Origin: Pedobacter insulae
GTDB lineage: Bacteria > Bacteroidota > Bacteroidia > Sphingobacteriales > Sphingobacteriaceae
Assembly (NCBI RefSeq): GCF_900113525.1
Contig: NZ_FOPP01000003.1
Coordinates: 186,001-250,000 of the forward strand
Length of the DNA: 64,000 bases
Direction of reading: 5' to 3'
In this document: positions 1 through 64,000 of the stretch, in pieces
Numbering within the stretch: the stretch's first letter is position 1
Layout of the letters: each line of letters begins with the position of its first letter
Translations under genes and position numbers: made by a program
The notes under the pieces: model-generated
The model's database searches: none
What the model saw: only the letters and a program-made list of their open reading frames with translations
What the model was told of the DNA's origin: nothing

Positions 1-765
1 TATTTATATTTAAACCATCAAGATAAAAGCGGCGTGTTATTACAGGGAATACGTTCTAAAATAACCCAAATTTCGGTATTGGGTTATGCTGGAAAAATTA
101 GTCATTGGCGCTTGGAAAATGATAATTATTTGATTTCAATACCCGATTTAGCCTATGATAAAGATGTTACCGTAATTAAAGTTAAGCTAAACGAGGCGAT
201 AGAGTTGAGCGACCCAATTTTGGGCGATATAAGTTATCAAGATGCACTTACGAAATCGACTGAGCCAGCTTCGCTAAAAATAAAGAGAATTGCTGCCGCT
301 TGTCAAAAAGGTTTAAACCCATTCAAAGATAGTCCGCTAACGGTAGACGGTTTAAACTTCAACACCGGCGTTAACCCGCTCGATCAACAAGTTAACGATT
401 GGGTAGTTAAAAATGTAGAAGCTTTACATAAAACAAGGAAAGGCATTGAACAAGGTCATTTCGAAGGTAAAACTGCATTGTCTGCAGATCTTCAGACATT
501 GTTTCTTTTCGTGGAAGGCAAACCTAATGGACCAATTGCGATCAAGGGTTTAAAAAATGGCATCAGCAGAATTAGGGTTGTTGGTGAAGGAACCATGCTT
601 GATCACTCCATTTATAATAAACTATATTGGAGTAAAGTCCCAGGAATTATTTACATTGACATTCCTAAGGACCGACTAGACGCAAACTTAACCGTAATTT
701 CGGTTTTATTGGATAGCCCAATTGAGCTTTACAGAGAGAAAGTTACGGCAATAGAAAGTAATTAA
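1..765 (+). CDS. C-terminal part of a probable GH29 alpha-L-fucosidase (5' end outside window)
   Basis: The reading frame is open from base 1, so the gene starts upstream of the window; the GTG at 34 is not a credible start. What remains is about 254 residues without the catalytic barrel. It contains two related beta-rich stretches. The first is near the beginning (ITQISVLGYAGKISHWRLEN). The second is near the end, where the segments LFLFVEGKPNGPIAIKGL, RVVGEGTMLDHSIYNKLYW and IDIPKDRLDANLTVISVLLD lie. That pattern resembles the C-terminal beta-sandwich of Bacteroidota GH29 fucosidases, which report sugar-binding or structural domains there. No catalytic residue is visible, so the family call rests on C-terminal similarity alone. 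Another GH29 gene lies at 44347-45825, so the organism clearly handles fucose. A different glycosidase with a similar accessory domain is possible. Confidence 0.55.
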   Translation, partial: YLYLNHQDKSGVLLQGIRSKITQISVLGYAGKISHWRLENDNYLISIPDLAYDKDVTVIKVKLNEAIELSDPILGDISYQDALTKSTEPASLKIKRIAAACQKGLNPFKDSPLTVDGLNFNTGVNPLDQQVNDWVVKNVEALHKTRKGIEQGHFEGKTALSADLQTLFLFVEGKPNGPIAIKGLKNGISRIRVVGEGTMLDHSIYNKLYWSKVPGIIYIDIPKDRLDANLTVISVLLDSPIELYREKVTAIESN

Positions 766-783
766 GTAAACTCCCGACTAAAC

Positions 784-833
784 TCCCGACTTCGCAAGTC
801 GACCCTTTATGCGCCGACTTACGAAGTCGGAAT
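784..833. repeat. REP-like palindromic repeat, copy 1
   Basis: Two imperfectly palindromic arms lie close together: CCGACTTcGcAAGTCG at 786-801 and CCGACTTACGAAGTCGG at 814-830, separated by a short spacer. Each arm can fold on itself (CCGACTT / AAGTCGG), and the two arms can also pair with each other. The right arm plus its following AATT recurs in the same orientation at 2851-2871. It sits directly after the fucosidase-like gene, where it could also act as a terminator. Confidence 0.75.
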
Positions 834-852
834 TGATAAAAAATGGTTAGAA

Positions 853-1215
853 ATGAAAGTAAGGCTTCAAGAAATAGAATTCGGGTCGAATGCGGTAGAG
901 CAAACAAAAAACTTCTATCAGTCCATCTTTGGTATGGAGGCGACGGTAGACCACCAAAACTTAACGGTTTTTACTCTACCTACAAATGCTATTGATTTCA
1001 ATATTTCTACTCACGTGCCTGCTCAGTCTATGCGCGCTTGTTTTTTAACTGATGATTTGCAAGAGATTATGGAGCGATTAACTTCAAATTCAATAAAGTT
1101 TGAAGGACCAAAACCATCGCATTTGGGAATGACGAGCATTGAGTTTAAAGATCCAAATGGAAACTGGATCAGGGTAAATCAGCCTAGTCAATCATCACCC
1201 GATTGGCTTAAATAA
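853..1215 (+). CDS. VOC (glyoxalase/bleomycin-resistance fold) family protein
   Basis: A 120-residue protein that fits one vicinal-oxygen-chelate module (two beta-alpha-beta-beta-beta units). Typical features are the N-terminal pattern 'NAVEQTKNFYQSIFGMEA' and the C-terminal 'GMTSIEFKDPNGNWIRVNQP', in which the E of SIEF and the DPNGN turn are family hallmarks. Members bind a divalent metal and act as lyases, dioxygenases or drug-binding proteins; the substrate cannot be read from sequence. Its 3' end overlaps the convergent arsC-like gene by 28 bp. The two REP-like repeats flank this gene and its two neighbours. The family is secure, the specific function unknown. Confidence 0.85.
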   Translation: MKVRLQEIEFGSNAVEQTKNFYQSIFGMEATVDHQNLTVFTLPTNAIDFNISTHVPAQSMRACFLTDDLQEIMERLTSNSIKFEGPKPSHLGMTSIEFKDPNGNWIRVNQPSQSSPDWLK

Positions 1216-1562
1216 TTAATTGATTCCTGTAATGTTTCAGAGGATCTTGCTATAACAGCATGGTTGCCCTTGATTAAAATTGGTCTTTGAATGAGTATCG
1301 GGTATTCGTGCATCGCATTGACCCAATCTTGATCGCTTAGTTCCTTACCTTTAAATTTTTCAATATAAATCTTTTCAGTTTTTCTAATCAGGTCGTGCGG
1401 TTTGCAGTTTAATTTTTCCACAATCTTGGTTAAATCAGCTATGGTAGGCACCTTCTTTAAATATTCGATCAGCTCAAATTCTTCTCCAGATTGTTTAAGG
1501 GCCGATAACGCAGTACAACTTTTACTGCAGTTATTATTGTGATAAATTGTAAGCTTATTCAT
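1188..1562 (-). CDS. ArsC/Spx-family thioredoxin-fold protein (arsenate-reductase-like)
   Basis: A protein of about 124 residues with the ArsC fold. It starts MNKLTIYHNNNCSKSCTAL, in which the first Cys of NNNCSKSC matches the catalytic Cys of the glutaredoxin-dependent ArsC family. It continues with 'KPHDLIRKTEKIY' (the LLR-type phosphate-binding Arg region) and 'HEYPILIQRPILIKGNHAVIARS', the conserved RPI loop. I chose the ATG at 1562 rather than an upstream in-frame ATG at 1613, because the longer version would run far into the preceding gene and the homology begins at MNKL. The start overlaps the stop of the NlpC/P60 gene by 8 bp (ATGAATAA), so the two are probably translationally coupled. 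Many ArsC-fold proteins in Bacteroidota do not reduce arsenate, and no other ars gene is nearby. Confidence 0.85.
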   Translation of the reverse strand: MNKLTIYHNNNCSKSCTALSALKQSGEEFELIEYLKKVPTIADLTKIVEKLNCKPHDLIRKTEKIYIEKFKGKELSDQDWVNAMHEYPILIQRPILIKGNHAVIARSSETLQESINYLSQSGDD

Positions 1563-2757
1563 TTTCCCCATACCAATTGTGATGATCAACTCTCGTAATT
1601 TGCGGCCTCCCAATTGCTGTTAATATTCTTCTCGCACCAACTAAAGTAGTAGCTTGTCCACCATCATAGTTAGTTTTATTGGGTATTAGGCTACTAATTT
1701 TCACCATTCCCGCCGACTGGATAAATTCCCCTTCGCCCATATAAATTGCGGTATGGCTTACCCTACCTCCATTAATACCCTTTCGTTTGGCTGCCGAGAA
1801 GAATAATAAATCGCCAGGTTGCAAATTTTTCAAGCATTTGCTAACACTGATAGAATCATTTTCTAATACATCGATGGCATCACCAACCAATGCTTGTTGT
1901 GAAGCATCTCTTGGGATGATAATCCCATTCAAGAAATAAGCAGTCTTAGTAAAGCCGCTACAATCTACGCCCTTAATAGATGTACCACCCCACAAGTAAG
2001 GCACTCCTAACAAAGTAATTGCTTCGGACAGTATTGCACTTGCTTTTGGGTTTGGTTTTTTTACCCAGTTTTGATAAGAAGCTGCAAGGGATTTTTGAAT
2101 ATATCCGATGCGTTGATCTGGGAAACATACTTTATAATAGCCTTTTTCTTGTCCTAAAAATTGTAATATATTTCCCTTTACTAAATCCGAAACCCTGAGT
2201 GAATTTTCATCTGCTTTACTAAAGGCATGTCCGTAGTCGGCCTGGAAAATGACCTTCTCACTGGCTTGCCAAACTTTAAAAGTTTGCTCGTCCATTAACT
2301 TTAAGGCTCCCCCATCTGTCCACGCTAAATAATTATCTGGTGTTTTAACCAAATAAAATCCACCCTGTTTTTTAAAAACTTGAACTGGTGTCCCCAATAA
2401 CATTTGGGTCATTAATTCAGCACCGTGTTGTGGATTACTTCGATTATTACCAACAGAAATATTGGCAACTCCATAAATTAATCCGTTTAGCGATTTTGCA
2501 GGCAATAAAGTTGAAGAAAATTTATTTGTTCCCTCTTTCGGTCTTGCTTTTTCAAATTCTTTTATAACTATTTCTGATGTGCTTTCTAATTTAACAGAAT
2601 CCCCTTTAAACCGTATATTGAAATAAATATCCCGCATATCAGGAGCAAATTTTTTCTGAATTTGGGTAGCAATTGCACGATATGTTGCTGTATCTGATTG
2701 AGCGTTTAAGGTGATTGCGAAAAAACTGAAAATAAAAAAAAGAGAAAATTGCTTCAT
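1555..2757 (-). CDS. Exported SH3-domain NlpC/P60 cysteine peptidase
   Basis: A 400-residue protein that probably cleaves peptide bonds in peptidoglycan stem peptides. Residues 1-20 form a signal peptide ending LNAQ. The middle (about 80-230) holds two bacterial SH3-like modules ('GTPVQVFKKQGGFYLVKTPD' and 'GNILQFLGQEKGYYKVCFPD'), the usual wall-targeting domains. The C-terminal NlpC/P60 domain has the catalytic Cys266 in VDCSGF and the catalytic His335 in VSHTAIYMG; GVPYLWGG and LQPGDLLFF are also conserved. This is the common Bacteroidota SH3-SH3-NlpC layout of the dipeptidyl-peptidase VI type, which releases L-Ala-gamma-D-Glu from muropeptides; assignment to that activity is inferred. It is upstream of and overlaps the ArsC-like gene. 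Confidence 0.93.
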   Translation of the reverse strand: MKQFSLFFIFSFFAITLNAQSDTATYRAIATQIQKKFAPDMRDIYFNIRFKGDSVKLESTSEIVIKEFEKARPKEGTNKFSSTLLPAKSLNGLIYGVANISVGNNRSNPQHGAELMTQMLLGTPVQVFKKQGGFYLVKTPDNYLAWTDGGALKLMDEQTFKVWQASEKVIFQADYGHAFSKADENSLRVSDLVKGNILQFLGQEKGYYKVCFPDQRIGYIQKSLAASYQNWVKKPNPKASAILSEAITLLGVPYLWGGTSIKGVDCSGFTKTAYFLNGIIIPRDASQQALVGDAIDVLENDSISVSKCLKNLQPGDLLFFSAAKRKGINGGRVSHTAIYMGEGEFIQSAGMVKISSLIPNKTNYDGGQATTLVGARRILTAIGRPQITRVDHHNWYGENE

Positions 2758-2810
2758 TGTATTAAATTGTTTAACTAAGCTACGAAATTTTTAACTTCCT
2801 CCCGCTCTGC

Positions 2811-2871
2811 CGACTCGCTCTGCCGACTTCGTAAGTCGGCACCTAAAGGGCCGACTTACGAAGTCGGAATT
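2811..2871. repeat. REP-like palindromic repeat, copy 2
   Basis: Arms CCGACTTCGTAAGTCGG (2823-2839) and CCGACTTACGAAGTCGG (2851-2867) are exact reverse complements of each other and each is also a near-palindrome. A degraded extra unit (CTGCCGACTCGCT) precedes them. The orientation is the same as copy 1 at 784-833. Together the copies enclose the VOC, ArsC-like and NlpC/P60 genes. This copy lies in the divergent gap between the NlpC/P60 gene and the LTA-synthase-like gene. Confidence 0.8.
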
Positions 2872-2907
2872 CGAAATCTTTCCTTAAATTGCACACTTTT
2901 AAACAAA

Positions 2908-4839
2908 ATGCGTCTAAATATTAACAAAAAACAATCTATTTATACTGCGTTACTTTACCGGTTTCTACTGGTAATGCTTTTATATACTATTTGCAGATTG
3001 TGTTTTTACCTGGCAAATCAAACTTTTTTTAACCATTTAAGTCTGGCAGATTTAGCTTATATTTTTGCCGGAGGAATTAAGTTTGACCTAGTTGCGCTAC
3101 TTTATATTAACTCACTTTACATTGTTTTACAAACAATTCCATTTACTTTCAGATATAAGGAGGCCTATCAGGTTTTCTGCAAGTGGTTGTTTATTACTAC
3201 AAACAGTATCGGCTTTCTAGCGAATTTTATTGATTTCGCCTATTACAAATACACGTTGAAGCACACTACAGCAAGTGTATTTTCGCAATTTAGCAATGAA
3301 CAAAACAAGTTAAAGTTGTTTTTAGATTTCTTGAGTGATTATTGGTATCTGGTAATCCTTTTTGCCGTATTCACCTATGTGTTTATCAAGTTGTACCAAA
3401 TAATTCGCATCACTAAAGCGCCTACGTTCACTTGGAAAATCTACTTAACCCATACTTTAATCCTAATAGCTATTGCGGGTTTGGCGGTAATTGGTATGCG
3501 TGGTGGATGGAGACATAGTACCCGTCCAATTACCATGAGTAATGCTGGCGATTTTGTTAAGCAGCCAAGTGATATGGGATTAGTATTGAACACACCCTTT
3601 ACCATTATAAAAACATTAAAACGAGCTGCATTAAAGCCTATAAATTACTATGACGAGCAAACGCTGAAATCAATTTACAACCCCATACACCAGCCCTTAA
3701 ACAAAGACCCTTTTAAAAACTTAAATATTGTTTTTTTAATTATCGAGAGCTTGGGTAAGGAGCATATTGGGGCATTAAACAAAGACTTATTAGGGGGCAA
3801 ATATAAAGGCTACACTCCTTTTTTAGATAGCTTAGTCGACCAAAGTTTTACTTCTTCGCATACTTATGCCAACGGACGAAAATCTATTGACGCGCTTCCT
3901 TCTATCATTTCTGGAATTCCATCAATACGCGAACCCTTTGTATTGTCAAGTTACTCTGGCAATAAAACAACAAGTATTGCTAAACTACTGAATGATAAAG
4001 GCTATGAAACCGCATTTTTTCATGGAGCACCAAACGGCTCGATGGGTTTTTCAGCCTATGCAAATTTAGCTGGAATTAAAAACTATTTTGGGAAAACCGA
4101 GTATGCAAATGACAATGATTTTGATGGTATTTGGGGAATATGGGACGAACCGTTCATGCAATACATGGCAAAAACCATCAATACTTTTAAGCAACCTTTT
4201 TTCTCGGCCTTTTTTTCAGTATCTTCTCACCACCCATTTAAAGTGCCTGAAAAATATATAGGAAAATTTCCAAAAGGTCCATTACCCGTTCAAGAACCAA
4301 TAGGGTATACGGATTTAGCTATAAGAAATTTCTTTGCTACCGCCTCAAAAATGCCCTGGTACCAAAACACCTTATTTGTCATCTGCGCAGATCATGCAAC
4401 TGTTTCTTATTTATCTGAGTATCAAACTTTGCCGGGTTATTTCTCTATTCCAATCCTATTCTATTATCCAGGTGGAGACCTGAAAGGAAAAACTGACAAA
4501 TTAATTCAGCAAGCTGATATTATGCCTACTGTATTAAATTATTTAAATTATGATAAACCTTATTTTGCTTTCGGCTTTGATGCTTTTAACTCAAAAAACA
4601 ACAACTTTGTAGTAAATAACAATGACGGAAATTTTAGTTTATATCAAGGTGATTACTTATTGCAAAACGACGGACAAAAATCGACTGCTTTATTTAACTT
4701 AAAAACAGATCGCTTAACCAAAAATAATATCTTGGGTGATGAACCTGGGGTACAAAACGAGATGGAAAAATATTTAAAAGCTTTTATTCAACAATACAAC
4801 AATAGAATGATTAACAATGAGTTAACAGTTAATGATTAA
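2908..4839 (+). CDS. LTA-synthase-like membrane sulfatase-fold phosphotransferase
   Basis: A 643-residue inner-membrane enzyme. About five hydrophobic segments fill residues 12-200, followed by an extracytoplasmic alkaline-phosphatase/sulfatase-fold domain from about residue 272 (NIVFLIIESLGKEHIG). The candidate nucleophile is Ser326 in NGRKSIDALPSI, where LtaS proteins carry Thr. Metal-site motifs are present as SSHHPF and ICADHATV. Gram-negative relatives move glycerol-phosphate or phosphoethanolamine onto periplasmic glucans or lipid A-like acceptors; Bacteroidota have no lipoteichoic acid. The gene is followed after 2 bp by a GtrA-like gene and then by a SugE-like gene, suggesting one transcript. 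Family confidence is high; donor and acceptor are unknown. Confidence 0.9.
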   Translation: MRLNINKKQSIYTALLYRFLLVMLLYTICRLCFYLANQTFFNHLSLADLAYIFAGGIKFDLVALLYINSLYIVLQTIPFTFRYKEAYQVFCKWLFITTNSIGFLANFIDFAYYKYTLKHTTASVFSQFSNEQNKLKLFLDFLSDYWYLVILFAVFTYVFIKLYQIIRITKAPTFTWKIYLTHTLILIAIAGLAVIGMRGGWRHSTRPITMSNAGDFVKQPSDMGLVLNTPFTIIKTLKRAALKPINYYDEQTLKSIYNPIHQPLNKDPFKNLNIVFLIIESLGKEHIGALNKDLLGGKYKGYTPFLDSLVDQSFTSSHTYANGRKSIDALPSIISGIPSIREPFVLSSYSGNKTTSIAKLLNDKGYETAFFHGAPNGSMGFSAYANLAGIKNYFGKTEYANDNDFDGIWGIWDEPFMQYMAKTINTFKQPFFSAFFSVSSHHPFKVPEKYIGKFPKGPLPVQEPIGYTDLAIRNFFATASKMPWYQNTLFVICADHATVSYLSEYQTLPGYFSIPILFYYPGGDLKGKTDKLIQQADIMPTVLNYLNYDKPYFAFGFDAFNSKNNNFVVNNNDGNFSLYQGDYLLQNDGQKSTALFNLKTDRLTKNNILGDEPGVQNEMEKYLKAFIQQYNNRMINNELTVND

Positions 4840-4841
4840 GC

Positions 4842-5327
4842 ATGAGGAAATTCGCGTTAAAGGTCATTGATTTTTTTTACCCACCTTTTCGAAGGTGGTT
4901 TAGCCTGCATACTTTTCGATACTTAGCCTCGGGTGGGATAACTGTTTCTACCGGCATAGTGGGCTACTTTATTATTTTTAATTACATTTTACATCAGCAG
5001 GATGTTAAAATAGGTGATTATTTAATCACTGCGCACATTGCTGCGCTATTTATTGAATCTGGCTTTACCTTTGCTGTGGGGTTCATGCTTAATAAATACC
5101 TGGTATTTACCCAGTCTACTTTGGTTGGCAGAATACAACTTTTTCGATATGCAACTGTTTATGGCACAAACATCTTACTCAATTATGCATTGATGAAAAT
5201 TTTAGTGGAAGGTTTTCAATTTTTCCCTTCCGTAGCAAAAGCGCTGATTACAATTGTGCTAGCTATATCCAGTTATTTTTCCCAAAAGTATTTTTCGTTC
5301 AAAGTAAAAAAACCTAAAACGCCCTAA
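4842..5327 (+). CDS. GtrA-like family membrane protein
   Basis: A 161-residue protein with four predicted membrane helices and the GtrA/DPMS signature near its start (FRYLASGGITVSTGIVGYF), then the conserved FMLNKYLVF and SYFSQKYFSF segments. GtrA proteins help move or use undecaprenyl-phosphate-linked sugars in polysaccharide synthesis. It starts 2 bp after the LTA-synthase-like gene and ends 1 bp before the SugE gene. This arrangement supports a shared envelope-modification role, possibly supplying a glycosyl carrier for the upstream transferase. That link is inference. Confidence 0.88.
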   Translation: MRKFALKVIDFFYPPFRRWFSLHTFRYLASGGITVSTGIVGYFIIFNYILHQQDVKIGDYLITAHIAALFIESGFTFAVGFMLNKYLVFTQSTLVGRIQLFRYATVYGTNILLNYALMKILVEGFQFFPSVAKALITIVLAISSYFSQKYFSFKVKKPKTP

Positions 5328-5328
5328 C

Positions 5329-5655
5329 ATGAATTGGATTATTTTAATTATTGCTGGATTATTTGAAGTGGCTTTTGCATTCTGCTTAGGAAAGGCTAAA
5401 GAAACAACGGGAAATGATACTTATTTTTGGTATGGCGGCTTTTTGGTTGCCTTAACAATCAGCATGTCACTACTCATTAAAGCCACGCAAAACCTTCCTA
5501 TCGGAACCGCATACGCCGTTTGGACCGGTATTGGAGCTGTTGGTACAGTTTTAGTAGGCATTTTTATTTTCAAAGAGCCTGCCACGTTTTGGAGAATGTT
5601 CTTTATAGTCACTTTAATCGGTTCGATTATTGGATTAAAAGCCGTATCTCATTAA
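5329..5655 (+). CDS. SMR-family transporter, SugE/Gdx type (guanidinium exporter)
   Basis: A 108-residue protein with four membrane helices, the normal length for small multidrug resistance proteins. Glu13 in the first helix (AGLFEVAFAF) is the essential proton/substrate-binding carboxylate. The segment PIGTAYAVWTGIGAVGT is typical of the SugE/Gdx subgroup, whose studied members export guanidinium in exchange for protons. SMR proteins work as antiparallel dimers. There is no guanidine riboswitch leader because the start lies 1 bp after the gtrA-like stop. Whether this member moves guanidinium or quaternary ammonium compounds cannot be decided from sequence alone. Confidence 0.9.
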   Translation: MNWIILIIAGLFEVAFAFCLGKAKETTGNDTYFWYGGFLVALTISMSLLIKATQNLPIGTAYAVWTGIGAVGTVLVGIFIFKEPATFWRMFFIVTLIGSIIGLKAVSH

Positions 5656-5693
5656 CTACAACCCATCATATTACCGTAAAAGAACCGTGTTTT

Positions 5694-5725
5694 TTTGGAT
5701 TAGTACTCAAAACAAGCTACTTTAG
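5694..5725 (+). promoter_or_regulatory. Candidate Bacteroidota promoter for the phenylalanine hydroxylase gene
   Basis: TTTG at 5694-5697 is followed after 20 nt by TACTTTAG at 5718-5725, one mismatch from the primary-sigma -7 box TAnnTTTG. The predicted start would be near 5731, about 20 nt ahead of the ATG at 5750. Confidence 0.5.
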
Positions 5726-5749
5726 CCATTATCAATCTACAGCACCACT

Positions 5750-7534
5750 ATGAGTGATTTTAATGATTTTAACAACGAGCAAGTAGCGAAACTTCCCAAA
5801 CATTTAAGACAGTTCATTGTTGAGCAGCATTACGAAAAATATACGCCAATTGATCAAGCAGTTTGGCGTTATGTAATGCGTCAAAATTACAGTTATCTTA
5901 AGCATGTGGCCTACTATCCTTATATTAAAGGCTTGCAACGTGCTGGATTAAGCATAGAGTACATTCCGAACCTTCAAACCATGAATGATAATTTAGGTAA
6001 AATTGGCTGGGGTGCGGTAACTGTTGATGGATTTATCCCACCAGCAGCATTTATGGAATATCAAGCTTATCGGGTATTGGTTATTGCGGCCGACATTCGT
6101 CAGATTAACCATATCGAGTACACTCCTGCCCCTGATATCATTCACGAAAGTGCAGGCCATGCTCCTATTATTGCGGATACCGATTACAACAATTACCTCA
6201 GTTACTTTGGTTCAATCGGAGCAAAAGCAATGTTTTCGAGTAAAGATTTTGAGCTTTACGAAGCGATCCGTAAACTTTCTATTCTAAAAGAAGCTGTTGA
6301 TTCTGACGAAAAGGAGATCGCTCTCGCCGAAAAAACATTACGCAATATTGCGGATAACATGGGAGAACCTTCTGAGATGGCACTATTGGGTCGTTTGCAT
6401 TGGTGGACTGTAGAATACGGCCTAATCGGAACTTTAGAAAATCCAAAAATTTATGGTGCTGGTTTGCTTTCATCAATTGGAGAAAGTGCAAGCTGTATGG
6501 ACCCAAAAGTAACCAAGCTATGGTATAATTTAGATACGATTAATTATCAGTACGACATTACTCAAACACAACCGCAGCTTTTTGTAACGGAAACTTTCCA
6601 AAATTTAATTGATGTTTTAGAGGCTTTTGCAAATACCATGGCGTTTAGACGTGGAGGAACTGAAAGTATTTTAAAAGCAATAGAATGTAAAAATCCGAGT
6701 ACTGCAGTATATAGTTCCGGCTTGCAGCTCACTGGAGTTTTTACTGATGTGGGAATTGCCAAAAACGACGAGTTAACTTTTATCAAAACTACTGGCCCAT
6801 CTGCTTTGGCTTATAAAGGAAAGCAATTATCTGGACATGGAAAAACGTACCATGCCGATGGTTTTTCATCGCCTGTTGGTAAATTAAAAGATATAACTAA
6901 ACCCCTTGAAGATCATAATTTAACCGAACTTGAGAGTTTAGGAATTGCTGTTAACCAACAAGCAAATCTTACTTTTGAAAGCGGGATTAATGTGAATGGT
7001 TCCGTTAAAGAAATTATCGTTCAGGATAATAAAGTAATTCTTATAGCTTTCGAAGAATGTACAGTAAAAGAAAGCAATGGAAATATTTTATTCCAGCCCG
7101 ACTGGGGAACTTACGATATGGCTATTGGGGAGAAAATAATTTCGGTGTTCAATGGTGCTGCCGATAAAGATGCCTATGAAGAAATTACTTTTGTAAGCAA
7201 GCAGGAAACACATAAAATTGCCTACGACAATCATACCCAACAGTTACATACCTTATATCAGAAAGTACGTACTGTAAGGGAAAACCAAGTTGGATATGAA
7301 GAATTAGCAAGTATATTCAATCAGTTAAAAACTGCACATAGGTTTGATTGGCTATGCGCACTTGAAATTTTAGAAATTGTACATCATCAAAAAATTGATC
7401 AAGATTTTGAGAAAGAATTGAGAATTTATTTAGAGATGAAAGCAGCAAATGACCCCGACCTTGCTAAATTAATCAATGATGGTTTGCACGTTATTGCGAA
7501 CCCAGTGAGCCAATTGATTACGGAGAACGACTAA
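5750..7534 (+). CDS. phhA: Phenylalanine 4-monooxygenase-type aromatic amino acid hydroxylase
   Basis: A 594-residue iron/tetrahydropterin enzyme that would hydroxylate L-Phe to L-Tyr. The 2-His-1-Glu iron site is visible: His132 and His137 in HESAGHAP and Glu222 in WWTVEYGLIG. The catalytic domain fills roughly residues 20-320. Most bacterial PhhA proteins are about 260-300 residues. This protein belongs to the long Bacteroidota type with an extra C-terminal region of about 270 residues that I cannot assign to a known domain. No pterin-4a-carbinolamine dehydratase is seen next to it. HPP dioxygenase, homogentisate dioxygenase and fumarylacetoacetase lie within 6 kb, so it fits as the entry step for Phe catabolism. 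The start at 5750 has a good promoter 20-50 nt upstream. Confidence 0.93.
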   Translation: MSDFNDFNNEQVAKLPKHLRQFIVEQHYEKYTPIDQAVWRYVMRQNYSYLKHVAYYPYIKGLQRAGLSIEYIPNLQTMNDNLGKIGWGAVTVDGFIPPAAFMEYQAYRVLVIAADIRQINHIEYTPAPDIIHESAGHAPIIADTDYNNYLSYFGSIGAKAMFSSKDFELYEAIRKLSILKEAVDSDEKEIALAEKTLRNIADNMGEPSEMALLGRLHWWTVEYGLIGTLENPKIYGAGLLSSIGESASCMDPKVTKLWYNLDTINYQYDITQTQPQLFVTETFQNLIDVLEAFANTMAFRRGGTESILKAIECKNPSTAVYSSGLQLTGVFTDVGIAKNDELTFIKTTGPSALAYKGKQLSGHGKTYHADGFSSPVGKLKDITKPLEDHNLTELESLGIAVNQQANLTFESGINVNGSVKEIIVQDNKVILIAFEECTVKESNGNILFQPDWGTYDMAIGEKIISVFNGAADKDAYEEITFVSKQETHKIAYDNHTQQLHTLYQKVRTVRENQVGYEELASIFNQLKTAHRFDWLCALEILEIVHHQKIDQDFEKELRIYLEMKAANDPDLAKLINDGLHVIANPVSQLITEND

Positions 7535-7577
7535 TGGTAGAGAATCGTCATTGAATAACAAATAACAAACTAACAAT

Positions 7578-8279
7578 ATGAACATCGTTATCACAGGAGC
7601 AAGCAGTGGCATAGGCTTCGAAACTGCCTTGGAATTTGCTTTAGATCCTAAAAACAAAATAGTTTGCATAGCGAGATCGGCAGATAAACTTCGTAAACTT
7701 TTAGAAATCGCGAAGGGGATTAACCCAGACTGCACACTTTTGCCTGTTGAATTTGATTTAGTGAATGACGACTACGCTGCGCTAATTCCCTTTCTCACCG
7801 AGCGTTTAGGAACAATCGATATTTTAATTAATAATGCAGGGAGTTTAATCAATAAACCATTTACCGAAACTAGTACAGCCGACCTATTCGATATGCTAGA
7901 AAGTAATGTAATCAGTCACTTTAAAATGATCCAGCATGCACTTCCCTTGTTAAAAAGTGGTAGTCATATTGTAAATGTAGGAAGTATGGGTGGCTTTCAA
8001 GGTAGCGTGAAATTCCCAGGTTTGGCGGCTTATTCGGCCAGTAAAGCAGCATTGCATACTTTGAGTGAATGCCTCGCTTTTGAACTTAGGGAAACCGGTA
8101 TTAAAATAAATTGCTTGGCCTTAGGCTCAGCACAAACCGAAATGCTTGAAGCAGCATTCCCAGGCTATGAAAGTCCTGTAATGGCATTTGAAATGGGAAA
8201 ATACATTGCTGATTTTGCAAGAACAGGACATAAATTCTTCAATGGAAAAGTATTGCCCGTTGCAGTTACCACGCCATAG
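7578..8279 (+). CDS. Short-chain dehydrogenase/reductase (SDR)
   Basis: A 233-residue classical SDR. The nucleotide-binding glycine motif is GASSGIGFE (residues 7-15), the NNAG motif is ILINNAGS, and the catalytic Tyr152 and Lys156 lie in YSASKAA with the preceding VGSMGG serine. It would oxidise or reduce a carbonyl/alcohol with NAD(P). It lies 43 nt after the hydroxylase gene in the same direction and may share its transcript, but nothing in the sequence fixes the substrate or a link to tyrosine metabolism. Confidence 0.92.
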   Translation: MNIVITGASSGIGFETALEFALDPKNKIVCIARSADKLRKLLEIAKGINPDCTLLPVEFDLVNDDYAALIPFLTERLGTIDILINNAGSLINKPFTETSTADLFDMLESNVISHFKMIQHALPLLKSGSHIVNVGSMGGFQGSVKFPGLAAYSASKAALHTLSECLAFELRETGIKINCLALGSAQTEMLEAAFPGYESPVMAFEMGKYIADFARTGHKFFNGKVLPVAVTTP

Positions 8280-8333
8280 AAGTTTTCCACATTTACCTTA
8301 AATTTCATTTTTTTATTACCTTTGGTTGATCGT

Positions 8334-8864
8334 ATGAAGAGAACTCTCCTCACTTTTTGTCTGCTTGCTTTCTTTACTTTAACCAGTAGAGCCCAAGATA
8401 ACACGTCTTTACCGCGGCAGTATCAAAAAATGATGGGAAAAATCTTCGACAAAATCCCAGAGGTGGCAAATCCTGCCGTTCAGCTATTGGATTTTGCGAA
8501 ATCAATGATCGGAACTCCCTATCGTTACGCATCTAGCAATCCCGACAAGGGTTTTGATTGCTCTGGCTTTGTCAATTATGTTTTTAAAAACTTCGGGTTT
8601 AGTGTACCCCGTTCCTCTCCAGAATTTGCGCGCGCAGGAGTGCCTGTTAAACTAAATGAAGCTAAAGTAGGTGATGTGCTTATTTTTACCGGTAGTAATC
8701 CAAGGGTAAGAAAAATTGGACATGTCGGCATTATATCCTCTATTGAAGATGGAGAGATTAAATTTATCCATTCAACCTCTGGTAAAGCTCATGGAGTTAC
8801 AATCACAGATTTTGACGGTTACTACAAAAGTAGATTTATCAAGGCTGTAAGTATCATTGAATAG
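8334..8864 (+). CDS. Exported NlpC/P60 family (C40) cysteine peptidase, single domain
   Basis: A protein of 176 residues when started at the ATG at 8334, chosen because the signal peptide MKRTLLTFCLLAFF...SRAQ begins there; an in-frame TTG at 8322 is less likely. The NlpC/P60 core has Cys76 in FDCSGF, His130 in IGHVGII and the conserved GTPYRY and VGDVLIFTG segments. Unlike the larger relative at 1555-2757 it has no SH3 targeting modules. It probably cuts muropeptides in the periplasm. It converges on the flavin-reductase-like gene with only 6 nt between stops. Confidence 0.92.
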   Translation: MKRTLLTFCLLAFFTLTSRAQDNTSLPRQYQKMMGKIFDKIPEVANPAVQLLDFAKSMIGTPYRYASSNPDKGFDCSGFVNYVFKNFGFSVPRSSPEFARAGVPVKLNEAKVGDVLIFTGSNPRVRKIGHVGIISSIEDGEIKFIHSTSGKAHGVTITDFDGYYKSRFIKAVSIIE

Positions 8865-8870
8865 ATTTAA

Positions 8871-9758
8871 CTATAATAGCACCACTTTCAGCGCATCTGC
8901 AACATTACCAATGGCTAAAAACTGACGGGCAAGTTCATGCAATTCTCGTTCTCTTTGTTGAGCATCACCTATAGTAGCATCTAGAATATCCTTAACATTT
9001 GCATTCCATTGTATTTCGTCAATCTCCTCAGCACTTGGTAGATTTTCAATATTACCCAACATTCCTAAGTCATTACCAGTGAGCACAACAGAGTTCCTAA
9101 CTGCAACCGGTAAATTATCAATTCCAATTCCTAATGTAGTTAGTGGTTTTGCAACCTTAAACAGATTATCAGGTGTAACTCTGCAATACCAATCGCCACC
9201 TAAACGGGCCACCAAATCAATTTTTGCCTGATCAATCTTCCCTTCTTCATCCAAAATTTCTTCTTTAAGATGTATGAGTTTAATCTCCGCTAAAACTAAA
9301 TTTCCCGCACCATTTTTATCGCCTAAAGGGATAACGTCTGTAACCATACATTCTAACTGAACAGGAGCTTCAGCCACCCTTGGAGGCCTCACCAATGCCG
9401 ATTGCAGCATAGTAAAGCCGGCCTTTTCAAATTCATTTACACCTTTTGCATATTCTGTACTGGCCAAGCTAGTCTGTTGTACCATCGCATAATCGATGAT
9501 ATTAATCACACATTCTTTAACCTCGAGAACATTTTCTAGGGTATGCTTAGTAGTGTTATCACGTACGCGTCTCGCTGGCGAAAAAATACAAACCGGCGGA
9601 TTGGTACTAAATAAATTAAAAAAGCTAAAAGGACTTAAATTGATATTACCAGCTAAATCAATTGTAGACGCAAAGCAAATTGGTCTGGGCGCAATAGCAT
9701 ACTGCAGGTAATTTTGAAGTTGTACTGGTGAAAGATCCGCTGTATTTAAGGTCAACAT
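8871..9758 (-). CDS. Flavin-reductase-like FMN-binding split-barrel protein
   Basis: A 295-residue protein whose first 200 residues match the flavin reductase-like domain: 'IAPRPICFASTIDLAGNINLS', then 'SPFSFFNLFSTNPPVCIFSP', which together form the usual FMN-binding segments. The extra C-terminal 90 residues are unassigned. The gene follows the fumarylacetoacetase gene by 1 nt on the same strand, so the two are surely cotranscribed. This points to a job in tyrosine degradation or in handling its reactive quinone-like by-products, but the reaction is not known to me. Many members of this family bind FMN without being proven reductases. Confidence 0.87.
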   Translation of the reverse strand: MLTLNTADLSPVQLQNYLQYAIAPRPICFASTIDLAGNINLSPFSFFNLFSTNPPVCIFSPARRVRDNTTKHTLENVLEVKECVINIIDYAMVQQTSLASTEYAKGVNEFEKAGFTMLQSALVRPPRVAEAPVQLECMVTDVIPLGDKNGAGNLVLAEIKLIHLKEEILDEEGKIDQAKIDLVARLGGDWYCRVTPDNLFKVAKPLTTLGIGIDNLPVAVRNSVVLTGNDLGMLGNIENLPSAEEIDEIQWNANVKDILDATIGDAQQRERELHELARQFLAIGNVADALKVVLL

Positions 9759-9759
9759 G

Positions 9760-10758
9760 TTAATTTTTCTTCAACCCCAATAAAGAGAAATCTGTGTCCA
9801 CTTTGGTAATGATATTGGTCAAGACACCCAATCCCGTAATTTCCATCTCTACATCATCACCTGCTTGTAGCCATTGTGGTTTATAATTAGCATCATTAAG
9901 TAAACCTGTACCATTCAGCTCCAAAAAGCATCCTGTCCCTACTGTTCCCGAGCCTATCACGTCGCCCGGCAAAACATCTACACCATACGCACAACGTTCT
10001 ATGATTTCTGCAAATGTCCAATCCATATCTGCCATATTCCCTGCTGAAACTTGCTGACCATTTACACTGCAAGTCATTTTTAAATTGTAAGCATTACCAA
10101 CATGATTTGGTTTCGCATCGACTTTAAAAGGCTCCAATTCATCTGGTGTAACTAGCCATGGACCAATCACCGTTGAAAAATCTTTACCTTTTGCTGGACC
10201 CAGGCTTAATAACATTTCTTCCATTTGCAAGGTCCTGGCACTCATATCATTCATGATCATAAAACCAGCTATATAATTATCAGCCTCTGCTGCCTTAATA
10301 TTCCTCCCTTTTTTTCCGATTACAATGGCAACTTCTAATTCAAAATCAAGTTTTTGAAAATGATCTGGCATACAGGCAATTTCTCCAGGACCTTGAATAG
10401 CATTATGATTGGTAAAATAAAAAATAGGGTATTGATCAAATTCCGCTATCATGTCTACTTTCCGATTGCGTCTGGCAGCTGCAACGTGTTGCCGAAAAGC
10501 ATAACCATCTCTGCAAGAGGTTGGGTGCGGAACAGGAGCTAATAACTCATAAAAAACCTCTTCTTTAGGTTTTAAGGAACCATCAATGATTTCTTGGTTT
10601 ATCTTTTTTGCTCTTTCCATTAAAGCATCACCTCCCTGCAGAAAAGCATTCATTTCATCGGGGATTAGCTTATTACAAGAATTTAGATTATAGATATGGC
10701 CATTCACGAAAACACCTAAGTGCTCTCTATCTTCGGTTTTATAAGAAACTAGCTTCAT
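9760..10758 (-). CDS. fahA: Fumarylacetoacetate hydrolase family protein, probable fumarylacetoacetase
   Basis: A 332-residue enzyme that would split fumarylacetoacetate into fumarate and acetoacetate, the last step of tyrosine breakdown. The metal-binding carboxylates and active-site loop are recognisable in DFELEVAIVIGKKGRN and FMIMNDMSARTLQ, followed by 'GKDFSTVIGPWLVTPDEL' and the GDVIGSGTVGTG segment. FAH-fold proteins include other C-C hydrolases and decarboxylases. The assignment to fumarylacetoacetase rests on the two neighbouring dioxygenase genes and on the fit of the length and motifs to the short bacterial form. It reads away from homogentisate dioxygenase across a 300-bp gap. Confidence 0.88.
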   Translation of the reverse strand: MKLVSYKTEDREHLGVFVNGHIYNLNSCNKLIPDEMNAFLQGGDALMERAKKINQEIIDGSLKPKEEVFYELLAPVPHPTSCRDGYAFRQHVAAARRNRKVDMIAEFDQYPIFYFTNHNAIQGPGEIACMPDHFQKLDFELEVAIVIGKKGRNIKAAEADNYIAGFMIMNDMSARTLQMEEMLLSLGPAKGKDFSTVIGPWLVTPDELEPFKVDAKPNHVGNAYNLKMTCSVNGQQVSAGNMADMDWTFAEIIERCAYGVDVLPGDVIGSGTVGTGCFLELNGTGLLNDANYKPQWLQAGDDVEMEITGLGVLTNIITKVDTDFSLLGLKKN

Positions 10759-11058
10759 AATTATTTGGTTTACGGGGTCAAAGCTAAAAAAATAATTTGA
10801 GCACTTAGATGGTTATTTAAATTATTAAATTTGAATATAGCGATAAAAAAGCATAATTTAGCGCTCACAATGATCAGTCATTTAACATATCAAAATCACA
10901 ATGCTCATGAGGTTCTTGCAGCATTTAGATATGCCATGCTTTCTAAAATCATTTTTGCGCAATATTCTTAGCTGAGTTCTACTTTTATCTGCTTTACAAG
11001 AAACGTTTTCACGTTCTTTTCGTTATAAAATAATATACTAACCAAATTACCTAACGCT
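10759..11058. other. Divergent intergenic region between fahA and hmgA
   Basis: 300 AT-rich bases hold the promoters of both divergent tyrosine-catabolic transcripts. I see no perfect TAnnTTTG box and no clear long palindrome. A 24-codon frame starting at 10900 lacks any supporting signal and is not called. Coordinate control of the two transcripts from here is plausible but not shown. Confidence 0.5.
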
Positions 11059-12225
11059 ATGCCTATATATCATACATTAGGAACAATTCCTGCTAAAAGA
11101 CACACTGTTTTCCGTAAACCTAATGGTGAGCTTTACGCTGAAGAATTGGTTTCTACCGAGGGTTTCTCGAGTTTATACTCCCTCGTTTACCATTGTCACC
11201 CACCCACAATTGTAAAATCATTAGGTGAACCTTACTCAGTTGAACCTAAAATTGCCCGCGAAAAACATTTACGTCATACGAGTTTAATTGGCTTTAATAT
11301 TAAGCCTGAAGACGATTACCTACAAAGCCGTAAACCTGTATTGGTCAATAGTGATTTACACATTTCACTAGCAGCGCCAAAGAAATCAATGACTGATTAT
11401 TTTTATAAAAATAGTCAGGCAGACGAAGTAATCTTTATACATGAGGGTAGCGGAATTTTAAACACTGGCTTCGGCAAGATTAAATTCGAGTATGGCGATT
11501 ATTTGGTTATTCCTCGGGGCACAATTTATCAGTTAACCTTCAATGATGAAAAAAACCGATTGTTTATTATTGAAAGTTTCAGCCCTATCCGTACACCAAA
11601 ACGTTATCGCAACGCTTTCGGACAATTAGAAGAACATTCACCTTTTTGCGAGAGAGATATCAAAAGACCAACGGACTTAGAAACAATTGACGAAATTGGA
11701 GATTTTAAAGTCCTGATCAAAAAGCAAGGGATCATTTATCCTTATACATACGGAACACATCCTTTTGATTTTGTAGGATGGGATGGATTTCATTATCCAT
11801 GGGCATTTTCAATCCATGATTTTGAGCCAATAACCGGCCGTTTACATCAACCTCCGCCAGTTCATCAGACATTTGAAGGACACAATTTTGTGATTTGCTC
11901 ATTTGTACCTCGTAAATATGATTATCACCCTTTATCTATCCCTGCCCCTTACAACCATAGCAATGTAGATAGCGATGAAGTGCTGTATTATGTTGATGGA
12001 GACTTTATGAGCCGCAAAAGCGTGGTAAAAGGACAAATTACTTTACATCCAGGTGGAATACCTCATGGCCCTCACCCCGGAACAGTTGAAAAATCAATCG
12101 GGCAAGAAAAAACAGAGGAACTGGCAGTGATGATAGATCCATTTAGGCCTTTAATGTTAACACAAGATGCTGTCGACATTGAAGATGAAAGCTATCATAC
12201 AAGCTGGCAAATTAACGTAGAATAG
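11059..12225 (+). CDS. hmgA: Homogentisate 1,2-dioxygenase
   Basis: A 388-residue cupin-fold iron enzyme that opens the ring of homogentisate to maleylacetoacetate. Visible features are the N-terminal cupin (EGSGILNTGFGKIKFEYGDY, then VIPRGTIYQL) and the C-terminal active-site region with HQPPPVHQTFEGHNFVIC, PAPYNHSNVDSDEVLYYVDG and HPGGIPHGPHPG, which carry the His/Glu iron ligands. The protein is shorter than the human and Pseudomonas enzymes (about 440), as is usual for Bacteroidota. It is followed 42 nt later by HPP dioxygenase on the same strand. Confidence 0.95.
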   Translation: MPIYHTLGTIPAKRHTVFRKPNGELYAEELVSTEGFSSLYSLVYHCHPPTIVKSLGEPYSVEPKIAREKHLRHTSLIGFNIKPEDDYLQSRKPVLVNSDLHISLAAPKKSMTDYFYKNSQADEVIFIHEGSGILNTGFGKIKFEYGDYLVIPRGTIYQLTFNDEKNRLFIIESFSPIRTPKRYRNAFGQLEEHSPFCERDIKRPTDLETIDEIGDFKVLIKKQGIIYPYTYGTHPFDFVGWDGFHYPWAFSIHDFEPITGRLHQPPPVHQTFEGHNFVICSFVPRKYDYHPLSIPAPYNHSNVDSDEVLYYVDGDFMSRKSVVKGQITLHPGGIPHGPHPGTVEKSIGQEKTEELAVMIDPFRPLMLTQDAVDIEDESYHTSWQINVE

Positions 12226-12267
12226 ACTAGGATTAATAGGATTAATATATTTAAAATATACCACACA

Positions 12268-13398
12268 ATGTCAACACAAACATTCGCAGAAAAAATAGCA
12301 AAAGCGCAAGATTTCCTTCCTATCAACGGAACAGACTATATAGAGTTTTATGTGGGAAATGCTAAGCAAGCTGCACATTATTATAAAACCGCATTTGGCT
12401 TTCAATCTTTAGCATATGCCGGACCTGAAACAGGTGTAAGAGATAGAGCTTCGTATGTTTTAAAACAAGGCAAAATTAGATTAATCTTAACAACTGCTTT
12501 AAAGTCGGACCATTTGATTGCAGCGCATGTTAAAAAGCATGGTGACGGCGTAAAGGTTTTAGCCCTTTGGGTAGATGACGCATATAGTGCATTTGAAGAG
12601 ACTACCAAAAGAGGTGCGAAACCTTATTTAGAACCCCAGACTTTAACTGACGAACACGGGGAAGTTAAAATGTCCGGAATTTATACCTATGGAGAAACGA
12701 TCCATATGTTTGTGGAACGGAAAAATTATAACGGTATTTTTATGCCGGGTTATCGGGAGTGGGTAAGCGATTACAACCCTGAAGACGCCGGATTACTTTA
12801 TATTGATCACTGTGTTGGCAATGTAGGTTGGAACAGGATGAATGAAACAGTAAAATGGTACGAAGACGTAATGGGCTTCGTAAATATTTTATCGTTTGAT
12901 GATAAGCAAATTAATACGGAGTACTCTGCTTTAATGAGCAAAGTAATGAGTAATGGCAATGGCTTTTCAAAATTCCCGATTAATGAACCTGCAGAAGGCA
13001 AGAAGAAATCCCAGATTGAAGAATATTTAGAATTTTATGAAGGTGAGGGTGTTCAACATATAGCGGTAGCGACAAAAGATATCGTTAAAACAGTAAAAGC
13101 ATTAAAAGCCAGGGGTGTTGAGTTTTTAAGTCCACCTCCAGAAGCTTACTACGAAATGATGCCGAATAGAGTTGGCAAAATCGATGAAGAAATTGAATTG
13201 TTAAAAAGTTTGGGAATCTTGGTTGATTGTGATGAAGAAGGTTATTTACTTCAGATATTTACAAAGCCTGTTGAAGATAGGCCTACGCTTTTCTTTGAAA
13301 TTATTCAGCGTAAAGGTGCCCAATCCTTTGGTGCCGGGAACTTTAAAGCATTATTCGAGTCCCTTGAACGAGAACAGGAATTGCGAGGAAACCTTTAA
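12268..13398 (+). CDS. hppD: 4-Hydroxyphenylpyruvate dioxygenase
   Basis: A 376-residue non-haem iron dioxygenase that converts 4-hydroxyphenylpyruvate to homogentisate. It has the expected two tandem VOC-type domains, the second holding the iron ligands His181 (YIDHCVGNVG), His264 (GVQHIAVAT) and Glu344 (LFFEIIQR). The C-terminal helix GAGNFKALFESLEREQ, which gates the active site, is intact. It sits after hmgA in one transcription unit and ends just before a strong hairpin at 13406-13433. Confidence 0.97.
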   Translation: MSTQTFAEKIAKAQDFLPINGTDYIEFYVGNAKQAAHYYKTAFGFQSLAYAGPETGVRDRASYVLKQGKIRLILTTALKSDHLIAAHVKKHGDGVKVLALWVDDAYSAFEETTKRGAKPYLEPQTLTDEHGEVKMSGIYTYGETIHMFVERKNYNGIFMPGYREWVSDYNPEDAGLLYIDHCVGNVGWNRMNETVKWYEDVMGFVNILSFDDKQINTEYSALMSKVMSNGNGFSKFPINEPAEGKKKSQIEEYLEFYEGEGVQHIAVATKDIVKTVKALKARGVEFLSPPPEAYYEMMPNRVGKIDEEIELLKSLGILVDCDEEGYLLQIFTKPVEDRPTLFFEIIQRKGAQSFGAGNFKALFESLEREQELRGNL

Positions 13399-13405
13399 TA
13401 TTACG

Positions 13406-13433
13406 ATTGGTCGGCGGGTAATCGCCGACCAAT
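13406..13433. terminator. Bidirectional terminator hairpin after hppD
   Basis: A perfect 11-bp stem, ATTGGTCGGCG (13406-13416) and CGCCGACCAAT (13423-13433), with a 6-nt loop. It lies between the hppD stop and the stop codon of the small convergent gene at 13433-13549. It has no long U-tract on the plus side, so Rho-independent strength is uncertain. Confidence 0.7.
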
Positions 13434-13549
13434 TAACAATGCCCCAAAGCGTAATAGATAATTACAAATATGATAATTGTCGATAAGCAGCCTCCGCCTA
13501 ATTTTTTGGCTCCGTAACCGGCCAATATTGTTCTAAAAAAACTGTTCAT
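13433..13549 (-). CDS. Small (38-residue) predicted membrane protein
   Basis: A short frame on the minus strand, ATG at 13549, encodes 38 residues: an amphipathic, basic start (MNSFFRTILAGYGAKKLGGG), then Cys-Leu-Ser-Thr and one hydrophobic helix (IIIFVIIYYAL) ending GHC. The layout of a basic GAKKLGGGC turn followed by a single membrane span is not what random AT-rich DNA gives, and I recall similar very short Bacteroidota proteins, though I cannot verify this here. It converges on hppD with a shared hairpin directly after its stop. Function unknown; the Cys residues could matter for anchoring or disulfides. Confidence 0.65.
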   Translation of the reverse strand: MNSFFRTILAGYGAKKLGGGCLSTIIIFVIIYYALGHC

Positions 13550-13714
13550 AATATAAGGTTTAATATATAACCGTTAAAAACGAAAAAAGTTTACTCAAAG
13601 CGTCCTCGCTTGTGCGCCTATTTTCTTTCAGCAGCACCTTATTATTTAAGCCAGGTTTAATTAAAGAATGATTATTATATAAATTTATTAATTTTGGGCT
13701 AGTTAAGCTCAAAC

Positions 13715-14641
13715 ATGTACGCTATCGCATTTAAAAGATCTAAATTATTTCTAAAGCATTTAAGAATGGCATTTAAGCTGTTCCAAAAAAATGATCCTTT
13801 ACGTTTAGCAGGTGCCACAGCATTTTTTACCAACTTTGCACTTCCTCCTATCCTACTGATATTGATTAGGCTATTCGGTTTTTTTGTTGATAGAAGAAAT
13901 TTTGCAACGAGACTTTTTGATCGCTTAGCAAGCATTTTAGATGACAGTAGCATCACGCAGATTCGTCAGGTCTTGAGAAACATCAGAGGGGTGGATTACA
14001 ATTGGTGGGCAACGATTATAAGTTTTGTGTTTTTCGTATTTGTAGCTACCACCTTATTTAGTGTTATAAAGAGCTCCTTAGATCAAATATGGAGCATTGG
14101 ATTAAAGGGAAAAATGGGAATCATATTTAATCTTAAGCTCAGAGGACGATCTATGGTCATTATCTTATTAGCGGGAATATTATTTTTTGTTGGTTTGCTG
14201 ACCGATAGTGTACAGGCATTTATAGGAGGCTACATTAACAATGCAGCACCAACATTTGGAAAGATTTTTTTGTCAATCTTAAATGAAATTTTATTTATCT
14301 TAATAGTGACCACATGGTTTGCTGTGTTGTTCAGATTTTTAACCAATGGCAGACCTAATTGGAAAACTGCTGTAAAGGGCGGTTTATTGACTGGTATTTT
14401 ATTTACTTTAGGTAAATATATTCTACGGATTATGCTACCACTAAGTAACATAGGTAATATTTATGGTGCTTCAGGATCTATCGTATTGATTATGCTATTC
14501 GTATTTTACTCCTCGTTGATCTTCTACTTCGGGGCTTGCTTCGTAAAGGTATTAAGTGAATCTAGCAAAAAACCAATCAGACCAATAAAGGGGGCATTCC
14601 TTTATGAGTTAAAAGAAATCATAAAAGACGATAAAATTTAA
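13715..14641 (+). CDS. YihY/BrkB family inner-membrane protein
   Basis: A 308-residue protein with about six membrane helices and the family start 'FKLFQKNDPLRLAGATAFFTNFALPPI'. The GASGSIVLIMLFVFYSSLIFYFGACFVK segment near the end is the most conserved part of the family. These proteins were once annotated as ribonuclease BN; that is now considered wrong, and the true role is unknown, possibly transport. The ATG at 13715 is used, but one at 13766 would leave the family core intact. It overlaps the next convergent gene by 4 bp. Confidence 0.9.
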   Translation: MYAIAFKRSKLFLKHLRMAFKLFQKNDPLRLAGATAFFTNFALPPILLILIRLFGFFVDRRNFATRLFDRLASILDDSSITQIRQVLRNIRGVDYNWWATIISFVFFVFVATTLFSVIKSSLDQIWSIGLKGKMGIIFNLKLRGRSMVIILLAGILFFVGLLTDSVQAFIGGYINNAAPTFGKIFLSILNEILFILIVTTWFAVLFRFLTNGRPNWKTAVKGGLLTGILFTLGKYILRIMLPLSNIGNIYGASGSIVLIMLFVFYSSLIFYFGACFVKVLSESSKKPIRPIKGAFLYELKEIIKDDKI

Positions 14642-14916
14642 TTGACAGGTCGGTCTACCTGTTCAAAGCCTTGCATTTCGAAAACAGCTAGCTTATTCAA
14701 TATATTAAAATGTAAAATTCCAAAGAAATTAAAAACCCCATTTTTTCCTTTTGCTTCAATGCAAATGGTTTCTTTAAGAATTTCTCGCTGTGCTAAATTT
14801 GGGTCATTTAACAATACACTTTCGTCCTGTATTATTATATCTTTTGCCTCAATTGCAAATTCCTTTAAGAGCGCCAAAAAACTCTGCCCGTTTAAGAGTA
14901 ATTCTTTAAGATTCAT
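14638..14916 (-). CDS. Hypothetical 92-residue protein
   Basis: I do not recognise this protein. From the ATG at 14916 it reads MNLKELLLNGQSFLALLKEF and continues as a soluble, mixed alpha/beta protein with no signal peptide or membrane helix (ILKETICIEAKGKNGVFNFFGILHF). An upstream in-frame ATG at 14952 is less likely because the intervening residues look non-coding. The opposite strand also has an open frame, but with many Phe/Ser/Lys runs of the kind seen in shadow frames. The gene overlaps the end of the YihY gene by 4 bp. Confidence 0.6.
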   Translation of the reverse strand: MNLKELLLNGQSFLALLKEFAIEAKDIIIQDESVLLNDPNLAQREILKETICIEAKGKNGVFNFFGILHFNILNKLAVFEMQGFEQVDRPVN

Positions 14917-15049
14917 ATGGTTTAGGATTAAATTACAAAAATCATATATCAAATCTTAAGCCAAAAAGAAAATGAGAAATCCGCTTTACCCTAGTCACTT
15001 AAGGCGCTAGTTCAAACAGATTTTTCATTTAAAAAACTGGTGCTTCGCT

Positions 15050-15640
15050 CTAGAAAATTCTAAACCCTACTCCAATTGTATAGAGGTTTAGTTTTGTCGT
15101 AGGATAACCCCCTGCTGAATTAATTTCAGACAAGCCAGATTCATACCTTGCATCAACATTCAACTTTCCAATGTCTAGACCAACTCCAAATTGCCAACCA
15201 ATTGAATTCTCTTTAAAGTCGCCATTGAAAGCAGAAGATGCAGCTTGACCAAAATTCTGTTCTTCATCTAGCATTAAAGTGAAGACTGGTCCCGTATTTA
15301 AACGAAGTCCAATTCCGGCAGCACCAAACTTAGTCCCAATTAGCACTGGAACATCTAAACTGGTAAATCTTACCCCGTTTTCCAGTCCATTAGCAGTAAC
15401 TAAATTGGACTTCTTACCAGACAAATAGGCTTCAGGCTGCAGGTGTATTCCAGCTCCTCCAATTCTAGCCCAAATACCGCCATAATAACCAGCCTGATTA
15501 TCGCTGCTAAAGGTATCTTTTGTCTTAAATTTTGATAAATTCATACCACCTTTTATTCCTAACTGAAAAGTTGGCAAACCTTGGCTAAAAGCATAATAGC
15601 TTGATAGCATGAATAATAATGATAAACTGATCTTTTTCAT
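15050..15640 (-). CDS. Outer-membrane beta-barrel (porin-like) protein
   Basis: A 196-residue protein with a signal peptide (MKKISLSLLFMLSSYYAFSQ) and alternating hydrophobic strands of the OmpA/PorT-like small barrel type. The opening LGIKGGMNLSKFKT and ending LNLYTIGVGFRIF, with the terminal aromatic residue needed for barrel assembly, are typical of the outer-membrane beta-barrel domain of Bacteroidota. The ligand is unknown. It stands alone between the hypothetical gene and the divergent kinase genes. Confidence 0.88.
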   Translation of the reverse strand: MKKISLSLLFMLSSYYAFSQGLPTFQLGIKGGMNLSKFKTKDTFSSDNQAGYYGGIWARIGGAGIHLQPEAYLSGKKSNLVTANGLENGVRFTSLDVPVLIGTKFGAAGIGLRLNTGPVFTLMLDEEQNFGQAASSAFNGDFKENSIGWQFGVGLDIGKLNVDARYESGLSEINSAGGYPTTKLNLYTIGVGFRIF

Positions 15641-15753
15641 AACATGATAATTGTATTTAAAAATAACTATATTTTTAATTGAAAGCTAAATTATGTAGTT
15701 TTATACATCTCCCTATTAGATAAGCCATATTAGCAATATACCATTATGCCCTA

Positions 15754-17523
15754 ATGACTTTTACATTCAATATTTATGCCATCCTTTTAATTCTCTTTGG
15801 GTCGGTAACCATTGCATTAGCGTTTTTTATTTATAGAAAAGGAGGAAACGCTGTTCGATGGTTTAGCTTAATGATGTTTTCGAACGCCATCTGGTCTATT
15901 GCATATGGTTTTGAGTTGGCAAGTGCAGATATTTCTCAAATCAAAATTTTATTGGATATTGAATATATCGGCATTGCTACTGTACCTCTGAACTGGTTTT
16001 TATTTTGTCTGCATTTTAGTGGAAAAGAATGTTGGTATAAAAAGCCATTAAATATAGTTTCTCTTCTTTTTATTCCGGTTGTCACCGTCCTCATGGTTTG
16101 GACAAACTCCTACCACCATTTGCATTACGCAAGTGCAAAAATGGCTACTGGCACCCCATTTCCAATGATCGATCTCACTCCGGGAATTTGGTATCAGATT
16201 TTCACTATTTACTTTTATTTGATAATGGCTTGTGGTTGTTTTTTGTTAGCCATAAAATTCCGTAAGTCCGATCCGATTTTTAGAAAACAGAACTACAGCT
16301 TAATCGTTGCCGCAGCAATTCCTTGGATTGCAAATATCGCCTATCTTCTTGGAATAAGGCCATTAGGCTATGTAGATGTAACACCATTTGCTTTTGTGAT
16401 AACAAGTTTCTTAATTTTATTGGGCATCTATAAATTCAAATTATTTGACATAATCCCCTTAGCTAGAGAAAAAGTATTAGAACTAATGCAGGATGGATTT
16501 TTTGTCCTTGATAAGGACTACAGAATAATTGACTATAACCAATCCATAAAAAGATATATCAATTATACTCCCAACCTCAAATTGATAGGAAGTAGTTTAG
16601 AACAATTGTTACCAGACCAGCCCAACTTTCTGGAAATGTTGAATCGCCATGCTCCGGGAAAAATTGAATTAGATGTGCCCGTTGATGGTGAAATTTTATC
16701 GTTAGAGGCTGACATCATATTTCTAGATGATAATAAAATAAACAATGATTTTATTATCATCAAGTTACAGGACCTCACTGCGTACAAAAAAGAAGCTATT
16801 CGCTCTAAGGAACAATCCAACGAATTAGAGCGGTTAAATCAACTTAAGGACAGGATATTTTCCATTATAGCCCATGATCTGAGAGGCCCATTGGTTAATC
16901 TCTCCGAAGTGCTAAAAATGATTGCGAATAACCAGATTAGCAATGATGAGTTTAGGAATATCTCTCCTACATTAAGCAAGGACATTATTTATACCACTGA
17001 TTTGCTGGAAAACATCTTGCATTGGTCTAGAAGTCAGCTAAAAGGATATGGGGTCAATAAAGAGGTTTTCAATATCAGAAATCTAATTATCAACGAGATC
17101 AATTACCATTTGCCAGCTGCAGAACTTAAAAAAATTAAAATCATCCATGACGTTTTTCCCGGGGAGATGGCCTATGCTGATATCTTAATGATCCAAATTG
17201 TCGTTAGAAACCTCCTCAATAATGCTATTAAATTTTGTAATCCGGGGAACGAAATACATATAACTGCCAACTATCAGAAAAACAAAACCATGTTAGTTTG
17301 TATAGAGGATAATGGTATGGGAATTAAAAAAGAAGTATTGGGCAGACTTTTCAAAGATGAGAATATAACGACAAGAGGAACTTTAAATGAAAAGGGCACA
17401 GGGTTAGGATTGATCGTATGTAGGGATTTCATGATACGCAACGATGGAAATATTACCGTAACTAGCGTGGAAGGAAAGGGGGCAAAATTCTGTCTAATTT
17501 TACCTGTGGGAGAGCTCAACTAA
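15754..17523 (+). CDS. 7TM sensor histidine kinase, tandem copy 1
   Basis: A 589-residue membrane kinase. Residues 1-230 form seven hydrophobic helices of the 'histidine kinase N-terminal 7TM' type, followed by a PAS-like segment (about 240-350, starting MQDGFFVLDKDYRIIDYN), a HisKA dimerisation domain with His374 in SIIAHDLRGPLV, and a HATPase domain with its N box (NLLNNAIKFC), G1 box (EDNGMGI) and GTGLGLIVC. It should autophosphorylate, with the partner response regulator encoded elsewhere. The next gene is a close paralogue with the same length, domain order and His position, so the pair arose by tandem duplication. Confidence 0.93.
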   Translation: MTFTFNIYAILLILFGSVTIALAFFIYRKGGNAVRWFSLMMFSNAIWSIAYGFELASADISQIKILLDIEYIGIATVPLNWFLFCLHFSGKECWYKKPLNIVSLLFIPVVTVLMVWTNSYHHLHYASAKMATGTPFPMIDLTPGIWYQIFTIYFYLIMACGCFLLAIKFRKSDPIFRKQNYSLIVAAAIPWIANIAYLLGIRPLGYVDVTPFAFVITSFLILLGIYKFKLFDIIPLAREKVLELMQDGFFVLDKDYRIIDYNQSIKRYINYTPNLKLIGSSLEQLLPDQPNFLEMLNRHAPGKIELDVPVDGEILSLEADIIFLDDNKINNDFIIIKLQDLTAYKKEAIRSKEQSNELERLNQLKDRIFSIIAHDLRGPLVNLSEVLKMIANNQISNDEFRNISPTLSKDIIYTTDLLENILHWSRSQLKGYGVNKEVFNIRNLIINEINYHLPAAELKKIKIIHDVFPGEMAYADILMIQIVVRNLLNNAIKFCNPGNEIHITANYQKNKTMLVCIEDNGMGIKKEVLGRLFKDENITTRGTLNEKGTGLGLIVCRDFMIRNDGNITVTSVEGKGAKFCLILPVGELN

Positions 17524-17614
17524 GGTTGATCAAGTTGTTCATTTTCTACAATTTAACTTGTTAAAAACGTATTTTATAGTAAGTTTATTTATTGCTTAGT
17601 ATATAACCTCTCAA

Positions 17615-19390
17615 ATGGCGCTTTCTTTTAATCCTTACGCGTTTATACTGATATTTTTCGGGATGGCCACCTGTATATTATCAGGCTTTATCTATAAGCG
17701 GGGAGGAAACGCATTTAAGTGGTTCATTTTGATGATGCTATCAAATGCCATCTGGTCTATTCCTTATGGCCTAGAACTTGCCAGCACATCGCTTAAGCAG
17801 ATTAAATTCTTCATATGCTTGGAGTATATTGGAATTGGGACACTTCCGATTTGCTGGTTTATTTTCTGCCTAAACTTTTGTGGCAAAGAAGCCTGGCTTG
17901 AGAAACGTAGGAATGTGATCTTACTTGTGGCTTTCCCAATCATTACTTTGCTTATGGTTTGGACTAATGCTTACCATCATTTACACTATAAGCAGATCGT
18001 TATTGGAACTACAGGTCCTTTTCCAATAGCCAATACAGAACCCGGAGTATGGTATTTCATTTTTACCCTTTATTTTTATTCCCTTTTAACATTTGGGTGT
18101 TACTTAATATTTATAAAGTTTAAAAATGCAGACCCGATATTTCAAAAGCAGAATTATGCCATTGTCATAGCTATCCTTATACCTTGGTTAACCAATTTTA
18201 CTTTTCTATTGGGTTTTAAGCCATTGGGTGAGATAGATGGAACACCATATGCCTTTATGGTTACTACCTCTTTAATCTTATTGGGGATTTATAGATTTAA
18301 GCTATTTGATATTTTGCCCATTGCAAGAGAAAAAGTTTTAGAATTAATGCAGGATGGATTTTTTGTGTTGGATCAACAACATAGAATTATTGATTATAAC
18401 AAATCAACCTTAAAATACATTCATCTTCCTACCGGCAAAAAGTTGAATGGATCAAATTTAGAAGAGTTATTTCCAAATCAGCACACATTCTTTGATCGAA
18501 TTAAAAAACATGAATCTGGAAAAATAGAATTGGATATCATTTTAAATGGAAATCATATTTATTTGATAGCAGACATACTTTTTTTGAACGACAATAAAAT
18601 AAATAATGACTTCAGCATTATCAAATTGCAAGATCTCACCACATTCAAAAAAGATGCGATTAAAGCTGCAGAGCAAGCAAACGAGCTAAATAGACTGAAT
18701 CAACTAAAGGATAGGATTTTCTCCATCATTGCCCATGATTTAAGGGCTCCTTTAGTAAATATCTCTGAAATTTTAAAAATGGTAGGCAATAACCAAATCA
18801 CCATTGATGAATTTAAAGCGATAGCCCCTAATTTTAATAAAGATATCATTTACACAACCGAACTTTTAGAAAATATCTTGCATTGGTCTAGAAGCCAATT
18901 GATCGGATTTGGAATTAAAAAAGAACCCTTTAACCTAAAAAACTTAATTATCAATGAAATCAATTACCACTTACCTGCGGCTAATTTCAAAAAGGTTAAA
19001 ATAAACTATGGTTCCTTCCCCGCCGAAATGGTGTATGCAGATATCATTATGGTTCAAATGGTTATCAGAAATCTTATTAGCAATGGGATAAAATATTGTC
19101 ATCAAAACTGCGAGATCGATATACAGACCTCATATTTAAAGCATAACCAGTTATTGATAATGATAAAAGACAATGGTATAGGTATATCTCAACCGATTTT
19201 TGAGAAACTCTTTAAAGACGAAAACATTTCTACAAGAGGAACATTAAACGAAAAAGGAACCGGATTAGGTTTATTGATCTGCAAGGATTTCATGGAGCGA
19301 AACAACGGCTCCATTCATGTAGAAAGCACCGAAGGCAAGGGCACTATATGCTCTTTATTACTACCTACTCACAAAGAAAAGGTTAATTAG
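17615..19390 (+). CDS. 7TM sensor histidine kinase, tandem copy 2
   Basis: A 591-residue paralogue of the preceding kinase. It shares the seven-helix N-terminus, the AREKVLELMQDGFFVLD linker, the H box with His374 in SIIAHDLRAPLV, the ENILHWSRSQL helix and the catalytic segment ending NEKGTGLGLLIC. Differences concentrate in the membrane sensor and the PAS-like part, which suggests different signals and possibly a shared downstream regulator. The gap after copy 1 is 91 nt, enough for its own promoter. The 3' end overlaps the convergent small gene by 8 bp. Confidence 0.93.
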   Translation: MALSFNPYAFILIFFGMATCILSGFIYKRGGNAFKWFILMMLSNAIWSIPYGLELASTSLKQIKFFICLEYIGIGTLPICWFIFCLNFCGKEAWLEKRRNVILLVAFPIITLLMVWTNAYHHLHYKQIVIGTTGPFPIANTEPGVWYFIFTLYFYSLLTFGCYLIFIKFKNADPIFQKQNYAIVIAILIPWLTNFTFLLGFKPLGEIDGTPYAFMVTTSLILLGIYRFKLFDILPIAREKVLELMQDGFFVLDQQHRIIDYNKSTLKYIHLPTGKKLNGSNLEELFPNQHTFFDRIKKHESGKIELDIILNGNHIYLIADILFLNDNKINNDFSIIKLQDLTTFKKDAIKAAEQANELNRLNQLKDRIFSIIAHDLRAPLVNISEILKMVGNNQITIDEFKAIAPNFNKDIIYTTELLENILHWSRSQLIGFGIKKEPFNLKNLIINEINYHLPAANFKKVKINYGSFPAEMVYADIIMVQMVIRNLISNGIKYCHQNCEIDIQTSYLKHNQLLIMIKDNGIGISQPIFEKLFKDENISTRGTLNEKGTGLGLLICKDFMERNNGSIHVESTEGKGTICSLLLPTHKEKVN

Positions 19391-19691
19391 TATTATTCCC
19401 AGTTACACCATCAATGGCCTGTTGCTCCTTTAAGGCATCGACATTATTTTTGTTCCCGAAATTTTGTGTTTTTTCAGCGAAATAAGCTAAAATATCACGT
19501 ATTGAATCCAAATTATCGGCAACCCTTTGATGCATATCCGGCAAATCTTTATCAAGTTTTTTATCACCAAGATCAATATTATCGACCTCAATTTTTCCTA
19601 TCTTTTGAATAATTGCCTGTTGTGAGTGTTGTAAGTCTTCTAATTCTCTTACAATCTTTTCCATTAATTCAAACTTCTTTAAGGTATCCAT
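19383..19691 (-). CDS. Hypothetical coiled-coil protein (102 residues)
   Basis: I do not recognise a family. The protein is charged and helical, with heptad-like spacing in the first half (LKKFELMEKIVRELEDLQHS) and a second helix near DNLDSIRDILAYFAEKT. It has no signal peptide or membrane span, so it is probably cytoplasmic and perhaps dimeric. It converges on kinase copy 2 with an 8-bp stop-to-stop overlap. Codon use and the strong helix pattern argue that it is real. Confidence 0.7.
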   Translation of the reverse strand: MDTLKKFELMEKIVRELEDLQHSQQAIIQKIGKIEVDNIDLGDKKLDKDLPDMHQRVADNLDSIRDILAYFAEKTQNFGNKNNVDALKEQQAIDGVTGNNTN

Positions 19692-19816
19692 AAACTTTTA
19701 ATTTAAATAGTGTTTCAGTTTAAGAACGAGTTATACTACCGAAAAGTTTTAAATAGTTTGGATTTCATTTGGAAACTAAGGGAATAACTAATATATTAGT
19801 TAATAAATAACTTGAT

Positions 19817-20962
19817 ATGAAATACATTTTTTCCCTCCTCTTATTAACTATCTTTTCCCACCATTTGTATGCTCAAAATGCGCTGAATTATGATAAAGAG
19901 AAATTATTAGAATATTATCAATCACAGCGCTATGCAGAAGCTGCTCAGTACCTCCAAACAGTTTATCCAGAAGATACACAAGATACGAAGGCCCTGAACC
20001 AAATAGCTTATTGCTTTATGATGGCAGGCAAATTACCCGAAGCCGAAAAAAATTACCTTAAACTAGTTGCTCAAACACCTACTTCGGTACCAGTGCTTTT
20101 TAACTTAGCGAACATAAATTTACGGAGAGGAAATGGTATAAAGGCAAAGAGTTATTTTGAAAGCATCATCCAACTAGACAGTACAAACTTTAACGCATAT
20201 AAAAAACTCGCCGATTTATATGAGAATGCTACCGACAGTCAAAAAGTTATTTACCTTATTAAAGCTAACCAAATTAATCCCATAGAGGCTGATGTAGCGT
20301 TAGATTTGGCGAAAGCTTATCAAAAGTTAAAAAAATATGAACCTGCCTATGACATACTGTTAAAAGCAATAGCTGCCGATACTGGCCATCTAATTCTACA
20401 ACAAGCAAAATTACCAATTGCCATACAGCTTAAAAAATATAGAGAAGTTATCGAAACTGGGGAAAAACTCTTAACTGCAGGATTTGATGCCAATGTAGCA
20501 AAAGACGTCGGAATGGCTTATTTTTACCTTAAAAATTATGAAAAAGCGATTTCTTATTTTAAAATGCTTGAAATGATCACCGCTCAAACTGAAAGCACTT
20601 TATACTACACTTCCTTATCCTATCGAAATCTAAATAATTATCTATTAGCTGCTGAATATGCAAAAAAAACCATCGAAGAAGGAATATCACCCAATACATC
20701 CAGCTATTATCTCTTATTGGGAGGTATTTACGAAATTAATAACAAGTCAACAAGCGCAGTAACCGCATATAAAAGGGGATTAACTTTTAAAGAAAATGGA
20801 AATATTTATTACCGTCTGGGCATTTTATATGATTTTAAACTAAATCAAAAGAAAAGTGCGTTGACCTATTACAATCGCTACTTAAAAAGCAAACCCGACA
20901 CTGCAGCCGACAAAGAGCAGATTAGTTATGCGCGAGCAAGATTAGCCGAACTAAAAAAGTAA
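19817..20962 (+). CDS. Exported TPR-repeat protein
   Basis: A 381-residue protein with a signal peptide (MKYIFSLLLLTIFSHHLYAQ) and tetratricopeptide repeats through residues 30-375. Clear repeat cores include 'AYCFMMAGKLPEAEKNYLKL', 'LFNLANINLRRGNGIKAKSY' and 'GMAYFYLKNYEKAISYFKML'. TPR arrays bind proteins; this one would act in the periplasm or on the outer membrane. No catalytic domain is present and the neighbours do not reveal its partner. Confidence 0.88.
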   Translation: MKYIFSLLLLTIFSHHLYAQNALNYDKEKLLEYYQSQRYAEAAQYLQTVYPEDTQDTKALNQIAYCFMMAGKLPEAEKNYLKLVAQTPTSVPVLFNLANINLRRGNGIKAKSYFESIIQLDSTNFNAYKKLADLYENATDSQKVIYLIKANQINPIEADVALDLAKAYQKLKKYEPAYDILLKAIAADTGHLILQQAKLPIAIQLKKYREVIETGEKLLTAGFDANVAKDVGMAYFYLKNYEKAISYFKMLEMITAQTESTLYYTSLSYRNLNNYLLAAEYAKKTIEEGISPNTSSYYLLLGGIYEINNKSTSAVTAYKRGLTFKENGNIYYRLGILYDFKLNQKKSALTYYNRYLKSKPDTAADKEQISYARARLAELKK

Positions 20963-21002
20963 CACGTAACAACCCAAAACTTATCCAATACAATAATACT
21001 CG

Positions 21003-21593
21003 CTAATCCTTTATTCCCATTAGCCGGGCAACATATTTTCCAATAATATCAAATTCAAGATTAACTTCATCACTAACTCGTACCTGATGCAAATTAGTAT
21101 GATCGTAAGTGTAGGGGATAATAAACACCGAAAATTCGTCAATTGTAGCGTTCACTACCGTCAAACTAATTCCATTAATACAAATAGATCCCTTTTCAAC
21201 GGTCACATTTCCAAGTGAAGAATCGTATTTAAAACGATACTCCCAGCTCCCATCTAATTCTTTAACCAAAATACAAGTGGCAGTTTGATCAACGTGCCCC
21301 TGAACTATGTGACCATCTAAACGAGCATTCATTTGCATGCACCGTTCCAGATTAATTTTATCGGCTACCTTTAAATGAGCGAGATTAGTTTTCGCTAAAG
21401 TTTCTGCAATTGCCGTAACAGTATGCGTAGTTTCGTCCACGTTAACAACAGTTAAACAAACGCCATTATGGGCTACACTTTGATCGATTTTTAAAGCTGA
21501 ACTCATTGCGGAAGCTATTGTGAAATGAACATTGCTTCCTTCAGTTTCAATTTTACTAATTTCGCCAAGCGTTTCAATAATCCCTGTAAACAT
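21003..21593 (-). CDS. ribE: Riboflavin synthase, alpha subunit
   Basis: A 196-residue enzyme that dismutates two 6,7-dimethyl-8-ribityllumazine molecules into riboflavin and the pyrimidine precursor. It starts with the invariant MFTGIIETLGEI. It has two lumazine-binding repeats (about 1-95 and 96-190); conserved elements include VAHNGVCLTVV in repeat 1, the inter-repeat GHIVQGHVD, and GSICINGISLTVV in repeat 2. The length is normal. The ATG overlaps the stop of the biotin carboxylase gene by one base (TAATG), so the two are probably cotranscribed despite unrelated functions. No FMN riboswitch is seen. Confidence 0.97.
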   Translation of the reverse strand: MFTGIIETLGEISKIETEGSNVHFTIASAMSSALKIDQSVAHNGVCLTVVNVDETTHTVTAIAETLAKTNLAHLKVADKINLERCMQMNARLDGHIVQGHVDQTATCILVKELDGSWEYRFKYDSSLGNVTVEKGSICINGISLTVVNATIDEFSVFIIPYTYDHTNLHQVRVSDEVNLEFDIIGKYVARLMGIKD

Positions 21594-23107
21594 TAATTAT
21601 AGTTTTTTCTATTTTTTAACCATTTGCTTTCCTGCATAGTAACCACATTGATTGAGGATGCTTTTTGATCTTTCAATAAAAATACCCCGGCAATTGCGGC
21701 TAACATAGCTTCTTCTTCCCTACCATTCTTTAAACTATCGGCATTAAAATATTTACCAACAAAATGTGTATCAAATTTTCCGGATGTAAAGGCCTCGTGC
21801 TGCATTACAAATTTACCAAAGCTTAAAGTAGTTTGTATGCCTGTAATGTCATATTCATCAATAGCTCTGATCATTCTTTCAATGGCTTCGTCCCTATTTG
21901 CGCCATAAGTAATTAATTTGGCAATCATTGGGTCATAATAGATCGGTATTTCCATTCCTTCTTCAAAGCCGTCATCTACCCTTACGCCACTCCCCTTCGG
22001 GGTTTTATAGGTTTGTAATGTACCGATATCGGGTAAAAAATTGTTCAATGGATCTTCAGCATAAACCCTCAGTTCAACAGCATGGCCATTTATTTTTAAG
22101 GCCTCCTGTTTTATAGAGAGTGCCTCTCCCCGGGCAACTTTAATTTGTTCCTTAACCAAATCCAACCCAGTAATCATTTCTGTAACAGGATGTTCAACCT
22201 GTAAACGGGTATTCATCTCCAGGAAGAAAAAATTAAGGTTCTCATCCAGGATAAACTCCACTGTTCCTGCTCCAACGTAATTTACTGCGCGGGCCACATC
22301 AATAGCGCATTTACCCATTTCTGCCCTAATTTTATCTGTTAGCACCGCCGATGGAGCCTCTTCAATTACTTTTTGATGTCTGCGCTGTATTGAACATTCC
22401 CGTTCAAAAAGATGCACGATATTTCCATGGGTATCTCCCAAAACCTGTATTTCTATATGACGAGGAGAGGTCACATAGCGTTCAATAAATACAGCCCCAT
22501 CGCCAAAGGCAGAAGTAGCTTCACTCACTGCCAGATGCATTTGCTCTTCGAAATCTTCGGATTTCTCAACTATCCTCATTCCTTTTCCACCACCACCTGC
22601 TGCTGCTTTGATCAAAATTGGAAATCCAACTTCAATTGCCCGCCGTTTAGCTTCCTCAATATCCGTTATGGCATCTTCTGTGCCGGGAACCATCGGAATG
22701 CCATATTTTAAGGCTGCAGCTTTGGCCGATAATTTATTACCCATCACCTCCATAGCTTCTGGAGTTGGACCAATAAGTATCAGTCCTGCAGCCTTTACTG
22801 CTCTCGCAAAAGCTGCGTTCTCCGATAAAAATCCATATCCCGGATGAATTGCTTCTGCTCCAGTTTGCTTACAAGCTTCAATAATCTTACTCCCTACCAA
22901 ATAGGATTGATTGGATGGCGCCGGACCAATACAGATAGCTTCATCCGCATACCGTACATGCAACGCTGTTCTATCAGCTTCAGAAAAAACAGCTACGGTT
23001 TTGATACCCATTTCCCGGGCCGACCTCATTATTCTTAAAGCAATTTCTCCTCGATTGGCAACTAAGATCTTTGAAATGGGAAATGTGAAATTTGGGCTAT
23101 TAGACAT
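21593..23107 (-). CDS. accC: Biotin carboxylase (acetyl-/acyl-CoA carboxylase subunit)
   Basis: A 504-residue ATP-dependent enzyme that carboxylates biotin on a carrier protein. It has the N-terminal domain start KILVANRGEIALRIMRSARE, the ATP-grasp glycine loop KAAAGGGGKGMRIV, the active-site ERECSIQRRHQKVIEEAPS region and EMNTRLQVEHPVTE. No biotin carrier or carboxyltransferase gene is in the window. Its closest functional class could therefore be acetyl-CoA, propionyl-CoA or methylcrotonyl-CoA carboxylase; the extra C-terminus after about residue 450 resembles the acyl-CoA type. It overlaps ribE by 1 bp and starts 6 nt after the threonine aldolase gene. Confidence 0.93.
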   Translation of the reverse strand: MSNSPNFTFPISKILVANRGEIALRIMRSAREMGIKTVAVFSEADRTALHVRYADEAICIGPAPSNQSYLVGSKIIEACKQTGAEAIHPGYGFLSENAAFARAVKAAGLILIGPTPEAMEVMGNKLSAKAAALKYGIPMVPGTEDAITDIEEAKRRAIEVGFPILIKAAAGGGGKGMRIVEKSEDFEEQMHLAVSEATSAFGDGAVFIERYVTSPRHIEIQVLGDTHGNIVHLFERECSIQRRHQKVIEEAPSAVLTDKIRAEMGKCAIDVARAVNYVGAGTVEFILDENLNFFFLEMNTRLQVEHPVTEMITGLDLVKEQIKVARGEALSIKQEALKINGHAVELRVYAEDPLNNFLPDIGTLQTYKTPKGSGVRVDDGFEEGMEIPIYYDPMIAKLITYGANRDEAIERMIRAIDEYDITGIQTTLSFGKFVMQHEAFTSGKFDTHFVGKYFNADSLKNGREEEAMLAAIAGVFLLKDQKASSINVVTMQESKWLKNRKNYN

Positions 23108-23113
23108 ATCTGA

Positions 23114-24139
23114 CTATAAGTGTAAAGTTGAAATTGCATTCATTGTTTGATCAATCATACCAGATGAAATATCTAAATGCGTTACAAATCTAATTGTTTG
23201 TTCGGAAGTCGTATTACACAGAATTCCTTTCTGCTCGAGTTGTTTTACAACACTTTCTGCCTTTAGGCCTTCAGCTACATCGAAAAGTACAATATTTGTT
23301 TCTACAGGCATTACGGCGCTGACAAAATTTGCACTTTTTAATGAGTCGCCCAGCGCTTTAGCATGTGCGTGATCTACGGCTAACCGATTAACATGATGAT
23401 CAAGAGCATAAATTCCCGCAGCCGCTAAAAAGCCTGCCTGACGCATTCCGCCTCCAAAAACTTTCCTTATTCTCCGCGCTTTCTTAATCGTTTCCCGCGA
23501 CGCTAAAAAAACCGAACCAACCGGGGCTCCCAGGCCTTTCGATAAACATACCGAGATTCCATCAAAGTATTTTCCATAGGCTGCAGCTTTATCGCCAGTT
23601 GCAACTAGCGCATTGAAGATCCTTGCGCCATCCAAGTGCAAATTTAAACCCTTTATAGCACAGAGATGATGAATTGGCTCAATATCGGTCAACCTATAAC
23701 ATTTTCCCCCACCCTTGTTCACTGTATTTTCTAAAACAACCAAACTAGAATTTGGGTAGTGGATATTATCGGCATTAATTTCAGGTTCAATCAACTCTGG
23801 AGTTAAAATGCCCCGGTCGCCATACAACAGCCGCACTGAAGCCAGGGAATTATAAGCAATCCCCCCACCCTCATATCGATACACGTGTGCGGTTTGATCG
23901 CAGATTACCTCATCCATTGGTTGAGTATAACATTTAATAGCTATCTGATTGCTCATCGTACCGGAGGGACAAAACATTGCAGCCTCCATGTTAAATAAGG
24001 CAGCAAGCTTTTCTTCTAGAGCATTTACCGTTTCATCCTCGCCAAAAACATCATCCCCCACCTTGGCGCCCATCATAGCTTCGAGCATTTCCGCTGTTGG
24101 CTTCGTAACAGTATCACTTCTAAAATCTATTTTACTCAT
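23114..24139 (-). CDS. ltaE: Low-specificity L-threonine aldolase (PLP enzyme)
   Basis: A 341-residue fold-type I pyridoxal-phosphate enzyme that would cleave threonine or allo-threonine to glycine and acetaldehyde. It begins with the family signature [16 protein letters not shown] and [15 protein letters not shown]; it also has [11 protein letters not shown] (cofactor phosphate contacts), [12 protein letters not shown] (Asp to the pyridine N) and the PLP lysine in [13 protein letters not shown]. It is the first gene of a minus-strand run with accC and ribE. Confidence 0.93.
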
Positions 24140-24394
24140 TTTATGTCAGTTTTGCGTGAACAATTCAAATTCACAAAATTCATTTGCTAAAATACATTTT
24201 TAGTCTGCCTATTCACTAAATTACTTTCTAATCTCCTATTATTTCAGGTCAGAATCATTTCAGCCCCGCTTTAGCCAGTAAATTTCACTATATATAAATC
24301 AAATTATTAATCTTTTAATAAAAAATAGAAATATTTGCTTTTTTTTCCATTTATATTTACACCGAAAAAAAATACTTAACAGCCGGCGCGTAGA

Positions 24395-25411
24395 ATGGAT
24401 AACGTCAATATTAAAAAATTAGCGGAAGCACTTAAACTTTCAACATCTACTGTTTCGAGGGCATTTAGGGATAACAGCGACATTAATGCTTCAACTAAAG
24501 AACGCATATTGGCAATGGCTAAGCAAATGAATTATCAGCCCAACCACTATGCAAGTAATTTAAGAGAACAAAAAAGTAAAACAATTGCGGTAATTGTACC
24601 CGAGCTTGGCAATAATTATTTTTCTTTGGCAGTCCAAGGAATTGAGCGCATAGCAAGTGAAAAAGGCTATCATATTTTGGTTTACTCTACTAATGATCAA
24701 TTTGAGAAAGAAGTTTCATTTATTAAACACTTACACAATGGCAGAGCCGATGGCATTATTATGTCGGTTACCGGAGAAGCAAATGACCACAATTATTTAA
24801 ATGAGCTCTCCAAAAAACGATTGCCATTGGTGTTTTTTGACCGGGTTTATGAAGACATCATTACGCCCAGGGTGACGACCAATGATTATGAAAGCAGCTT
24901 TTCGGCCACCAAACATTTGATAGAGCAGGGATGTAAACGTATTGCCTATTTAGCCGTAAATAAAACATTATCCATTGGCAAGACCCGGATGCAAGGTTAT
25001 ATCGATGCCTTAAAAAAATACAAAATCCCTTTTCAAGAGGAGCTTATAATTGATTGTACCAATAACTATAAGGAGAATATTGATCATTTAAAACAATCAT
25101 TTTCTCAGCTTAAACCCGATGGTGTATTTACTTCTGTGGAGCGTCTAGCCTTTGCTACCTACTATGCTTGTTACGACTTAAACATTTCTATCCCAAATGA
25201 TTTAAAGGTAATCGGCTTTTCTAGTTTGGAAATTGCACCGCTGTTAAACCCAGCACTTTCAACGGTTACGCAACCCGCACTAGAACTAGGCAAAGCCGCC
25301 GCGTCTTTGCTTTTTAAGCTATTAGAAAATCCAACAACTACACCGGCAACTTCAGCGGTAATTCTAAATTCGAAGTTGATCAAAAGACGTTCTACTTCGA
25401 CCGAAAATTAG
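24395..25411 (+). CDS. LacI-family transcriptional regulator
   Basis: A 338-residue repressor-type protein. Residues 3-50 are the helix-turn-helix and hinge region (NIKKLAEALKLSTSTVSRAF), and residues 60-330 the periplasmic-binding-protein-like sugar sensor (KTIAVIVPELGNNYFSLAV...IEQGCKRIAYLAV). It lies 439 bp upstream of the susC-susD-susE operon on the same strand. A perfect palindrome of the LacI-site type (TCGGGAACGTTCCCGA) lies between them at 25541-25556. The simplest reading is that it controls that operon in response to an imported or phosphorylated oligosaccharide. Confidence 0.95.
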   Translation: MDNVNIKKLAEALKLSTSTVSRAFRDNSDINASTKERILAMAKQMNYQPNHYASNLREQKSKTIAVIVPELGNNYFSLAVQGIERIASEKGYHILVYSTNDQFEKEVSFIKHLHNGRADGIIMSVTGEANDHNYLNELSKKRLPLVFFDRVYEDIITPRVTTNDYESSFSATKHLIEQGCKRIAYLAVNKTLSIGKTRMQGYIDALKKYKIPFQEELIIDCTNNYKENIDHLKQSFSQLKPDGVFTSVERLAFATYYACYDLNISIPNDLKVIGFSSLEIAPLLNPALSTVTQPALELGKAAASLLFKLLENPTTTPATSAVILNSKLIKRRSTSTEN

Positions 25412-25850
25412 GAGTTAAATCCTTCCATTTTGCAACCATAAAAACGCACTAGTTTTCATCAAAAAATTTAGCGATTTTCTAAAAACACGCCGAATCCGTC
25501 CTTAGTTTTCGCAACACGGTTGCATTTTCTTTCTGAATTCTCGGGAACGTTCCCGAAAACGTTCCCGAAAACTAACCAAAAAGAGCCTTAGTGTCTAAGT
25601 TACACTTTAAAAACTATTTTCAATTTATAAGTAATTGAAATTCAATAATATAAAAAATTTAGTATTTATTTTTAAAAATTAGTTTACCGTAATTTATTTG
25701 CTTTTTTTAATGTTTTACATCTATAAAATATTGCGCTGAAAATAAATATGACATTAAATTTTGAATTATAACGTACAGTACTAAATTTACCATAACATAA
25801 TATACAACTAACACTAATCAAATATTTCACCTTTAAAACGGGCTTTTTTT
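25412..25850. other. Regulatory gap between the LacI gene and susC
   Basis: 439 bases without a gene. It contains an inverted repeat GCAAC-ACG-GTTGC (25511-25523), the strong palindrome pair at 25541-25572, then about 230 AT-rich bases up to susC with no perfect TAnnTTTG box. The long leader before susC may carry post-transcriptional control. Confidence 0.6.
25541..25572. promoter_or_regulatory. LacI-type operator candidates, one perfect and one partial
   Basis: TCGGGAACGTTCCCGA at 25541-25556 is a perfect 16-bp palindrome with the central CG expected of LacI-family sites. Twelve bases on, centred at 25560/25561, AAAACGTTCCCGAAAAC repeats the right half (GTTCCCGA) with a degraded left half. 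Two such sites on nearly one face of the helix suggest cooperative binding by the adjacent LacI protein. Confidence 0.75.
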
Positions 25851-28808
25851 ATGAAAGTATTCTACCCTATTAAGCTTTGTATGTTGCTGCTTTTTGCACT
25901 CGGCGCATTAACAGTAGCTGCACAGACCGGAAGCGTTTCCGGCAAAATCTTTGACGACGCTAACATGCCAATTCCGGGAGCAACAGTACAGGTTGTTGGT
26001 ACCCAAATGGTGATGCCTACCGACGCTAATGGAAATTACAAATTCTCTAACCTGGCTAGTGGAACTTATACCATCTCAGCAAGGTACCTTGGTTTTACTG
26101 CTCAATCGTTAACAGCAACCGTAGGCTCAGGAAATGTAGTTTTAAATTTTAGCTTAAAACCAGATCTACAAAACTTAAGCGAAGTAGTAGTGATTGGTTA
26201 CGGTACTGCCGAGAAGAAAAATTTAACTGGCTCTATAGCCACGGTTAATTCAAAAGATTTTCAAAAAGGTACCATTACCACACCCGAACAACTTATCCAA
26301 GGTAAAGTTGCCGGTGTCACCATTGTCAATAATGGCGGCCGACCAGGAGGAGGCAGTGTAATACGTATTCGCGGAGGCGCTTCATTGAATGCGAGCAACG
26401 ATCCTTTGATTGTAGTAGATGGTGTTCCTTTTAGTGGCAGCAGTATCGGGAACGCTCCCAATCCTCTTGCATTGCTCAATCCGAATGATTTCGAAACCTT
26501 CACAGTGCTAAAAGATGCAAATGCAACGGCTATTTATGGGTCAAGAGCTTCAAATGGAGTAATCTTAATTACCACTAAAAAAGGAGGTTCTGGTGCACCT
26601 GTCTTTAATTTCAGCACTAATAACAGCATCGCCACTGTCATTAAAAATGTAGACGTATTGAGTGCAGACCAAATTAGAAGTTATGTAAATGCCAACGGCA
26701 CCACTGCTCAAAAGGCTTTACTAGGCAACGCTAATACAAACTGGCAGGATGAGATCTTTCAGAATGCATTCACGAGCGATAATAATTTTAGTGTAGGTGG
26801 CTCATTCCACAATGTGCCTTATCGTTTTTCTGCAGGATATTTAGATCAACAAGGATTGCTGATTACGGATAAGTTAACCCGAGCTTCTGGCGCATTAAGC
26901 ATCTCGCCAAACTTTTTATCAAACCATTTAAAAGTGGAACTTAACTTAAAAGGTGCGCTAACTGAATCTCATTTTGCGAATGATGGTGCAATATCTAGTG
27001 CAATCCAGTTTGACCCTACCCAACCTGTGCATGCAACCAACTCTTTCGGCAACTACTTCGAGTGGACCCAAGGAGCTGTTCCAAATCCAAATGCACCGCG
27101 CAACCCTGTCGCTTTAATTCGTTTGCAGGACAATAATGGAAAAGCAGCCAGGAGTTTTGGTAATATCAAATTCGACTATTCATTCCACTTTCTGCCTGAA
27201 CTTCATGCCAACTTAAACTTAGGCTATGATAACAATACCGGTTATGGATTTACCAGAGTACCAAATTTCGCAGCACAAAGCGCTTCCACAAGTGGTTTCT
27301 TTGGCAACCGTAAAAACAGTGAAAGTAACATCGTCTCTGAATTTTACTTAAACTATGCAAAAAATGTATCCAGCATTAATAGCAGATTCGATGCAACACT
27401 GGGATATGGTTATTATGATAACACTGCCAAAGGCTATAATTTCAGCACCTATAAAGGAACAGGAGAGCTATTAACCACCCCGGTGTTTCCATATTCGCTT
27501 GAACAAAACAAATTGCTATCTTATTACGGAAGAGTTGTTTACACCCTAGCCGAAAAATACATTCTATCTGGAACTATGAGAGCAGATGCTTCTTCTAAAT
27601 TTTCCGAAGACAACCGTTGGGGCTATTTTCCATCAGCCGGCTTTACCTGGAGAATTATTGGCGAAGACTTTATGAAAGCCAGTAACACATTTTCTGATTT
27701 AAAACTAAGACTTAGTTACGGTGAAACAGGTAATAAAGACGGGATTGGAAATTACGACTACTTGTCCAAATATTATGCAAACAGCAATACCGGTCAATAC
27801 CAAATTGGTGATACGTTCTATAACTATTACAGCCCGGCTGCTTACGACCCAGATCTAAGATGGGAAACTACCACTACCTATAATGCAGGCTTAGATTACG
27901 GATTTGCAAAAGGTAGGATTTATGGTAGCGTTGATGCTTATTACAAAAAAACAAAAGACCTTTTAAGTACTGTTAATATTCCGGTTGGTACAAACTTTAG
28001 CAACCTATTAACTACCAACGTCGGAAACATGGAAGTAAGAGGTATAGAAGGAAGCATCAATTTTGCAGTTATACAAAGTGAAAACACCACTTGGGATTTC
28101 GGGTTTAATGTTGCTTACAATAAACGCAAAATTACCAATTTAACTTTAAATCCAGATCCAGCTTCAAAAATTGGAGCGGGGGATATTGCTGGCGGAACGG
28201 GAACAACATTGAAATATAATTCGGTTAACCAGATACCCGGGGCTTTCTTTGTATACAAGCAAGTTTACAATGCTGGCGGAGCACCTTTAGAAGGGGTTTT
28301 CGAAGATTTAAACGGCGATGGCATTATTAGTACGGGCGATCAGTATTTTTACAAATCACCTGATCCAAATTTAACCTTTGGTTTCAACACCAATTTTAAC
28401 TACAAAAAATGGTCAGTGAATACCGTATTAAGAGCAAACATTGGCAACTATGCCTACGAAAATGTTTCCTCAAACTTTGGTATCCGAACCAACATCTTAA
28501 GTCCAAGTGGCATTATCAACAATACAGGGGCAGATTTCTTGAATACCAATTTTCAAACTAACCAATATTTAAGCGATTACTATATAAAAAACGCATCCTT
28601 CTTAAAGATGGATAACATTGGTATTAGCTATAACGTTGGCCGCTTATCGAAAGTTAACAACAGCACTTTACGTATTTCAGCAAACTGTCAGAACGTATTT
28701 GTGCTAACTAAGTTTGATGGCTTAGACCCAGAATTATCATCAGGTATAGATTATAACTTATATCCAAGACCAAGAACTTATACCTTAGGTTTAAATGTTG
28801 GCTTTTAA
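25851..28808 (+). CDS. SusC-family TonB-dependent outer-membrane transporter (locus 1)
   Basis: A 985-residue transporter for oligosaccharide uptake. It has a signal peptide to about residue 24, then a CarboxypepD_reg-like beta-sandwich (GSVSGKIFDDANMPIPGATV, residues 26-105), a TonB-box/linker ending LSEVVVIGYGT, the plug with IRIRGGASLNASNDPLIVVD and SRASNGVILITTKKG, and a 22-strand barrel ending in LGLNVGF with a terminal Phe. It is the first gene of susC-susD-susE. There is no N-terminal secretin-like signalling extension, so it is not an ECF/anti-sigma-linked transducer, which agrees with the LacI regulator next to it. Confidence 0.96.
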   Translation: MKVFYPIKLCMLLLFALGALTVAAQTGSVSGKIFDDANMPIPGATVQVVGTQMVMPTDANGNYKFSNLASGTYTISARYLGFTAQSLTATVGSGNVVLNFSLKPDLQNLSEVVVIGYGTAEKKNLTGSIATVNSKDFQKGTITTPEQLIQGKVAGVTIVNNGGRPGGGSVIRIRGGASLNASNDPLIVVDGVPFSGSSIGNAPNPLALLNPNDFETFTVLKDANATAIYGSRASNGVILITTKKGGSGAPVFNFSTNNSIATVIKNVDVLSADQIRSYVNANGTTAQKALLGNANTNWQDEIFQNAFTSDNNFSVGGSFHNVPYRFSAGYLDQQGLLITDKLTRASGALSISPNFLSNHLKVELNLKGALTESHFANDGAISSAIQFDPTQPVHATNSFGNYFEWTQGAVPNPNAPRNPVALIRLQDNNGKAARSFGNIKFDYSFHFLPELHANLNLGYDNNTGYGFTRVPNFAAQSASTSGFFGNRKNSESNIVSEFYLNYAKNVSSINSRFDATLGYGYYDNTAKGYNFSTYKGTGELLTTPVFPYSLEQNKLLSYYGRVVYTLAEKYILSGTMRADASSKFSEDNRWGYFPSAGFTWRIIGEDFMKASNTFSDLKLRLSYGETGNKDGIGNYDYLSKYYANSNTGQYQIGDTFYNYYSPAAYDPDLRWETTTTYNAGLDYGFAKGRIYGSVDAYYKKTKDLLSTVNIPVGTNFSNLLTTNVGNMEVRGIEGSINFAVIQSENTTWDFGFNVAYNKRKITNLTLNPDPASKIGAGDIAGGTGTTLKYNSVNQIPGAFFVYKQVYNAGGAPLEGVFEDLNGDGIISTGDQYFYKSPDPNLTFGFNTNFNYKKWSVNTVLRANIGNYAYENVSSNFGIRTNILSPSGIINNTGADFLNTNFQTNQYLSDYYIKNASFLKMDNIGISYNVGRLSKVNNSTLRISANCQNVFVLTKFDGLDPELSSGIDYNLYPRPRTYTLGLNVGF

Positions 28809-28821
28809 AAATAATAGGAAG

Positions 28822-30405
28822 ATGAAACACTCATTTAAAACAATATTGGCAACTGCAACTTTACTGTTGTCATTAAATTCATGCAAAAAAAGCGATCTTA
28901 ACCTGAAGCCTGTAAATGACGTTACTTCAGAAACGGTTTATGCAAACGCCGCAGGTTACAAACAAGGTTTGGTGAAATTATACGCAAGTTATGCCTTAAC
29001 AAGTTCACAAGGATCTGACGTAAGCGATATCGGTGGAATCAACTCAGGCTTTGCCGATTTCTTAAGACTATTTTGGACTTCTCAGGAGTTAACTACTGAT
29101 GAAGCGATTTGTGCGTGGGGCGACGTAGGTATTCCAGAATTAAATAATGGTACCTGGGCGGTAGACAATGTATTTTTACGAGGATTATATTCGAGAAGCA
29201 TTCTACAAATTACCGTATGTAATGAGTTTCTTCGAGAAAGCACACCAGAAAAATTAGCTGGAAGGGGAATTACAGGCTCCGCTGCTACAGATATCGAAAA
29301 ATACCGTGCCGAAGCACGCTTCTTACGTGCTTATCAGTATTGGGTGCTATTAGATGGTTTCGGGAACCCACCCTTTATCACAGAAGATGATGAAATTGGT
29401 AAAGTAGCACCCAAACAGACTACCAGAGCCGCATTATTTGCTTATATAGAAAGTGAGCTAAAAGCAATAGAATCAACATTGGCTGCTCCAAGAACCAACG
29501 AATACGGTCGCGCAGATCAAGGTGCTGCTTGGGCTTTGTTGGCAAGGTTATACTTAAATGCGCAGGTTTACACTGGAACCCCAAAATATACAGAAGCGAT
29601 CACTTATTCAAGCAAAGTAATTAGCGCGGGTTATGCGCTTAAAGCAAATTACAAAGATCTTTTCCTTGCTGATAATAATGTGAATAACCTGGAAACAATC
29701 TTAACCATTAACTACGATGGTTCAAAAGGTACTAATTATGGAGGGACAACCTTCCTTATCAACGCCGCCATAAATGGCGATATGAACCCAACCTCTTATG
29801 GTGTGCCAAACGGCGGATGGGGAGGTAACAGAACCCGTCAGAATTTACCAGCCTTATTTCCAGATCCCAATGGAAACGCAGATAAGCGCGGTACTTTCTT
29901 TGGCACAAAAAACAATGTAGACGAGGTTGGCGTATTTACAGATGGATTAAGAGTGACGAAGTTCAAAAATGTAACTTCTACCGGTACAACCCCTGCATCG
30001 CTCAATGGCACATTCAGTTCCTTAGATTTTCCTTTGTTCCGTTTAGCCGAGCAATATTTAATTTACGGGGAAGCCGTAATGCGTGGTGGCACGGGAGGTT
30101 CAATAGCGCAGGCAGTAACTTATATAAATGCTTTACGTCAGCGTGCATACGGAAATGCCAGTGGCAATGTAAGCACCATAAATATTGATTTCTTTTTAGA
30201 CGAAAGAGGTAGGGAATTATATTGGGAAGGTCACCGACGTACAGACTTGGTACGTTATAATAAATTTACTGAAGGCACTTACTTATGGCCATTTAAAGGT
30301 GGAGTTAAAGCAGGAACGGCAATCCCTACTTTCAGAAATATCTTTCCAATTCCGGCAGCAGATTTAATTGCTAACCCTAACTTAAAACAAAACACAGGTT
30401 ATTAA
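28822..30405 (+). CDS. SusD/RagB-family surface glycan-binding lipoprotein (locus 1)
   Basis: A lipoprotein of 527 residues when started at the ATG at 28822; the longer frame from 28795 would overlap the susC end and lacks a signal peptide. The signal peptide ends LSLNSC-KKSD, giving a lipidated Cys. The TPR-rich SusD fold is recognisable from 'EARFLRAYQYWVLLDGFGNPPF' and the C-terminal 'ELYWEGHRRTDLVRYNKF' and 'FPIPAADLIANPNLKQNTGY'. It forms the lid over the SusC barrel. It lies 13 nt after susC. Confidence 0.95.
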   Translation: MKHSFKTILATATLLLSLNSCKKSDLNLKPVNDVTSETVYANAAGYKQGLVKLYASYALTSSQGSDVSDIGGINSGFADFLRLFWTSQELTTDEAICAWGDVGIPELNNGTWAVDNVFLRGLYSRSILQITVCNEFLRESTPEKLAGRGITGSAATDIEKYRAEARFLRAYQYWVLLDGFGNPPFITEDDEIGKVAPKQTTRAALFAYIESELKAIESTLAAPRTNEYGRADQGAAWALLARLYLNAQVYTGTPKYTEAITYSSKVISAGYALKANYKDLFLADNNVNNLETILTINYDGSKGTNYGGTTFLINAAINGDMNPTSYGVPNGGWGGNRTRQNLPALFPDPNGNADKRGTFFGTKNNVDEVGVFTDGLRVTKFKNVTSTGTTPASLNGTFSSLDFPLFRLAEQYLIYGEAVMRGGTGGSIAQAVTYINALRQRAYGNASGNVSTINIDFFLDERGRELYWEGHRRTDLVRYNKFTEGTYLWPFKGGVKAGTAIPTFRNIFPIPAADLIANPNLKQNTGY

Positions 30406-30424
30406 TCATTAAGATATATAAAGA

Positions 30425-31432
30425 ATGAAAGCAATACTTTTAAAATCATTAGCTATAGGCTTTATTGCTTTATCGCTATGGTCTTGCAAAAAAGACGAAA
30501 CCCGGTCAGTTGCAAATTCGGGCACTGGGGGCACCTTAAGCTCATCGGCAACTAGCGTAGTGTTAGATAAGTCGATGCTTACCAGTAACGTCATCACTTT
30601 TAACTTAACTAACGCAGATTTTGGTTATGCAGCAGCGGTAACCAATGTGCTTCAATTGGCTGTTAAGGGAACAAACTTTGCTAATCCCAAAGAAGCTATT
30701 TTACCCGCCAATGCAACTGCCAAAGCCTATAACGGCTTAGATTTCAACAACCTTTTATTGTCATTAAATTTACCCACCACCGCAAATTCTGATGTAGAAA
30801 TACGTGTTAAATCTTCCATTTCTACTGCGGTACCTCCGGTATTTAGCAATGTAGTTTCATTAAGCGCTAAACCATTCCCCCTCACTGCCTGGATATACGT
30901 ACCAGGTAATTATCAGGGCTGGAATCCTGCAACAGCAGATAGTTTGGTTTCGTTAACAGGAAATGGTGTTTACACCGGTGTTATCGCGTTTGACGGAGGC
31001 AACTTTAAAGTAACTCCTGCTAAAAAATGGGATATCGCTTATGGAGACGCTGGGGGTGGAAAGATCAGTACGTCGGGTGGTGACATTAGTTCAATCTCTG
31101 CAGGTTCGAAAGAATTAGTTGTTGATCTAAATGCCAACACCATTACCATCACTCCGCTGGTTTGGGGCCTTATTGGAAATTCAATTCCAGGCAGTAACTG
31201 GTCGGTAGACTCGGATATGAAATTTATCAACGACGGAAAGGGGACTTGGAAAATAACGATCAATATGGTACCGGGCGCATTCAAGTTCAGGAAAAACCAC
31301 GATTGGGGAACTAACTTCGGGGGCAATGCAAGTGGAACGTTAACAGGCGATGACATTAATGTAAGTACAGCAGGTAATTACACCATCACTTTAGATATTC
31401 CAAACAACAAATACATCATGGTAAAAAATTAA
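30425..31432 (+). CDS. SusE/SusF-like starch/oligosaccharide-binding lipoprotein
   Basis: A 335-residue lipoprotein (LSLWSC-KKDE) with an N-terminal SusE-type domain (about 35-150, VVLDKSMLTSNVITFNLTNA) and two carbohydrate-binding-like modules. Their cores are WIYVPGNYQGWNPATADSLV and WGLIGNSIPGSNWSVDSDM. The modules resemble SusE/SusF modules that grip maltooligosaccharides with Trp residues, so an alpha-glucan is a reasonable but unproven ligand. It is the last gene of the operon; a strong terminator follows 8 nt after the stop. Confidence 0.85.
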   Translation: MKAILLKSLAIGFIALSLWSCKKDETRSVANSGTGGTLSSSATSVVLDKSMLTSNVITFNLTNADFGYAAAVTNVLQLAVKGTNFANPKEAILPANATAKAYNGLDFNNLLLSLNLPTTANSDVEIRVKSSISTAVPPVFSNVVSLSAKPFPLTAWIYVPGNYQGWNPATADSLVSLTGNGVYTGVIAFDGGNFKVTPAKKWDIAYGDAGGGKISTSGGDISSISAGSKELVVDLNANTITITPLVWGLIGNSIPGSNWSVDSDMKFINDGKGTWKITINMVPGAFKFRKNHDWGTNFGGNASGTLTGDDINVSTAGNYTITLDIPNNKYIMVKN

Positions 31433-31440
31433 AACTAAAC

Positions 31441-31493
31441 TCCTCACCGGAAGCATTCAAGAAAATCACGCGCTTCCGGTGAGGATATTTTTA
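31441..31493 (+). terminator. Intrinsic terminator of the susC-susD-susE operon
   Basis: A perfect 14-bp stem, TCCTCACCGGAAGC (31441-31454) with GCTTCCGGTGAGGA (31472-31485), closes a 17-nt loop and is followed by TATTTTTAT. This is among the clearest terminators in the window. Confidence 0.9.
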
Positions 31494-31548
31494 TCTCATA
31501 CAATCTTCCTATACCGATTGTCTAATTGGTCTTATTTCTTCCCTCTTG

Positions 31549-31563
31549 GTGTATAAAATACAC
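31549..31563. promoter_or_regulatory. Operator candidate 1 (GTGTA-N5-TACAC) ahead of the first sugar-kinase gene
   Basis: GTGTA TAAAA TACAC, a perfect 5+5 palindrome, lies 150 bp upstream of the BadF-type kinase gene. The same arms and the preceding CTTrG recur upstream of pfkA and of the putative small RNA. See findings for the proposed regulator. Confidence 0.7.
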
Positions 31564-31713
31564 TTTCTAAAAACTTATGTTTTTCTACGTTTATCTTATT
31601 GTCTGATATAAATTGGATGTTAAGCAATAAAAAACTGAAAATTAATTTTTTATTTGAAAAAACCCACATATATTGGTGGACTTTTTAATTAAAACCTAAA
31701 TAAAAAACCAAAA

Positions 31714-32565
31714 ATGATTGTTATTGCAGATGGTGGATCAACTAAAACAAACTGGTGCCTCATAAATGAGGCAGGCAGAAAAATCCATTTTAATACAGAG
31801 GGATATAATCCATATTTTTCGGATAGTGACTATATAGAAAGCTCGTTGAAGAGTTCGCTACCAGATCATCTGGAGGCTGATAAATTAACTGAAGTTTATT
31901 ATTATGGTGCAGGTTGTTCAACAGATGCAAAGCGCAAAATTGTGGAAGATGCAATGCAAAGAGTATTTGTGAACGCTAAAATTAATATTGGACACGATCT
32001 TTTAGCATCTTGTCGTGCTTTATTAGGCGACAACGAAGGCTTTGCTGCCATTTTAGGAACCGGAACCAACACTTGTTTATATGACGGTAACGATATTACC
32101 CTTAATATCGATTCATTAGGTTACTTTTTAGGTGATGAAGGTAGTGGAGGTTTTATGGGTAAAAGGATATTGGCCGATTATATGAAAGGTTATATGCCTA
32201 AAGGTTTAAGAGAAAGCTTTTATGACAATTATGCCCTCACCAATGAAGATATTCTAGACCATATCTATAATAAGCCATTACCAAACCGTTTCTGCGCAAG
32301 CTTTAGCAAATTCATTTACGATTTTAAGGAGAACTATGAGGACTACACCAATTCGGTAGTAGATTATGGCTTTACCGCATTCTTTGAAAATTTGGTTGTC
32401 CATTACCCTAACTATAAAAATTATGAGCTAAATTGCGTTGGCTCAGTTGGGTATAGCTTCAGAGATATTTTAAGTTTAGTAGCAGACAGATATGAAATGG
32501 GTGTTGGAAAAATTATCCGTTCACCAATAGATGACCTGGTAGATTATCATTTAAGCAAAAAATAA
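31714..32565 (+). CDS. BadF/BcrA-type sugar kinase, N-acetylglucosamine-kinase-like (copy 1)
   Basis: A 283-residue ASKHA-fold kinase. It has the phosphate-1 motif VIADGGSTKTNWCLI (residues 3-17), an acidic GHDLLASCRALLG region, the adenosine-side FAAILGTGTNTCLYDG and the conserved GYFLGDEGSGGFMGKRIL. Annotated relatives phosphorylate N-acetylglucosamine or a related hexosamine; that substrate is plausible here because a GH20 hexosaminidase and further sugar enzymes are encoded in the window. A paralogue lies at 34406-35248, within the glycolytic operon. It converges on the Nudix-regulator gene with a shared hairpin. Confidence 0.85.
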   Translation: MIVIADGGSTKTNWCLINEAGRKIHFNTEGYNPYFSDSDYIESSLKSSLPDHLEADKLTEVYYYGAGCSTDAKRKIVEDAMQRVFVNAKINIGHDLLASCRALLGDNEGFAAILGTGTNTCLYDGNDITLNIDSLGYFLGDEGSGGFMGKRILADYMKGYMPKGLRESFYDNYALTNEDILDHIYNKPLPNRFCASFSKFIYDFKENYEDYTNSVVDYGFTAFFENLVVHYPNYKNYELNCVGSVGYSFRDILSLVADRYEMGVGKIIRSPIDDLVDYHLSKK

Positions 32566-32577
32566 TACTTAATCTTA

Positions 32578-32606
32578 CTTTGACAAAGTTCTAAACTTTG
32601 TCAAAG
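32578..32606. terminator. Bidirectional terminator between convergent kinase and regulator genes
   Basis: A perfect 13-bp stem, CTTTGACAAAGTT (32578-32590) with AACTTTGTCAAAG (32594-32606), and a 3-nt loop. It lies exactly between the stops of the kinase (32565) and the Nudix-fold gene (32607), so it can end transcripts from both sides. Confidence 0.8.
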
Positions 32607-33296
32607 TTAAAAGGAGATCTCCTTACCAAACAACTTGGCATATTTTCTTTTGTCGAATTTATAAAGTGTTGCTGCTCTGAACGAAACACCTTTTTGTTTT
32701 TCATCAAGTTCTTTAAGCACACCGAAACTCAATATCTTTTTACGGAAGTTTCTTTTATCTAGTTTTTTTCCTAAAATTAACTCGTACACATTTTGTACTT
32801 GAGTTAACGTAAATTTTTCCGGCAATAATTCAAAAGCGATCGGCAAATGCTTAATGCGACGTTTAATTTTCTCTAAACCTTTATCGAAAATGTGTTGGTG
32901 ATCAAAGCCTAATTTGGGTAATTCGCGAACATTGATCCACTGTGCTTTTTTAGCATAAGTAGTAAGCGGTTTAAGCGCTTTATCTCCCCCTAAACGCAAC
33001 ATCGCGTAATAAGCAACTGATATTACTCTTCCTTGTGGGTGCCTGCCTACGTCACCGAACGTATAATATTGCTCCATATACACATCGCTCAAACCGGTAA
33101 GCTCGTGCAAAATACGTGAGGCCGACTGATCTACGCTCTCATCCTCTCCTACCAAATTACCCGGTAAGGCCCACCAATCTTTAAACGGTTCTTCATTTCG
33201 TTCTATTAACAAAATTTTCAGTTCTCCGCCGTCAAAGCCAAATAATACACAATCTATCGAAACTGCAGAATTAAACACAGGTAATACTTCTTTCAA
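32607..33296 (-). CDS. NrtR/AraR-type Nudix-domain transcriptional regulator
   Basis: A 229-residue protein with an N-terminal Nudix fold (about 10-150) and a C-terminal winged helix (about 155-229, RNFRKKILSFGVLKELDEKQ). The Nudix box is degenerate: LPGNLVGEDESVDQSASRIL, then HELTGL. It keeps the GxxxxxE spacing but replaces the catalytic REuxEE with R-I-L-H-E-L. That fits a sensor that binds a nucleotide-sugar or sugar-phosphate ligand without hydrolysing it, as in NrtR and the Bacteroides AraR regulators. It is divergent from pfkA; a palindromic operator lies in the shared 126-bp gap. It is the best candidate to bind the three GTGTA-N5-TACAC sites. Confidence 0.88.
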   Translation of the reverse strand: MKEVLPVFNSAVSIDCVLFGFDGGELKILLIERNEEPFKDWWALPGNLVGEDESVDQSASRILHELTGLSDVYMEQYYTFGDVGRHPQGRVISVAYYAMLRLGGDKALKPLTTYAKKAQWINVRELPKLGFDHQHIFDKGLEKIKRRIKHLPIAFELLPEKFTLTQVQNVYELILGKKLDKRNFRKKILSFGVLKELDEKQKGVSFRAATLYKFDKRKYAKLFGKEISF

Positions 33297-33388
33297 AACA
33301 ATATCGTTTTTAAAATATTTACAATTTTAGAACAAAATAAATACACTTATGCTCTTATTTCGTAAAAATAATGAAAAAAAATTACTTA

Positions 33389-33413
33389 GTGTAAAAAATA
33401 CACACTATATTCG
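33389..33413. promoter_or_regulatory. Operator candidate 2 and promoter between the Nudix regulator and pfkA
   Basis: GTGTA AAAAA TACAC at 33389-33403 is followed after 2 nt by TATATTCG at 33406-33413, one mismatch from the -7 consensus TAnnTTTG. A start near 33419 would leave only a 4-nt leader before the pfkA ATG, so this -7 call is tentative. A regulator bound here would cover the core promoter and could also govern the divergent regulator gene. Confidence 0.7.
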
Positions 33414-33422
33414 TATAGCAAA

Positions 33423-34405
33423 ATGGAACCAAATATTAGAAATATTGCCGTATTAACTTCAGGAGGAGACGCTCCGGGCATGAATGCATGCATCAGGGCT
33501 GTTGTTCGTACTGGAATTTATCACGGTAAAAATATGTTTGGGGTAATGCAGGGTTATCAAGGATTGATCAATAACCACATTATCCCTATGAACGCCCGCT
33601 CTGTAAGTAATATTTTACATTTAGGAGGCACTATCTTAAAAACGGCTCGTTGTTTAGAATTTAAAGAAGACGAGGGTATGGAAAAAGCCTTCAAAAATTT
33701 AAAGGAAAAAGAAATCGATGGCTTAATTGTAATTGGTGGCGATGGAACCTTTACTGGAGCGCAACGTTTTGGCAAAAAATACGGTGTTAATGTCATGGGT
33801 ATCCCAGGCACAATTGATAATGATTTGTATGGGTCTGATTTTACACTAGGTTATGATACCGCTGTAAATACCATTATCGAAGCCATAGACAAGATTAGAG
33901 ATACGGCCGATTCACATGATCGTTTGTTCTTTATTGAAGTGATGGGTCGTGATTCGGGTTGCATCGCTTTGCGTACTGCAGTTGCAAGTGGTGCCGAAGC
34001 AGTTTTATTACCCGAAAAAGAAACGTCGCTTAAGGATTTGATCATTAAGTTAAAGGAAGGTGTTAACACCAAAAAATCATCGAGTATTGTGATAGTCTCC
34101 GAAGGAAATAAATATGGTGGAGCTTGGGATATTGCGAAAAGCGTAAAACGTAAGTTTAACCATTACGATACCAAGGTTACTATTTTAGGACATTTACAAC
34201 GAGGTGGGAGTCCGAGTGGCTTTGATCGCATTTTAGGAAGTCGTTTAGGTTTTGCCGCAGTAAATGAAATGCTAAAAGGAGCAACGATGCAAATGGTTGG
34301 TTTGCGCGGTAATGAGATTAAATTGACTAGCTTAGATGTTGCTTTGCATATGCATAGCTACAAATTGGAAGACGATTTATTAGAAATGACTAAAGTATTA
34401 TCCAT

Positions 34406-34409
<4 letters not shown>
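33423..34409 (+). CDS. pfkA: 6-Phosphofructokinase (PfkA type)
   Basis: A 328-residue enzyme that phosphorylates fructose 6-phosphate, the committed glycolytic step. It has the N-terminal nucleotide loop LTSGGDAPGMNACIRA, the VIGGDGTFTGAQ catalytic loop, the GTIDNDLYGSDFTLGYDTAV substrate loop, and the EVMGRDSGCIAL segment. GGDGT rather than the GGDGD of pyrophosphate-dependent enzymes fits an ATP donor. It begins an operon: its last bases overlap the following kinase gene (ATGA), and gap follows 5 nt after that kinase. Confidence 0.96.
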
Positions 34410-36258
<1,849 letters not shown>

Positions 36259-36280
36259 GTAAGCGTAAAATATTTGCTAA

Positions 36281-36313
36281 AAAGCTACAGGTAAATTACC
36301 CGTAGCTTTTTTT
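36281..36313 (+). terminator. Intrinsic terminator of the pfkA-kinase-gap operon
   Basis: Stem AAAGCTAC-A-GGTAA (36281-36294) with TTACC-C-GTAGCTTT (36296-36309), one internal mismatch, followed by a T-run. It starts 22 nt after the gap stop. Confidence 0.88.
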
Positions 36314-36533
36314 ATGTCTACGCCAAATTAATTCATATATAAATTCAAAATTTATTAGTATTCATAAAGATAATAGTCGGAAAAACATTTATTTAACAAA
36401 AATTTAACAGAAAAAATCAAACTAGTTAAAACAATCAGCTTACCTTTACGTTTGTAAATAACAGTTTTAAGCATCATAAAAGCAGTTTTGTCATTTGAAT
36501 AACAGAAAATAAAAATATTTTAAAAAATACTTA

Positions 36534-36572
36534 GTGTAAATTATACACCATTAGATATTATTTATATATTTG
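36534..36572 (+). promoter_or_regulatory. Operator candidate 3 and promoter for a putative small RNA
   Basis: GTGTA AATTA TACAC at 36534-36548 shares the extended left flank TACTTAGTGTAAA with the pfkA site. A perfect -7 box TATATTTG follows at 36565-36572. No good -33 TTTG is seen at the right distance; the operator occupies that place. No protein gene follows on this strand, which makes the promoter unusual. Confidence 0.65.
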
Positions 36573-36578
36573 CATCAT

Positions 36579-36716
36579 CAAATTGTGCTAAAGCAATGAG
36601 GCGCTAAAAGAAAGAAAATACATTCCGCTTTAAGGAATAAAAGAATAACCCGTTCATACAGGTTTATATTTGGTTAGAAAAAGAGATCAGTCTGGATGGA
36701 TGATCTCTTTTCTTGT
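36579..36716 (+). ncRNA. Putative stand-alone small RNA
   Basis: A transcript starting near 36579 and ending in the hairpin-plus-T signal at 36679-36716 would be about 140 nt. It has no open frame longer than a few codons. Three local stems are possible: ATTCC/GGAAT (36622-36638), AACC/GGTT around 36647-36664, and the terminator AAAAGAGATCA/TGATCTCTTTT (36679-36689 and 36701-36711). It does not resemble 6S RNA, tmRNA or a riboswitch that I know. The main caveat is that the terminal hairpin also works on the minus strand for the gene at 36747-37277, so it is not by itself proof of a plus-strand RNA. Confidence 0.5.
36679..36716. terminator. Bidirectional terminator hairpin
   Basis: A perfect 11-bp stem, AAAAGAGATCA (36679-36689) with TGATCTCTTTT (36701-36711), and an 11-nt loop, with T-rich sequence on both sides in the relevant direction. 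It can end the putative small RNA (plus) and the hypothetical gene at 36747-37277 (minus). Confidence 0.85.
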
Positions 36717-36746
36717 TTAAAGAGGAATTCTACTTTAGGATAATTT

Positions 36747-37277
36747 TTAATCTATTCCGAGAACAGATTTATAATAATCCTCATATTGTTCTCCACCAGC
36801 TTTTAAAGCAGCAATATAGGCAACATCTACAGCACGTTTATCTCTCTCATCTTCTTCGTAATCTTTAACAATCATTTCTCTAAAGAACTTCATGATTTCA
36901 ACCAGAGCATCGAGAAATTTACTTGAGTTATCAGCGCACCAGAACATTATTCTCCCTGAAAAACCATCATAAGCAACTATTTTCCCATTTGATTTCAATA
37001 TCCCCAATCGGTCATTAATATCCCATCCAAAAAATATAAATTCTTCATCTTCATATAAATCTGGGTCAAATGTTATATCATTAATATTCAATAAACTAAT
37101 ATCATTTGCTTTAATAAGGTCTATAATTGGGTTATCAGAACTTCCTTGTAAAGAATTATGTTGAATGACAAAAGAATTTAACAAAAGGTTTACCAGCTCA
37201 TCACTATGAGTTGGACTTAATTCTTCTGCAGAAGGTTTCAATTTCGCAATTTCGTTTATAAATTCTTGACTGTTCAT
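36747..37277 (-). CDS. Hypothetical acidic protein, possibly SMI1/KNR4 (SUKH)-like
   Basis: A 176-residue acidic cytoplasmic protein without signal peptide. The stretch 'DLYEDEEFIFFGWDINDRLGILKSNGKIVAYD', followed by 'SSKFLDALVEIMKFFREMI', has the look of the SUKH superfamily, with its aromatic G-W-D strand, a strand-turn ending in a variable acidic patch and a helix near the C-terminus. SUKH proteins often act as immunity partners of contact-dependent toxins, but no toxin gene is nearby, so that role is not supported here. A single-copy hypothetical protein is the safe description. Confidence 0.6.
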   Translation of the reverse strand: MNSQEFINEIAKLKPSAEELSPTHSDELVNLLLNSFVIQHNSLQGSSDNPIIDLIKANDISLLNINDITFDPDLYEDEEFIFFGWDINDRLGILKSNGKIVAYDGFSGRIMFWCADNSSKFLDALVEIMKFFREMIVKDYEEDERDKRAVDVAYIAALKAGGEQYEDYYKSVLGID

Positions 37278-37783
37278 CTCATGAATTCAATGCCACAATA
37301 TACCCATTATTCATCATATGAGTTTTGCATCTGTCAACTAATTTAATTAAATTTGAGTTCGAGCGTTGCACTTTATCTGGCGCAATAAAACCACCAAAAA
37401 CATTTTAATTTAATTTTTTCGGTAATCCTTCGGTAAAACGAGGTATCCACTCCTACCCTTACAGGTACTTTAAAAAGGGTGAGTCCCAGTTGAGTCCCAC
37501 TTGAGTCCCAGTTGACACCCACTTTTGGCCAAAAAACTGGGACTCTATCGGGATGTTACTCAGCCACACCTGTTAAACATGGTTGATCAATCCCAGCGCT
37601 GGTAATAATGTGGTACGAAAACACCTAAAACAAAAGATAAGAGAGTGAGCTAAGGAAGTATTTATTCCCGGCAAGATACCATGACTAGCTGCGTTGTGAA
37701 CAGTACCAAAGATACAAAAAAAGCGGATTAAAAACCTTTTTCCATCTAACCTTGTTTATAGTTTAAATTTTAAAGCTAAGACT
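37278..37783. other. 506-bp gene-free region with short tandem repeats
   Basis: I find no protein or RNA gene. The first 150 bases are AT-rich. From 37456 an ACCCTT...AAGGGT inverted pair leads into four 11-bp units (see the repeat entry). Frames in the second half are broken by stops. The last part (37720-37783) probably holds the promoter of the 73-residue gene. Confidence 0.6.
37481..37545. repeat. Four 11-bp direct repeats plus one inverted copy
   Basis: GAGTCCCAGTT (37481-37491), GAGTCCCACTT (37492-37502), GAGTCCCAGTT (37503-37513) and a degenerate GACACCCACTT (37514-37524) are followed by the exact reverse complement AACTGGGACTC at 37535-37545. The unit length of 11 bp puts each copy about one helical turn from the next. 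The inverted copy can fold with any of the direct copies. Confidence 0.8.
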
Positions 37784-38005
37784 ATGGACATTGAAGAAAA
37801 CATTGCCGGACTTGGTAAGAATCATGACCAAGCAGCCCGTGACCATGATATCGCAAAAAAACAGAGCGAGGCTAAGCCAGCTGCCGAAAATTTAGATATG
37901 ATGCCAAACAGTGTGGCGAAGCCCCCAATTCACCAGGAGGCTGAAAATTATCGTAAAGAAGAACATCAAAAGGCCGACGATTGGGAAAACCACGTAGAAA
38001 CTTAA
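37784..38005 (+). CDS. Hypothetical small hydrophilic protein (73 residues)
   Basis: A very polar protein (MDIEENIAGLGKNHDQAARD ... NYRKEEHQKADDWENHVET), rich in Glu, Lys, Asp, Asn and His, with almost no hydrophobic core. It has no signal peptide and is probably intrinsically disordered. Such proteins in Bacteroidota are sometimes stress-induced, but I cannot assign a family. The gene is followed by a convergent kinase gene after 5 nt. Confidence 0.65.
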   Translation: MDIEENIAGLGKNHDQAARDHDIAKKQSEAKPAAENLDMMPNSVAKPPIHQEAENYRKEEHQKADDWENHVET

Positions 38006-38010
38006 AAGTT

Positions 38011-38979
38011 CTAGATAGGCATCTTAAAGGTAAAACAAATAAATTCATCAGTTGAAGTTACTTCGAGTTGACCTTGGTGTGCCTCTGCAATCTGAGAAGC
38101 TACGTATAAATCTAAGCTTAAAAGATCAACATCAATTTTTTCACCCTTACTGGTTATGCGCATTAAAAACTCTTTCGCATCAGCGCTAACCTGTACTTGA
38201 ACGGGTTCACCGTCTATACCATGACGTATTGCGTTACTTATTAAATTGCTTAAAAGCTGAACCATACGTCGTCCATCACAGCTAAAAGTCGTTTCTAAAT
38301 TAATTGCAAATTCAATTTGATAACTTGGTGAGGAGGCCCGGAGTTCTTCAACGAGCTTTGTAAAGCTTTCAGCTAATGGTTCTTCACTCCATTCTAATTT
38401 AATACCATTTCCCAGATGCCCTCTTGCAAAATCGAGCATATTTTCAATTAGCCCCTTCATCCTATTTGTTGAACGCTGAATAATCGTACCCATTTTTTGA
38501 ACTCTTTCTTCGCCCGGCAACCTTAATAAGAGCTCTGCAACATTTAATACAGCCGCAACAGGGTTTCGTATATCGTGCCCCATAGCTGCGATAAACTTGT
38601 CTCTCCGTGCTGCCAGTTCTAGCTCGTGTTGTTCCTGTAAATGATAAGCAATGAGCGCTGCAAATAGCTCGAGCATATGGGTAATCGCGGTTTTGTTATG
38701 GGCAACAGGCTTTGAATCTATAACACAGAGGGATCCGAACACTTGTCCGTCTTTTTTAACAATAGGAGTAGCTAAATAGCTCGCAAAACCAGCCTCACCC
38801 ACCATTTCATCACCCGGCAATAAACCTAATTGAATGTCATCTTTAACCAGATATAGGATATTACGATTGTTGGTTAACTGCACAATGGCAGCAAAACCCA
38901 TACCGGTGGCTTTGCCAATTGCTGTTAGCATAGCGGCTAAATTATTTTGGTTAATTCCTTCGCTTTGGCTACCCATCAT
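38011..38979 (-). CDS. GAF-domain histidine kinase with a truncated ATP lid
   Basis: A 322-residue soluble protein: GAF domain (about 15-115, with IVKKDGQVFGSLCVIDSKPV), HisKA domain with His135 in AMGHDIRNPVAAV, and a HATPase domain from about 225. The N box is intact (QLLSNLISNAIRHG), but the G1/F/G2 region is shortened. After ITSKGEKIDVDLL the next segment is SLDLYVASQIAEAHQG, whereas normal kinases have a lid of 20-30 residues ending GLGLG before LYI. The frame is clean, so this is not an obvious sequencing frameshift. The protein may be catalytically weak, or act as a phosphatase or decoy. It lies 2 nt after the CHASE/PAS kinase gene and is probably cotranscribed with it. Confidence 0.85.
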   Translation of the reverse strand: MMGSQSEGINQNNLAAMLTAIGKATGMGFAAIVQLTNNRNILYLVKDDIQLGLLPGDEMVGEAGFASYLATPIVKKDGQVFGSLCVIDSKPVAHNKTAITHMLELFAALIAYHLQEQHELELAARRDKFIAAMGHDIRNPVAAVLNVAELLLRLPGEERVQKMGTIIQRSTNRMKGLIENMLDFARGHLGNGIKLEWSEEPLAESFTKLVEELRASSPSYQIEFAINLETTFSCDGRRMVQLLSNLISNAIRHGIDGEPVQVQVSADAKEFLMRITSKGEKIDVDLLSLDLYVASQIAEAHQGQLEVTSTDEFICFTFKMPI

Positions 38980-38981
38980 TG

Positions 38982-41351
38982 CTACTTAAAATACACTTTA
39001 AAGGTCGTTCCTTGATTAAGTTGGCTTGTTACTTCAATTTTCCCACCCAAAGCTTCGATCTGATTTTTGGTAATAAATAACCCATAGCCCCTTGCGTCGG
39101 GATTACCGTTAAAAGTTTGATGCATACCAAATATTTTATCGCCGTATTTTTTCAAATCTATGCCAATGCCATTGTCAGCAACGGCAAGCACCTGCTGCCC
39201 GTTTTCAGCTGTGCAGGTTAAAGTTATGATGGGTGGCGTATCGTGACGGCTATAGCGAATTGCATTGGAAATAAGGTTTAACAAAACACTTTCCAAATAG
39301 GCACGATTATAATTAACCAGCACGTTTTCGGGCACTTTATTGATAATTGACACCTGCTTATTTAAAATATGCGCATTTAAATTAGCTAAAGTCCTTTCGA
39401 TATAATCATTTAAATTTAGGGCCTCTACAATGATATTAAGGCTGCTTTGAATATTAACTACGTTATTTAAATTAAGCAACGTTTCGTTAAGATTTTCTGC
39501 CACTGTTTTCAATAATTGAACCATCTCATTTCTTTCATCCGCCGTACTTGCATTTTCTATCAGGCTAATAATACCTTGCATGTTACTGGCATGGGATCTC
39601 AAATTATGAGAAACTATATATGAAAAATTCAGCAACCGTTTATTTTGTTCTGTTACCAAGTTAAAGGAGTTATTGAGCGCAACCTCTGCTTGCTTCTGAG
39701 TAGTGATATCAATCATGATCCCTCTAAGTTTCAAGGGCTGTCCTTGTTCTTCAATTACCGTCACAATATCGCGGATCCATACAATCGAACCGTCTTTTGC
39801 AATCATCCTATAAGAGGCATCAAGCTGTTTCTTTTTCTGCAGATTTAGTTCCAAATACTCAACCAGCCTCGTTTTATCATCAGGATGTAAGTGGTCGAAC
39901 CAAAAACTGTTACTACTCATCCATTCTTTAACGGTATAGCCCAAAATATCCTTTACTTTTTGGCTTACAAAAATGGGAATATGTTCTTCCATATAGCTTT
40001 CCCACACAATGCCATCAATAGTATTGATCAGCGATTGTATCCGCTGTTCTGATTCGATTAGTACAAGAGCAGCGGCCTTTCTTTCGGTCGAATCTTCTAG
40101 AATAACAATATGGTTGGTAGGCTCTTCACCAACATTCCAAAGAGCAGTTATCGTTACGTTACCCCACTTAACTTGGCCACTTTTACCGATATACCTTTTT
40201 TCGGTATTAACTTGTCGAACGTCGCCGTTCAAAAACAATTTAAACAACCGGGAGTCTTCAACTACATCATCTGGGTGGATTAACGACTTTATTTTCTTGT
40301 CGATAAGCTCTTCTTCCGTAAACTCTAAAAAATCACATAAATATTTGTTAACCTCCAATAAAGCCCCGGTTTTAGTGTTTACTCTGGCTATGCCAACGGC
40401 CGCATTGTCAAAAATTCCTTTAAATTTACTTTCGGTATTTATAAGCATTTCCCCCTGCTTAGTGAACATCTGTTGCAAATCGGCTTGTTTAATGATCAAT
40501 CTTGTAAGCAGGTAGCTTGATAAGATCGCCAAACTCAATCCAAAAAGTATCGTACTGATTAATTGAACCCATACGTCAGATTTATTGAGATAGGTTACAT
40601 ATAACTTCCAATCACCATCAGGAAAAATAATGGACTTCGACTGATCAAAATCATATGCTTCCTTTGAGTCAAGAAAGAACTCTTCTTGTTTACTTTCCGA
40701 ATTGATCTTAGAGAACTGAAACCTGTAATTCTTATACTTGTTATTGTTAATTCCTGAACTCTTAAAGAAAGTATCTAATTTTATGACTATTGCTGAAAAG
40801 CCCCAAAATTGATCATTGATAAACACAGGTAAGCGACCAACCAGACCCACACCTCCTTGATGAAGTTTTACAGGGCCCTGGTAATACATTTTCTTAGTCT
40901 CAATGGCTTTTTTGGCTTCCGAAACTGTTCTGGGAACGCTCTTAAAAAGATCTAAGTTTAATGCCCCCTCGTTGCCTTTTAAAGGATATATATATTTGAT
41001 TACCCCATTTGGAACTAATTGTACAGCCTGCAAATGTGGATTTGATTGAATCAGCTTTTCTGCAACTGTGTTAAAATTTTTAGGTTCTCCTTTGTCATCA
41101 ATGGTTAATGCCAATGTAAGGGAAACAGTATAATTATTTTTAAGGGACTGCTCAATATTTTCTTCTAACTCATTCAATATCCCCGTAACTTCCTTGTTTT
41201 GATCTTCGATGTACAGTTCATAACGCTGATAAACAATTAATGCCACAAAGGTGAGTAGAAATAAAAAAAACAAAAAACCAGTTATTCTTGGCTTTGTTAA
41301 AAACCAGTTAGCCGTGTTATTGAAATCTTTCGTAACCTTTGAATGAGCCAA
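38982..41351 (-). CDS. CHASE/PAS membrane sensor histidine kinase
   Basis: A 789-residue kinase. A helix at 24-44 and one near 268-290 bracket a CHASE-like periplasmic sensor with conserved IYPLKGNEGALNLDL and VGLVGRLPVF segments. Two PAS domains follow (about 310-430 and 440-560, with FKGIFDNAAVGIARVNTKTG and DASYRMIAKDGSIVWIRDI). The H box is SYIVSHNLRSHASN with His582, a form common in Bacteroidota. The HATPase domain is complete (ADNGIGIDLKKYG, RGYGLFITKNQIEALGG). CHASE domains bind small extracellular ligands. It starts 139 bp from the divergent ECF sigma gene. Its intact catalytic domain could phosphorylate the neighbouring degenerate kinase's dimer partner. Confidence 0.93.
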   Translation of the reverse strand: MAHSKVTKDFNNTANWFLTKPRITGFLFFLFLLTFVALIVYQRYELYIEDQNKEVTGILNELEENIEQSLKNNYTVSLTLALTIDDKGEPKNFNTVAEKLIQSNPHLQAVQLVPNGVIKYIYPLKGNEGALNLDLFKSVPRTVSEAKKAIETKKMYYQGPVKLHQGGVGLVGRLPVFINDQFWGFSAIVIKLDTFFKSSGINNNKYKNYRFQFSKINSESKQEEFFLDSKEAYDFDQSKSIIFPDGDWKLYVTYLNKSDVWVQLISTILFGLSLAILSSYLLTRLIIKQADLQQMFTKQGEMLINTESKFKGIFDNAAVGIARVNTKTGALLEVNKYLCDFLEFTEEELIDKKIKSLIHPDDVVEDSRLFKLFLNGDVRQVNTEKRYIGKSGQVKWGNVTITALWNVGEEPTNHIVILEDSTERKAAALVLIESEQRIQSLINTIDGIVWESYMEEHIPIFVSQKVKDILGYTVKEWMSSNSFWFDHLHPDDKTRLVEYLELNLQKKKQLDASYRMIAKDGSIVWIRDIVTVIEEQGQPLKLRGIMIDITTQKQAEVALNNSFNLVTEQNKRLLNFSYIVSHNLRSHASNMQGIISLIENASTADERNEMVQLLKTVAENLNETLLNLNNVVNIQSSLNIIVEALNLNDYIERTLANLNAHILNKQVSIINKVPENVLVNYNRAYLESVLLNLISNAIRYSRHDTPPIITLTCTAENGQQVLAVADNGIGIDLKKYGDKIFGMHQTFNGNPDARGYGLFITKNQIEALGGKIEVTSQLNQGTTFKVYFK

Positions 41352-41429
41352 GAAAATATTGATTAAGGAAATGAGTGCTATAAATATAGTAAAATTGATT
41401 AAAACTAAAACGGTTGACTACAATAGATG

Positions 41430-41460
41430 TTTGATTATTAGTTGAATTGTGTTAGTTTTG
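41430..41460 (+). promoter_or_regulatory. Promoter of the ECF sigma gene (consensus Bacteroidota type)
   Basis: TTTG at 41430-41433 is separated by exactly 19 nt from TAGTTTTG at 41453-41460, a full match to TTTG-N19-TAnnTTTG. The predicted start near 41467 leaves a leader of about 24 nt before the ATG at 41491. It is the best promoter I find in the window, and implies that the sigma gene is read by the main sigma factor rather than only by itself. Confidence 0.85.
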
Positions 41461-41490
41461 GTAGTGTCAAGCAAATTAACAATTTGAACA

Positions 41491-42057
41491 ATGTTCTCTT
41501 ATGGCACACTCTCTGATGTTGAATTAACTGAGTTATTAAAAAGTGGCGATGCTGCGGCATATACCATCATTTATAACCGTTATTTTGATGTGCTTTATAT
41601 ACACGCTTACCGAAAACTAAATCATAAAGAGGAAGCACAAGATGTTATTCATGAGCTTTTTACGCAATTATGGACAAAAAGAGACATAATTGAAATCAAA
41701 ACTAGCCTCGCATCCTATTTGTATAGCGCAGTACGCAATAAGGTCCTCGATTTAATTTCCCATCAACAGGTTGAATCAAAATACATGAGTTCCTTGCAGA
41801 ATTATATGACGCAGGGTTTTTGCATTACCGATCATGGAATCCGTGAAAAGCAATTAGCTGCCCTTATTGAAAGAGGAATTGCAGACTTACCGCCGAAAAT
41901 GAAAGAAGTTTTTGAACTAAGTCGCAAACATAAGTTAACGCATAAAGAAATTGCCGAAAAGCTCAACCTCTCAGAACAAACAGTGAAAAAGCAGGTTAAC
42001 AACGCGTTGAAAATATTACGCGTAAAGTTAGGCACCATGCTTTTTCTAAGTTTTTAA
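41491..42057 (+). CDS. ECF-type RNA polymerase sigma factor (FecI-like)
   Basis: A 188-residue sigma-70-family protein with region 2 (about 20-85: YNRYFDVLYIHAYRKLNHKE and HELFTQLWTKR) and region 4 (about 125-180: ADLPPKMKEVFELSRKHKLT, then HKEIAEKLNLSEQTVKKQV). It belongs to the Bacteroidota group usually encoded directly before a FecR-like anti-sigma gene. Here no FecR gene follows. The nearest one is at 63184, same strand, on the far side of a 21-kb glycan locus. A repeat cluster begins 24 nt after the stop. Confidence 0.95.
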   Translation: MFSYGTLSDVELTELLKSGDAAAYTIIYNRYFDVLYIHAYRKLNHKEEAQDVIHELFTQLWTKRDIIEIKTSLASYLYSAVRNKVLDLISHQQVESKYMSSLQNYMTQGFCITDHGIREKQLAALIERGIADLPPKMKEVFELSRKHKLTHKEIAEKLNLSEQTVKKQVNNALKILRVKLGTMLFLSF

Positions 42058-42080
42058 GAATTTTGTGAAAGAAGGTAGAA

Positions 42081-42258
42081 AGCGTCATTGCGAGGCACGA
42101 AGCGTCATTGCGAGGCACGAAGCGTCATTGCGAGGTAGGAAGCGTCATTGCGAGGCACGAAGCAATCTGATTAGAGATTGCTTCGCTGCGCTCGCAATGA
42201 CGGGCTACTTCGTTTGGAGGGGCTACTTCGTTTGGAGGGGCTGCGCTCGCAATGAAAC
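42081..42258. repeat. Cluster of palindromic repeats after the sigma gene
   Basis: Four 20-bp direct units beginning AGCGTCATTGCGAGG (42081, 42101, 42121, 42141) are followed by a hairpin AGCAATCT/AGATTGCT (42161-42182) and by the reverse complement CTCGCAATGACG (ending 42202). Two 18-bp units of GGCTACTTCGTTTGGAGG (42203-42238) and a further CTGCGCTCGCAATGA complete the cluster. The third unit carries TAGGA instead of CACGA. Elements with CGTCATTGCGAGG arms are widespread non-coding repeats in several bacterial groups. There is no spacer diversity, so this is not a CRISPR array. Confidence 0.85.
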
Positions 42259-42266
42259 TTCCTACG

Positions 42267-44315
42267 TTATTTTAGGTTCCAGGTAATTTCATCACTGTAA
42301 TTTTTAGAAACCACTTTAAGCACGTTCTTCCCCTTTTTCAGTTGAATGTTCTCAAAAACGTAATGAACAGGAACACTTACTACCGACGGTTTAGCTGCAA
42401 TTTTTTTCCCATTTACATAGAGAATGGGTTCACCAACATTGGAATAAACTGTTACTGGTGTCACTGCGTTTACACGCTCCGTAGTCCGGCGCTCTGTAAG
42501 ATATAACACTGGTTCTTTACTCCAATTCGCTTTGTACCAATAAAAACTATCTTTTTTTATTTTACGGTCAAAAGTAACCAAACCCTTCATATTTCTGGCA
42601 GGCATACTTCCCCTATTCCACATGGGCGTGGCAAAATCGAATGTATTCCAAAGGTAAGATGCTGCTATGATTGGATTTTTTGCTATGATCGGCCATTGAA
42701 TTTCATGGGTTTTAGTCGCAAAATTCTCTGGATATTGTGGTAAAGTGTAATTCCAGCTTTCTTTTAGGGTAGCCTGTTCTTGTTGTTGAAATATATTGGC
42801 ATCAGCACCGTACTCAGAGAGCATGATTAAATTGTTAGGATATTTTTGTTCCAAACCAGTGGCCCACTTTTCGAGGTCTCCAATTTTACCCTCATACCAG
42901 CCGTAATAACGATTCATACCCTGGATATCTGCATTTAGATTGGTTGGTCTATCCATTTCGCCATAACCGCTTACAGCTACGGTATAACGATAGGGATCTA
43001 ACGTTTTTGCTAAATCATTTAACTCACGCGTTAACACTGCAGGGAAATCTGCAGGTGTTTTTCCATATACTTCATTGTGTAAGCCCCACACATAAATTGC
43101 AGGGTGGTTGTAGTTCTGTTTAATCAATTCTTCCAATTGTTGCTTGGCATTGTCTGCCTCTTCCCCTGTATAGGCATTTACAAACGGAATCTCGGCCCAG
43201 ATTACAAAACCCATGGTATCACATTGTGCATACAAATATTCCGCTTGCTGGTAATGGGCAAAACGAATGGTAGTGGCACCCATTTCTTTAATAATCCCTA
43301 GATCTTCTTGATGCTGACTATCACTTAGTGCGCTGCCATAGCCCCACCTATCCTGATGCCTGCATACTCCATTCATGGTATAGGGTTTGTCGTTCAACAT
43401 CATCCCTTTACCCGCTACCAATTCGAACTTGCGCAAGCCTAAAGGTTGTGTAACTTCATCTATCACCACATCAGCTTTAATGAGCCTGGTTACTACCTTA
43501 TATAAATAAGGATTGTTAAAACCGTCCCACAGTATAGGATCAACCACTTTGAGATCTTGTACAAACTGTTGCCTACCTTGCGTGGTGACATGATGTGTAC
43601 TTAGCTTCTCTAAAATCTTTTCTCCTTTTTTATTGTAAATAGTGCTACTAATGATTATGTTTTCAGCTTGTTTACTTACGTTTTCTACTTTCACCGCAAT
43701 GCTCACATCGGCGCTGCTGGCACTTACGTTTTTTTGAGAAATATAAATACCTGGCGATGCGTAGTCGGTGGTAGTAATATTAATCTTATCAGTTACAATT
43801 AAACTAACAGGTCTATAAATACCTCCATATATACCAAAAAGAAAATGATTTACTGGGATCACATCTTTTCGGGCCTTATTGTTTGCCTTAACTAAGATGG
43901 TATTCATTTTACCTAATTGCACTGCATAGGTAATATCAAAACAGAATGCACTATAACCTCCTTTATGGGTGCCTATCAATTTATTGTTTACATATACTTG
44001 AGCTACCTGACCCACCCCCTCAAAACGCAAGAACAAGCGCTTATCTTTATACTCGTTCCCAAAGGTGATTTCCTTTTTATATTGCCCCTCTCCTTCATAA
44101 AAGTCCTTCGATAGCTGCATATCTGTGGCATTCCATGTGTGTGGCAGCGTTACTTTTTCCCATTCTTTCTGAGCGCTTGCATCATTCGTCTTCTTAAAGG
44201 TCCACCCAGTATTAAAAGCGAGGTTTTGTCGCAACGATTGTGCAAGAACCGTGTTTGCACGCCAGTTCAAAATAAATAAAAGGCTAAAAGTGGAATATAT
44301 TATTCGTGTGTTCAT
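42267..44315 (-). CDS. Glycoside hydrolase family 2 beta-galactosidase-like enzyme
   Basis: A 682-residue exported enzyme when started at the ATG at 44315, where a signal peptide begins (MNTRIIYSTFSLLFILNWRA ... LAQ); the longer frame to 44390 would overlap the fucosidase gene. The N-terminal sugar-binding jelly roll (NTGWTFKK ... VTLPHTWNA ... LRFEGVGQVAQVYVNNKLIG) and an immunoglobulin-like middle lead to the TIM barrel. The acid/base is Glu415 (WGLHNEVYG) and the nucleophile Glu501 (IMLSEYGAD). It removes a beta-linked galactosyl, glucuronyl or similar residue. It is the last of four adjacent glycosidase genes. Confidence 0.93.
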   Translation of the reverse strand: MNTRIIYSTFSLLFILNWRANTVLAQSLRQNLAFNTGWTFKKTNDASAQKEWEKVTLPHTWNATDMQLSKDFYEGEGQYKKEITFGNEYKDKRLFLRFEGVGQVAQVYVNNKLIGTHKGGYSAFCFDITYAVQLGKMNTILVKANNKARKDVIPVNHFLFGIYGGIYRPVSLIVTDKINITTTDYASPGIYISQKNVSASSADVSIAVKVENVSKQAENIIISSTIYNKKGEKILEKLSTHHVTTQGRQQFVQDLKVVDPILWDGFNNPYLYKVVTRLIKADVVIDEVTQPLGLRKFELVAGKGMMLNDKPYTMNGVCRHQDRWGYGSALSDSQHQEDLGIIKEMGATTIRFAHYQQAEYLYAQCDTMGFVIWAEIPFVNAYTGEEADNAKQQLEELIKQNYNHPAIYVWGLHNEVYGKTPADFPAVLTRELNDLAKTLDPYRYTVAVSGYGEMDRPTNLNADIQGMNRYYGWYEGKIGDLEKWATGLEQKYPNNLIMLSEYGADANIFQQQEQATLKESWNYTLPQYPENFATKTHEIQWPIIAKNPIIAASYLWNTFDFATPMWNRGSMPARNMKGLVTFDRKIKKDSFYWYKANWSKEPVLYLTERRTTERVNAVTPVTVYSNVGEPILYVNGKKIAAKPSVVSVPVHYVFENIQLKKGKNVLKVVSKNYSDEITWNLK

Positions 44316-44346
44316 TCGTATGTGTTGTTGTGTCTTAAAGTGCGGA

Positions 44347-45825
44347 TTAGGTTTTTGCCTCTCCAAAATTGTTGCTTCTACCTGTTGCATTGATCAATTC
44401 GATGCTTACCACAAATGGCGACGTCGCATTTAAATTAGCTGGCAACTGAATATCATAGTAAATATTTCCATCTCCGCTCATACCCATATCAACAGTGGTT
44501 ATATTAAGCTTTATATTTCCAATTAGCAAAACTGCATTGGCTGGCTTTTGCTTATAACTTCTGGGAATAGCTAGCCGTAACGTTCCATTTACAGGTTTGT
44601 TTATTACCGTAAGGAATAGTTTATTGTCTTTTTTGGTATAATAGCCGTAATCTGGCTTTGGAAGGCCTGCATATTTCGCACCATAAATAGCTGCTCCATT
44701 TACTTTTGTCCATTCGCCCAGTTTAGCTGCCGTGATGCTTTCTTCTGGTCGGATGTTTCCCTTCCCATCCGGACCAAAATTAACGACCAAATTTCCATTC
44801 ATCGATACAGCGTGGAGCAGCATATCAGTTAAATCATGGGCAGTTTTAATATAGGACGATTTCCAGTCTGAATTGTAGCCCCATTGATTGGGTGGTATTG
44901 TCATCACACAATCCCAATCCCTACCCTCCAGCACTTCTATACTTTTTGGTAGTTTCCGTTCCCATCCTTGCTCATAGTCGCCCATCATTTTTCCGTTCGA
45001 GTCAAAGTGGCGTTTACCATTTTCATCTGCACGAAAGCGACTTCCAATAATTAATCCCGGATGAAATGCCCGTAGCTCCTTTTCCAGATCATCGGCAAAC
45101 TTGCTTTGTTTAACCCAGGCAGCATCCCAGGTTCCATCAAACCACAAACCTTTTGTTTTCGGGTAATTGGTTAAAAGCTCAAGCAGCTGGTTTCTGGTAA
45201 ACTGTTTAAAATCTTCATAAGCGAGGCTGTCCTTAGCGGTTTTTGGTACGCCCGATCTATAACCAGGGTGGTTCCAATCTATGATAGAAAAATAGAGATA
45301 AACATCAATTCCCTCGGCATCATACGCATCCACTACTTGTTTTACGATATCCTTTTTATAGGGGGTGTTTGTGATGCTGTAATCCGTGTATTTACTTGGC
45401 CATAAAGAAAATCCATCATGGTGCTTCGTGGTAAAAATCAAATACTTAGCTCCCATATCTTTGGCTTGTTTTGCCCATTTTCTGGCATCGAAAGCTACCG
45501 GGTTAAACTGCTTATACAAATTATCGTAAGTTGCTTGCCAGTTAGCAGGCGCCGAGGCTCCTCCCCATGAACGGATCCATTCTGCAGCTCCATTATAAGA
45601 TTTACCCTCCCAATGTCCGCCCGGAATCGCATATACACCCCAGTGTATAAACTGTCCGAGGCCGTAGCTACGCCAACGTTCCATCATCTCGTCGGTACGG
45701 TTGCCAATTCTATGGCTACCATATTTTAAGGGGATTGTATCTGTTTTGCTTTTTGTTGTCTGTTGGGCATAAGTGCCTCCTGTTGCAAGCACGAGGAGTG
45801 CAATGCCTAAAAATAATCGTTTCAT
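44347..45825 (-). CDS. GH29 alpha-L-fucosidase
   Basis: A 492-residue periplasmic exo-enzyme with a signal peptide (MKRLFLGIALLVLATGGTYAQ). The barrel has the conserved GLGQFIHWGVYAIPGGHWEG, FTTKHHDGFSLWPSKYTDYS (His135, His136, Asp137) and the catalytic nucleophile Asp230 in KGLWFDGTWDA. After the barrel is the usual C-terminal beta-domain. It would cleave terminal alpha-fucose from the glycan imported by this locus. It precedes the GH2 gene by 31 bp on the same strand. Confidence 0.95.
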   Translation of the reverse strand: MKRLFLGIALLVLATGGTYAQQTTKSKTDTIPLKYGSHRIGNRTDEMMERWRSYGLGQFIHWGVYAIPGGHWEGKSYNGAAEWIRSWGGASAPANWQATYDNLYKQFNPVAFDARKWAKQAKDMGAKYLIFTTKHHDGFSLWPSKYTDYSITNTPYKKDIVKQVVDAYDAEGIDVYLYFSIIDWNHPGYRSGVPKTAKDSLAYEDFKQFTRNQLLELLTNYPKTKGLWFDGTWDAAWVKQSKFADDLEKELRAFHPGLIIGSRFRADENGKRHFDSNGKMMGDYEQGWERKLPKSIEVLEGRDWDCVMTIPPNQWGYNSDWKSSYIKTAHDLTDMLLHAVSMNGNLVVNFGPDGKGNIRPEESITAAKLGEWTKVNGAAIYGAKYAGLPKPDYGYYTKKDNKLFLTVINKPVNGTLRLAIPRSYKQKPANAVLLIGNIKLNITTVDMGMSGDGNIYYDIQLPANLNATSPFVVSIELINATGRSNNFGEAKT

Positions 45826-45846
45826 TATGTTTGTGCTTGTATTACG

Positions 45847-47034
45847 CTATAAATACCAATTTTTATACCTTAATAAGGCTTCTAAATAATAATAATCGGC
45901 ATACGTTAGAGGAACATCTACCTCCGAATTGCCGGGCAAAGAGCCAGTGCTGTGCATAAGTAAAAACCCACCATTTTCACCTAAATTTGCGCGATAGGCA
46001 GTAGTTGACAGGGAGGTTAACATTTGCTGGGCGACTGCCACATACTTAGTTCGTTCCTGTTTGCTAGTATATTGGCCCAATTCCAGCAAAGCTGATGCAA
46101 TAATTGCGGCGGCCGAAGCATCTCTATTTGTTTTGGGATCGGGAATGGTTGGGGCATTAAAATCCCAATATGGAACTTTATCTTGGGGCAGATTTGGATG
46201 ATTTAAAATAAATTTTGCGATATTTTTAGCTTGCTTTAAGTAGCGTTTATCTTTAGTAGACCTGAACATGACAAGATAGCCATATAATCCCCATGCCTGT
46301 CCGCGGCTCCATGCCGATTCATCTGCCGCACCCTGTGCGGTTTGTTTTTTTACTACTTCCCCGGTTTGCAGGTTATAATCTATTACATGATAGGAACTAT
46401 AATCATTGCGAAAATGGTTCTTTAATGTTTGGTTAGCGTGTTTAATGGCTATTGCTTTAAATCTCGGATCTCCACCATGATCACTTACCCAGTTCAATAA
46501 TTCCAGGTTCATCATATTATCAATGATCACCGGGCCTCCCCATTTTTTACTGGCGTTCCACGATTGTATCACCTGGGCATTTGGGCGGTAACGGGTACTC
46601 AGCGAAGCCGCAGCCGTATCGACCGTTTTGCGATACGCAGGATCTTTAAGAATACGATAAGCATTCCCAAAGCTACAAAACATCATAAATCCTAAATCGT
46701 GGTTTCCTGTAAAGTGTTTTTCTTTTTCCAGTATATTCAAGCGTCTTTTTGCTTCGCTTAAAATGGCTGTATCGCCGGTATATTCATAAATATACAGCAG
46801 GCTTCCCGGAAAAAAACCGCTGCACCACCATTTAGTATCACTTGTTTCTATTTTACCAGATTGTTGGTAATACGTTTTTGGCATCACCGTTGGTGAAACA
46901 TTTTTAGCTAATACTTTATATTGCTCCCTTGCAAATTGAAACTGATCTTCGATCAATGCTTTCATTTGTTGGTTTTGGGCGATTGCAGTACCGGCCACCA
47001 TACACATTAGCAGGGCTGTTACAAATTTCTTCAT
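45847..47034 (-). CDS. GH88 unsaturated glucuronyl hydrolase
   Basis: A 395-residue (alpha/alpha)6-barrel enzyme with a signal peptide ending AIAQ. The catalytic Asp pair is visible: Asp113 in GNHDLGFM and Asp172 in PVIIDNMMNLELL, with the conserved SAWSRGQAWGLYGYLVMF segment. GH88 enzymes remove the 4,5-unsaturated uronic acid that a polysaccharide lyase leaves at the non-reducing end of a fragment. No lyase gene is found in this window, so the lyase is elsewhere or the enzyme works on another unsaturated uronate. Confidence 0.95.
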   Translation of the reverse strand: MKKFVTALLMCMVAGTAIAQNQQMKALIEDQFQFAREQYKVLAKNVSPTVMPKTYYQQSGKIETSDTKWWCSGFFPGSLLYIYEYTGDTAILSEAKRRLNILEKEKHFTGNHDLGFMMFCSFGNAYRILKDPAYRKTVDTAAASLSTRYRPNAQVIQSWNASKKWGGPVIIDNMMNLELLNWVSDHGGDPRFKAIAIKHANQTLKNHFRNDYSSYHVIDYNLQTGEVVKKQTAQGAADESAWSRGQAWGLYGYLVMFRSTKDKRYLKQAKNIAKFILNHPNLPQDKVPYWDFNAPTIPDPKTNRDASAAAIIASALLELGQYTSKQERTKYVAVAQQMLTSLSTTAYRANLGENGGFLLMHSTGSLPGNSEVDVPLTYADYYYLEALLRYKNWYL

Positions 47035-47035
47035 G

Positions 47036-48643
47036 TTAATCTATATAATTTTGGGGCTGTTTTTTTTCTGTCACAGGCTCGGGATGAAATAAAGGATTCA
47101 TTGGATCATAATAATATAGGCCAGCTTGTTTATATAAGCGCATATGAGTTTTCATTTTCATCATAAACCGATCGCTGCTTTTGTTTTCAACGGTAGTCCA
47201 TGCCGCTTCTGCAAGGGCTGCAATTCGGGGAAATACCAGGTAATCCAATCTTTGTGCGGTAGGCGCAGTTTCTGTCCACAAATTACCCTGAAGCCCTAAG
47301 ATATGCTGACTTTGGGAAGGACTGTCTATAAATTTAAGTGGGTTAAAATCATATACCTGTTGAATAGGATTATATAATTTACCCCATTTACGTCCATATT
47401 GATGTGTGCTATCTTGCACAAAATCAAAATACAAAGGCAAGCGCGGGCATAATACTGTTTGATACTTATTATTCAGCGCTGTTTTTAATTGCTTTACCTG
47501 ATCATGTCGCCACCAAAAGATAACCGTTTGATCGGTAGGTAAACCGGCATCTACCATTTCATCCCAAACCAAAACTTTACTATTCATTTGATAGACCGAA
47601 TCGGCCATTCTCTTCATAAAATAGCGTTCTACAGCCTTATCATCTGCTAAATTTTCACGCTTTCTAAGATCCGCAATTGCCGGATCAACTTTCCATTTTT
47701 CATTTCCATAACTTACTTCATCACCACCTAGATGAATTAAACCTGCCGGGAATAAGACGTTTGTTTCCTTTACGATGTTGGTGAGATATTGATAAGTAGT
47801 TTCTTTACCGGGGTTAAAAGTGAATTCGGGATGTGCTTTTGAACCGCCTCCAGAGTGCTCTGGATATGCCATATTGGCCGCTGTTGCATGGCCAGGCATA
47901 TCGATTTCAGGAATTACCGTGATAAAACGATCCGCAGCATAGCTTACAATTTCTTTAATATCGTTCTGTGTATAATACTGTGCGGGCGCATTGGGATTGA
48001 GATAATTTCCAATACCCCCTATCAATGATAATTTTGGGTATTTCTTTATTTCTAAACGCCAACCTGGCTCATCGGTAAGATGCCAATGAAAACGGTTTAA
48101 TTTGTAAAACGCCATCCAATCTAAGATCTCCTTTACCTTTTCTTTTCCATAAAATGCACGGGATTCATCAAGCATTAAACCTCTCCAGGCATATGCAGGC
48201 TGATCAGTGATCGACAATGCAGGAATGGCTAATGTCTTGTTCCCTGGTTTGGCTGTTCTAACTAACTGTAAAAAAGTAGTGATCCCATAAAAGATCCCTG
48301 CTTCTGTAGGCGCAGAAATGATTACTTTATGGTTGGTAATGCTTAGCTTATATGCTTCTTCATTAATTTTATTTTTACCCTTATTGGTGAGCGACAAATA
48401 AATACCCGGACTTTCGGATTGAGCAACAGCATTTAGGCTCAATTTTCCAAATGTTTGCAGTTCATTCCGTAAGTACCAACTCAACTTTTGCAGCTGTTGT
48501 TGCGGCGCAACGATTACTGTTGTCGGGCTTAAAACAAAACTGCCTTCATTTTGCTCAAAACTATTGGGCATTGGAATAAGTTGCTGCTGTGCAAGGGCCT
48601 CAAAGCTGAGGAATGTGAATAGGAGTTGATAAATTAATTTCAT
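47036..48643 (-). CDS. GH20 beta-N-acetylhexosaminidase
   Basis: A 535-residue enzyme with a signal peptide (MKLIYQLLFTFLSFEALAQ), an N-terminal GH20b domain and the TIM barrel. The catalytic Asp308-Glu309 pair lies in GLIHLGGDEVSYGNEKW, and FHWHLTDEPGWR and VIPEIDMPGHATAA are intact. It releases terminal GlcNAc or GalNAc by substrate-assisted catalysis. It is the first of the four glycosidase genes and separated from the sus genes by a 161-bp gap with a hairpin. The product could feed the GlcNAc-kinase-like proteins encoded at 31714 and 34406. Confidence 0.96.
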   Translation of the reverse strand: MKLIYQLLFTFLSFEALAQQQLIPMPNSFEQNEGSFVLSPTTVIVAPQQQLQKLSWYLRNELQTFGKLSLNAVAQSESPGIYLSLTNKGKNKINEEAYKLSITNHKVIISAPTEAGIFYGITTFLQLVRTAKPGNKTLAIPALSITDQPAYAWRGLMLDESRAFYGKEKVKEILDWMAFYKLNRFHWHLTDEPGWRLEIKKYPKLSLIGGIGNYLNPNAPAQYYTQNDIKEIVSYAADRFITVIPEIDMPGHATAANMAYPEHSGGGSKAHPEFTFNPGKETTYQYLTNIVKETNVLFPAGLIHLGGDEVSYGNEKWKVDPAIADLRKRENLADDKAVERYFMKRMADSVYQMNSKVLVWDEMVDAGLPTDQTVIFWWRHDQVKQLKTALNNKYQTVLCPRLPLYFDFVQDSTHQYGRKWGKLYNPIQQVYDFNPLKFIDSPSQSQHILGLQGNLWTETAPTAQRLDYLVFPRIAALAEAAWTTVENKSSDRFMMKMKTHMRLYKQAGLYYYDPMNPLFHPEPVTEKKQPQNYID

Positions 48644-48733
48644 TTATAATACTTTGTGCTTGAAAATTCATATGGGTCCAACTTCTTAAAAATACATAAA
48701 TAATTTTCTTTTAGAGATAACGTAACCGTTTTC

Positions 48734-48769
48734 CTAATGTTGGGGCGGGCATCCGCCAGCCCCCATTAG
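48734..48769. terminator. Hairpin between the sus genes and the glycosidase genes
   Basis: CTAATG-TT-GGGGC (48734-48746) can pair with GCCCC-CATTAG (48759-48769) with a two-base bulge, in the gap between the SusD gene (48805) and the GH20 gene (48643). It may partly end the sus transcript, giving more SusC/SusD than enzymes, or be an RNA-stability element. Confidence 0.55.
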
Positions 48770-48804
48770 TTCCGCAACTAACCACTTAACTACGTATTCT
48801 TTTT

Positions 48805-50571
48805 TTACCAGCCGGGATTTTGAATTAAGGTGGCCGACTTATCAATTTCGCTTTGCGGTATTGGGGCGAGGTAGGCCCTTGTTTGCCAGTTTACCGCAAG
48901 TGCTACTCTTCTTTCATAGGAGTAAGTACCATTTAGTTCTTTTGTAATATAATTACTGAATATATTGGTTGCTTCAGTAACTTCAGCAGTTTTCCATCTG
49001 CGGGTATCATACCAAAAATGGCCTTCCATCAAAAATTCGGCTACATAATCTTGTTGAATTATTTTTCTTAATCCCTCTTTGGCAATCCCCATCACAATGC
49101 CATACCTGCCATCAGCACCTGGTTCAATACCGGCTCTTTTACGAACCTGGTTCAGTATGGACACTGCATTCTCGGTTTGGCCAACTTCATTTAATGCTTC
49201 AGCATAACCCATCAAAATCTCTGCATACCTCATCACTGGGAGTGCTCGTTGGATTGAACTACTGGTAACTGTTGAATCATTGGCCATTTTACGCGAATAG
49301 TATCCAGTTTTGGTATAATATGCTTGAATGCCATCGGCAGAAATTGCATTGCTTGCTTTGTTGAAGTATATATCTACCGGCACGAGTGTGGTACCGTTTC
49401 CACTTTTCCAAATTGGGGCCTGATTATAGATAATAGAATAATTAAATCTTGGATCCCTGTTTTCAAAGGGCTTATCAGGATTATATCCAGAAGTGGGATC
49501 ATTGATTGCCTTACCATTTTTCATTCCAAAATATTGAACCGCATTATCGGTGGGATTACTATACCCACCACCGCTTCCGGCCCGACTTCTCGGAAAACGT
49601 GCAGACTCTAACGAAGTTCCATTAGAAACAATAAAAGGGATGATGTGTTCAGTGGTTTTTCTGCCTTTGATAGCGAACTTCCAGAAACCATGCCCTGGTC
49701 TGGTAGTATTGTCCTCCACCAAACTATATTCATTTAAATCTATTACTGCTTTCATCGCATCTGCAGCTTTTTGCCATAGCGATTCGTTGTAAGTAGCAGA
49801 ATAGGTTACATAAGGCAAAAGTGCAGCGTTTGTTGAATGAGAATTACCATTGAATAAGGGGCTTGCTGCGATGAGCAAAATTCTGGCTTTTAAAGCCAGT
49901 GCTGCTCCTTTAGTGGCGTGACCATATTCAGAACCATCTTGTTGCAATGCACTCGGAAGGTCCTTTGCCGCATCATCCAGTTCATTGACAATATAATCTA
50001 CACACTCTTTGTAGGTATTTCGCTTAGAGATTAACACATCTTCAACATTTAGTGTTTCATTAGGCATAATTTGCACACCACCGTAGAAACGAACTAGGCC
50101 TACATAAAAGAATGCACGCAAATATCTGGCTTCTGCCATCAATACTGTTTTGCGTTGCGGAGATAAGGGTGTAGCTCCAGCTTTTTGCATAAATAAAGTA
50201 GCTTGCCTAATTTTTTTATAGTAGGTAGTCCAATAATTGTTAAGCGCATAATTTGACGCAGAATAGGTGCCTGCCATTAGCCCTTGTTGCGGAGCACTAT
50301 AATAACTAATCGCTAATGTTGTTTGCTCATCAAAGCAAGCATAGTCGTTGGAGCCAGGCGATGTAATGGTCGAATACCGATAAGGAACAACATCTTGTCC
50401 GGTATAGGCATACATGTCATTTATAAACCCTACAGTCAAGGCACTATCTGCAAACACCCTTTCTTCGGTTAATGTTTCCGTTTTACGATCTAGAAAGCCT
50501 ACTTTTTTGCAAGATGAAAACGCTATTATTGTTGCTACAACAATAAAAAGAATTGAAAATTTGTATTTCAT
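48805..50571 (-). CDS. SusD/RagB-family lipoprotein (locus 2, pair A)
   Basis: A 588-residue lipoprotein with a signal ending IIAFSSC-KKVG. The SusD-like N-terminal region (MAEARYLRAFFYVGLVRFYG) and C-terminal region (FLMEGHFWYDTRRWKTAEV, YLAPIPQSEIDKSATLIQNPGW) are typical. It would bind the target glycan and close the SusC barrel of the preceding gene (stop-to-start gap 11 nt). It is longer than its counterpart in locus 1, which suggests a different glycan. Confidence 0.95.
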   Translation of the reverse strand: MKYKFSILFIVVATIIAFSSCKKVGFLDRKTETLTEERVFADSALTVGFINDMYAYTGQDVVPYRYSTITSPGSNDYACFDEQTTLAISYYSAPQQGLMAGTYSASNYALNNYWTTYYKKIRQATLFMQKAGATPLSPQRKTVLMAEARYLRAFFYVGLVRFYGGVQIMPNETLNVEDVLISKRNTYKECVDYIVNELDDAAKDLPSALQQDGSEYGHATKGAALALKARILLIAASPLFNGNSHSTNAALLPYVTYSATYNESLWQKAADAMKAVIDLNEYSLVEDNTTRPGHGFWKFAIKGRKTTEHIIPFIVSNGTSLESARFPRSRAGSGGGYSNPTDNAVQYFGMKNGKAINDPTSGYNPDKPFENRDPRFNYSIIYNQAPIWKSGNGTTLVPVDIYFNKASNAISADGIQAYYTKTGYYSRKMANDSTVTSSSIQRALPVMRYAEILMGYAEALNEVGQTENAVSILNQVRKRAGIEPGADGRYGIVMGIAKEGLRKIIQQDYVAEFLMEGHFWYDTRRWKTAEVTEATNIFSNYITKELNGTYSYERRVALAVNWQTRAYLAPIPQSEIDKSATLIQNPGW

Positions 50572-50582
50572 GATAATGCTAA

Positions 50583-53500
50583 TTATAATCCGAATTGAAT
50601 TCCAAAATTTATAATACGTTGCTGGGGATACTCGTTGATATCGCCAATATTGGTCGTTGATGAGGAACCTGTTGCAGATTCCGGATCAATGAATACAGGC
50701 AATGCGTTGTAAACCAATCCTAAGTTATACCCATTTGCATAGATCCTAATATTATCGAGGTGTAGTTTTTTGGCCATCGATTTTGGCAACCTGTATCCAA
50801 CTTCCAAACTTTTCCATCGCACATAATCTCCTCTTTGAGTCCAGTAGGTAGAATAAACCCCGTTTTGCGACCCACTTCCCGATAGTACAGGAAATGTGGC
50901 ATTAGCTCCTGTAATAGGTGTCCACCTACCTAAATTGTAGGGAATAGATTGATTTTCAGGACGGCTATAGCTGATTAATCCACGTTGTGTATTGATAAAA
51001 TAATTGAATGAACTTTGGAATAGGGCGCTTACATCAAACCCTTTAAAGGAGAAACCTAGGGTTAAGCCTGCTATAAATTCTGGCTGGTTGGTGCCTAAAT
51101 AACCCATATCGTATTGATTTATTACTCCGTCGTCATTTAGGTCTACCAATTTAACACCTCCTAGATTTAAATTGCTCAAAGGCGTTGCTGTTAAAAGCTT
51201 CGGACTATTATACAGGTCATATAAGCTATTATAAAATCCGTCGGCTTTATATCCGAACAATGCGCCCACAGGTTTCCCGGTTAACCCTAACCAAGGGAAT
51301 CTAGCGGTACCTTCATCTCTAAACACCACCTTGTTTTCTGCGTGACTTATTTGGCCCCTTACAAAGTACGATAGTTTATTTGCGAATGCATTATCTCGAT
51401 AGTTTACTTCGAATTCGTAACCTTTATTTTCAACGATACCCAAATTTACAGTTGGCAAACTCGCTCCAAATGCGGAGGCGATCGAAGAACGGGTGGTTAA
51501 AATATCTTCCCTACGTTTTTTAAAGAAATCTGCAGTAAATGATAATTTCCCCTTGAACATTTTAATATCCACTCCAATATTGGCATCTTTCTGCGTTTCC
51601 CAGGTGATTTCATTGTTCTCTAAGGTTGGCTCAATTATTCCAGGTGATGCAGAATTGGTAGTTTCTCCAAAAATATAACCCTTACCGCTGCCTGATACGT
51701 AGGTTTTAGAGAAGGCATATACGCTTGTTCCAATGCCATCATTACCTACTAAGCCGTAAGACGCTCTAATTTTTAAGTTATCGATGAACTTGATATTATT
51801 CTTGAAAAAAGGCTCCTCGCTAATGTTATATCCAACACTTACAGAAGGGAAAAAACCATATTTCTTGCTAGATTGAAACCTGTCAGACCCATTGTAAGCA
51901 CCGTTAAAATCAACTAAATACTTTTGCTTATAATCATAGCTTACGCGACCGGTTACACCTCGTACATTATAGGGCTCTGCTGCATTGCTAGCCAATGTAG
52001 TTTGGTTTAGCAAACCCATTGCACTAACATTATGGTTGCTAAAACTCCTGTTATATTTAAGAGACGCTTGAACATTTACCAGTCTGTTTGTACTTGACAG
52101 ACCTCCTGTTCGTGACAGTTTGCCCAAACGATAAACATCATTGTAAACAGGAGAATAAGCGCCTAAGAAAGCATCCCAGTAAAAGATAGGAAATTCTGTA
52201 TAAGTACGTTTTAATGAGCGGTTAAAGTTATAGTCGCTCGCGTAAGATACCAAAGCGTTTGCGGATAAGCCTTTGGTAATAAAATCCAATTTATGATTTA
52301 TCTGTGATACAAAACTTAGGTTATTTGAATAGTCTCTACTGTAGCCAGACCAGCGCAAATTAGCAACCGGGTTAATTTTGGTCGTTCCACTTGTAGAACC
52401 TCCATAAGTACCATTTTCATTAAGCAATGGGTAGCCAAAAGCAGATAACTGTCCATTCCATAAATACTGTAAGGTAGCTGCCCCCCCATTTCCAGGAGCG
52501 TCATTTGGCGAATTTGTTACGCCAAATCGGCCTGATAAATCGAAGCGGATATGCAAATCCTTATTAGGATTAAGATCTACATTGGAGCGAAAATTATATC
52601 GATCAAAATTATAGTTGCCATTATACCCTTCGTTTTTACTAAAATCTTTATACATACCTCCTTGGTTAAAGTATCCTAACGAAACAAAGTATTTTGTTTG
52701 CTGTGTACCACCACTGATATCAAAGTTGCTTCGATTTTGAATACTATTTTTCAAGGTTAGCTCGTCCCACCAATTTACATATGGGAAGTTATATGGATCA
52801 TCATTTAACCTATATCGTTCGAGATTATCGCCACTAAAAAATTTAGGATATTGCGTAGCTGGATCAAGGTATTGCTGAGCCGTCCATTCTTGCAGCAATG
52901 CCAAGGTTTCATAAGAATTGTTGGTCTTCAAGTTCATGGTTGAGCTATTTAAACCCGTTTCTTGGCGAAACGTTAACTGAGGTTTTCCGGTCTGCCCTCT
53001 TCGAGTTCTAATTACAATTACTCCGTTTGCGCCACGTACCCCATAAACTGCAGTTGTTGAGGCATCTTTTAAAATAGTTAAGCTCTCTATTTCATTTTGA
53101 TCCAACATACTAATTTGGTCTGGAGTTACCTCAATATCGTCGACTACAATAAGTGGCGTAGTTGTACCTTGATAAGTACTCACCCCTCTAATTTGAAAGT
53201 TAGCTCCATCTCTACCTGGCTGCCCACTTCGTTGCTGTGAGAAAAACCCAGGTAAACGACCAGCCAGTGAGTTTTGAATACTTGATGTTGGCGATTGACG
53301 AAGCTCTAGTCCGGTTATGGAACTCGCTGCACCGGTATTGGTTAGTTTTTTTACCTTTTCACCAAATCCTAGTACAACAATCTCTTCTAAACCTTTGGCA
53401 TCTTCTTCCAGCAGAATTTGAATAGGTTCATTATCGGTTATTTTTAACTCTTTTGTTAAAAATCCGATAGATTTAATCACAATGATCTTAGCACTTCCCT

Positions 53501-53696
53501 TTAAGGTTAAAGAGAAATTTCCATTTTCGTCGGCACTCGTTCCATTTGATGTAAAATCCTTCTCAAAAATACCTGCACCCGGAACTGGTCCGCGTGCATC
53601 GCGTATCGTACCTGTTATCTTCTGCCCGGCTTGACTGTATGCCGGTAAAGTAAATGCGGTAAGAATGAGGATAAGATATAATATATTTGTTTTCAT
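50583..53696 (-). CDS. SusC-family TonB-dependent transporter (locus 2, pair A)
   Basis: A 1037-residue transporter with a signal peptide ending AYSQ, a CarboxypepD_reg-like domain (about 27-95, KITGTIRDARGPVPGAGI), the motif EEIVVLGFGEK, the plug (FQIRGVSTYQGTTTPLIVVD, VYGVRGANGVIVIRTRRG) and the long barrel ending NFGIQFGL. There is no secretin/TonB short N-terminal signalling domain, so regulation by the ECF/FecR pair is not expected. It is partnered with the SusD at 48805. Confidence 0.96.
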   Translation of the reverse strand: MKTNILYLILILTAFTLPAYSQAGQKITGTIRDARGPVPGAGIFEKDFTSNGTSADENGNFSLTLKGSAKIIVIKSIGFLTKELKITDNEPIQILLEEDAKGLEEIVVLGFGEKVKKLTNTGAASSITGLELRQSPTSSIQNSLAGRLPGFFSQQRSGQPGRDGANFQIRGVSTYQGTTTPLIVVDDIEVTPDQISMLDQNEIESLTILKDASTTAVYGVRGANGVIVIRTRRGQTGKPQLTFRQETGLNSSTMNLKTNNSYETLALLQEWTAQQYLDPATQYPKFFSGDNLERYRLNDDPYNFPYVNWWDELTLKNSIQNRSNFDISGGTQQTKYFVSLGYFNQGGMYKDFSKNEGYNGNYNFDRYNFRSNVDLNPNKDLHIRFDLSGRFGVTNSPNDAPGNGGAATLQYLWNGQLSAFGYPLLNENGTYGGSTSGTTKINPVANLRWSGYSRDYSNNLSFVSQINHKLDFITKGLSANALVSYASDYNFNRSLKRTYTEFPIFYWDAFLGAYSPVYNDVYRLGKLSRTGGLSSTNRLVNVQASLKYNRSFSNHNVSAMGLLNQTTLASNAAEPYNVRGVTGRVSYDYKQKYLVDFNGAYNGSDRFQSSKKYGFFPSVSVGYNISEEPFFKNNIKFIDNLKIRASYGLVGNDGIGTSVYAFSKTYVSGSGKGYIFGETTNSASPGIIEPTLENNEITWETQKDANIGVDIKMFKGKLSFTADFFKKRREDILTTRSSIASAFGASLPTVNLGIVENKGYEFEVNYRDNAFANKLSYFVRGQISHAENKVVFRDEGTARFPWLGLTGKPVGALFGYKADGFYNSLYDLYNSPKLLTATPLSNLNLGGVKLVDLNDDGVINQYDMGYLGTNQPEFIAGLTLGFSFKGFDVSALFQSSFNYFINTQRGLISYSRPENQSIPYNLGRWTPITGANATFPVLSGSGSQNGVYSTYWTQRGDYVRWKSLEVGYRLPKSMAKKLHLDNIRIYANGYNLGLVYNALPVFIDPESATGSSSTTNIGDINEYPQQRIINFGIQFGL

Positions 53697-53714
53697 CTTC
53701 TTCTATTTTATGAA

Positions 53715-55451
53715 TTACCAGTTTGGATTTTGTACCATTTTACTATTTGAAGCCGTTTCTTTAAAAGGAATTGGATAGAGGTACATTTTACTTGCATCGA
53801 ATTTTGCATTAGCTACCTCTACAATATTGTAGTTTACAGTTGCTCCGTTTAATGTTCCCTGTATGCCGTGGAGAACCCCATTCAGCACATTTTCTGCAAT
53901 CTTCCATCTTCTGATATCGAAAAAACGCTGTTCTTCAAAAGCCATTTCCACGCGTCGCTCATGTCTAATACGGTAGCGCATTTCGGTCTGGTTTAAGCCA
54001 ACTGGTAAAACAGGCATATTGCTACGGGTACGAATCGCATTAATTGCGCTATATACCGATCCATCTGGTCCTACTGCTTCATTCTGTGCTTCGGCATAGT
54101 TTAAAAGAATCTCTGCGTATCGGAAAATCGGAAAATTATGATTTGTGGCAGTATAAGCTGTTTCACTGGTAGTACCAGTCATAAATTTGCGCAGGTAGTA
54201 GCCGGTTCTAGTTTCACCAGACGTCGTATTTCCAAAGCCTTTTGGCCTATCCTTACCCCCATCATATGTTTGTACATTCCTAGTTAACCAAAACAGGCCG
54301 TTGAAAGACACTGTGCCAGCTAGACGTGGATCGCGATTGTAATAAGGAGTATTAATACTCCAGCCAGAGCTATTGTCTTCAATCATCTTCCCATCAAGAG
54401 TCTCGAATTCATTCACCAATTCTTGGGTTGGATTTGTTTTTCCGTCTCCCGCCCTTGTATATCCAATTGGCTCATTATTACTTTCCACATCAGTTGATGT
54501 TGCCCTTAGGTATGGTAAAATAATTTCTGAATTGTAACGTGTAGAAAAAACATTCAAAAATTTATTTACGCCTGCCACATAACTCGTCATTTTAGCTGAC
54601 GGCGCCAGTCCGGCTAAAGTTGTGGCAGAATAATGTGCCGTAGTTGTGGAAGTTGACAAACCATATACAAATTTGCCTGCAGCTACACTGTCCATTACGT
54701 CTTTAGCTGATTTGGCAGCAAGTGCCCATTTGGTAAGATCGTTGTTTGTATTGTTTAACGGACTTGCAGCATATAGTAGCATCCTTGCTTTTAAAGCCAT
54801 TGCTGCTCCTTTTGTAAAGCGTCCGAAAAAAACACCTGTATAGCCACTCGCAGCATTTGGCGTTAATAAGAAAGGCATAACGGCCTCAATTTCTGAACTG
54901 ATATAGTTAACACACTCCTGGTATGTGTTCCTAGGAAACTGAATATTATCTGCTAATGTAAAAACCTCGTCTCCAATAATCGGTACACCTCCCCAGCGTT
55001 TAATTAATTCGAAATAAAACACTGCTCTTAAGCCTCTTGCTTCAGCTTTAAGCCTGTTCTTAAGACCTTTTTCTTTAAAAGGCACTCTATCAATATTCTG
55101 AAGAAATACATTTACCTTTCTAATCCCTGCATAGTTTGCATCCCAAGTATTATCTGGCAAGTTTACCTGGTTAAATGCCCCATTTGAGAAAAACTGTACC
55201 ACATCAGCTGTTGATGATGGCAAAGCATCATCAGAGCCAGATTCCAGCAAGTTACCTCCTACTCTATTAAATCCGCCTGGCAAACTAGCATAGGTATTGT
55301 TCAAGAATTCTTGTGCATATTTTCCAATTGAATCTTGGCTATCAAAAACCAGGTCAATATTTGCATTTTCGAGAGGGGCATCCTCAATCATCTTTTTACA
55401 GCCTGATAAGATGAGCAAAAAGGAAAACAGGAAAAGGGTTATATTTTTCAT
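53715..55451 (-). CDS. SusD/RagB-family lipoprotein (locus 2, pair B)
   Basis: A 578-residue lipoprotein from the ATG at 55451, chosen because the lipoprotein signal MKNITLFLFSFLLILSGC-KK starts there; an in-frame start at 55520 would overlap the upstream SusC gene. SusD hallmarks are RLKAEARGLRAVFYFELIKR, the C-terminal EMAFEEQRFFDIRRWKIAEN and LYPIPFKETASNSKMVQNPNW. Partner of the SusC at 55495; the pair is followed by pair A after 18 nt. Confidence 0.95.
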   Translation of the reverse strand: MKNITLFLFSFLLILSGCKKMIEDAPLENANIDLVFDSQDSIGKYAQEFLNNTYASLPGGFNRVGGNLLESGSDDALPSSTADVVQFFSNGAFNQVNLPDNTWDANYAGIRKVNVFLQNIDRVPFKEKGLKNRLKAEARGLRAVFYFELIKRWGGVPIIGDEVFTLADNIQFPRNTYQECVNYISSEIEAVMPFLLTPNAASGYTGVFFGRFTKGAAMALKARMLLYAASPLNNTNNDLTKWALAAKSAKDVMDSVAAGKFVYGLSTSTTTAHYSATTLAGLAPSAKMTSYVAGVNKFLNVFSTRYNSEIILPYLRATSTDVESNNEPIGYTRAGDGKTNPTQELVNEFETLDGKMIEDNSSGWSINTPYYNRDPRLAGTVSFNGLFWLTRNVQTYDGGKDRPKGFGNTTSGETRTGYYLRKFMTGTTSETAYTATNHNFPIFRYAEILLNYAEAQNEAVGPDGSVYSAINAIRTRSNMPVLPVGLNQTEMRYRIRHERRVEMAFEEQRFFDIRRWKIAENVLNGVLHGIQGTLNGATVNYNIVEVANAKFDASKMYLYPIPFKETASNSKMVQNPNW

Positions 55452-55494
55452 GCTGTATAGTTTTTGTTTTAAATTTGATAATGTGATCATTTGC

Positions 55495-58323
55495 TTAAAG
55501 TTTAAGTGATACACCAGCATTCATTATCCGATAATTAGCAAAACCTGATAGTCCGGTTTCAGGATCTAAATAAGCTAATTTAGAAGCCGTTAGTAAATTA
55601 TATCCATTTACAAAAACCCTAAGTTTACTAATCTTGGCTTTTGACAGGAGTTTTGCAGGAATCGTATACCCTATCTCTGCATTCTTTAAGCGGATATAAT
55701 CTGCCCGCTTAACCCAAAAACTTGAACTTTGCGTGTTATAGGTGTTATTACCCAATGTTAATCTCGGCAAAGTTGCGTTTACTGGATTTTGGGGCGTCCA
55801 TCGATTTTCGGTCGTATAATCCAATACGTTTCCATTGTTATTATTAAAGGCTAAAAACGAACTTGAAGCGTAGTATATTTCACGATTTACGCGGCCTTCA
55901 ATTAAAGCATTGAAATCAAAATTTCTGTAGTTAAAGCCAAAATTCAATCCAAAGAACACTAAGGGCTTCGTTCCTGCAATGGCCTTTTGGTCAAGGAAAT
56001 CTATCACACCATCTTTATTTAGATCATTATATCTGATATCTCCGGCGCTAGGCGTATAACCTGGAATATTTGCTGTTTTGGTAAAATCTTCTCCCGCTTG
56101 ATAAAAGCCAATGGCCTCATATCCAAATGTGGCCGATGGCTGCCCTGCTCTGTACATCCAGCTATAAGGGTAATTGCCTTCAGCACGAGAAATAATTTTA
56201 TTTTTCGCAATCGATAGATTTCCTTTGATGAAATAATTGATGCCGTCATTTTCGCTTTGATAACCAAGGCTTGTTTCATAACCGAAATAGCGGGTTTTAC
56301 CTGCATTTACAGACGGATATCCTAATCCAATAATGCCAGAAGCATAGCCATTTGCCGGGCTAATTAACTCATCTACATACTTATTGTTGTAATAATTCAA
56401 CGCTATATTGAAATGATTTAAGAACTGGGCTTCGATACCAACATCGATCTTAAGCGCTTTTTCCCAGGTAATGTTGGGATTATTCATGCTGTTTTGGAGT
56501 GCTCCGGCTACTGCGGTTGCCGTTGCCCCAAAGTTATAACCTGTTGATGCTACGGAATAGTTCTGCAGATAGGTATAATAATTTGATGGATCAGCATAGG
56601 CCGATTTGCCGATAGTTCCACGTAATTTTAAAAGGTTAATTGCCTTGCTATTGAACCATTCTTCTTTAGACACTATCCAACCTAAACCGATAGCGGGTAA
56701 AAATCCCCAGCGGTTACCTTCGGCGTACCGGTTAAAGCCGCTATAAGCTAAGGCTAATTCTGCAAGGTATTTTTCATTATAGCTATAATTTGCTTTTAAA
56801 CCGGCAGTTTGGTAAACCTGGTTTAATTGGGTATAAGAATCTATCAAATTGGTTAAGTTATAAGTAGCCAATACATTAAATTCATGGTTCCCCATCGCTT
56901 TATCGTAGCCAATTAGGCCATTGAAAAACGTTTGTTTGTACTGTGAACTGATGGATTGAATTCCTGCTCCTGCTTCGAGAACTCCATCGCTTCCCACTTT
57001 TGTATATTCGCCCGTTGAAAGATTTGGGTAATAAATAGCGAACGATTTTGTGCGCGCAATTCGCTGCAAGTAATAGTTATTGATCGATAATAAGGCTTTA
57101 GTCCATAAGCCTTTTGTGATATCGTCCAATTTATATTTCAACGATACATCGGCACTGAGTGAACGCTCGTTATATTGTATGTATCCACTGCTGATGGTAC
57201 TCGCCAAAATATTGGTAAGAAATGACGTGGTACCTCCATAAGATCCGTCTGCATTTTTGGCAGGATATTCTAAAGGTGAAGTTCCATAAATCCTACTCAT
57301 GATAGTAGAACCTGTAACACCCGGCTCATTGTTATTTTCAACTGAACCAAAAATATTTAAGCCAAGTTGGATATCCTCGTTAAAATCAATTTGCGCATTG
57401 GTACGGAGGTTATATCTTTTATAATAGTTATCGGTATTGTATGGATTATCCTTATTAGTTAAGAAATTTCCATCTTGTGCAAAATGTTCTACAGAAGTAT
57501 AAAATCTATAATTTTTACCATTTCCGGCTGCATTGATTGCGTAGCGCTGTTGCGTATTACTTTTTTTGTAAACCGTATTATACCAATCATTATTTGGGTT
57601 TGTATACGGATCATTTGTTCCATTTTGTAATGCGGCGATCCGTTCTTCCGAATAAAGTGGGGTTGCCCCGGGAAATGTATTTTGCTGTGCTTCATTATAA
57701 AGCCTAGCATAATCGGCTCCCGTAATAAAGTTTGGTCTTTTGAATTGTTCATTTGCACCAAATTGTGCAGAAAATCCTAGTTCAAAGGGTTTCTCAATCG
57801 ACCTATCTTTTGTAGTGATATAAATAACCCCATTTCCTGAACGCAAGCCGAACATAGCGTTTGACAGCGCATCATTCATTACAGTAATGGACTTAATGTC
57901 GTCTACGTTAAAACTGGTAAAGGATCGCTGCACACCATCAATAATCAGTAAAGGTGTTTGCCCCCTTAATGTTAAGGATGAGGCGTCGAACATTGGCCCG
58001 GTTCTTCCCGAAGATTTCGAACTGTATAAACCGGGCAATCGCCCAGCAATTACATTCGTAATATCAGAAACGGGAGTAGTCATTACATCCTCGTTATAAA
58101 TTGTTGTTGAACCCTCAACGTTTTTTCTTTTTTGTGTAGTGGAAAACCATTGATTGATATGTCTATCTTGTAATTTTATCTTTTTTAGCACAGAATCAGG
58201 CACCATTAGGTTCTCATCATCCGACTTTTGTTGCTGCGCTAACACCTGTCCCACTGCCGCGAGACAAAGCAGCCAAAGAATTAGCTGACTTTTTAGCTGG
58301 AATAAAGTAGATTTTTTATCCAT
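55495..58323 (-). CDS. SusC-family transporter lacking the N-terminal beta-sandwich (locus 2, pair B)
   Basis: A 942-residue transporter from the ATG at 58323 (MDKKSTLFQLKSQLILWLL, signal peptide ending VLAQ). After the signal peptide only about 45 residues precede the plug (ITNVIAGRLPGLYSSKSSGR, MFGLRSGNGVIYITTK), so the usual 80-residue CarboxypepD_reg-like domain is absent. The plug, barrel and C-terminus (NAGVSLKL) look intact. The related pair A transporter keeps that domain. It is the second gene of the operon after the CHRD-like lipoprotein gene. Confidence 0.93.
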   Translation of the reverse strand: MDKKSTLFQLKSQLILWLLCLAAVGQVLAQQQKSDDENLMVPDSVLKKIKLQDRHINQWFSTTQKRKNVEGSTTIYNEDVMTTPVSDITNVIAGRLPGLYSSKSSGRTGPMFDASSLTLRGQTPLLIIDGVQRSFTSFNVDDIKSITVMNDALSNAMFGLRSGNGVIYITTKDRSIEKPFELGFSAQFGANEQFKRPNFITGADYARLYNEAQQNTFPGATPLYSEERIAALQNGTNDPYTNPNNDWYNTVYKKSNTQQRYAINAAGNGKNYRFYTSVEHFAQDGNFLTNKDNPYNTDNYYKRYNLRTNAQIDFNEDIQLGLNIFGSVENNNEPGVTGSTIMSRIYGTSPLEYPAKNADGSYGGTTSFLTNILASTISSGYIQYNERSLSADVSLKYKLDDITKGLWTKALLSINNYYLQRIARTKSFAIYYPNLSTGEYTKVGSDGVLEAGAGIQSISSQYKQTFFNGLIGYDKAMGNHEFNVLATYNLTNLIDSYTQLNQVYQTAGLKANYSYNEKYLAELALAYSGFNRYAEGNRWGFLPAIGLGWIVSKEEWFNSKAINLLKLRGTIGKSAYADPSNYYTYLQNYSVASTGYNFGATATAVAGALQNSMNNPNITWEKALKIDVGIEAQFLNHFNIALNYYNNKYVDELISPANGYASGIIGLGYPSVNAGKTRYFGYETSLGYQSENDGINYFIKGNLSIAKNKIISRAEGNYPYSWMYRAGQPSATFGYEAIGFYQAGEDFTKTANIPGYTPSAGDIRYNDLNKDGVIDFLDQKAIAGTKPLVFFGLNFGFNYRNFDFNALIEGRVNREIYYASSSFLAFNNNNGNVLDYTTENRWTPQNPVNATLPRLTLGNNTYNTQSSSFWVKRADYIRLKNAEIGYTIPAKLLSKAKISKLRVFVNGYNLLTASKLAYLDPETGLSGFANYRIMNAGVSLKL

Positions 58324-58347
58324 TTTATAAAGTTTTTTTAATACCAA

Positions 58348-58833
58348 TTAATTTAGTTGATCTCGAACTAGCCCCGACTGCTGTTGTGTTGAGGAAACCT
58401 GGCAGTAAATTTTTGCCGTCTGTATTTTCAGAAAATTAGGCTCATCCAATAGTACTTTGCCTTTTGTTTCACGTTGCGCATTAAACGATGGCGCGTTTAA
58501 GTCGAGGAACAACTCGCCAGTTTGGCCACTTTCGCCGAAATAGAGCTTCACGGTGGTAGGACTATCGCCATTTTCTAAGGGCCTGTCAAAATAGATATCA
58601 TAGTGTAGCTCCTTATTGCTCATTAAATACACCATTGCTACGGCATGATCATCTTTATTGGCTAGTGCGGGAATAACATTAGTTGACGAAAGATTTAATT
58701 TCCATTGTTTCTTAATAAAAATATCGGATCTGTAAACGTCGTCCTTTTTACAGGATGGCAAAAACAACAAGGACATTGCCAAAAACAAGCAAGCACCTAA
58801 TGGTACCTTCAATTGTAGTAGAATTTTTTTCAT
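58348..58833 (-). CDS. Lipoprotein with a CHRD-like domain
   Basis: A 161-residue lipoprotein with a signal ending LFLPSC-KKDD. The remainder is a beta-rich domain with the CHRD-like layout: a first strand WKLNLSSTNVIPAL, HAVAMVYLMSNKELHYDIYF, VKLYFGESGQTGELFLDL and a final IYCQVSSTQQQSGLVRDQLN, the last like the YVNVHT...GEIRGQL end of CHRD proteins. The His usually present in that last motif is missing. The function of CHRD domains in bacteria is poorly defined. As first gene of the PUL transcript it may be a surface accessory protein. Confidence 0.65.
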   Translation of the reverse strand: MKKILLQLKVPLGACLFLAMSLLFLPSCKKDDVYRSDIFIKKQWKLNLSSTNVIPALANKDDHAVAMVYLMSNKELHYDIYFDRPLENGDSPTTVKLYFGESGQTGELFLDLNAPSFNAQRETKGKVLLDEPNFLKIQTAKIYCQVSSTQQQSGLVRDQLN

Positions 58834-58873
58834 GTTTGATTTGGTTAGGTTAATTGATAGGTTTTCAATTACT

Positions 58874-58881
58874 CAAAAGTA
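58874..58881 (-). promoter_or_regulatory. -7 box candidate of the large PUL operon
   Basis: Reading the minus strand, TACTTTTG at 58881-58874 is a full match to TAnnTTTG, about 40 nt ahead of the lipoprotein ATG at 58833. A matching -33 box at 19-21 nt is not clear, as expected for a promoter that needs an activator such as the divergent hybrid regulator. Confidence 0.6.
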
Positions 58882-59016
58882 TAAGGGCGTAGATTCAATA
58901 AGGTTGAAAATTGTAAAAGAAAGGGTAGAAAAATCGCAACAATGCGCCAGTTTCGATAAGTTCGGCTTATATTTAATCCACAAACTACAAGTACCTCCTC
59001 CATATTAATTGTATAA

Positions 59017-62000
59017 ATGAAATATTGGCTGCTTTTAATATCTGTATTATTTCTTAACAGGATTTACGCACAAAAACCCATTGTCTTCAATCATTTGTCG
59101 ATGGAAAATGGCCTATCCCAAAATTCTGTAATGGCCATCACACAGGACAAAAATCAGTTCTTATGGTTTGGTACCCGCGGTGGCTTAAACAGGTACGACG
59201 GGTATAGATTTAAAGTGTACACTAATAACGAAAACCCTTATAGTATCTCTGATAACTCAATAGTTAGTCTCCTAACCACTTCAAGCGGATTGATTATGGT
59301 GGGCACAGAAAATGGATTAAACTTTTACGATGAAGAAACTGATCGATTTACACGCGCTTTTAAAGACACCTCTTCAAGCAGTTTAAGTAGTAATTTAGTG
59401 GAGTGCCTATATGAAGACCCGAAAAAAAATTTATGGGTGGGAACACTAGATGGTCTTAATTTATTGGTTGATCAAAAAAAGAAGAAGTTTAAGAGATTTT
59501 TTTTTGACAAACCTGGAGGCCCTTCCCGCCGTAACATGATCTTAGCCATCTTTAAAGATGCTCAACAAAACATTTGGCTTGGGACTGAAGGTGGGCTCAT
59601 TAGAATGTATGCAATTAAAGGAACCTACCACTATGAGTTATTCAAACACAATCCTCAAGACCTACGAAGCATTAGCTCAAATTATGTGAGAAGCATTACT
59701 TGTGATAAGAACAAAAATTTATGGGTGGGCACAGATAAAGGACTTAATTTATTTAATTATAAAAATAAATCATTTAGTCGTTTTCAGAAAGACCTATCAA
59801 AGAGCAATTCGCTCATTAACAACGACATTAGAAAGATAATTTTCGATAAGGCAGGTAAATTATGGATTGCAACGCAGGAAGGGATAAGCATATTTGATCC
59901 GCTACATCAAACATTCTCCAACCATAGGCACCATCCTGATTTACCTGGTTCATTGAGCCAGAATTCTACCCATAGCATTTTTCAAGACATAAGTGGCTCC
60001 ATGTATATTGGCACTTATTATAAGGGCGTAAATGTGGTCTATCCTTATTCAACAAATTTCACCGTTTATAAGAATAGTAAGTCCCAAGCTAGCATCAGCA
60101 GCAATATTATCAGCGCAATGGTAGAAGACCAGTACCATAACTTATGGATTGGAACTGAAGGAGGGGGATTAAATTACCTTAACAGAAGAGAAAATACCTT
60201 CAGTCACTATTTTGCCAATCCAAATAATCCATACGCATTAACTACCAACCTTATCAAAACACTTTATCTTGATAAGGCTGGCAAATTAATGATAGGCACA
60301 CACAGGGGTGGTTTATTTGTTTTCGATGCAGTTAAACAGCGGTTTAAGAAAATAATTAATGTAAAAGAAGAATATCCTTATGTTGGTACTGCAGAGATTG
60401 TTGCAATTACGGAAGATAGTGAAGGTACCGTTTGGGTTGGCTCCAAAAATGGACTTTCTACCATCTTAGAATCGAACGGTGAATATCTTAACACTACCGT
60501 TAAAAGCCCTGTAGAAAAAAAACTTTCCAACAAATTCATTCAAGTTTTATTTGAGGATAAGTCAAAAAATTTATGGATAGGTACAATGGGTGGGCTTTTC
60601 ACCTACTTCCCCCTCACTGGCAATGTTAGGGCATATTATAAAGCTGCCGATTCGAATAGTTTACAATCTAACCGCATTAATTGTATTATCCAAACTAAGA
60701 ACGGCCATATTTGTGTAGGCACCTATCTAGGCGGTCTCAGTATTTTCAATACCAAAACTGGCAAGTTCACAAACTTCTCTGAAAGAAATGGCCTACCAAA
60801 TAACAATATTTTAGGGATCATCGAAGATCAAAATGAAAACCTATGGTTAAGTACCGATAAGGGCTTATCGAAGATGGAGGTTGCTACCGGGAAATTTTAC
60901 AATTATACCCGTAGTGACGGCATTGCAGGAAATGATTTTAACTTTAGATCATTTTTCAAAGACAGCAAGGGGCAACTATTTTTTGGGGGATATGACGGAG
61001 TAACTTCATTTAAATCAGACCAGATTGAGGTCAATAATCGGGTTGCTCCAATTACCTTTACAGGATTAAAACTCTTTAACGAACCTGTTTTAGTAAATGG
61101 ACCTGATGGATTGCTTAAACAGGATATTAAAACAACAAAGAAGCTCGTATTCGAACACAACAACAATAATTTTAGCATAGAATTTGCGCTATTAAACTAC
61201 GTTAAACCAGAGAAAAATAATTATGCTTATAAGCTTTTAGGCTACAACGAGAACTGGGTTCACACCAATATCCCCAACGCCACCTATGCAAATCTGCAAC
61301 CAGGAAATTACACTTTTATTGTAAAAGGCATCAATAATGATGGTGTAGATGGAGGAAGCCCAGCAACGATTGAAATTAAGATTTTGCCGCCATTTTGGGC
61401 AACTTGGTGGGCCTATTTGCTATACATCTTACTTTTTGGCTGGATCCTATTTTTAATTATACGTTACATTTTTGTACAAGAGCGATTAAAACGAACGGAA
61501 GATCTGCAAAGAATGAAGTTAAATTTTTTTACTTATATAGCTCATGAAATAAGGACGCCGTTGACACTTATTATCGGCCCACTTGAAAGCTTGCTCAATA
61601 CTTCTCATAAAAACCCAGAGTTGCATAAACAGTTGGTTCCTATTAAGCATAATGCAGACCGTTTAATTCGGTTGATCACGGAATTAATGGATTTTAGAAA
61701 GGCCGAAACTCATCATCTTAAACTCCATGTAAGCGAAGACAATATCATTGATTTTATAAATGAAATTTTTCTCTCCTTTAAACATATTGCTCAAGATAAG
61801 CATATAACCTATACGTTTATTCACGAATTAGCGGAGATTAAGCTCTACTATGATAAGCTACAGCTTGAGAAGGTGCTGTATAACCTACTTTCAAATGCTT
61901 TTAAATTTACCCAGCACAATGGGCATATAACCGTTACAGCCACCGTGCAGGAGGAAGATGTTGTTATTAGCATACAAGATACAGGTCGAGGCATTCCCAT

Positions 62001-63081
62001 TGAAAGTCAGCCAAAGTTATTCAGCGACTATTTTCAGGTAGATGACCAGGATACCAGTCAAATTGGTTCTGGAATCGGATTGGCGCTTTCCAAAATTATC
62101 GTCGAAGCCCATCATGGAGAAATAAATTTTGTAAGTAATCCTTCAGAAGGTAATGAACCGGGGTACACTAATTTTAGTATTCGCTTAAAAAGGGGGAAAT
62201 CCCATTATAAACAGGAAGAGTTTGAAAATGTTAAGGAGCATAGACAATTAGCTCACACCTATGCCTATGCACATGATGAGGTTAAACTGGACGAATTAGT
62301 AAAAGAAGCCAAGCAGCCTGCCAAAGAAACGATACTGCTTGTTGAAGATAATGCAGAAATTATGCAGTTTATTTCGAAGCTTATCTCTAAACATTATCAA
62401 GTGCTGGAAAGTGCCGATGGGCTTGAAGGATGGGAAACAGCAATTAAAGTACTGCCAGATTTAATTATTTGTGATGTAATGATGCCCAAAATAGATGGTT
62501 TGGAACTTTGCCGCAGGCTTAAAGCCGATGAGCGAACCAGTCACATTCCGATTATTATTCTAACGGCGCGTTCTTCCCATATCCACCATATTGATGGTCT
62601 GGAAACTGGTGCAGATATATATGTTACCAAACCCTTTAGTCCAGACCTGTTGTTGCTCAGTGTTCGCAACTTATTAATGTCGCGGATGGCGGTTAGGCAG
62701 CGCTATTTAAAATACTCGAATTTAGAGCCTAAAGATGTTACTTTAAATTCTGTAGACGAAGTGTTTATGTCTAAGCTACTGGGTTTTATCAATGAGCATA
62801 TTGCTGATGAAAATTTTGGGGTAGATGCCTTGGCATCAAAGATTGGGATGAGCAGACCTGTTTTGTATAAAAAAGTAAGGATGTTAACAGACTTATCGGT
62901 AAACGATTTTGTGAAGTCTATTCGTTTAAAAAAAGCCAAGCAACTATTTATGCAAAATAGATATACTATTTATGAGGTTTCTTATCAGGTAGGCTTTAAC
63001 GATCCGAAGTATTTTAGTAGGGAGTTTAAAAAACAATTTGGAGAAAGTCCTCGTAGCGTAATGGATCGTTCTGCAGAATAA
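59017..63081 (+). CDS. Hybrid two-component system regulator (HTCS) of the PUL
   Basis: A 1354-residue protein that joins sensor, kinase, receiver and DNA-binding parts. Signal peptide to about residue 19 (RIYAQ); two beta-propellers of repeated blades such as KNLWVGT and NLWIGT (about 20-700); a Y_Y_Y domain (about 710-790); one membrane helix (about 796-818); HisKA with His843 in YIAHEIRTPLT; HATPase (NLLSNAFKFT, DTGRGIP, GSGIGLAL); receiver with phospho-acceptor Asp1153 in IICDVMMP; and an AraC-type helix-turn-helix (about 1250-1350, FGVDALASKIGMSRPVLYKK). HTCS proteins bind glycan fragments in the periplasm and activate the neighbouring sus genes. The divergent orientation next to the PUL fits this exactly. 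Confidence 0.97.
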   Translation: MKYWLLLISVLFLNRIYAQKPIVFNHLSMENGLSQNSVMAITQDKNQFLWFGTRGGLNRYDGYRFKVYTNNENPYSISDNSIVSLLTTSSGLIMVGTENGLNFYDEETDRFTRAFKDTSSSSLSSNLVECLYEDPKKNLWVGTLDGLNLLVDQKKKKFKRFFFDKPGGPSRRNMILAIFKDAQQNIWLGTEGGLIRMYAIKGTYHYELFKHNPQDLRSISSNYVRSITCDKNKNLWVGTDKGLNLFNYKNKSFSRFQKDLSKSNSLINNDIRKIIFDKAGKLWIATQEGISIFDPLHQTFSNHRHHPDLPGSLSQNSTHSIFQDISGSMYIGTYYKGVNVVYPYSTNFTVYKNSKSQASISSNIISAMVEDQYHNLWIGTEGGGLNYLNRRENTFSHYFANPNNPYALTTNLIKTLYLDKAGKLMIGTHRGGLFVFDAVKQRFKKIINVKEEYPYVGTAEIVAITEDSEGTVWVGSKNGLSTILESNGEYLNTTVKSPVEKKLSNKFIQVLFEDKSKNLWIGTMGGLFTYFPLTGNVRAYYKAADSNSLQSNRINCIIQTKNGHICVGTYLGGLSIFNTKTGKFTNFSERNGLPNNNILGIIEDQNENLWLSTDKGLSKMEVATGKFYNYTRSDGIAGNDFNFRSFFKDSKGQLFFGGYDGVTSFKSDQIEVNNRVAPITFTGLKLFNEPVLVNGPDGLLKQDIKTTKKLVFEHNNNNFSIEFALLNYVKPEKNNYAYKLLGYNENWVHTNIPNATYANLQPGNYTFIVKGINNDGVDGGSPATIEIKILPPFWATWWAYLLYILLFGWILFLIIRYIFVQERLKRTEDLQRMKLNFFTYIAHEIRTPLTLIIGPLESLLNTSHKNPELHKQLVPIKHNADRLIRLITELMDFRKAETHHLKLHVSEDNIIDFINEIFLSFKHIAQDKHITYTFIHELAEIKLYYDKLQLEKVLYNLLSNAFKFTQHNGHITVTATVQEEDVVISIQDTGRGIPIESQPKLFSDYFQVDDQDTSQIGSGIGLALSKIIVEAHHGEINFVSNPSEGNEPGYTNFSIRLKRGKSHYKQEEFENVKEHRQLAHTYAYAHDEVKLDELVKEAKQPAKETILLVEDNAEIMQFISKLISKHYQVLESADGLEGWETAIKVLPDLIICDVMMPKIDGLELCRRLKADERTSHIPIIILTARSSHIHHIDGLETGADIYVTKPFSPDLLLLSVRNLLMSRMAVRQRYLKYSNLEPKDVTLNSVDEVFMSKLLGFINEHIADENFGVDALASKIGMSRPVLYKKVRMLTDLSVNDFVKSIRLKKAKQLFMQNRYTIYEVSYQVGFNDPKYFSREFKKQFGESPRSVMDRSAE

Positions 63082-63183
63082 TTAAATCTATTTTAATTTT
63101 TTATTAAATCTTTCTACCCCCTAGCCCACCTTATGCCGTCTATATATTAAAGGGGTTAATCTTCCTTAACAAAAAATATACCT

Positions 63184-64000
63184 ATGGATAACATTGACGC
63201 AAAAAATCTGCTTATAAAATATAGAGAAGGAGCCTGTACTCCAGAAGAAATAACGCTAATAGAAAGCTGGTACTTAAACGACAAAGAAGAAGATATTGCC
63301 ATCACAATAGCGGAACTGGATGAAGCAAAAGATCATATCTGGGCAACTTTACCGGTACACGATAGCCTTAAGGCTAAACAGGTGAGGCTTTGGTTGGGTT
63401 TGCCGCGCAGGTATATCCGTATTGCTGCGGCCGCTATTATCGTTTTGTCAGCGTCGGTTGGATTATATTTTAGCAAGCAAAAAACGAACAAAGAGGATGT
63501 TGTTGCGGCTGTAAACAATAACATTGTACCTGGTGGTAAAAAAGCACTGTTAACCTTAGCTAATGGCCAGTCGATCGTTTTAGGCGATGCACGGAATGGA
63601 AAATTAGCGGATCAAGCAAATAGTAGTGTTTTTAAAACAGCTAATGGTGAACTGGTTTACAATGCCGAAAATCGTCAAGAAGCTAGCGTGGTTTATAATT
63701 TATTAACGATCCCTAGAGGAGGTTACTACATTTTAACACTTGCCGATGGCACCAAGGTTTGGTTAAACGCCGAATCTTCCTTAAAATATCCAACAAGTTT
63801 TATAGGCAGTGAACGTGTAGTTGAATTGGTGGGCGAAGGCTATTTTGAGGTTGCAAAGCGCAAAGATCAACCCTTTAAAGTTGTTACCAGTCAGCAAACC
63901 GTTGAAGTATTGGGAACCCATTTTAATGTGAATGCTTATGCGGATGAGAAAGTGACGGCGACGACGTTATTGGAAGGAAGTGTGAAAGTGTCATTGTCAT
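63184..64000 (+). CDS. FecR-type anti-sigma factor, 3' end outside the window
   Basis: 272 codons of a FecR-like inner-membrane anti-sigma factor, cut by the window end. The cytoplasmic N-terminus (MDNIDAKNLLIKYREGACTP and EITLIESWY) binds sigma; one membrane helix lies near residues 80-97 (YIRIAAAAIIVLSASVGLYF); the periplasmic FecR core follows (IPRGGYYILTLADGTKVWLN, 'FIGSERVVELVGEGYFEVAK', VLGTHFNVNAYAD). In related genomes such genes follow an ECF sigma gene directly. Here the preceding gene is the HTCS regulator, 102 nt away, and the only sigma gene seen is at 41491. Confidence 0.95.
   Translation, partial: MDNIDAKNLLIKYREGACTPEEITLIESWYLNDKEEDIAITIAELDEAKDHIWATLPVHDSLKAKQVRLWLGLPRRYIRIAAAAIIVLSASVGLYFSKQKTNKEDVVAAVNNNIVPGGKKALLTLANGQSIVLGDARNGKLADQANSSVFKTANGELVYNAENRQEASVVYNLLTIPRGGYYILTLADGTKVWLNAESSLKYPTSFIGSERVVELVGEGYFEVAKRKDQPFKVVTSQQTVEVLGTHFNVNAYADEKVTATTLLEGSVKVSLS

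Follow-up and report, generated by a model that had tools for sequence, protein, structure and literature searches.

Small RNA control of SusC is so far understood in detail for a single gut species (PMC11697453), and how Bacteroidota rank their many glycan-uptake systems remains poorly understood. In Bacteroides thetaiotaomicron, the small RNA FopS blocks translation of the susC gene BT_3983, an action counteracted by RbpB, and FopS is reported to have been deposited in Rfam (PMC11697453). A second small RNA of the same species, GibS (PMC7366714), is about 145 nt long, uses promoter motif 2 and is induced by GlcNAc. Sugar-responsive transcription in B. thetaiotaomicron also involves BtAraR, an NrtR-family regulator whose effector, L-arabinose, weakens its binding to DNA (PMC4666351). 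In enterobacteria, Spot 42 and SgrS are sugar-controlled small RNAs that lower the expression of uptake or catabolism genes.

Here we describe a small RNA gene in a window of 64,000 nucleotides (the whole stretch of Pedobacter insulae DNA that was analysed). Like FopS, its RNA belongs to a multi-copy family and is predicted to place a single-stranded conserved seed before a terminator hairpin; pairing around susC start codons has been shown for FopS and is predicted here. FopS comes from another bacterial family, Bacteroidaceae, and responds to bile salts, whereas the Sphingobacteriaceae RNA is linked to glycolysis by an operator or by placement in the gapA 3'UTR and has clade-specific terminator loops. 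GibS is alike in length (the Pedobacter RNA is about 140 nt) and in sugar-linked expression and pairing at translation starts, both predicted for the Pedobacter RNA, and differs in its promoter, the Pedobacter gene having an operator and a -7 box. Rfam scans of the loci gave no match to FopS or GibS, with the presence of both families in the library unconfirmed. The FopS family is the nearest known system in its way of working, with kinship by descent unproven. Spot 42 and SgrS resemble the proposed RNA in their effect and differ in being Hfq-dependent, with unrelated sequences, regulators and targets.

Small RNA gene and its surroundings

The region at 36577-36718 is very probably a small RNA gene, its transcription being inferred (Table 1). 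The original prediction, made from the sequence alone, had proposed an operator-controlled small RNA on the strength of a palindrome in common with pfkA, a perfect TATATTTG box, a hairpin followed by a run of T and the absence of an open frame, and had remarked that no good -33 box was visible. All of these readings held: a related palindrome lies at 33389 before pfkA, and the -33 box is indeed missing, the operator occupying its expected place. The hypothesis itself is supported, in the absence of transcript data, and is extended below by conservation, by the register of the operator and by a form of the gene in the gapA 3'UTR.

Table 1. Positions of the features described, numbered from the first base of the window.
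Feature	Position	Strand	Remarks
Predicted core pairing site in the leader of the window's susC (ATG 25851)	25813..25843	+	RNAduplex -24.4 kcal/mol
Operator	31549..31563	none	Precedes the gene at 31714 for a BadF-type sugar kinase
AraR/NrtR-type regulator (Nudix domain and NrtR winged helix)	32607..33296	-	Divergent from pfkA
Operator	33389..33403	none	Intergenic region between regulator and pfkA
pfkA, phosphofructokinase	33423..34409	+	Domain search
Second BadF-type kinase (NagK-like)	34406..35248	+	PF01869, E=0.00096, below cut-off
gapA	35254..36258	+	Domain search; small RNA core lies in its 3'UTR in part of Pedobacter
gapA's own terminator	36280..36314	+	Sequence read; in this strain, keeps operon and small RNA gene apart
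Operator GTGTAAATTATACAC of the small RNA gene	36534..36548	none	Sequence read
Bacteroidota -7 promoter box TATATTTG	36565..36572	+	16 nt past the operator
Small RNA gene, ~140 nt	36577..36718	+	Both ends inferred (5' from the -7 box, 3' from the terminator)
Conserved core ACCCGTTCATACAGGTTTATATTTGGTTAGAAA, probable seed	36648..36680	+	Small 5' hairpin (ACC/GGT; TTCATA in its loop), then a single-stranded linker
Terminator hairpin	36679..36711	+	11 bp, bulged G 36690, 2 bp (TC/GA), hexaloop TGGATG 36693-36698

The linker part of the conserved core reads CAGGUUUAUAUUUGGUUAG, and the T-rich tail after the terminator hairpin runs to 36718. Within the gene no ORF reaches 20 aa, the sole ORF in the list beginning at 36713, and a coding role for the region was dropped for that reason. 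Folding recovered the end hairpin; the z-score of the whole 145 nt was only -1.2, so the case is not carried by structure alone. A second TATATTTG inside the linker (36665-36672) was considered as an extra promoter and is disfavoured, since other genera have TATAATTG there. Rfam 15 gave no matches in the window at the gathering threshold, and a search of 36250-36760 at E<=10 gave sub-threshold hits only. In Pedobacter the gene is positioned behind pfkA, the kinase gene and gapA, either standing alone with an operator or within the gapA 3'UTR.

Operator, promoter register and probable regulator

Matches to the palindrome with up to 3 mismatches number 9 in the window against 3.4 expected, and none of 100 shuffles reached 9. 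Among 120 Pedobacter-type copies (loci L085-L203), GTGTA-N5-TACAC occurs within 220 nt upstream in 77, while 22 follow immediately on the stop codon of gapA (blast end 15 nt ahead of CAGG) and 21 have neither operator nor gapA; six copies have less than 220 nt of upstream sequence. Restricted to the copies with full flanks, the operator is found upstream in 72/109 against 1/109 in a downstream control, and each of these 72 copies has a TAnnTTTG box that begins 13-18 nt past the operator. The operator therefore covers the place of the -33 box.

Outside Pedobacter, an operator-like palindrome lies within 150 nt upstream of 36/66 distinct copies (0/66 in the downstream control) and often abuts or overlaps the -7 box. 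In 34 cases (66 members) the distance from the start of the box to the linker is 21-22 nt, which implies a short RNA in these genera, as a prediction only. The varying position of the palindrome relative to the promoter suits a repressor better than an activator, and the sign of regulation is inferred on that basis.

A loose operator pattern was barely above control genome-wide (49 vs 37), and perfect half-sites alone were therefore used. By pattern search, the perfect-half-site palindrome occurs at six places in the P. insulae genome, preceding the small RNA, pfkA, a BadF-type kinase (that at 31714, whose kinase domain match is below the Pfam cut-off), pyruvate kinase, an aspartate kinase-type gene and an epimerase-type gene.

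The probable owner of the operator is the AraR/NrtR-type protein encoded at 32607-33296, which matches NrtR_WHD (PF21906, 97.5 bits; cut-off 27), AraR_C (PF19368, 58.6 bits; cut-off 23.8) and NUDIX (PF00293, 48.0 bits; cut-off 21.1). Its binding is inferred, only the positions of palindromes having been examined. With BtAraR (PMC4666351) it shares the Nudix-like and winged-helix build of a sugar-gene regulator, and differs in that BtAraR controls arabinose genes whereas the Pedobacter operators precede glycolytic genes and the small RNA. An operator-like palindrome with 2 mismatches also lies at 25591-25605, ~250 nt before the window's susC, which suggests that the same regulator may act on the susC PUL of the window as well.

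Conservation within Pedobacter

The segment 36520-36725 is matched by blastn in 142/145 genomes of the genus, which places the features of the locus beyond chance. Lack of conservation beyond the hairpin would have refuted the original prediction; the 33 nt upstream of the hairpin are instead near-invariant in the 30 best Pedobacter loci (L003-L032), all of which contain the core ACCCGTTCATACAGGTTTATATTTGGTTAGAAA, one with two extra bases. Because these 30 are the best matches, the near-invariance is somewhat flattered. Within one of these loci (L010) a second, weaker blast match covers the 3' part only. More distant Pedobacter copies (L069, L070, L083) have GCCTGGCTCATAACAGG or similar and keep the small 5' hairpin with its TCATA loop, and the sequence upstream of the core varies among copies. 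A separate exact-pattern scan found at least 119 stretches. In one locus (L170), two exact cores lie ~5.5 kb apart, one of them directly behind gapA.

The terminator covaries: in 24 aligned copies, 8 of the 13 pairs changed on both sides, with 48 compensatory cells against 11.8 in shuffles, a value reached by none of 500 shuffles. Its tip consists of one unpaired base, 2 bp (TC/GA, CG/CG or CT/AG) and the hexaloop TGGATG, which reads TGGATA in one copy.

The P. insulae genome holds one strong copy (that of the window), a clear, divergent second copy that has a -7 box of its own (E 1.3e-6) and two probable copies behind thioredoxin-domain genes (E 0.02 and 0.12). The last two were accepted only for their bulge, 2 bp and CGGATG or TGGATG loop.

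Distribution across Sphingobacteriaceae

A covariance model (R2) found the family in 281/301 sampled Sphingobacteriaceae genomes and 19/25 genera (E<=1e-4), including 69/69 Pedobacter genomes, and its copy number in a genome ranges from 1 to at least 15, 15 being the scoring cap. Copy number is at this cap in genome G159 and in other g16, g4 and g15 genomes, against 1-5 in Pedobacter. In a class-wide sample, 18/395 genomes match, 15 of them within Sphingobacteriaceae; the sequences of the three matches outside it (L249-L251, E 1.3e-4 to 7e-4) were read and their membership was not accepted. Two of these, L250 (G656) and L249 (G653), carry AGATTGATAATTGGTTTG and AGATTTATAATTTGTTT, respectively, before a terminator, and both sequences may be distantly related to the linker.

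Weak matches in other genera, inspected singly, are clear relatives. Of 30 such loci, 27 hold AGGTTTATAATTGGTTA, which is one base off the Pedobacter linker; L226 and L213 lack the linker, and L204, which the search pattern used for these loci missed, reads TTGGTTTATAATTGG. The motif is invariant in 24 aligned other-genus copies, an invariance that is partly built in, most letters of the motif being required by the selection pattern. The terminator loops of these genera, GCCCATC or TCTCCCCG, are unlike that of Pedobacter.

We conclude that the RNA represents a conserved multi-copy family that spans Sphingobacteriaceae and is not reported by Rfam 15, with high confidence as regards the small RNA itself. 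No description of it was found in the titles and abstract openings of the open-access literature searched, a scope that leaves out most subscription journals and all bioRxiv preprints.

Complementarity to SusC translation starts

In a first RNAduplex screen of 122 gene starts, SusC genes filled the top of the list and the susC of the window ranked first. The SusC set used for the comparisons that follow comprises 54 of 56 SusC-type matches (TIGR04056; 53 above cut-off and one below). The median linker energy of the 54 SusC leaders was -8.65 kcal/mol and that of 90 other starts -6.8 kcal/mol (p=1.4e-5), and none of 200 shuffled linkers reached either the SusC mean or the difference between SusC and other starts. 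Strong sites (<= -12 kcal/mol) occur in 16/54 SusC leaders against 3/90 other starts (p=1.1e-5); examples are CTAACCAAAATATAAAC before L314 and CTAACCAAATTAAAAACC before L316. SusC start codons were picked by a signal-peptide rule, and the other 90 starts are first-ATG mechanical ORFs, some of them spurious, so errors are present in both sets.

The complementarity is confined both in the leader and in the RNA. It peaks at -30 to -10 from the ATG, where the mean excess over shuffles is -2.7 kcal/mol (at -20 and -10), and the excess is near zero at -200 and -240 and +1.1 at +40. Of 22 windows of 15 nt along 36576-36716, only the four beginning at 36648, 36654, 36660 and 36666, all in the conserved core, showed a preference for SusC at p<=0.02.

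In two genomes of other genera (44/53 and 37/54 SusC matches used), the linker type of those genera beat all 200 shuffles. The single base that distinguishes the Pedobacter linker from that of other genera was mirrored in the SusC leaders only at a borderline level (p=0.05). In two genomes of other families, in which the RNA is not convincingly present, 21 SusC leaders (n=10 and 11) also exceed shuffles, with a similar and weaker signal (z -1.6 to -3.4). Part of the complementarity is therefore a general property of SusC leaders; related RNAs may be present in those families too, or the leaning may have a separate reason. Overall, the core probably pairs with SusC leaders, a conclusion that rests on in silico complementarity only.

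Proposed mechanism and alternatives

The conservation of the gene, its structure, the operator and -7 box in fixed register, the linkage to gapA and the complementarity to SusC starts are shown here; transcription, the identity, sign and signal of the regulator, and repression of SusC are inferred. The reading we favour as likely is a trans-acting, glycolysis-coupled anti-SusC small RNA that works like FopS and GibS. The AraR/NrtR-type repressor, which is also predicted to act through operators before pfkA, pyruvate kinase and a sugar kinase, would keep the small RNA off until a sugar signal lifts it, and the RNA would then be made along with the glycolytic genes. Elsewhere in Pedobacter, placement in the gapA 3'UTR and transcription with gapA would bring about this coupling. 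The core (TTCATA loop and linker CAGGUUUAUAUUUGGUUAG) would base-pair with the susC start codon and the 30 nt leading up to it, blocking translation initiation, and uptake systems for other glycans would be turned down while the glycolysis genes are on.

A bolder reading, which we regard as no better than an open bet, takes the small RNA as a mobile module and as a carbon-preference switch of Sphingobacteriaceae, one RNA dampening many SusC systems simultaneously. With equal reserve, its fixed anti-SusC core would be wired to glycolysis by an AraR/NrtR-type operator or by the gapA 3'UTR, and in some genera the core would be wired to a tRNA-like element. If true, this would be a small RNA form of carbon catabolite repression in Bacteroidota, and FopS in Bacteroidaceae would be the counterpart of the Sphingobacteriaceae module, by descent or by convergence.

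The alternative that survives best, and which we still consider unlikely, is that the operator-controlled small RNA is real and its match to SusC is a by-product of A-/C-rich leaders, the true partners of the core being other messages or another small RNA. Three observations favour it: in two families that lack a convincing copy, leaders likewise score beyond shuffles, a strong site is present in only 16/54 SusC leaders, and the linker is kept genus-wide, beyond what loosely matching targets seem to need. Against it, the preference for SusC is limited to the conserved core, the other 18 windows not being significant, and it is placed immediately upstream of the start codon and sets SusC apart from other starts.

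It is likewise improbable that the core serves mainly to bind a protein (e.g. an RbpB-like RRM-1 protein), by way of the linker or of the hairpin with its bulge, 2 bp and TGGATG loop, so that the RNA would be a sponge or a stability element. Bulge, 2 bp and hexaloop persist through changes of the stem pairs, and FopS is bound by RbpB in Bacteroides (PMC11697453). However, other genera keep the linker and have different loops (GCCCATC, TCTCCCCG), and protein binding leaves the complementarity to SusC unexplained.

That the element is merely a conserved terminator or 3'UTR stability element moving between genes, without a trans function, is very unlikely: copies do lie behind gapA and probably also behind two thioredoxin-domain genes in P. 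insulae, but 77/120 copies have an operator of their own, the -7 box is in register where full flanks are available, and the conserved part is upstream of the terminator.

Under the preferred reading of an anti-SusC small RNA, what is known is the kind of small RNA, from FopS and GibS; what is likely new is a SusC-directed paralogous family in another bacterial family, coupled to glycolysis, with its action on SusC inferred. If true, a family-wide anti-SusC RNA tied to glycolysis in two independent ways would make small RNA control of SusC general and would provide a concrete link between glycolytic state and uptake. With one to four copies, P. insulae would be an easier system for deletion than B. 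thetaiotaomicron with its 14 FopS copies.

tRNA-like elements upstream of some copies

A conserved tRNA-like element of ~115 nt lies immediately upstream of the small RNA module in L254, L255, L258, L259, L260 and L218, the last with three tandem copies. The element has an 8-bp acceptor-like stem (CTGTAGGA/TCCTACAG) with compensatory changes, a T-arm with a TTCGA loop and a D-arm-like stem. A tRNA identity was not retained, as neither ARAGORN nor Rfam at E<=1 made a call. In L256 (G157:C9:18014-18086 with upstream sequence), another module copy comes after a tRNA-like sequence of a different kind, itself preceded by its own TATATTTG box.

Follow-up and report, generated by a model that had tools for sequence, protein, structure and literature searches.

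The locus described here has two kinds of close counterpart. The first is FecI/FecR/FecA signalling (the fec system of Escherichia coli and the sigma/anti-sigma/STN-SusC systems of the Bacteroidota), with which it shares an ECF sigma factor, an anti-sigma protein carrying FecR and FecR_C domains, and an STN-bearing TonB-dependent transporter with SusD. The second is the HTCS-controlled PUL, with which it shares two SusC/SusD pairs, enzymes of the GH2, GH29, GH20 and GH88 types, and a divergent HTCS gene. In PUL24 of B. thetaiotaomicron, a SusC operon is likewise under sigma/anti-sigma control (BT1877/BT1876), and trans-complementation of the anti-sigma factor was achieved with its native promoter (PMC11501099). 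In PUL24, mapping placed the suspected sigma-dependent start within the anti-sigma gene rather than upstream of it (PMC11501099). ECF-controlled promoters of glycan and nutrient operons in the Bacteroidota are hard to predict (PMC3878776).

We analyzed a stretch of 64,000 nucleotides of Pedobacter insulae, called the window below (G000:C11:186001-250000, where G000 is the 4.39-Mb source genome). We consider it probable that an intact FecI/FecR/STN-SusC locus has been split here by a complete PUL with its HTCS, inserted at the sigma stop codon, and that signalling has stayed intact with the sigma factor acting in trans.

Results

Anatomy of the sigma/FecR locus

The ECF sigma gene (FecI-like, 41491-42057, plus strand) is intact and encodes 188 aa. 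Regions 2 and 4 are both present in Pfam searches (Sigma70_r2, r4 and Sigma70_ECF; PF04542, PF08281 and PF07638). The gene to its left encodes a CHASE/PAS histidine kinase (38982-41351, minus strand), which is divergent from the sigma gene both here and in relatives and serves as the left anchor of the locus. The FecR-type anti-sigma gene starts at 63184 on the plus strand, exactly as the original prediction had placed it relative to the sigma end at 42057. Only the first 272 of its 385 codons lie in the window (63184-64000), and the gene runs past 64000. The full-length protein of 385 aa is intact (FecR PF04773, E=1.1e-14; FecR_C PF16344, E=2.6e-19).

The window encodes three SusC-type proteins, all of which lack an STN domain; one of them (55495-58347) has no Pfam match at all. 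It had therefore been predicted that the SusC served by the pair probably lies beyond 64000, and the anatomy agrees: the gene directly after FecR encodes a SusC with the STN signalling domain (L010:10468-13842; PF07660, E=1.6e-11). Downstream of it, on the same strand, lie genes for SusD, DUF4843 and PKD-like lipoproteins, thioredoxin-like proteins and an aspartyl-protease-like protein.

The distance from sigma to FecR is 21,024 bp, so the two genes lack their usual adjacency. That such genes are ordinarily neighbors in the same direction holds well in the source genome, where sequence searches of the contigs gave 21 FecR genes, 19 of them with a same-strand sigma gene directly upstream by coordinates. 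The present pair is the only one of the 21 that is split. Another departure in order was seen in a FecR gene whose neighboring sigma gene is divergent, approximately 120 bp away (C12:315870-318913; L005 1126-3012). No other sigma gene adjoins the FecR gene studied here, and no other FecR gene adjoins the sigma gene.

The named relatives of the sigma gene are mostly from Pedobacter, and its branch length in the tree is ordinary. Sigma genes that are 60-63% identical to it also occur in Adhaeribacter rhizoryzae and A. aerolatus (L162, L163), which belong to another order. Each is followed by a FecR gene, with a similar element in the spacer. This identity exceeds that of many paralogs in the same genus, and horizontal transfer of the signalling locus is possible on these sequence comparisons.

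The PUL between the two genes

The intervening DNA holds a complete PUL with two SusC/SusD pairs on the minus strand (42267-58833) and a plus-strand HTCS gene. The gene content thus confirms that a PUL with its own regulator stands between sigma and FecR. The four enzyme genes, all on the minus strand and compared here with the PUL of the relative G036, encode a GH2 family glycosidase (42267-44390, 84% identity), a GH29 alpha-L-fucosidase (44347-45825, 82%), a GH88/105-like unsaturated glycuronyl hydrolase family protein (45847-47034, about 74-75%) and a GH20 beta-hexosaminidase (47036-48643, about 77-78%). The second SusC/SusD pair follows on the same strand (SusD-like, 48805-50571; SusC-like TonB-dependent transporter without STN, 50583-53696), and then the first (SusD-like, 53715-55520; SusC-like, 55495-58347) and a CHRD-domain lipoprotein (58348-58833).

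The SusC-like protein at 55495-58347 is unusually diverged. It has no Pfam match at E 0.01 and is nevertheless clearly related to the SusC proteins of G148 (58%) and G036; its assignment is based on these two similarities. The HTCS regulator (59017-63081, plus strand, 1354 aa) has the sensor propeller, HisKA, receiver and AraC HTH domains in Pfam, and shares 73% identity with its counterpart in the G036 and G096 PULs. The SusC/SusD pairs, the linked glycoside hydrolases (GH2/GH29/GH88/GH20) and the linked HTCS are those of an HTCS-controlled PUL.

Empty sites in relatives

Orthologs of the sigma gene, with about 65-75% identity, were found in 25 genomes after a search of 146 genomes of the same genus and inspection of the loci. 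FecR lies directly downstream of sigma in every one of the 25 (gap 68-185 bp). The best same-genus matches of the window's sigma and FecR proteins coincide as such adjacent pairs. The split order was seen in one genome only, that of the source, and is not conserved.

Both flanks are kept in several relatives, including the two nearest, G036 and G096. On the left, these two have the same GAPDH gene (97%) and neighbors as the window, and then the divergent kinase (64-65%). On the right, they have FecR (54%), the STN-SusC (70%), SusD (73%) and later genes including a TlpA-like one. A single contig of 27.7 kb in G044 is collinear with the source from 31.7 kb to 84.5 kb (window numbering), apart from some minor differences and the absence of the PUL. 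The loci of G036, G096 and G044 are empty sites in the strict sense, with sigma directly followed by FecR and the flanks in the same order.

Gene order alone is uninformative on whether it was the sigma gene that moved, or whether the split is ancestral and the relatives have re-joined the two genes. However, the window and 11 relatives whose sigma and FecR are adjacent all have the divergent kinase to the left of sigma, the FecR side is collinear, and the split occurs in one genome. Synteny in the relatives examined already refutes this explanation, whose probability we regard as close to nil.

Break point and junctions

The segment missing between sigma and FecR in the 25 ortholog genomes is 21,024 bp long (42058-63081, with limits accurate to within a few bases). 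Its left edge lies directly after the present stop codon of sigma. On the right, the ancestral sigma-FecR spacer is kept upstream of FecR (63083-63183, plus strand); its alignment with those of the relatives begins at the ancestral sigma stop codon. Nothing recognizable has been replaced by the insert. No transposase or integrase gene was found among the main open reading frames of 42058-63081, and no direct repeat of at least 9 bp was found between the two junctions as a target duplication. A sole inverted match of 9 bases at the junctions was treated as chance.

The original prediction had pointed to a repeat cluster at the left junction. The cluster is real (42081-42258, no strand assigned), lying where the sigma and GH2 genes converge, and is of a dispersed type: the 14-mer GCGTCATTGCGAGG occurs 36 times across the source genome, often in clusters. 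Folding of 42058-42266 gave a very stable hairpin (−98.4 kcal/mol, z −7.3), and the cluster matched no family in Rfam. It is an ordinary dispersed hairpin repeat, whose role in the insertion is at most hypothetical. The hairpin may act as a two-way terminator for the sigma and GH2 transcripts.

A dispersed repeat at a junction, in an assembly of 21 contigs, could also point to an assembly artefact. The repeat cluster is shorter than 200 bp, however, and the right junction, where the HTCS gene abuts the ancestral spacer, is unique sequence. Moreover, both flanks are exactly the ancestral neighbors, which a random misjoin would not recover. We regard an artefact as very improbable.

The PUL at another site

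The same PUL is present in G036 and G096 at an unrelated place, roughly 1 Mb away from sigma and FecR in G036 and on another contig in G096. The HTCS there is orthologous (73%) and the enzymes are in the same order, with one extra gene between GH29 and GH2. In the HTCS tree, the window groups with G036 and G096 at 100/100 support. The simplest reading of these comparisons is that the same ancestral PUL now occupies a different site in the source lineage. Since the PUL lies elsewhere in the two nearest relatives, it is not new to the lineage, and relocation is possible. Together with the empty sites, this means that the PUL came to the sigma stop codon by insertion or relocation. The insertion between the two genes that was originally proposed is supported by the empty sites with both flanks and by the break point, and relocation is added to it as a possibility.

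We also looked for a donor site. The region left of the PUL in G036 and G096 has a counterpart in the source genome (alcohol dehydrogenase, C14:226860), which is heavily rearranged and gave no clean empty site. A conserved gene of 440 aa near the PUL in both relatives has no match in the source genome.

The absence of any trace of the PUL at this counterpart would also fit horizontal acquisition, in which the PUL came from another Pedobacter-like species, independently of the lineage of the G036 and G096 copy. In the same direction point the four SusC/SusD proteins, which share 36-45% identity with their distant G036 counterparts and 50-66% with the closer ones of G148, and the G+C content of the enzyme part, which is slightly higher than outside (0.39-0.41 versus 0.36-0.39). 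On the other hand, the enzymes and the HTCS are 73-84% identical to those of G036 and G096, as are ordinary chromosomal neighbors (roughly 65-97%), and the HTCS tree joins the same genomes at full support. SusC/SusD cassettes are exchanged inside conserved PULs elsewhere too (G148 versus G040), so these proteins do not date the whole PUL. We consider acquisition unlikely, though it is the most serious of the alternatives, and relocation within the genome the probable origin.

The cassettes deserve a description of their own. Two alternative SusC/SusD cassettes, only 36-45% alike, occur under one conserved HTCS. The window (48805-58347) and G148 (C42:311374-320958, L135) have one type, with 50-66% identity. 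G036 and G096 (G036:C1:1299157-1308547, L128, L129) and G040 (C1:2946309, L137) have the other, with 80% identity between the SusC proteins of G036 and G040. The HTCS proteins of G148 and G040 are 89% identical despite their differing cassettes. From these alignments, the transport cassette appears to have been swapped within an otherwise conserved PUL.

Promoter-like sequences spared by the insert

The retained spacer contains the element TACCCC-N16-CGTCT (63115-63141, plus strand), 42 bp before FecR, which is a candidate ECF sigma promoter for the FecR/SusC/SusD operon. The pattern TAC[CT][CA]C-N16/17-CGTCT was found in all 25 ortholog spacers and in about 0.02% of shuffled spacers (approximately 2 in 10,000), although the spacers are less independent than this count makes them appear, as the sequences are related. 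The source genome contains just one match to a strict pattern closely related to this one. Of 64 other sigma-FecR spacers, taken from the same genus and related ones, 36 have a relaxed form, against 1.9% of shuffles. The element is not universal among sigma-FecR spacers: it is lacking in five of the six others examined in the source genome, although the sigma factors of those are different and more distant ones. CGTC is frequent as a −10 sequence in ECF promoters, which makes the element the likely target of this sigma factor. The element is most likely the promoter that this sigma recognizes.

The sigma gene has a promoter-like sequence of its own, TTTG-N19-TAnnTTTG (41430-41460, plus strand), 30 bp upstream of its start. 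It matches the housekeeping consensus of Bacteroidetes as quoted in PMC7366714. The strict motif is found upstream of sigma in only 11 of the 25 orthologs, versus 1.1% of shuffles. The insert missed both the sequence upstream of sigma and that upstream of FecR, which indicates that the split pair probably still works.

The HTCS and FecR genes are on the same strand and only 102 bp apart. The pair could hence have been uncoupled, leaving sigma as an orphan and the FecR-SusC-SusD operon to be read through from the HTCS gene and to follow the HTCS. Against this stand the intact element in the spacer and the intact sigma gene with its ordinary branch length, and we judge uncoupling to be improbable.

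Discussion

We propose that the PUL was inserted exactly at the sigma stop codon, probably by relocation within the genome and less likely through acquisition. The insertion would fall between two transcription units. Sigma would be transcribed from its own housekeeping-type promoter and the FecR-SusC-SusD operon from the TACCCC-N16/17-CGTCT element in the retained spacer. Ligand binding by the STN-SusC would cause FecR to release or activate sigma, which would then diffuse to the element at FecR, 21 kb away, and act there in trans. The PUL in between would stay under the control of its HTCS. The in-trans complementation in B. thetaiotaomicron (PMC11501099) indicates that adjacency of sigma and anti-sigma genes is not required in principle, and we infer from the sequences that the split pair probably still signals.

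A broader proposal is that the relaxed and strict elements represent a general class of ECF promoters for the FecR/STN-SusC operons of Sphingobacteria. The sigma-FecR gap would then separate independent transcription units and form a boundary at which whole PULs can be inserted without breaking signalling. We put this forward tentatively, at slightly less than an even chance. No earlier report of the element or of such a split was found in the literature searched.

The locus is a natural experiment: after the insertion of 21 kb, only the spacer with the conserved element remained with the FecR operon. The insertion thus singles out a short, testable candidate for an ECF promoter, and suggests that linkage of sigma and anti-sigma genes can be dispensable. 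A complete PUL at a site that differs from that of its orthologs in the nearest species is evidence that a PUL and its regulator move together as one compact unit.

The split joins two loci of known kinds in a rare rearrangement. Unlike in loci of the FecI/FecR/FecA type, a foreign operon here separates sigma and anti-sigma by 21 kb. Unlike other HTCS-controlled PULs, this one lies inside another regulatory locus, and its SusC/SusD cassette is not the one found in the nearest orthologous PUL. In contrast to the present pair, BT1877/BT1876 of PUL24 is not reported as split (PMC11501099).
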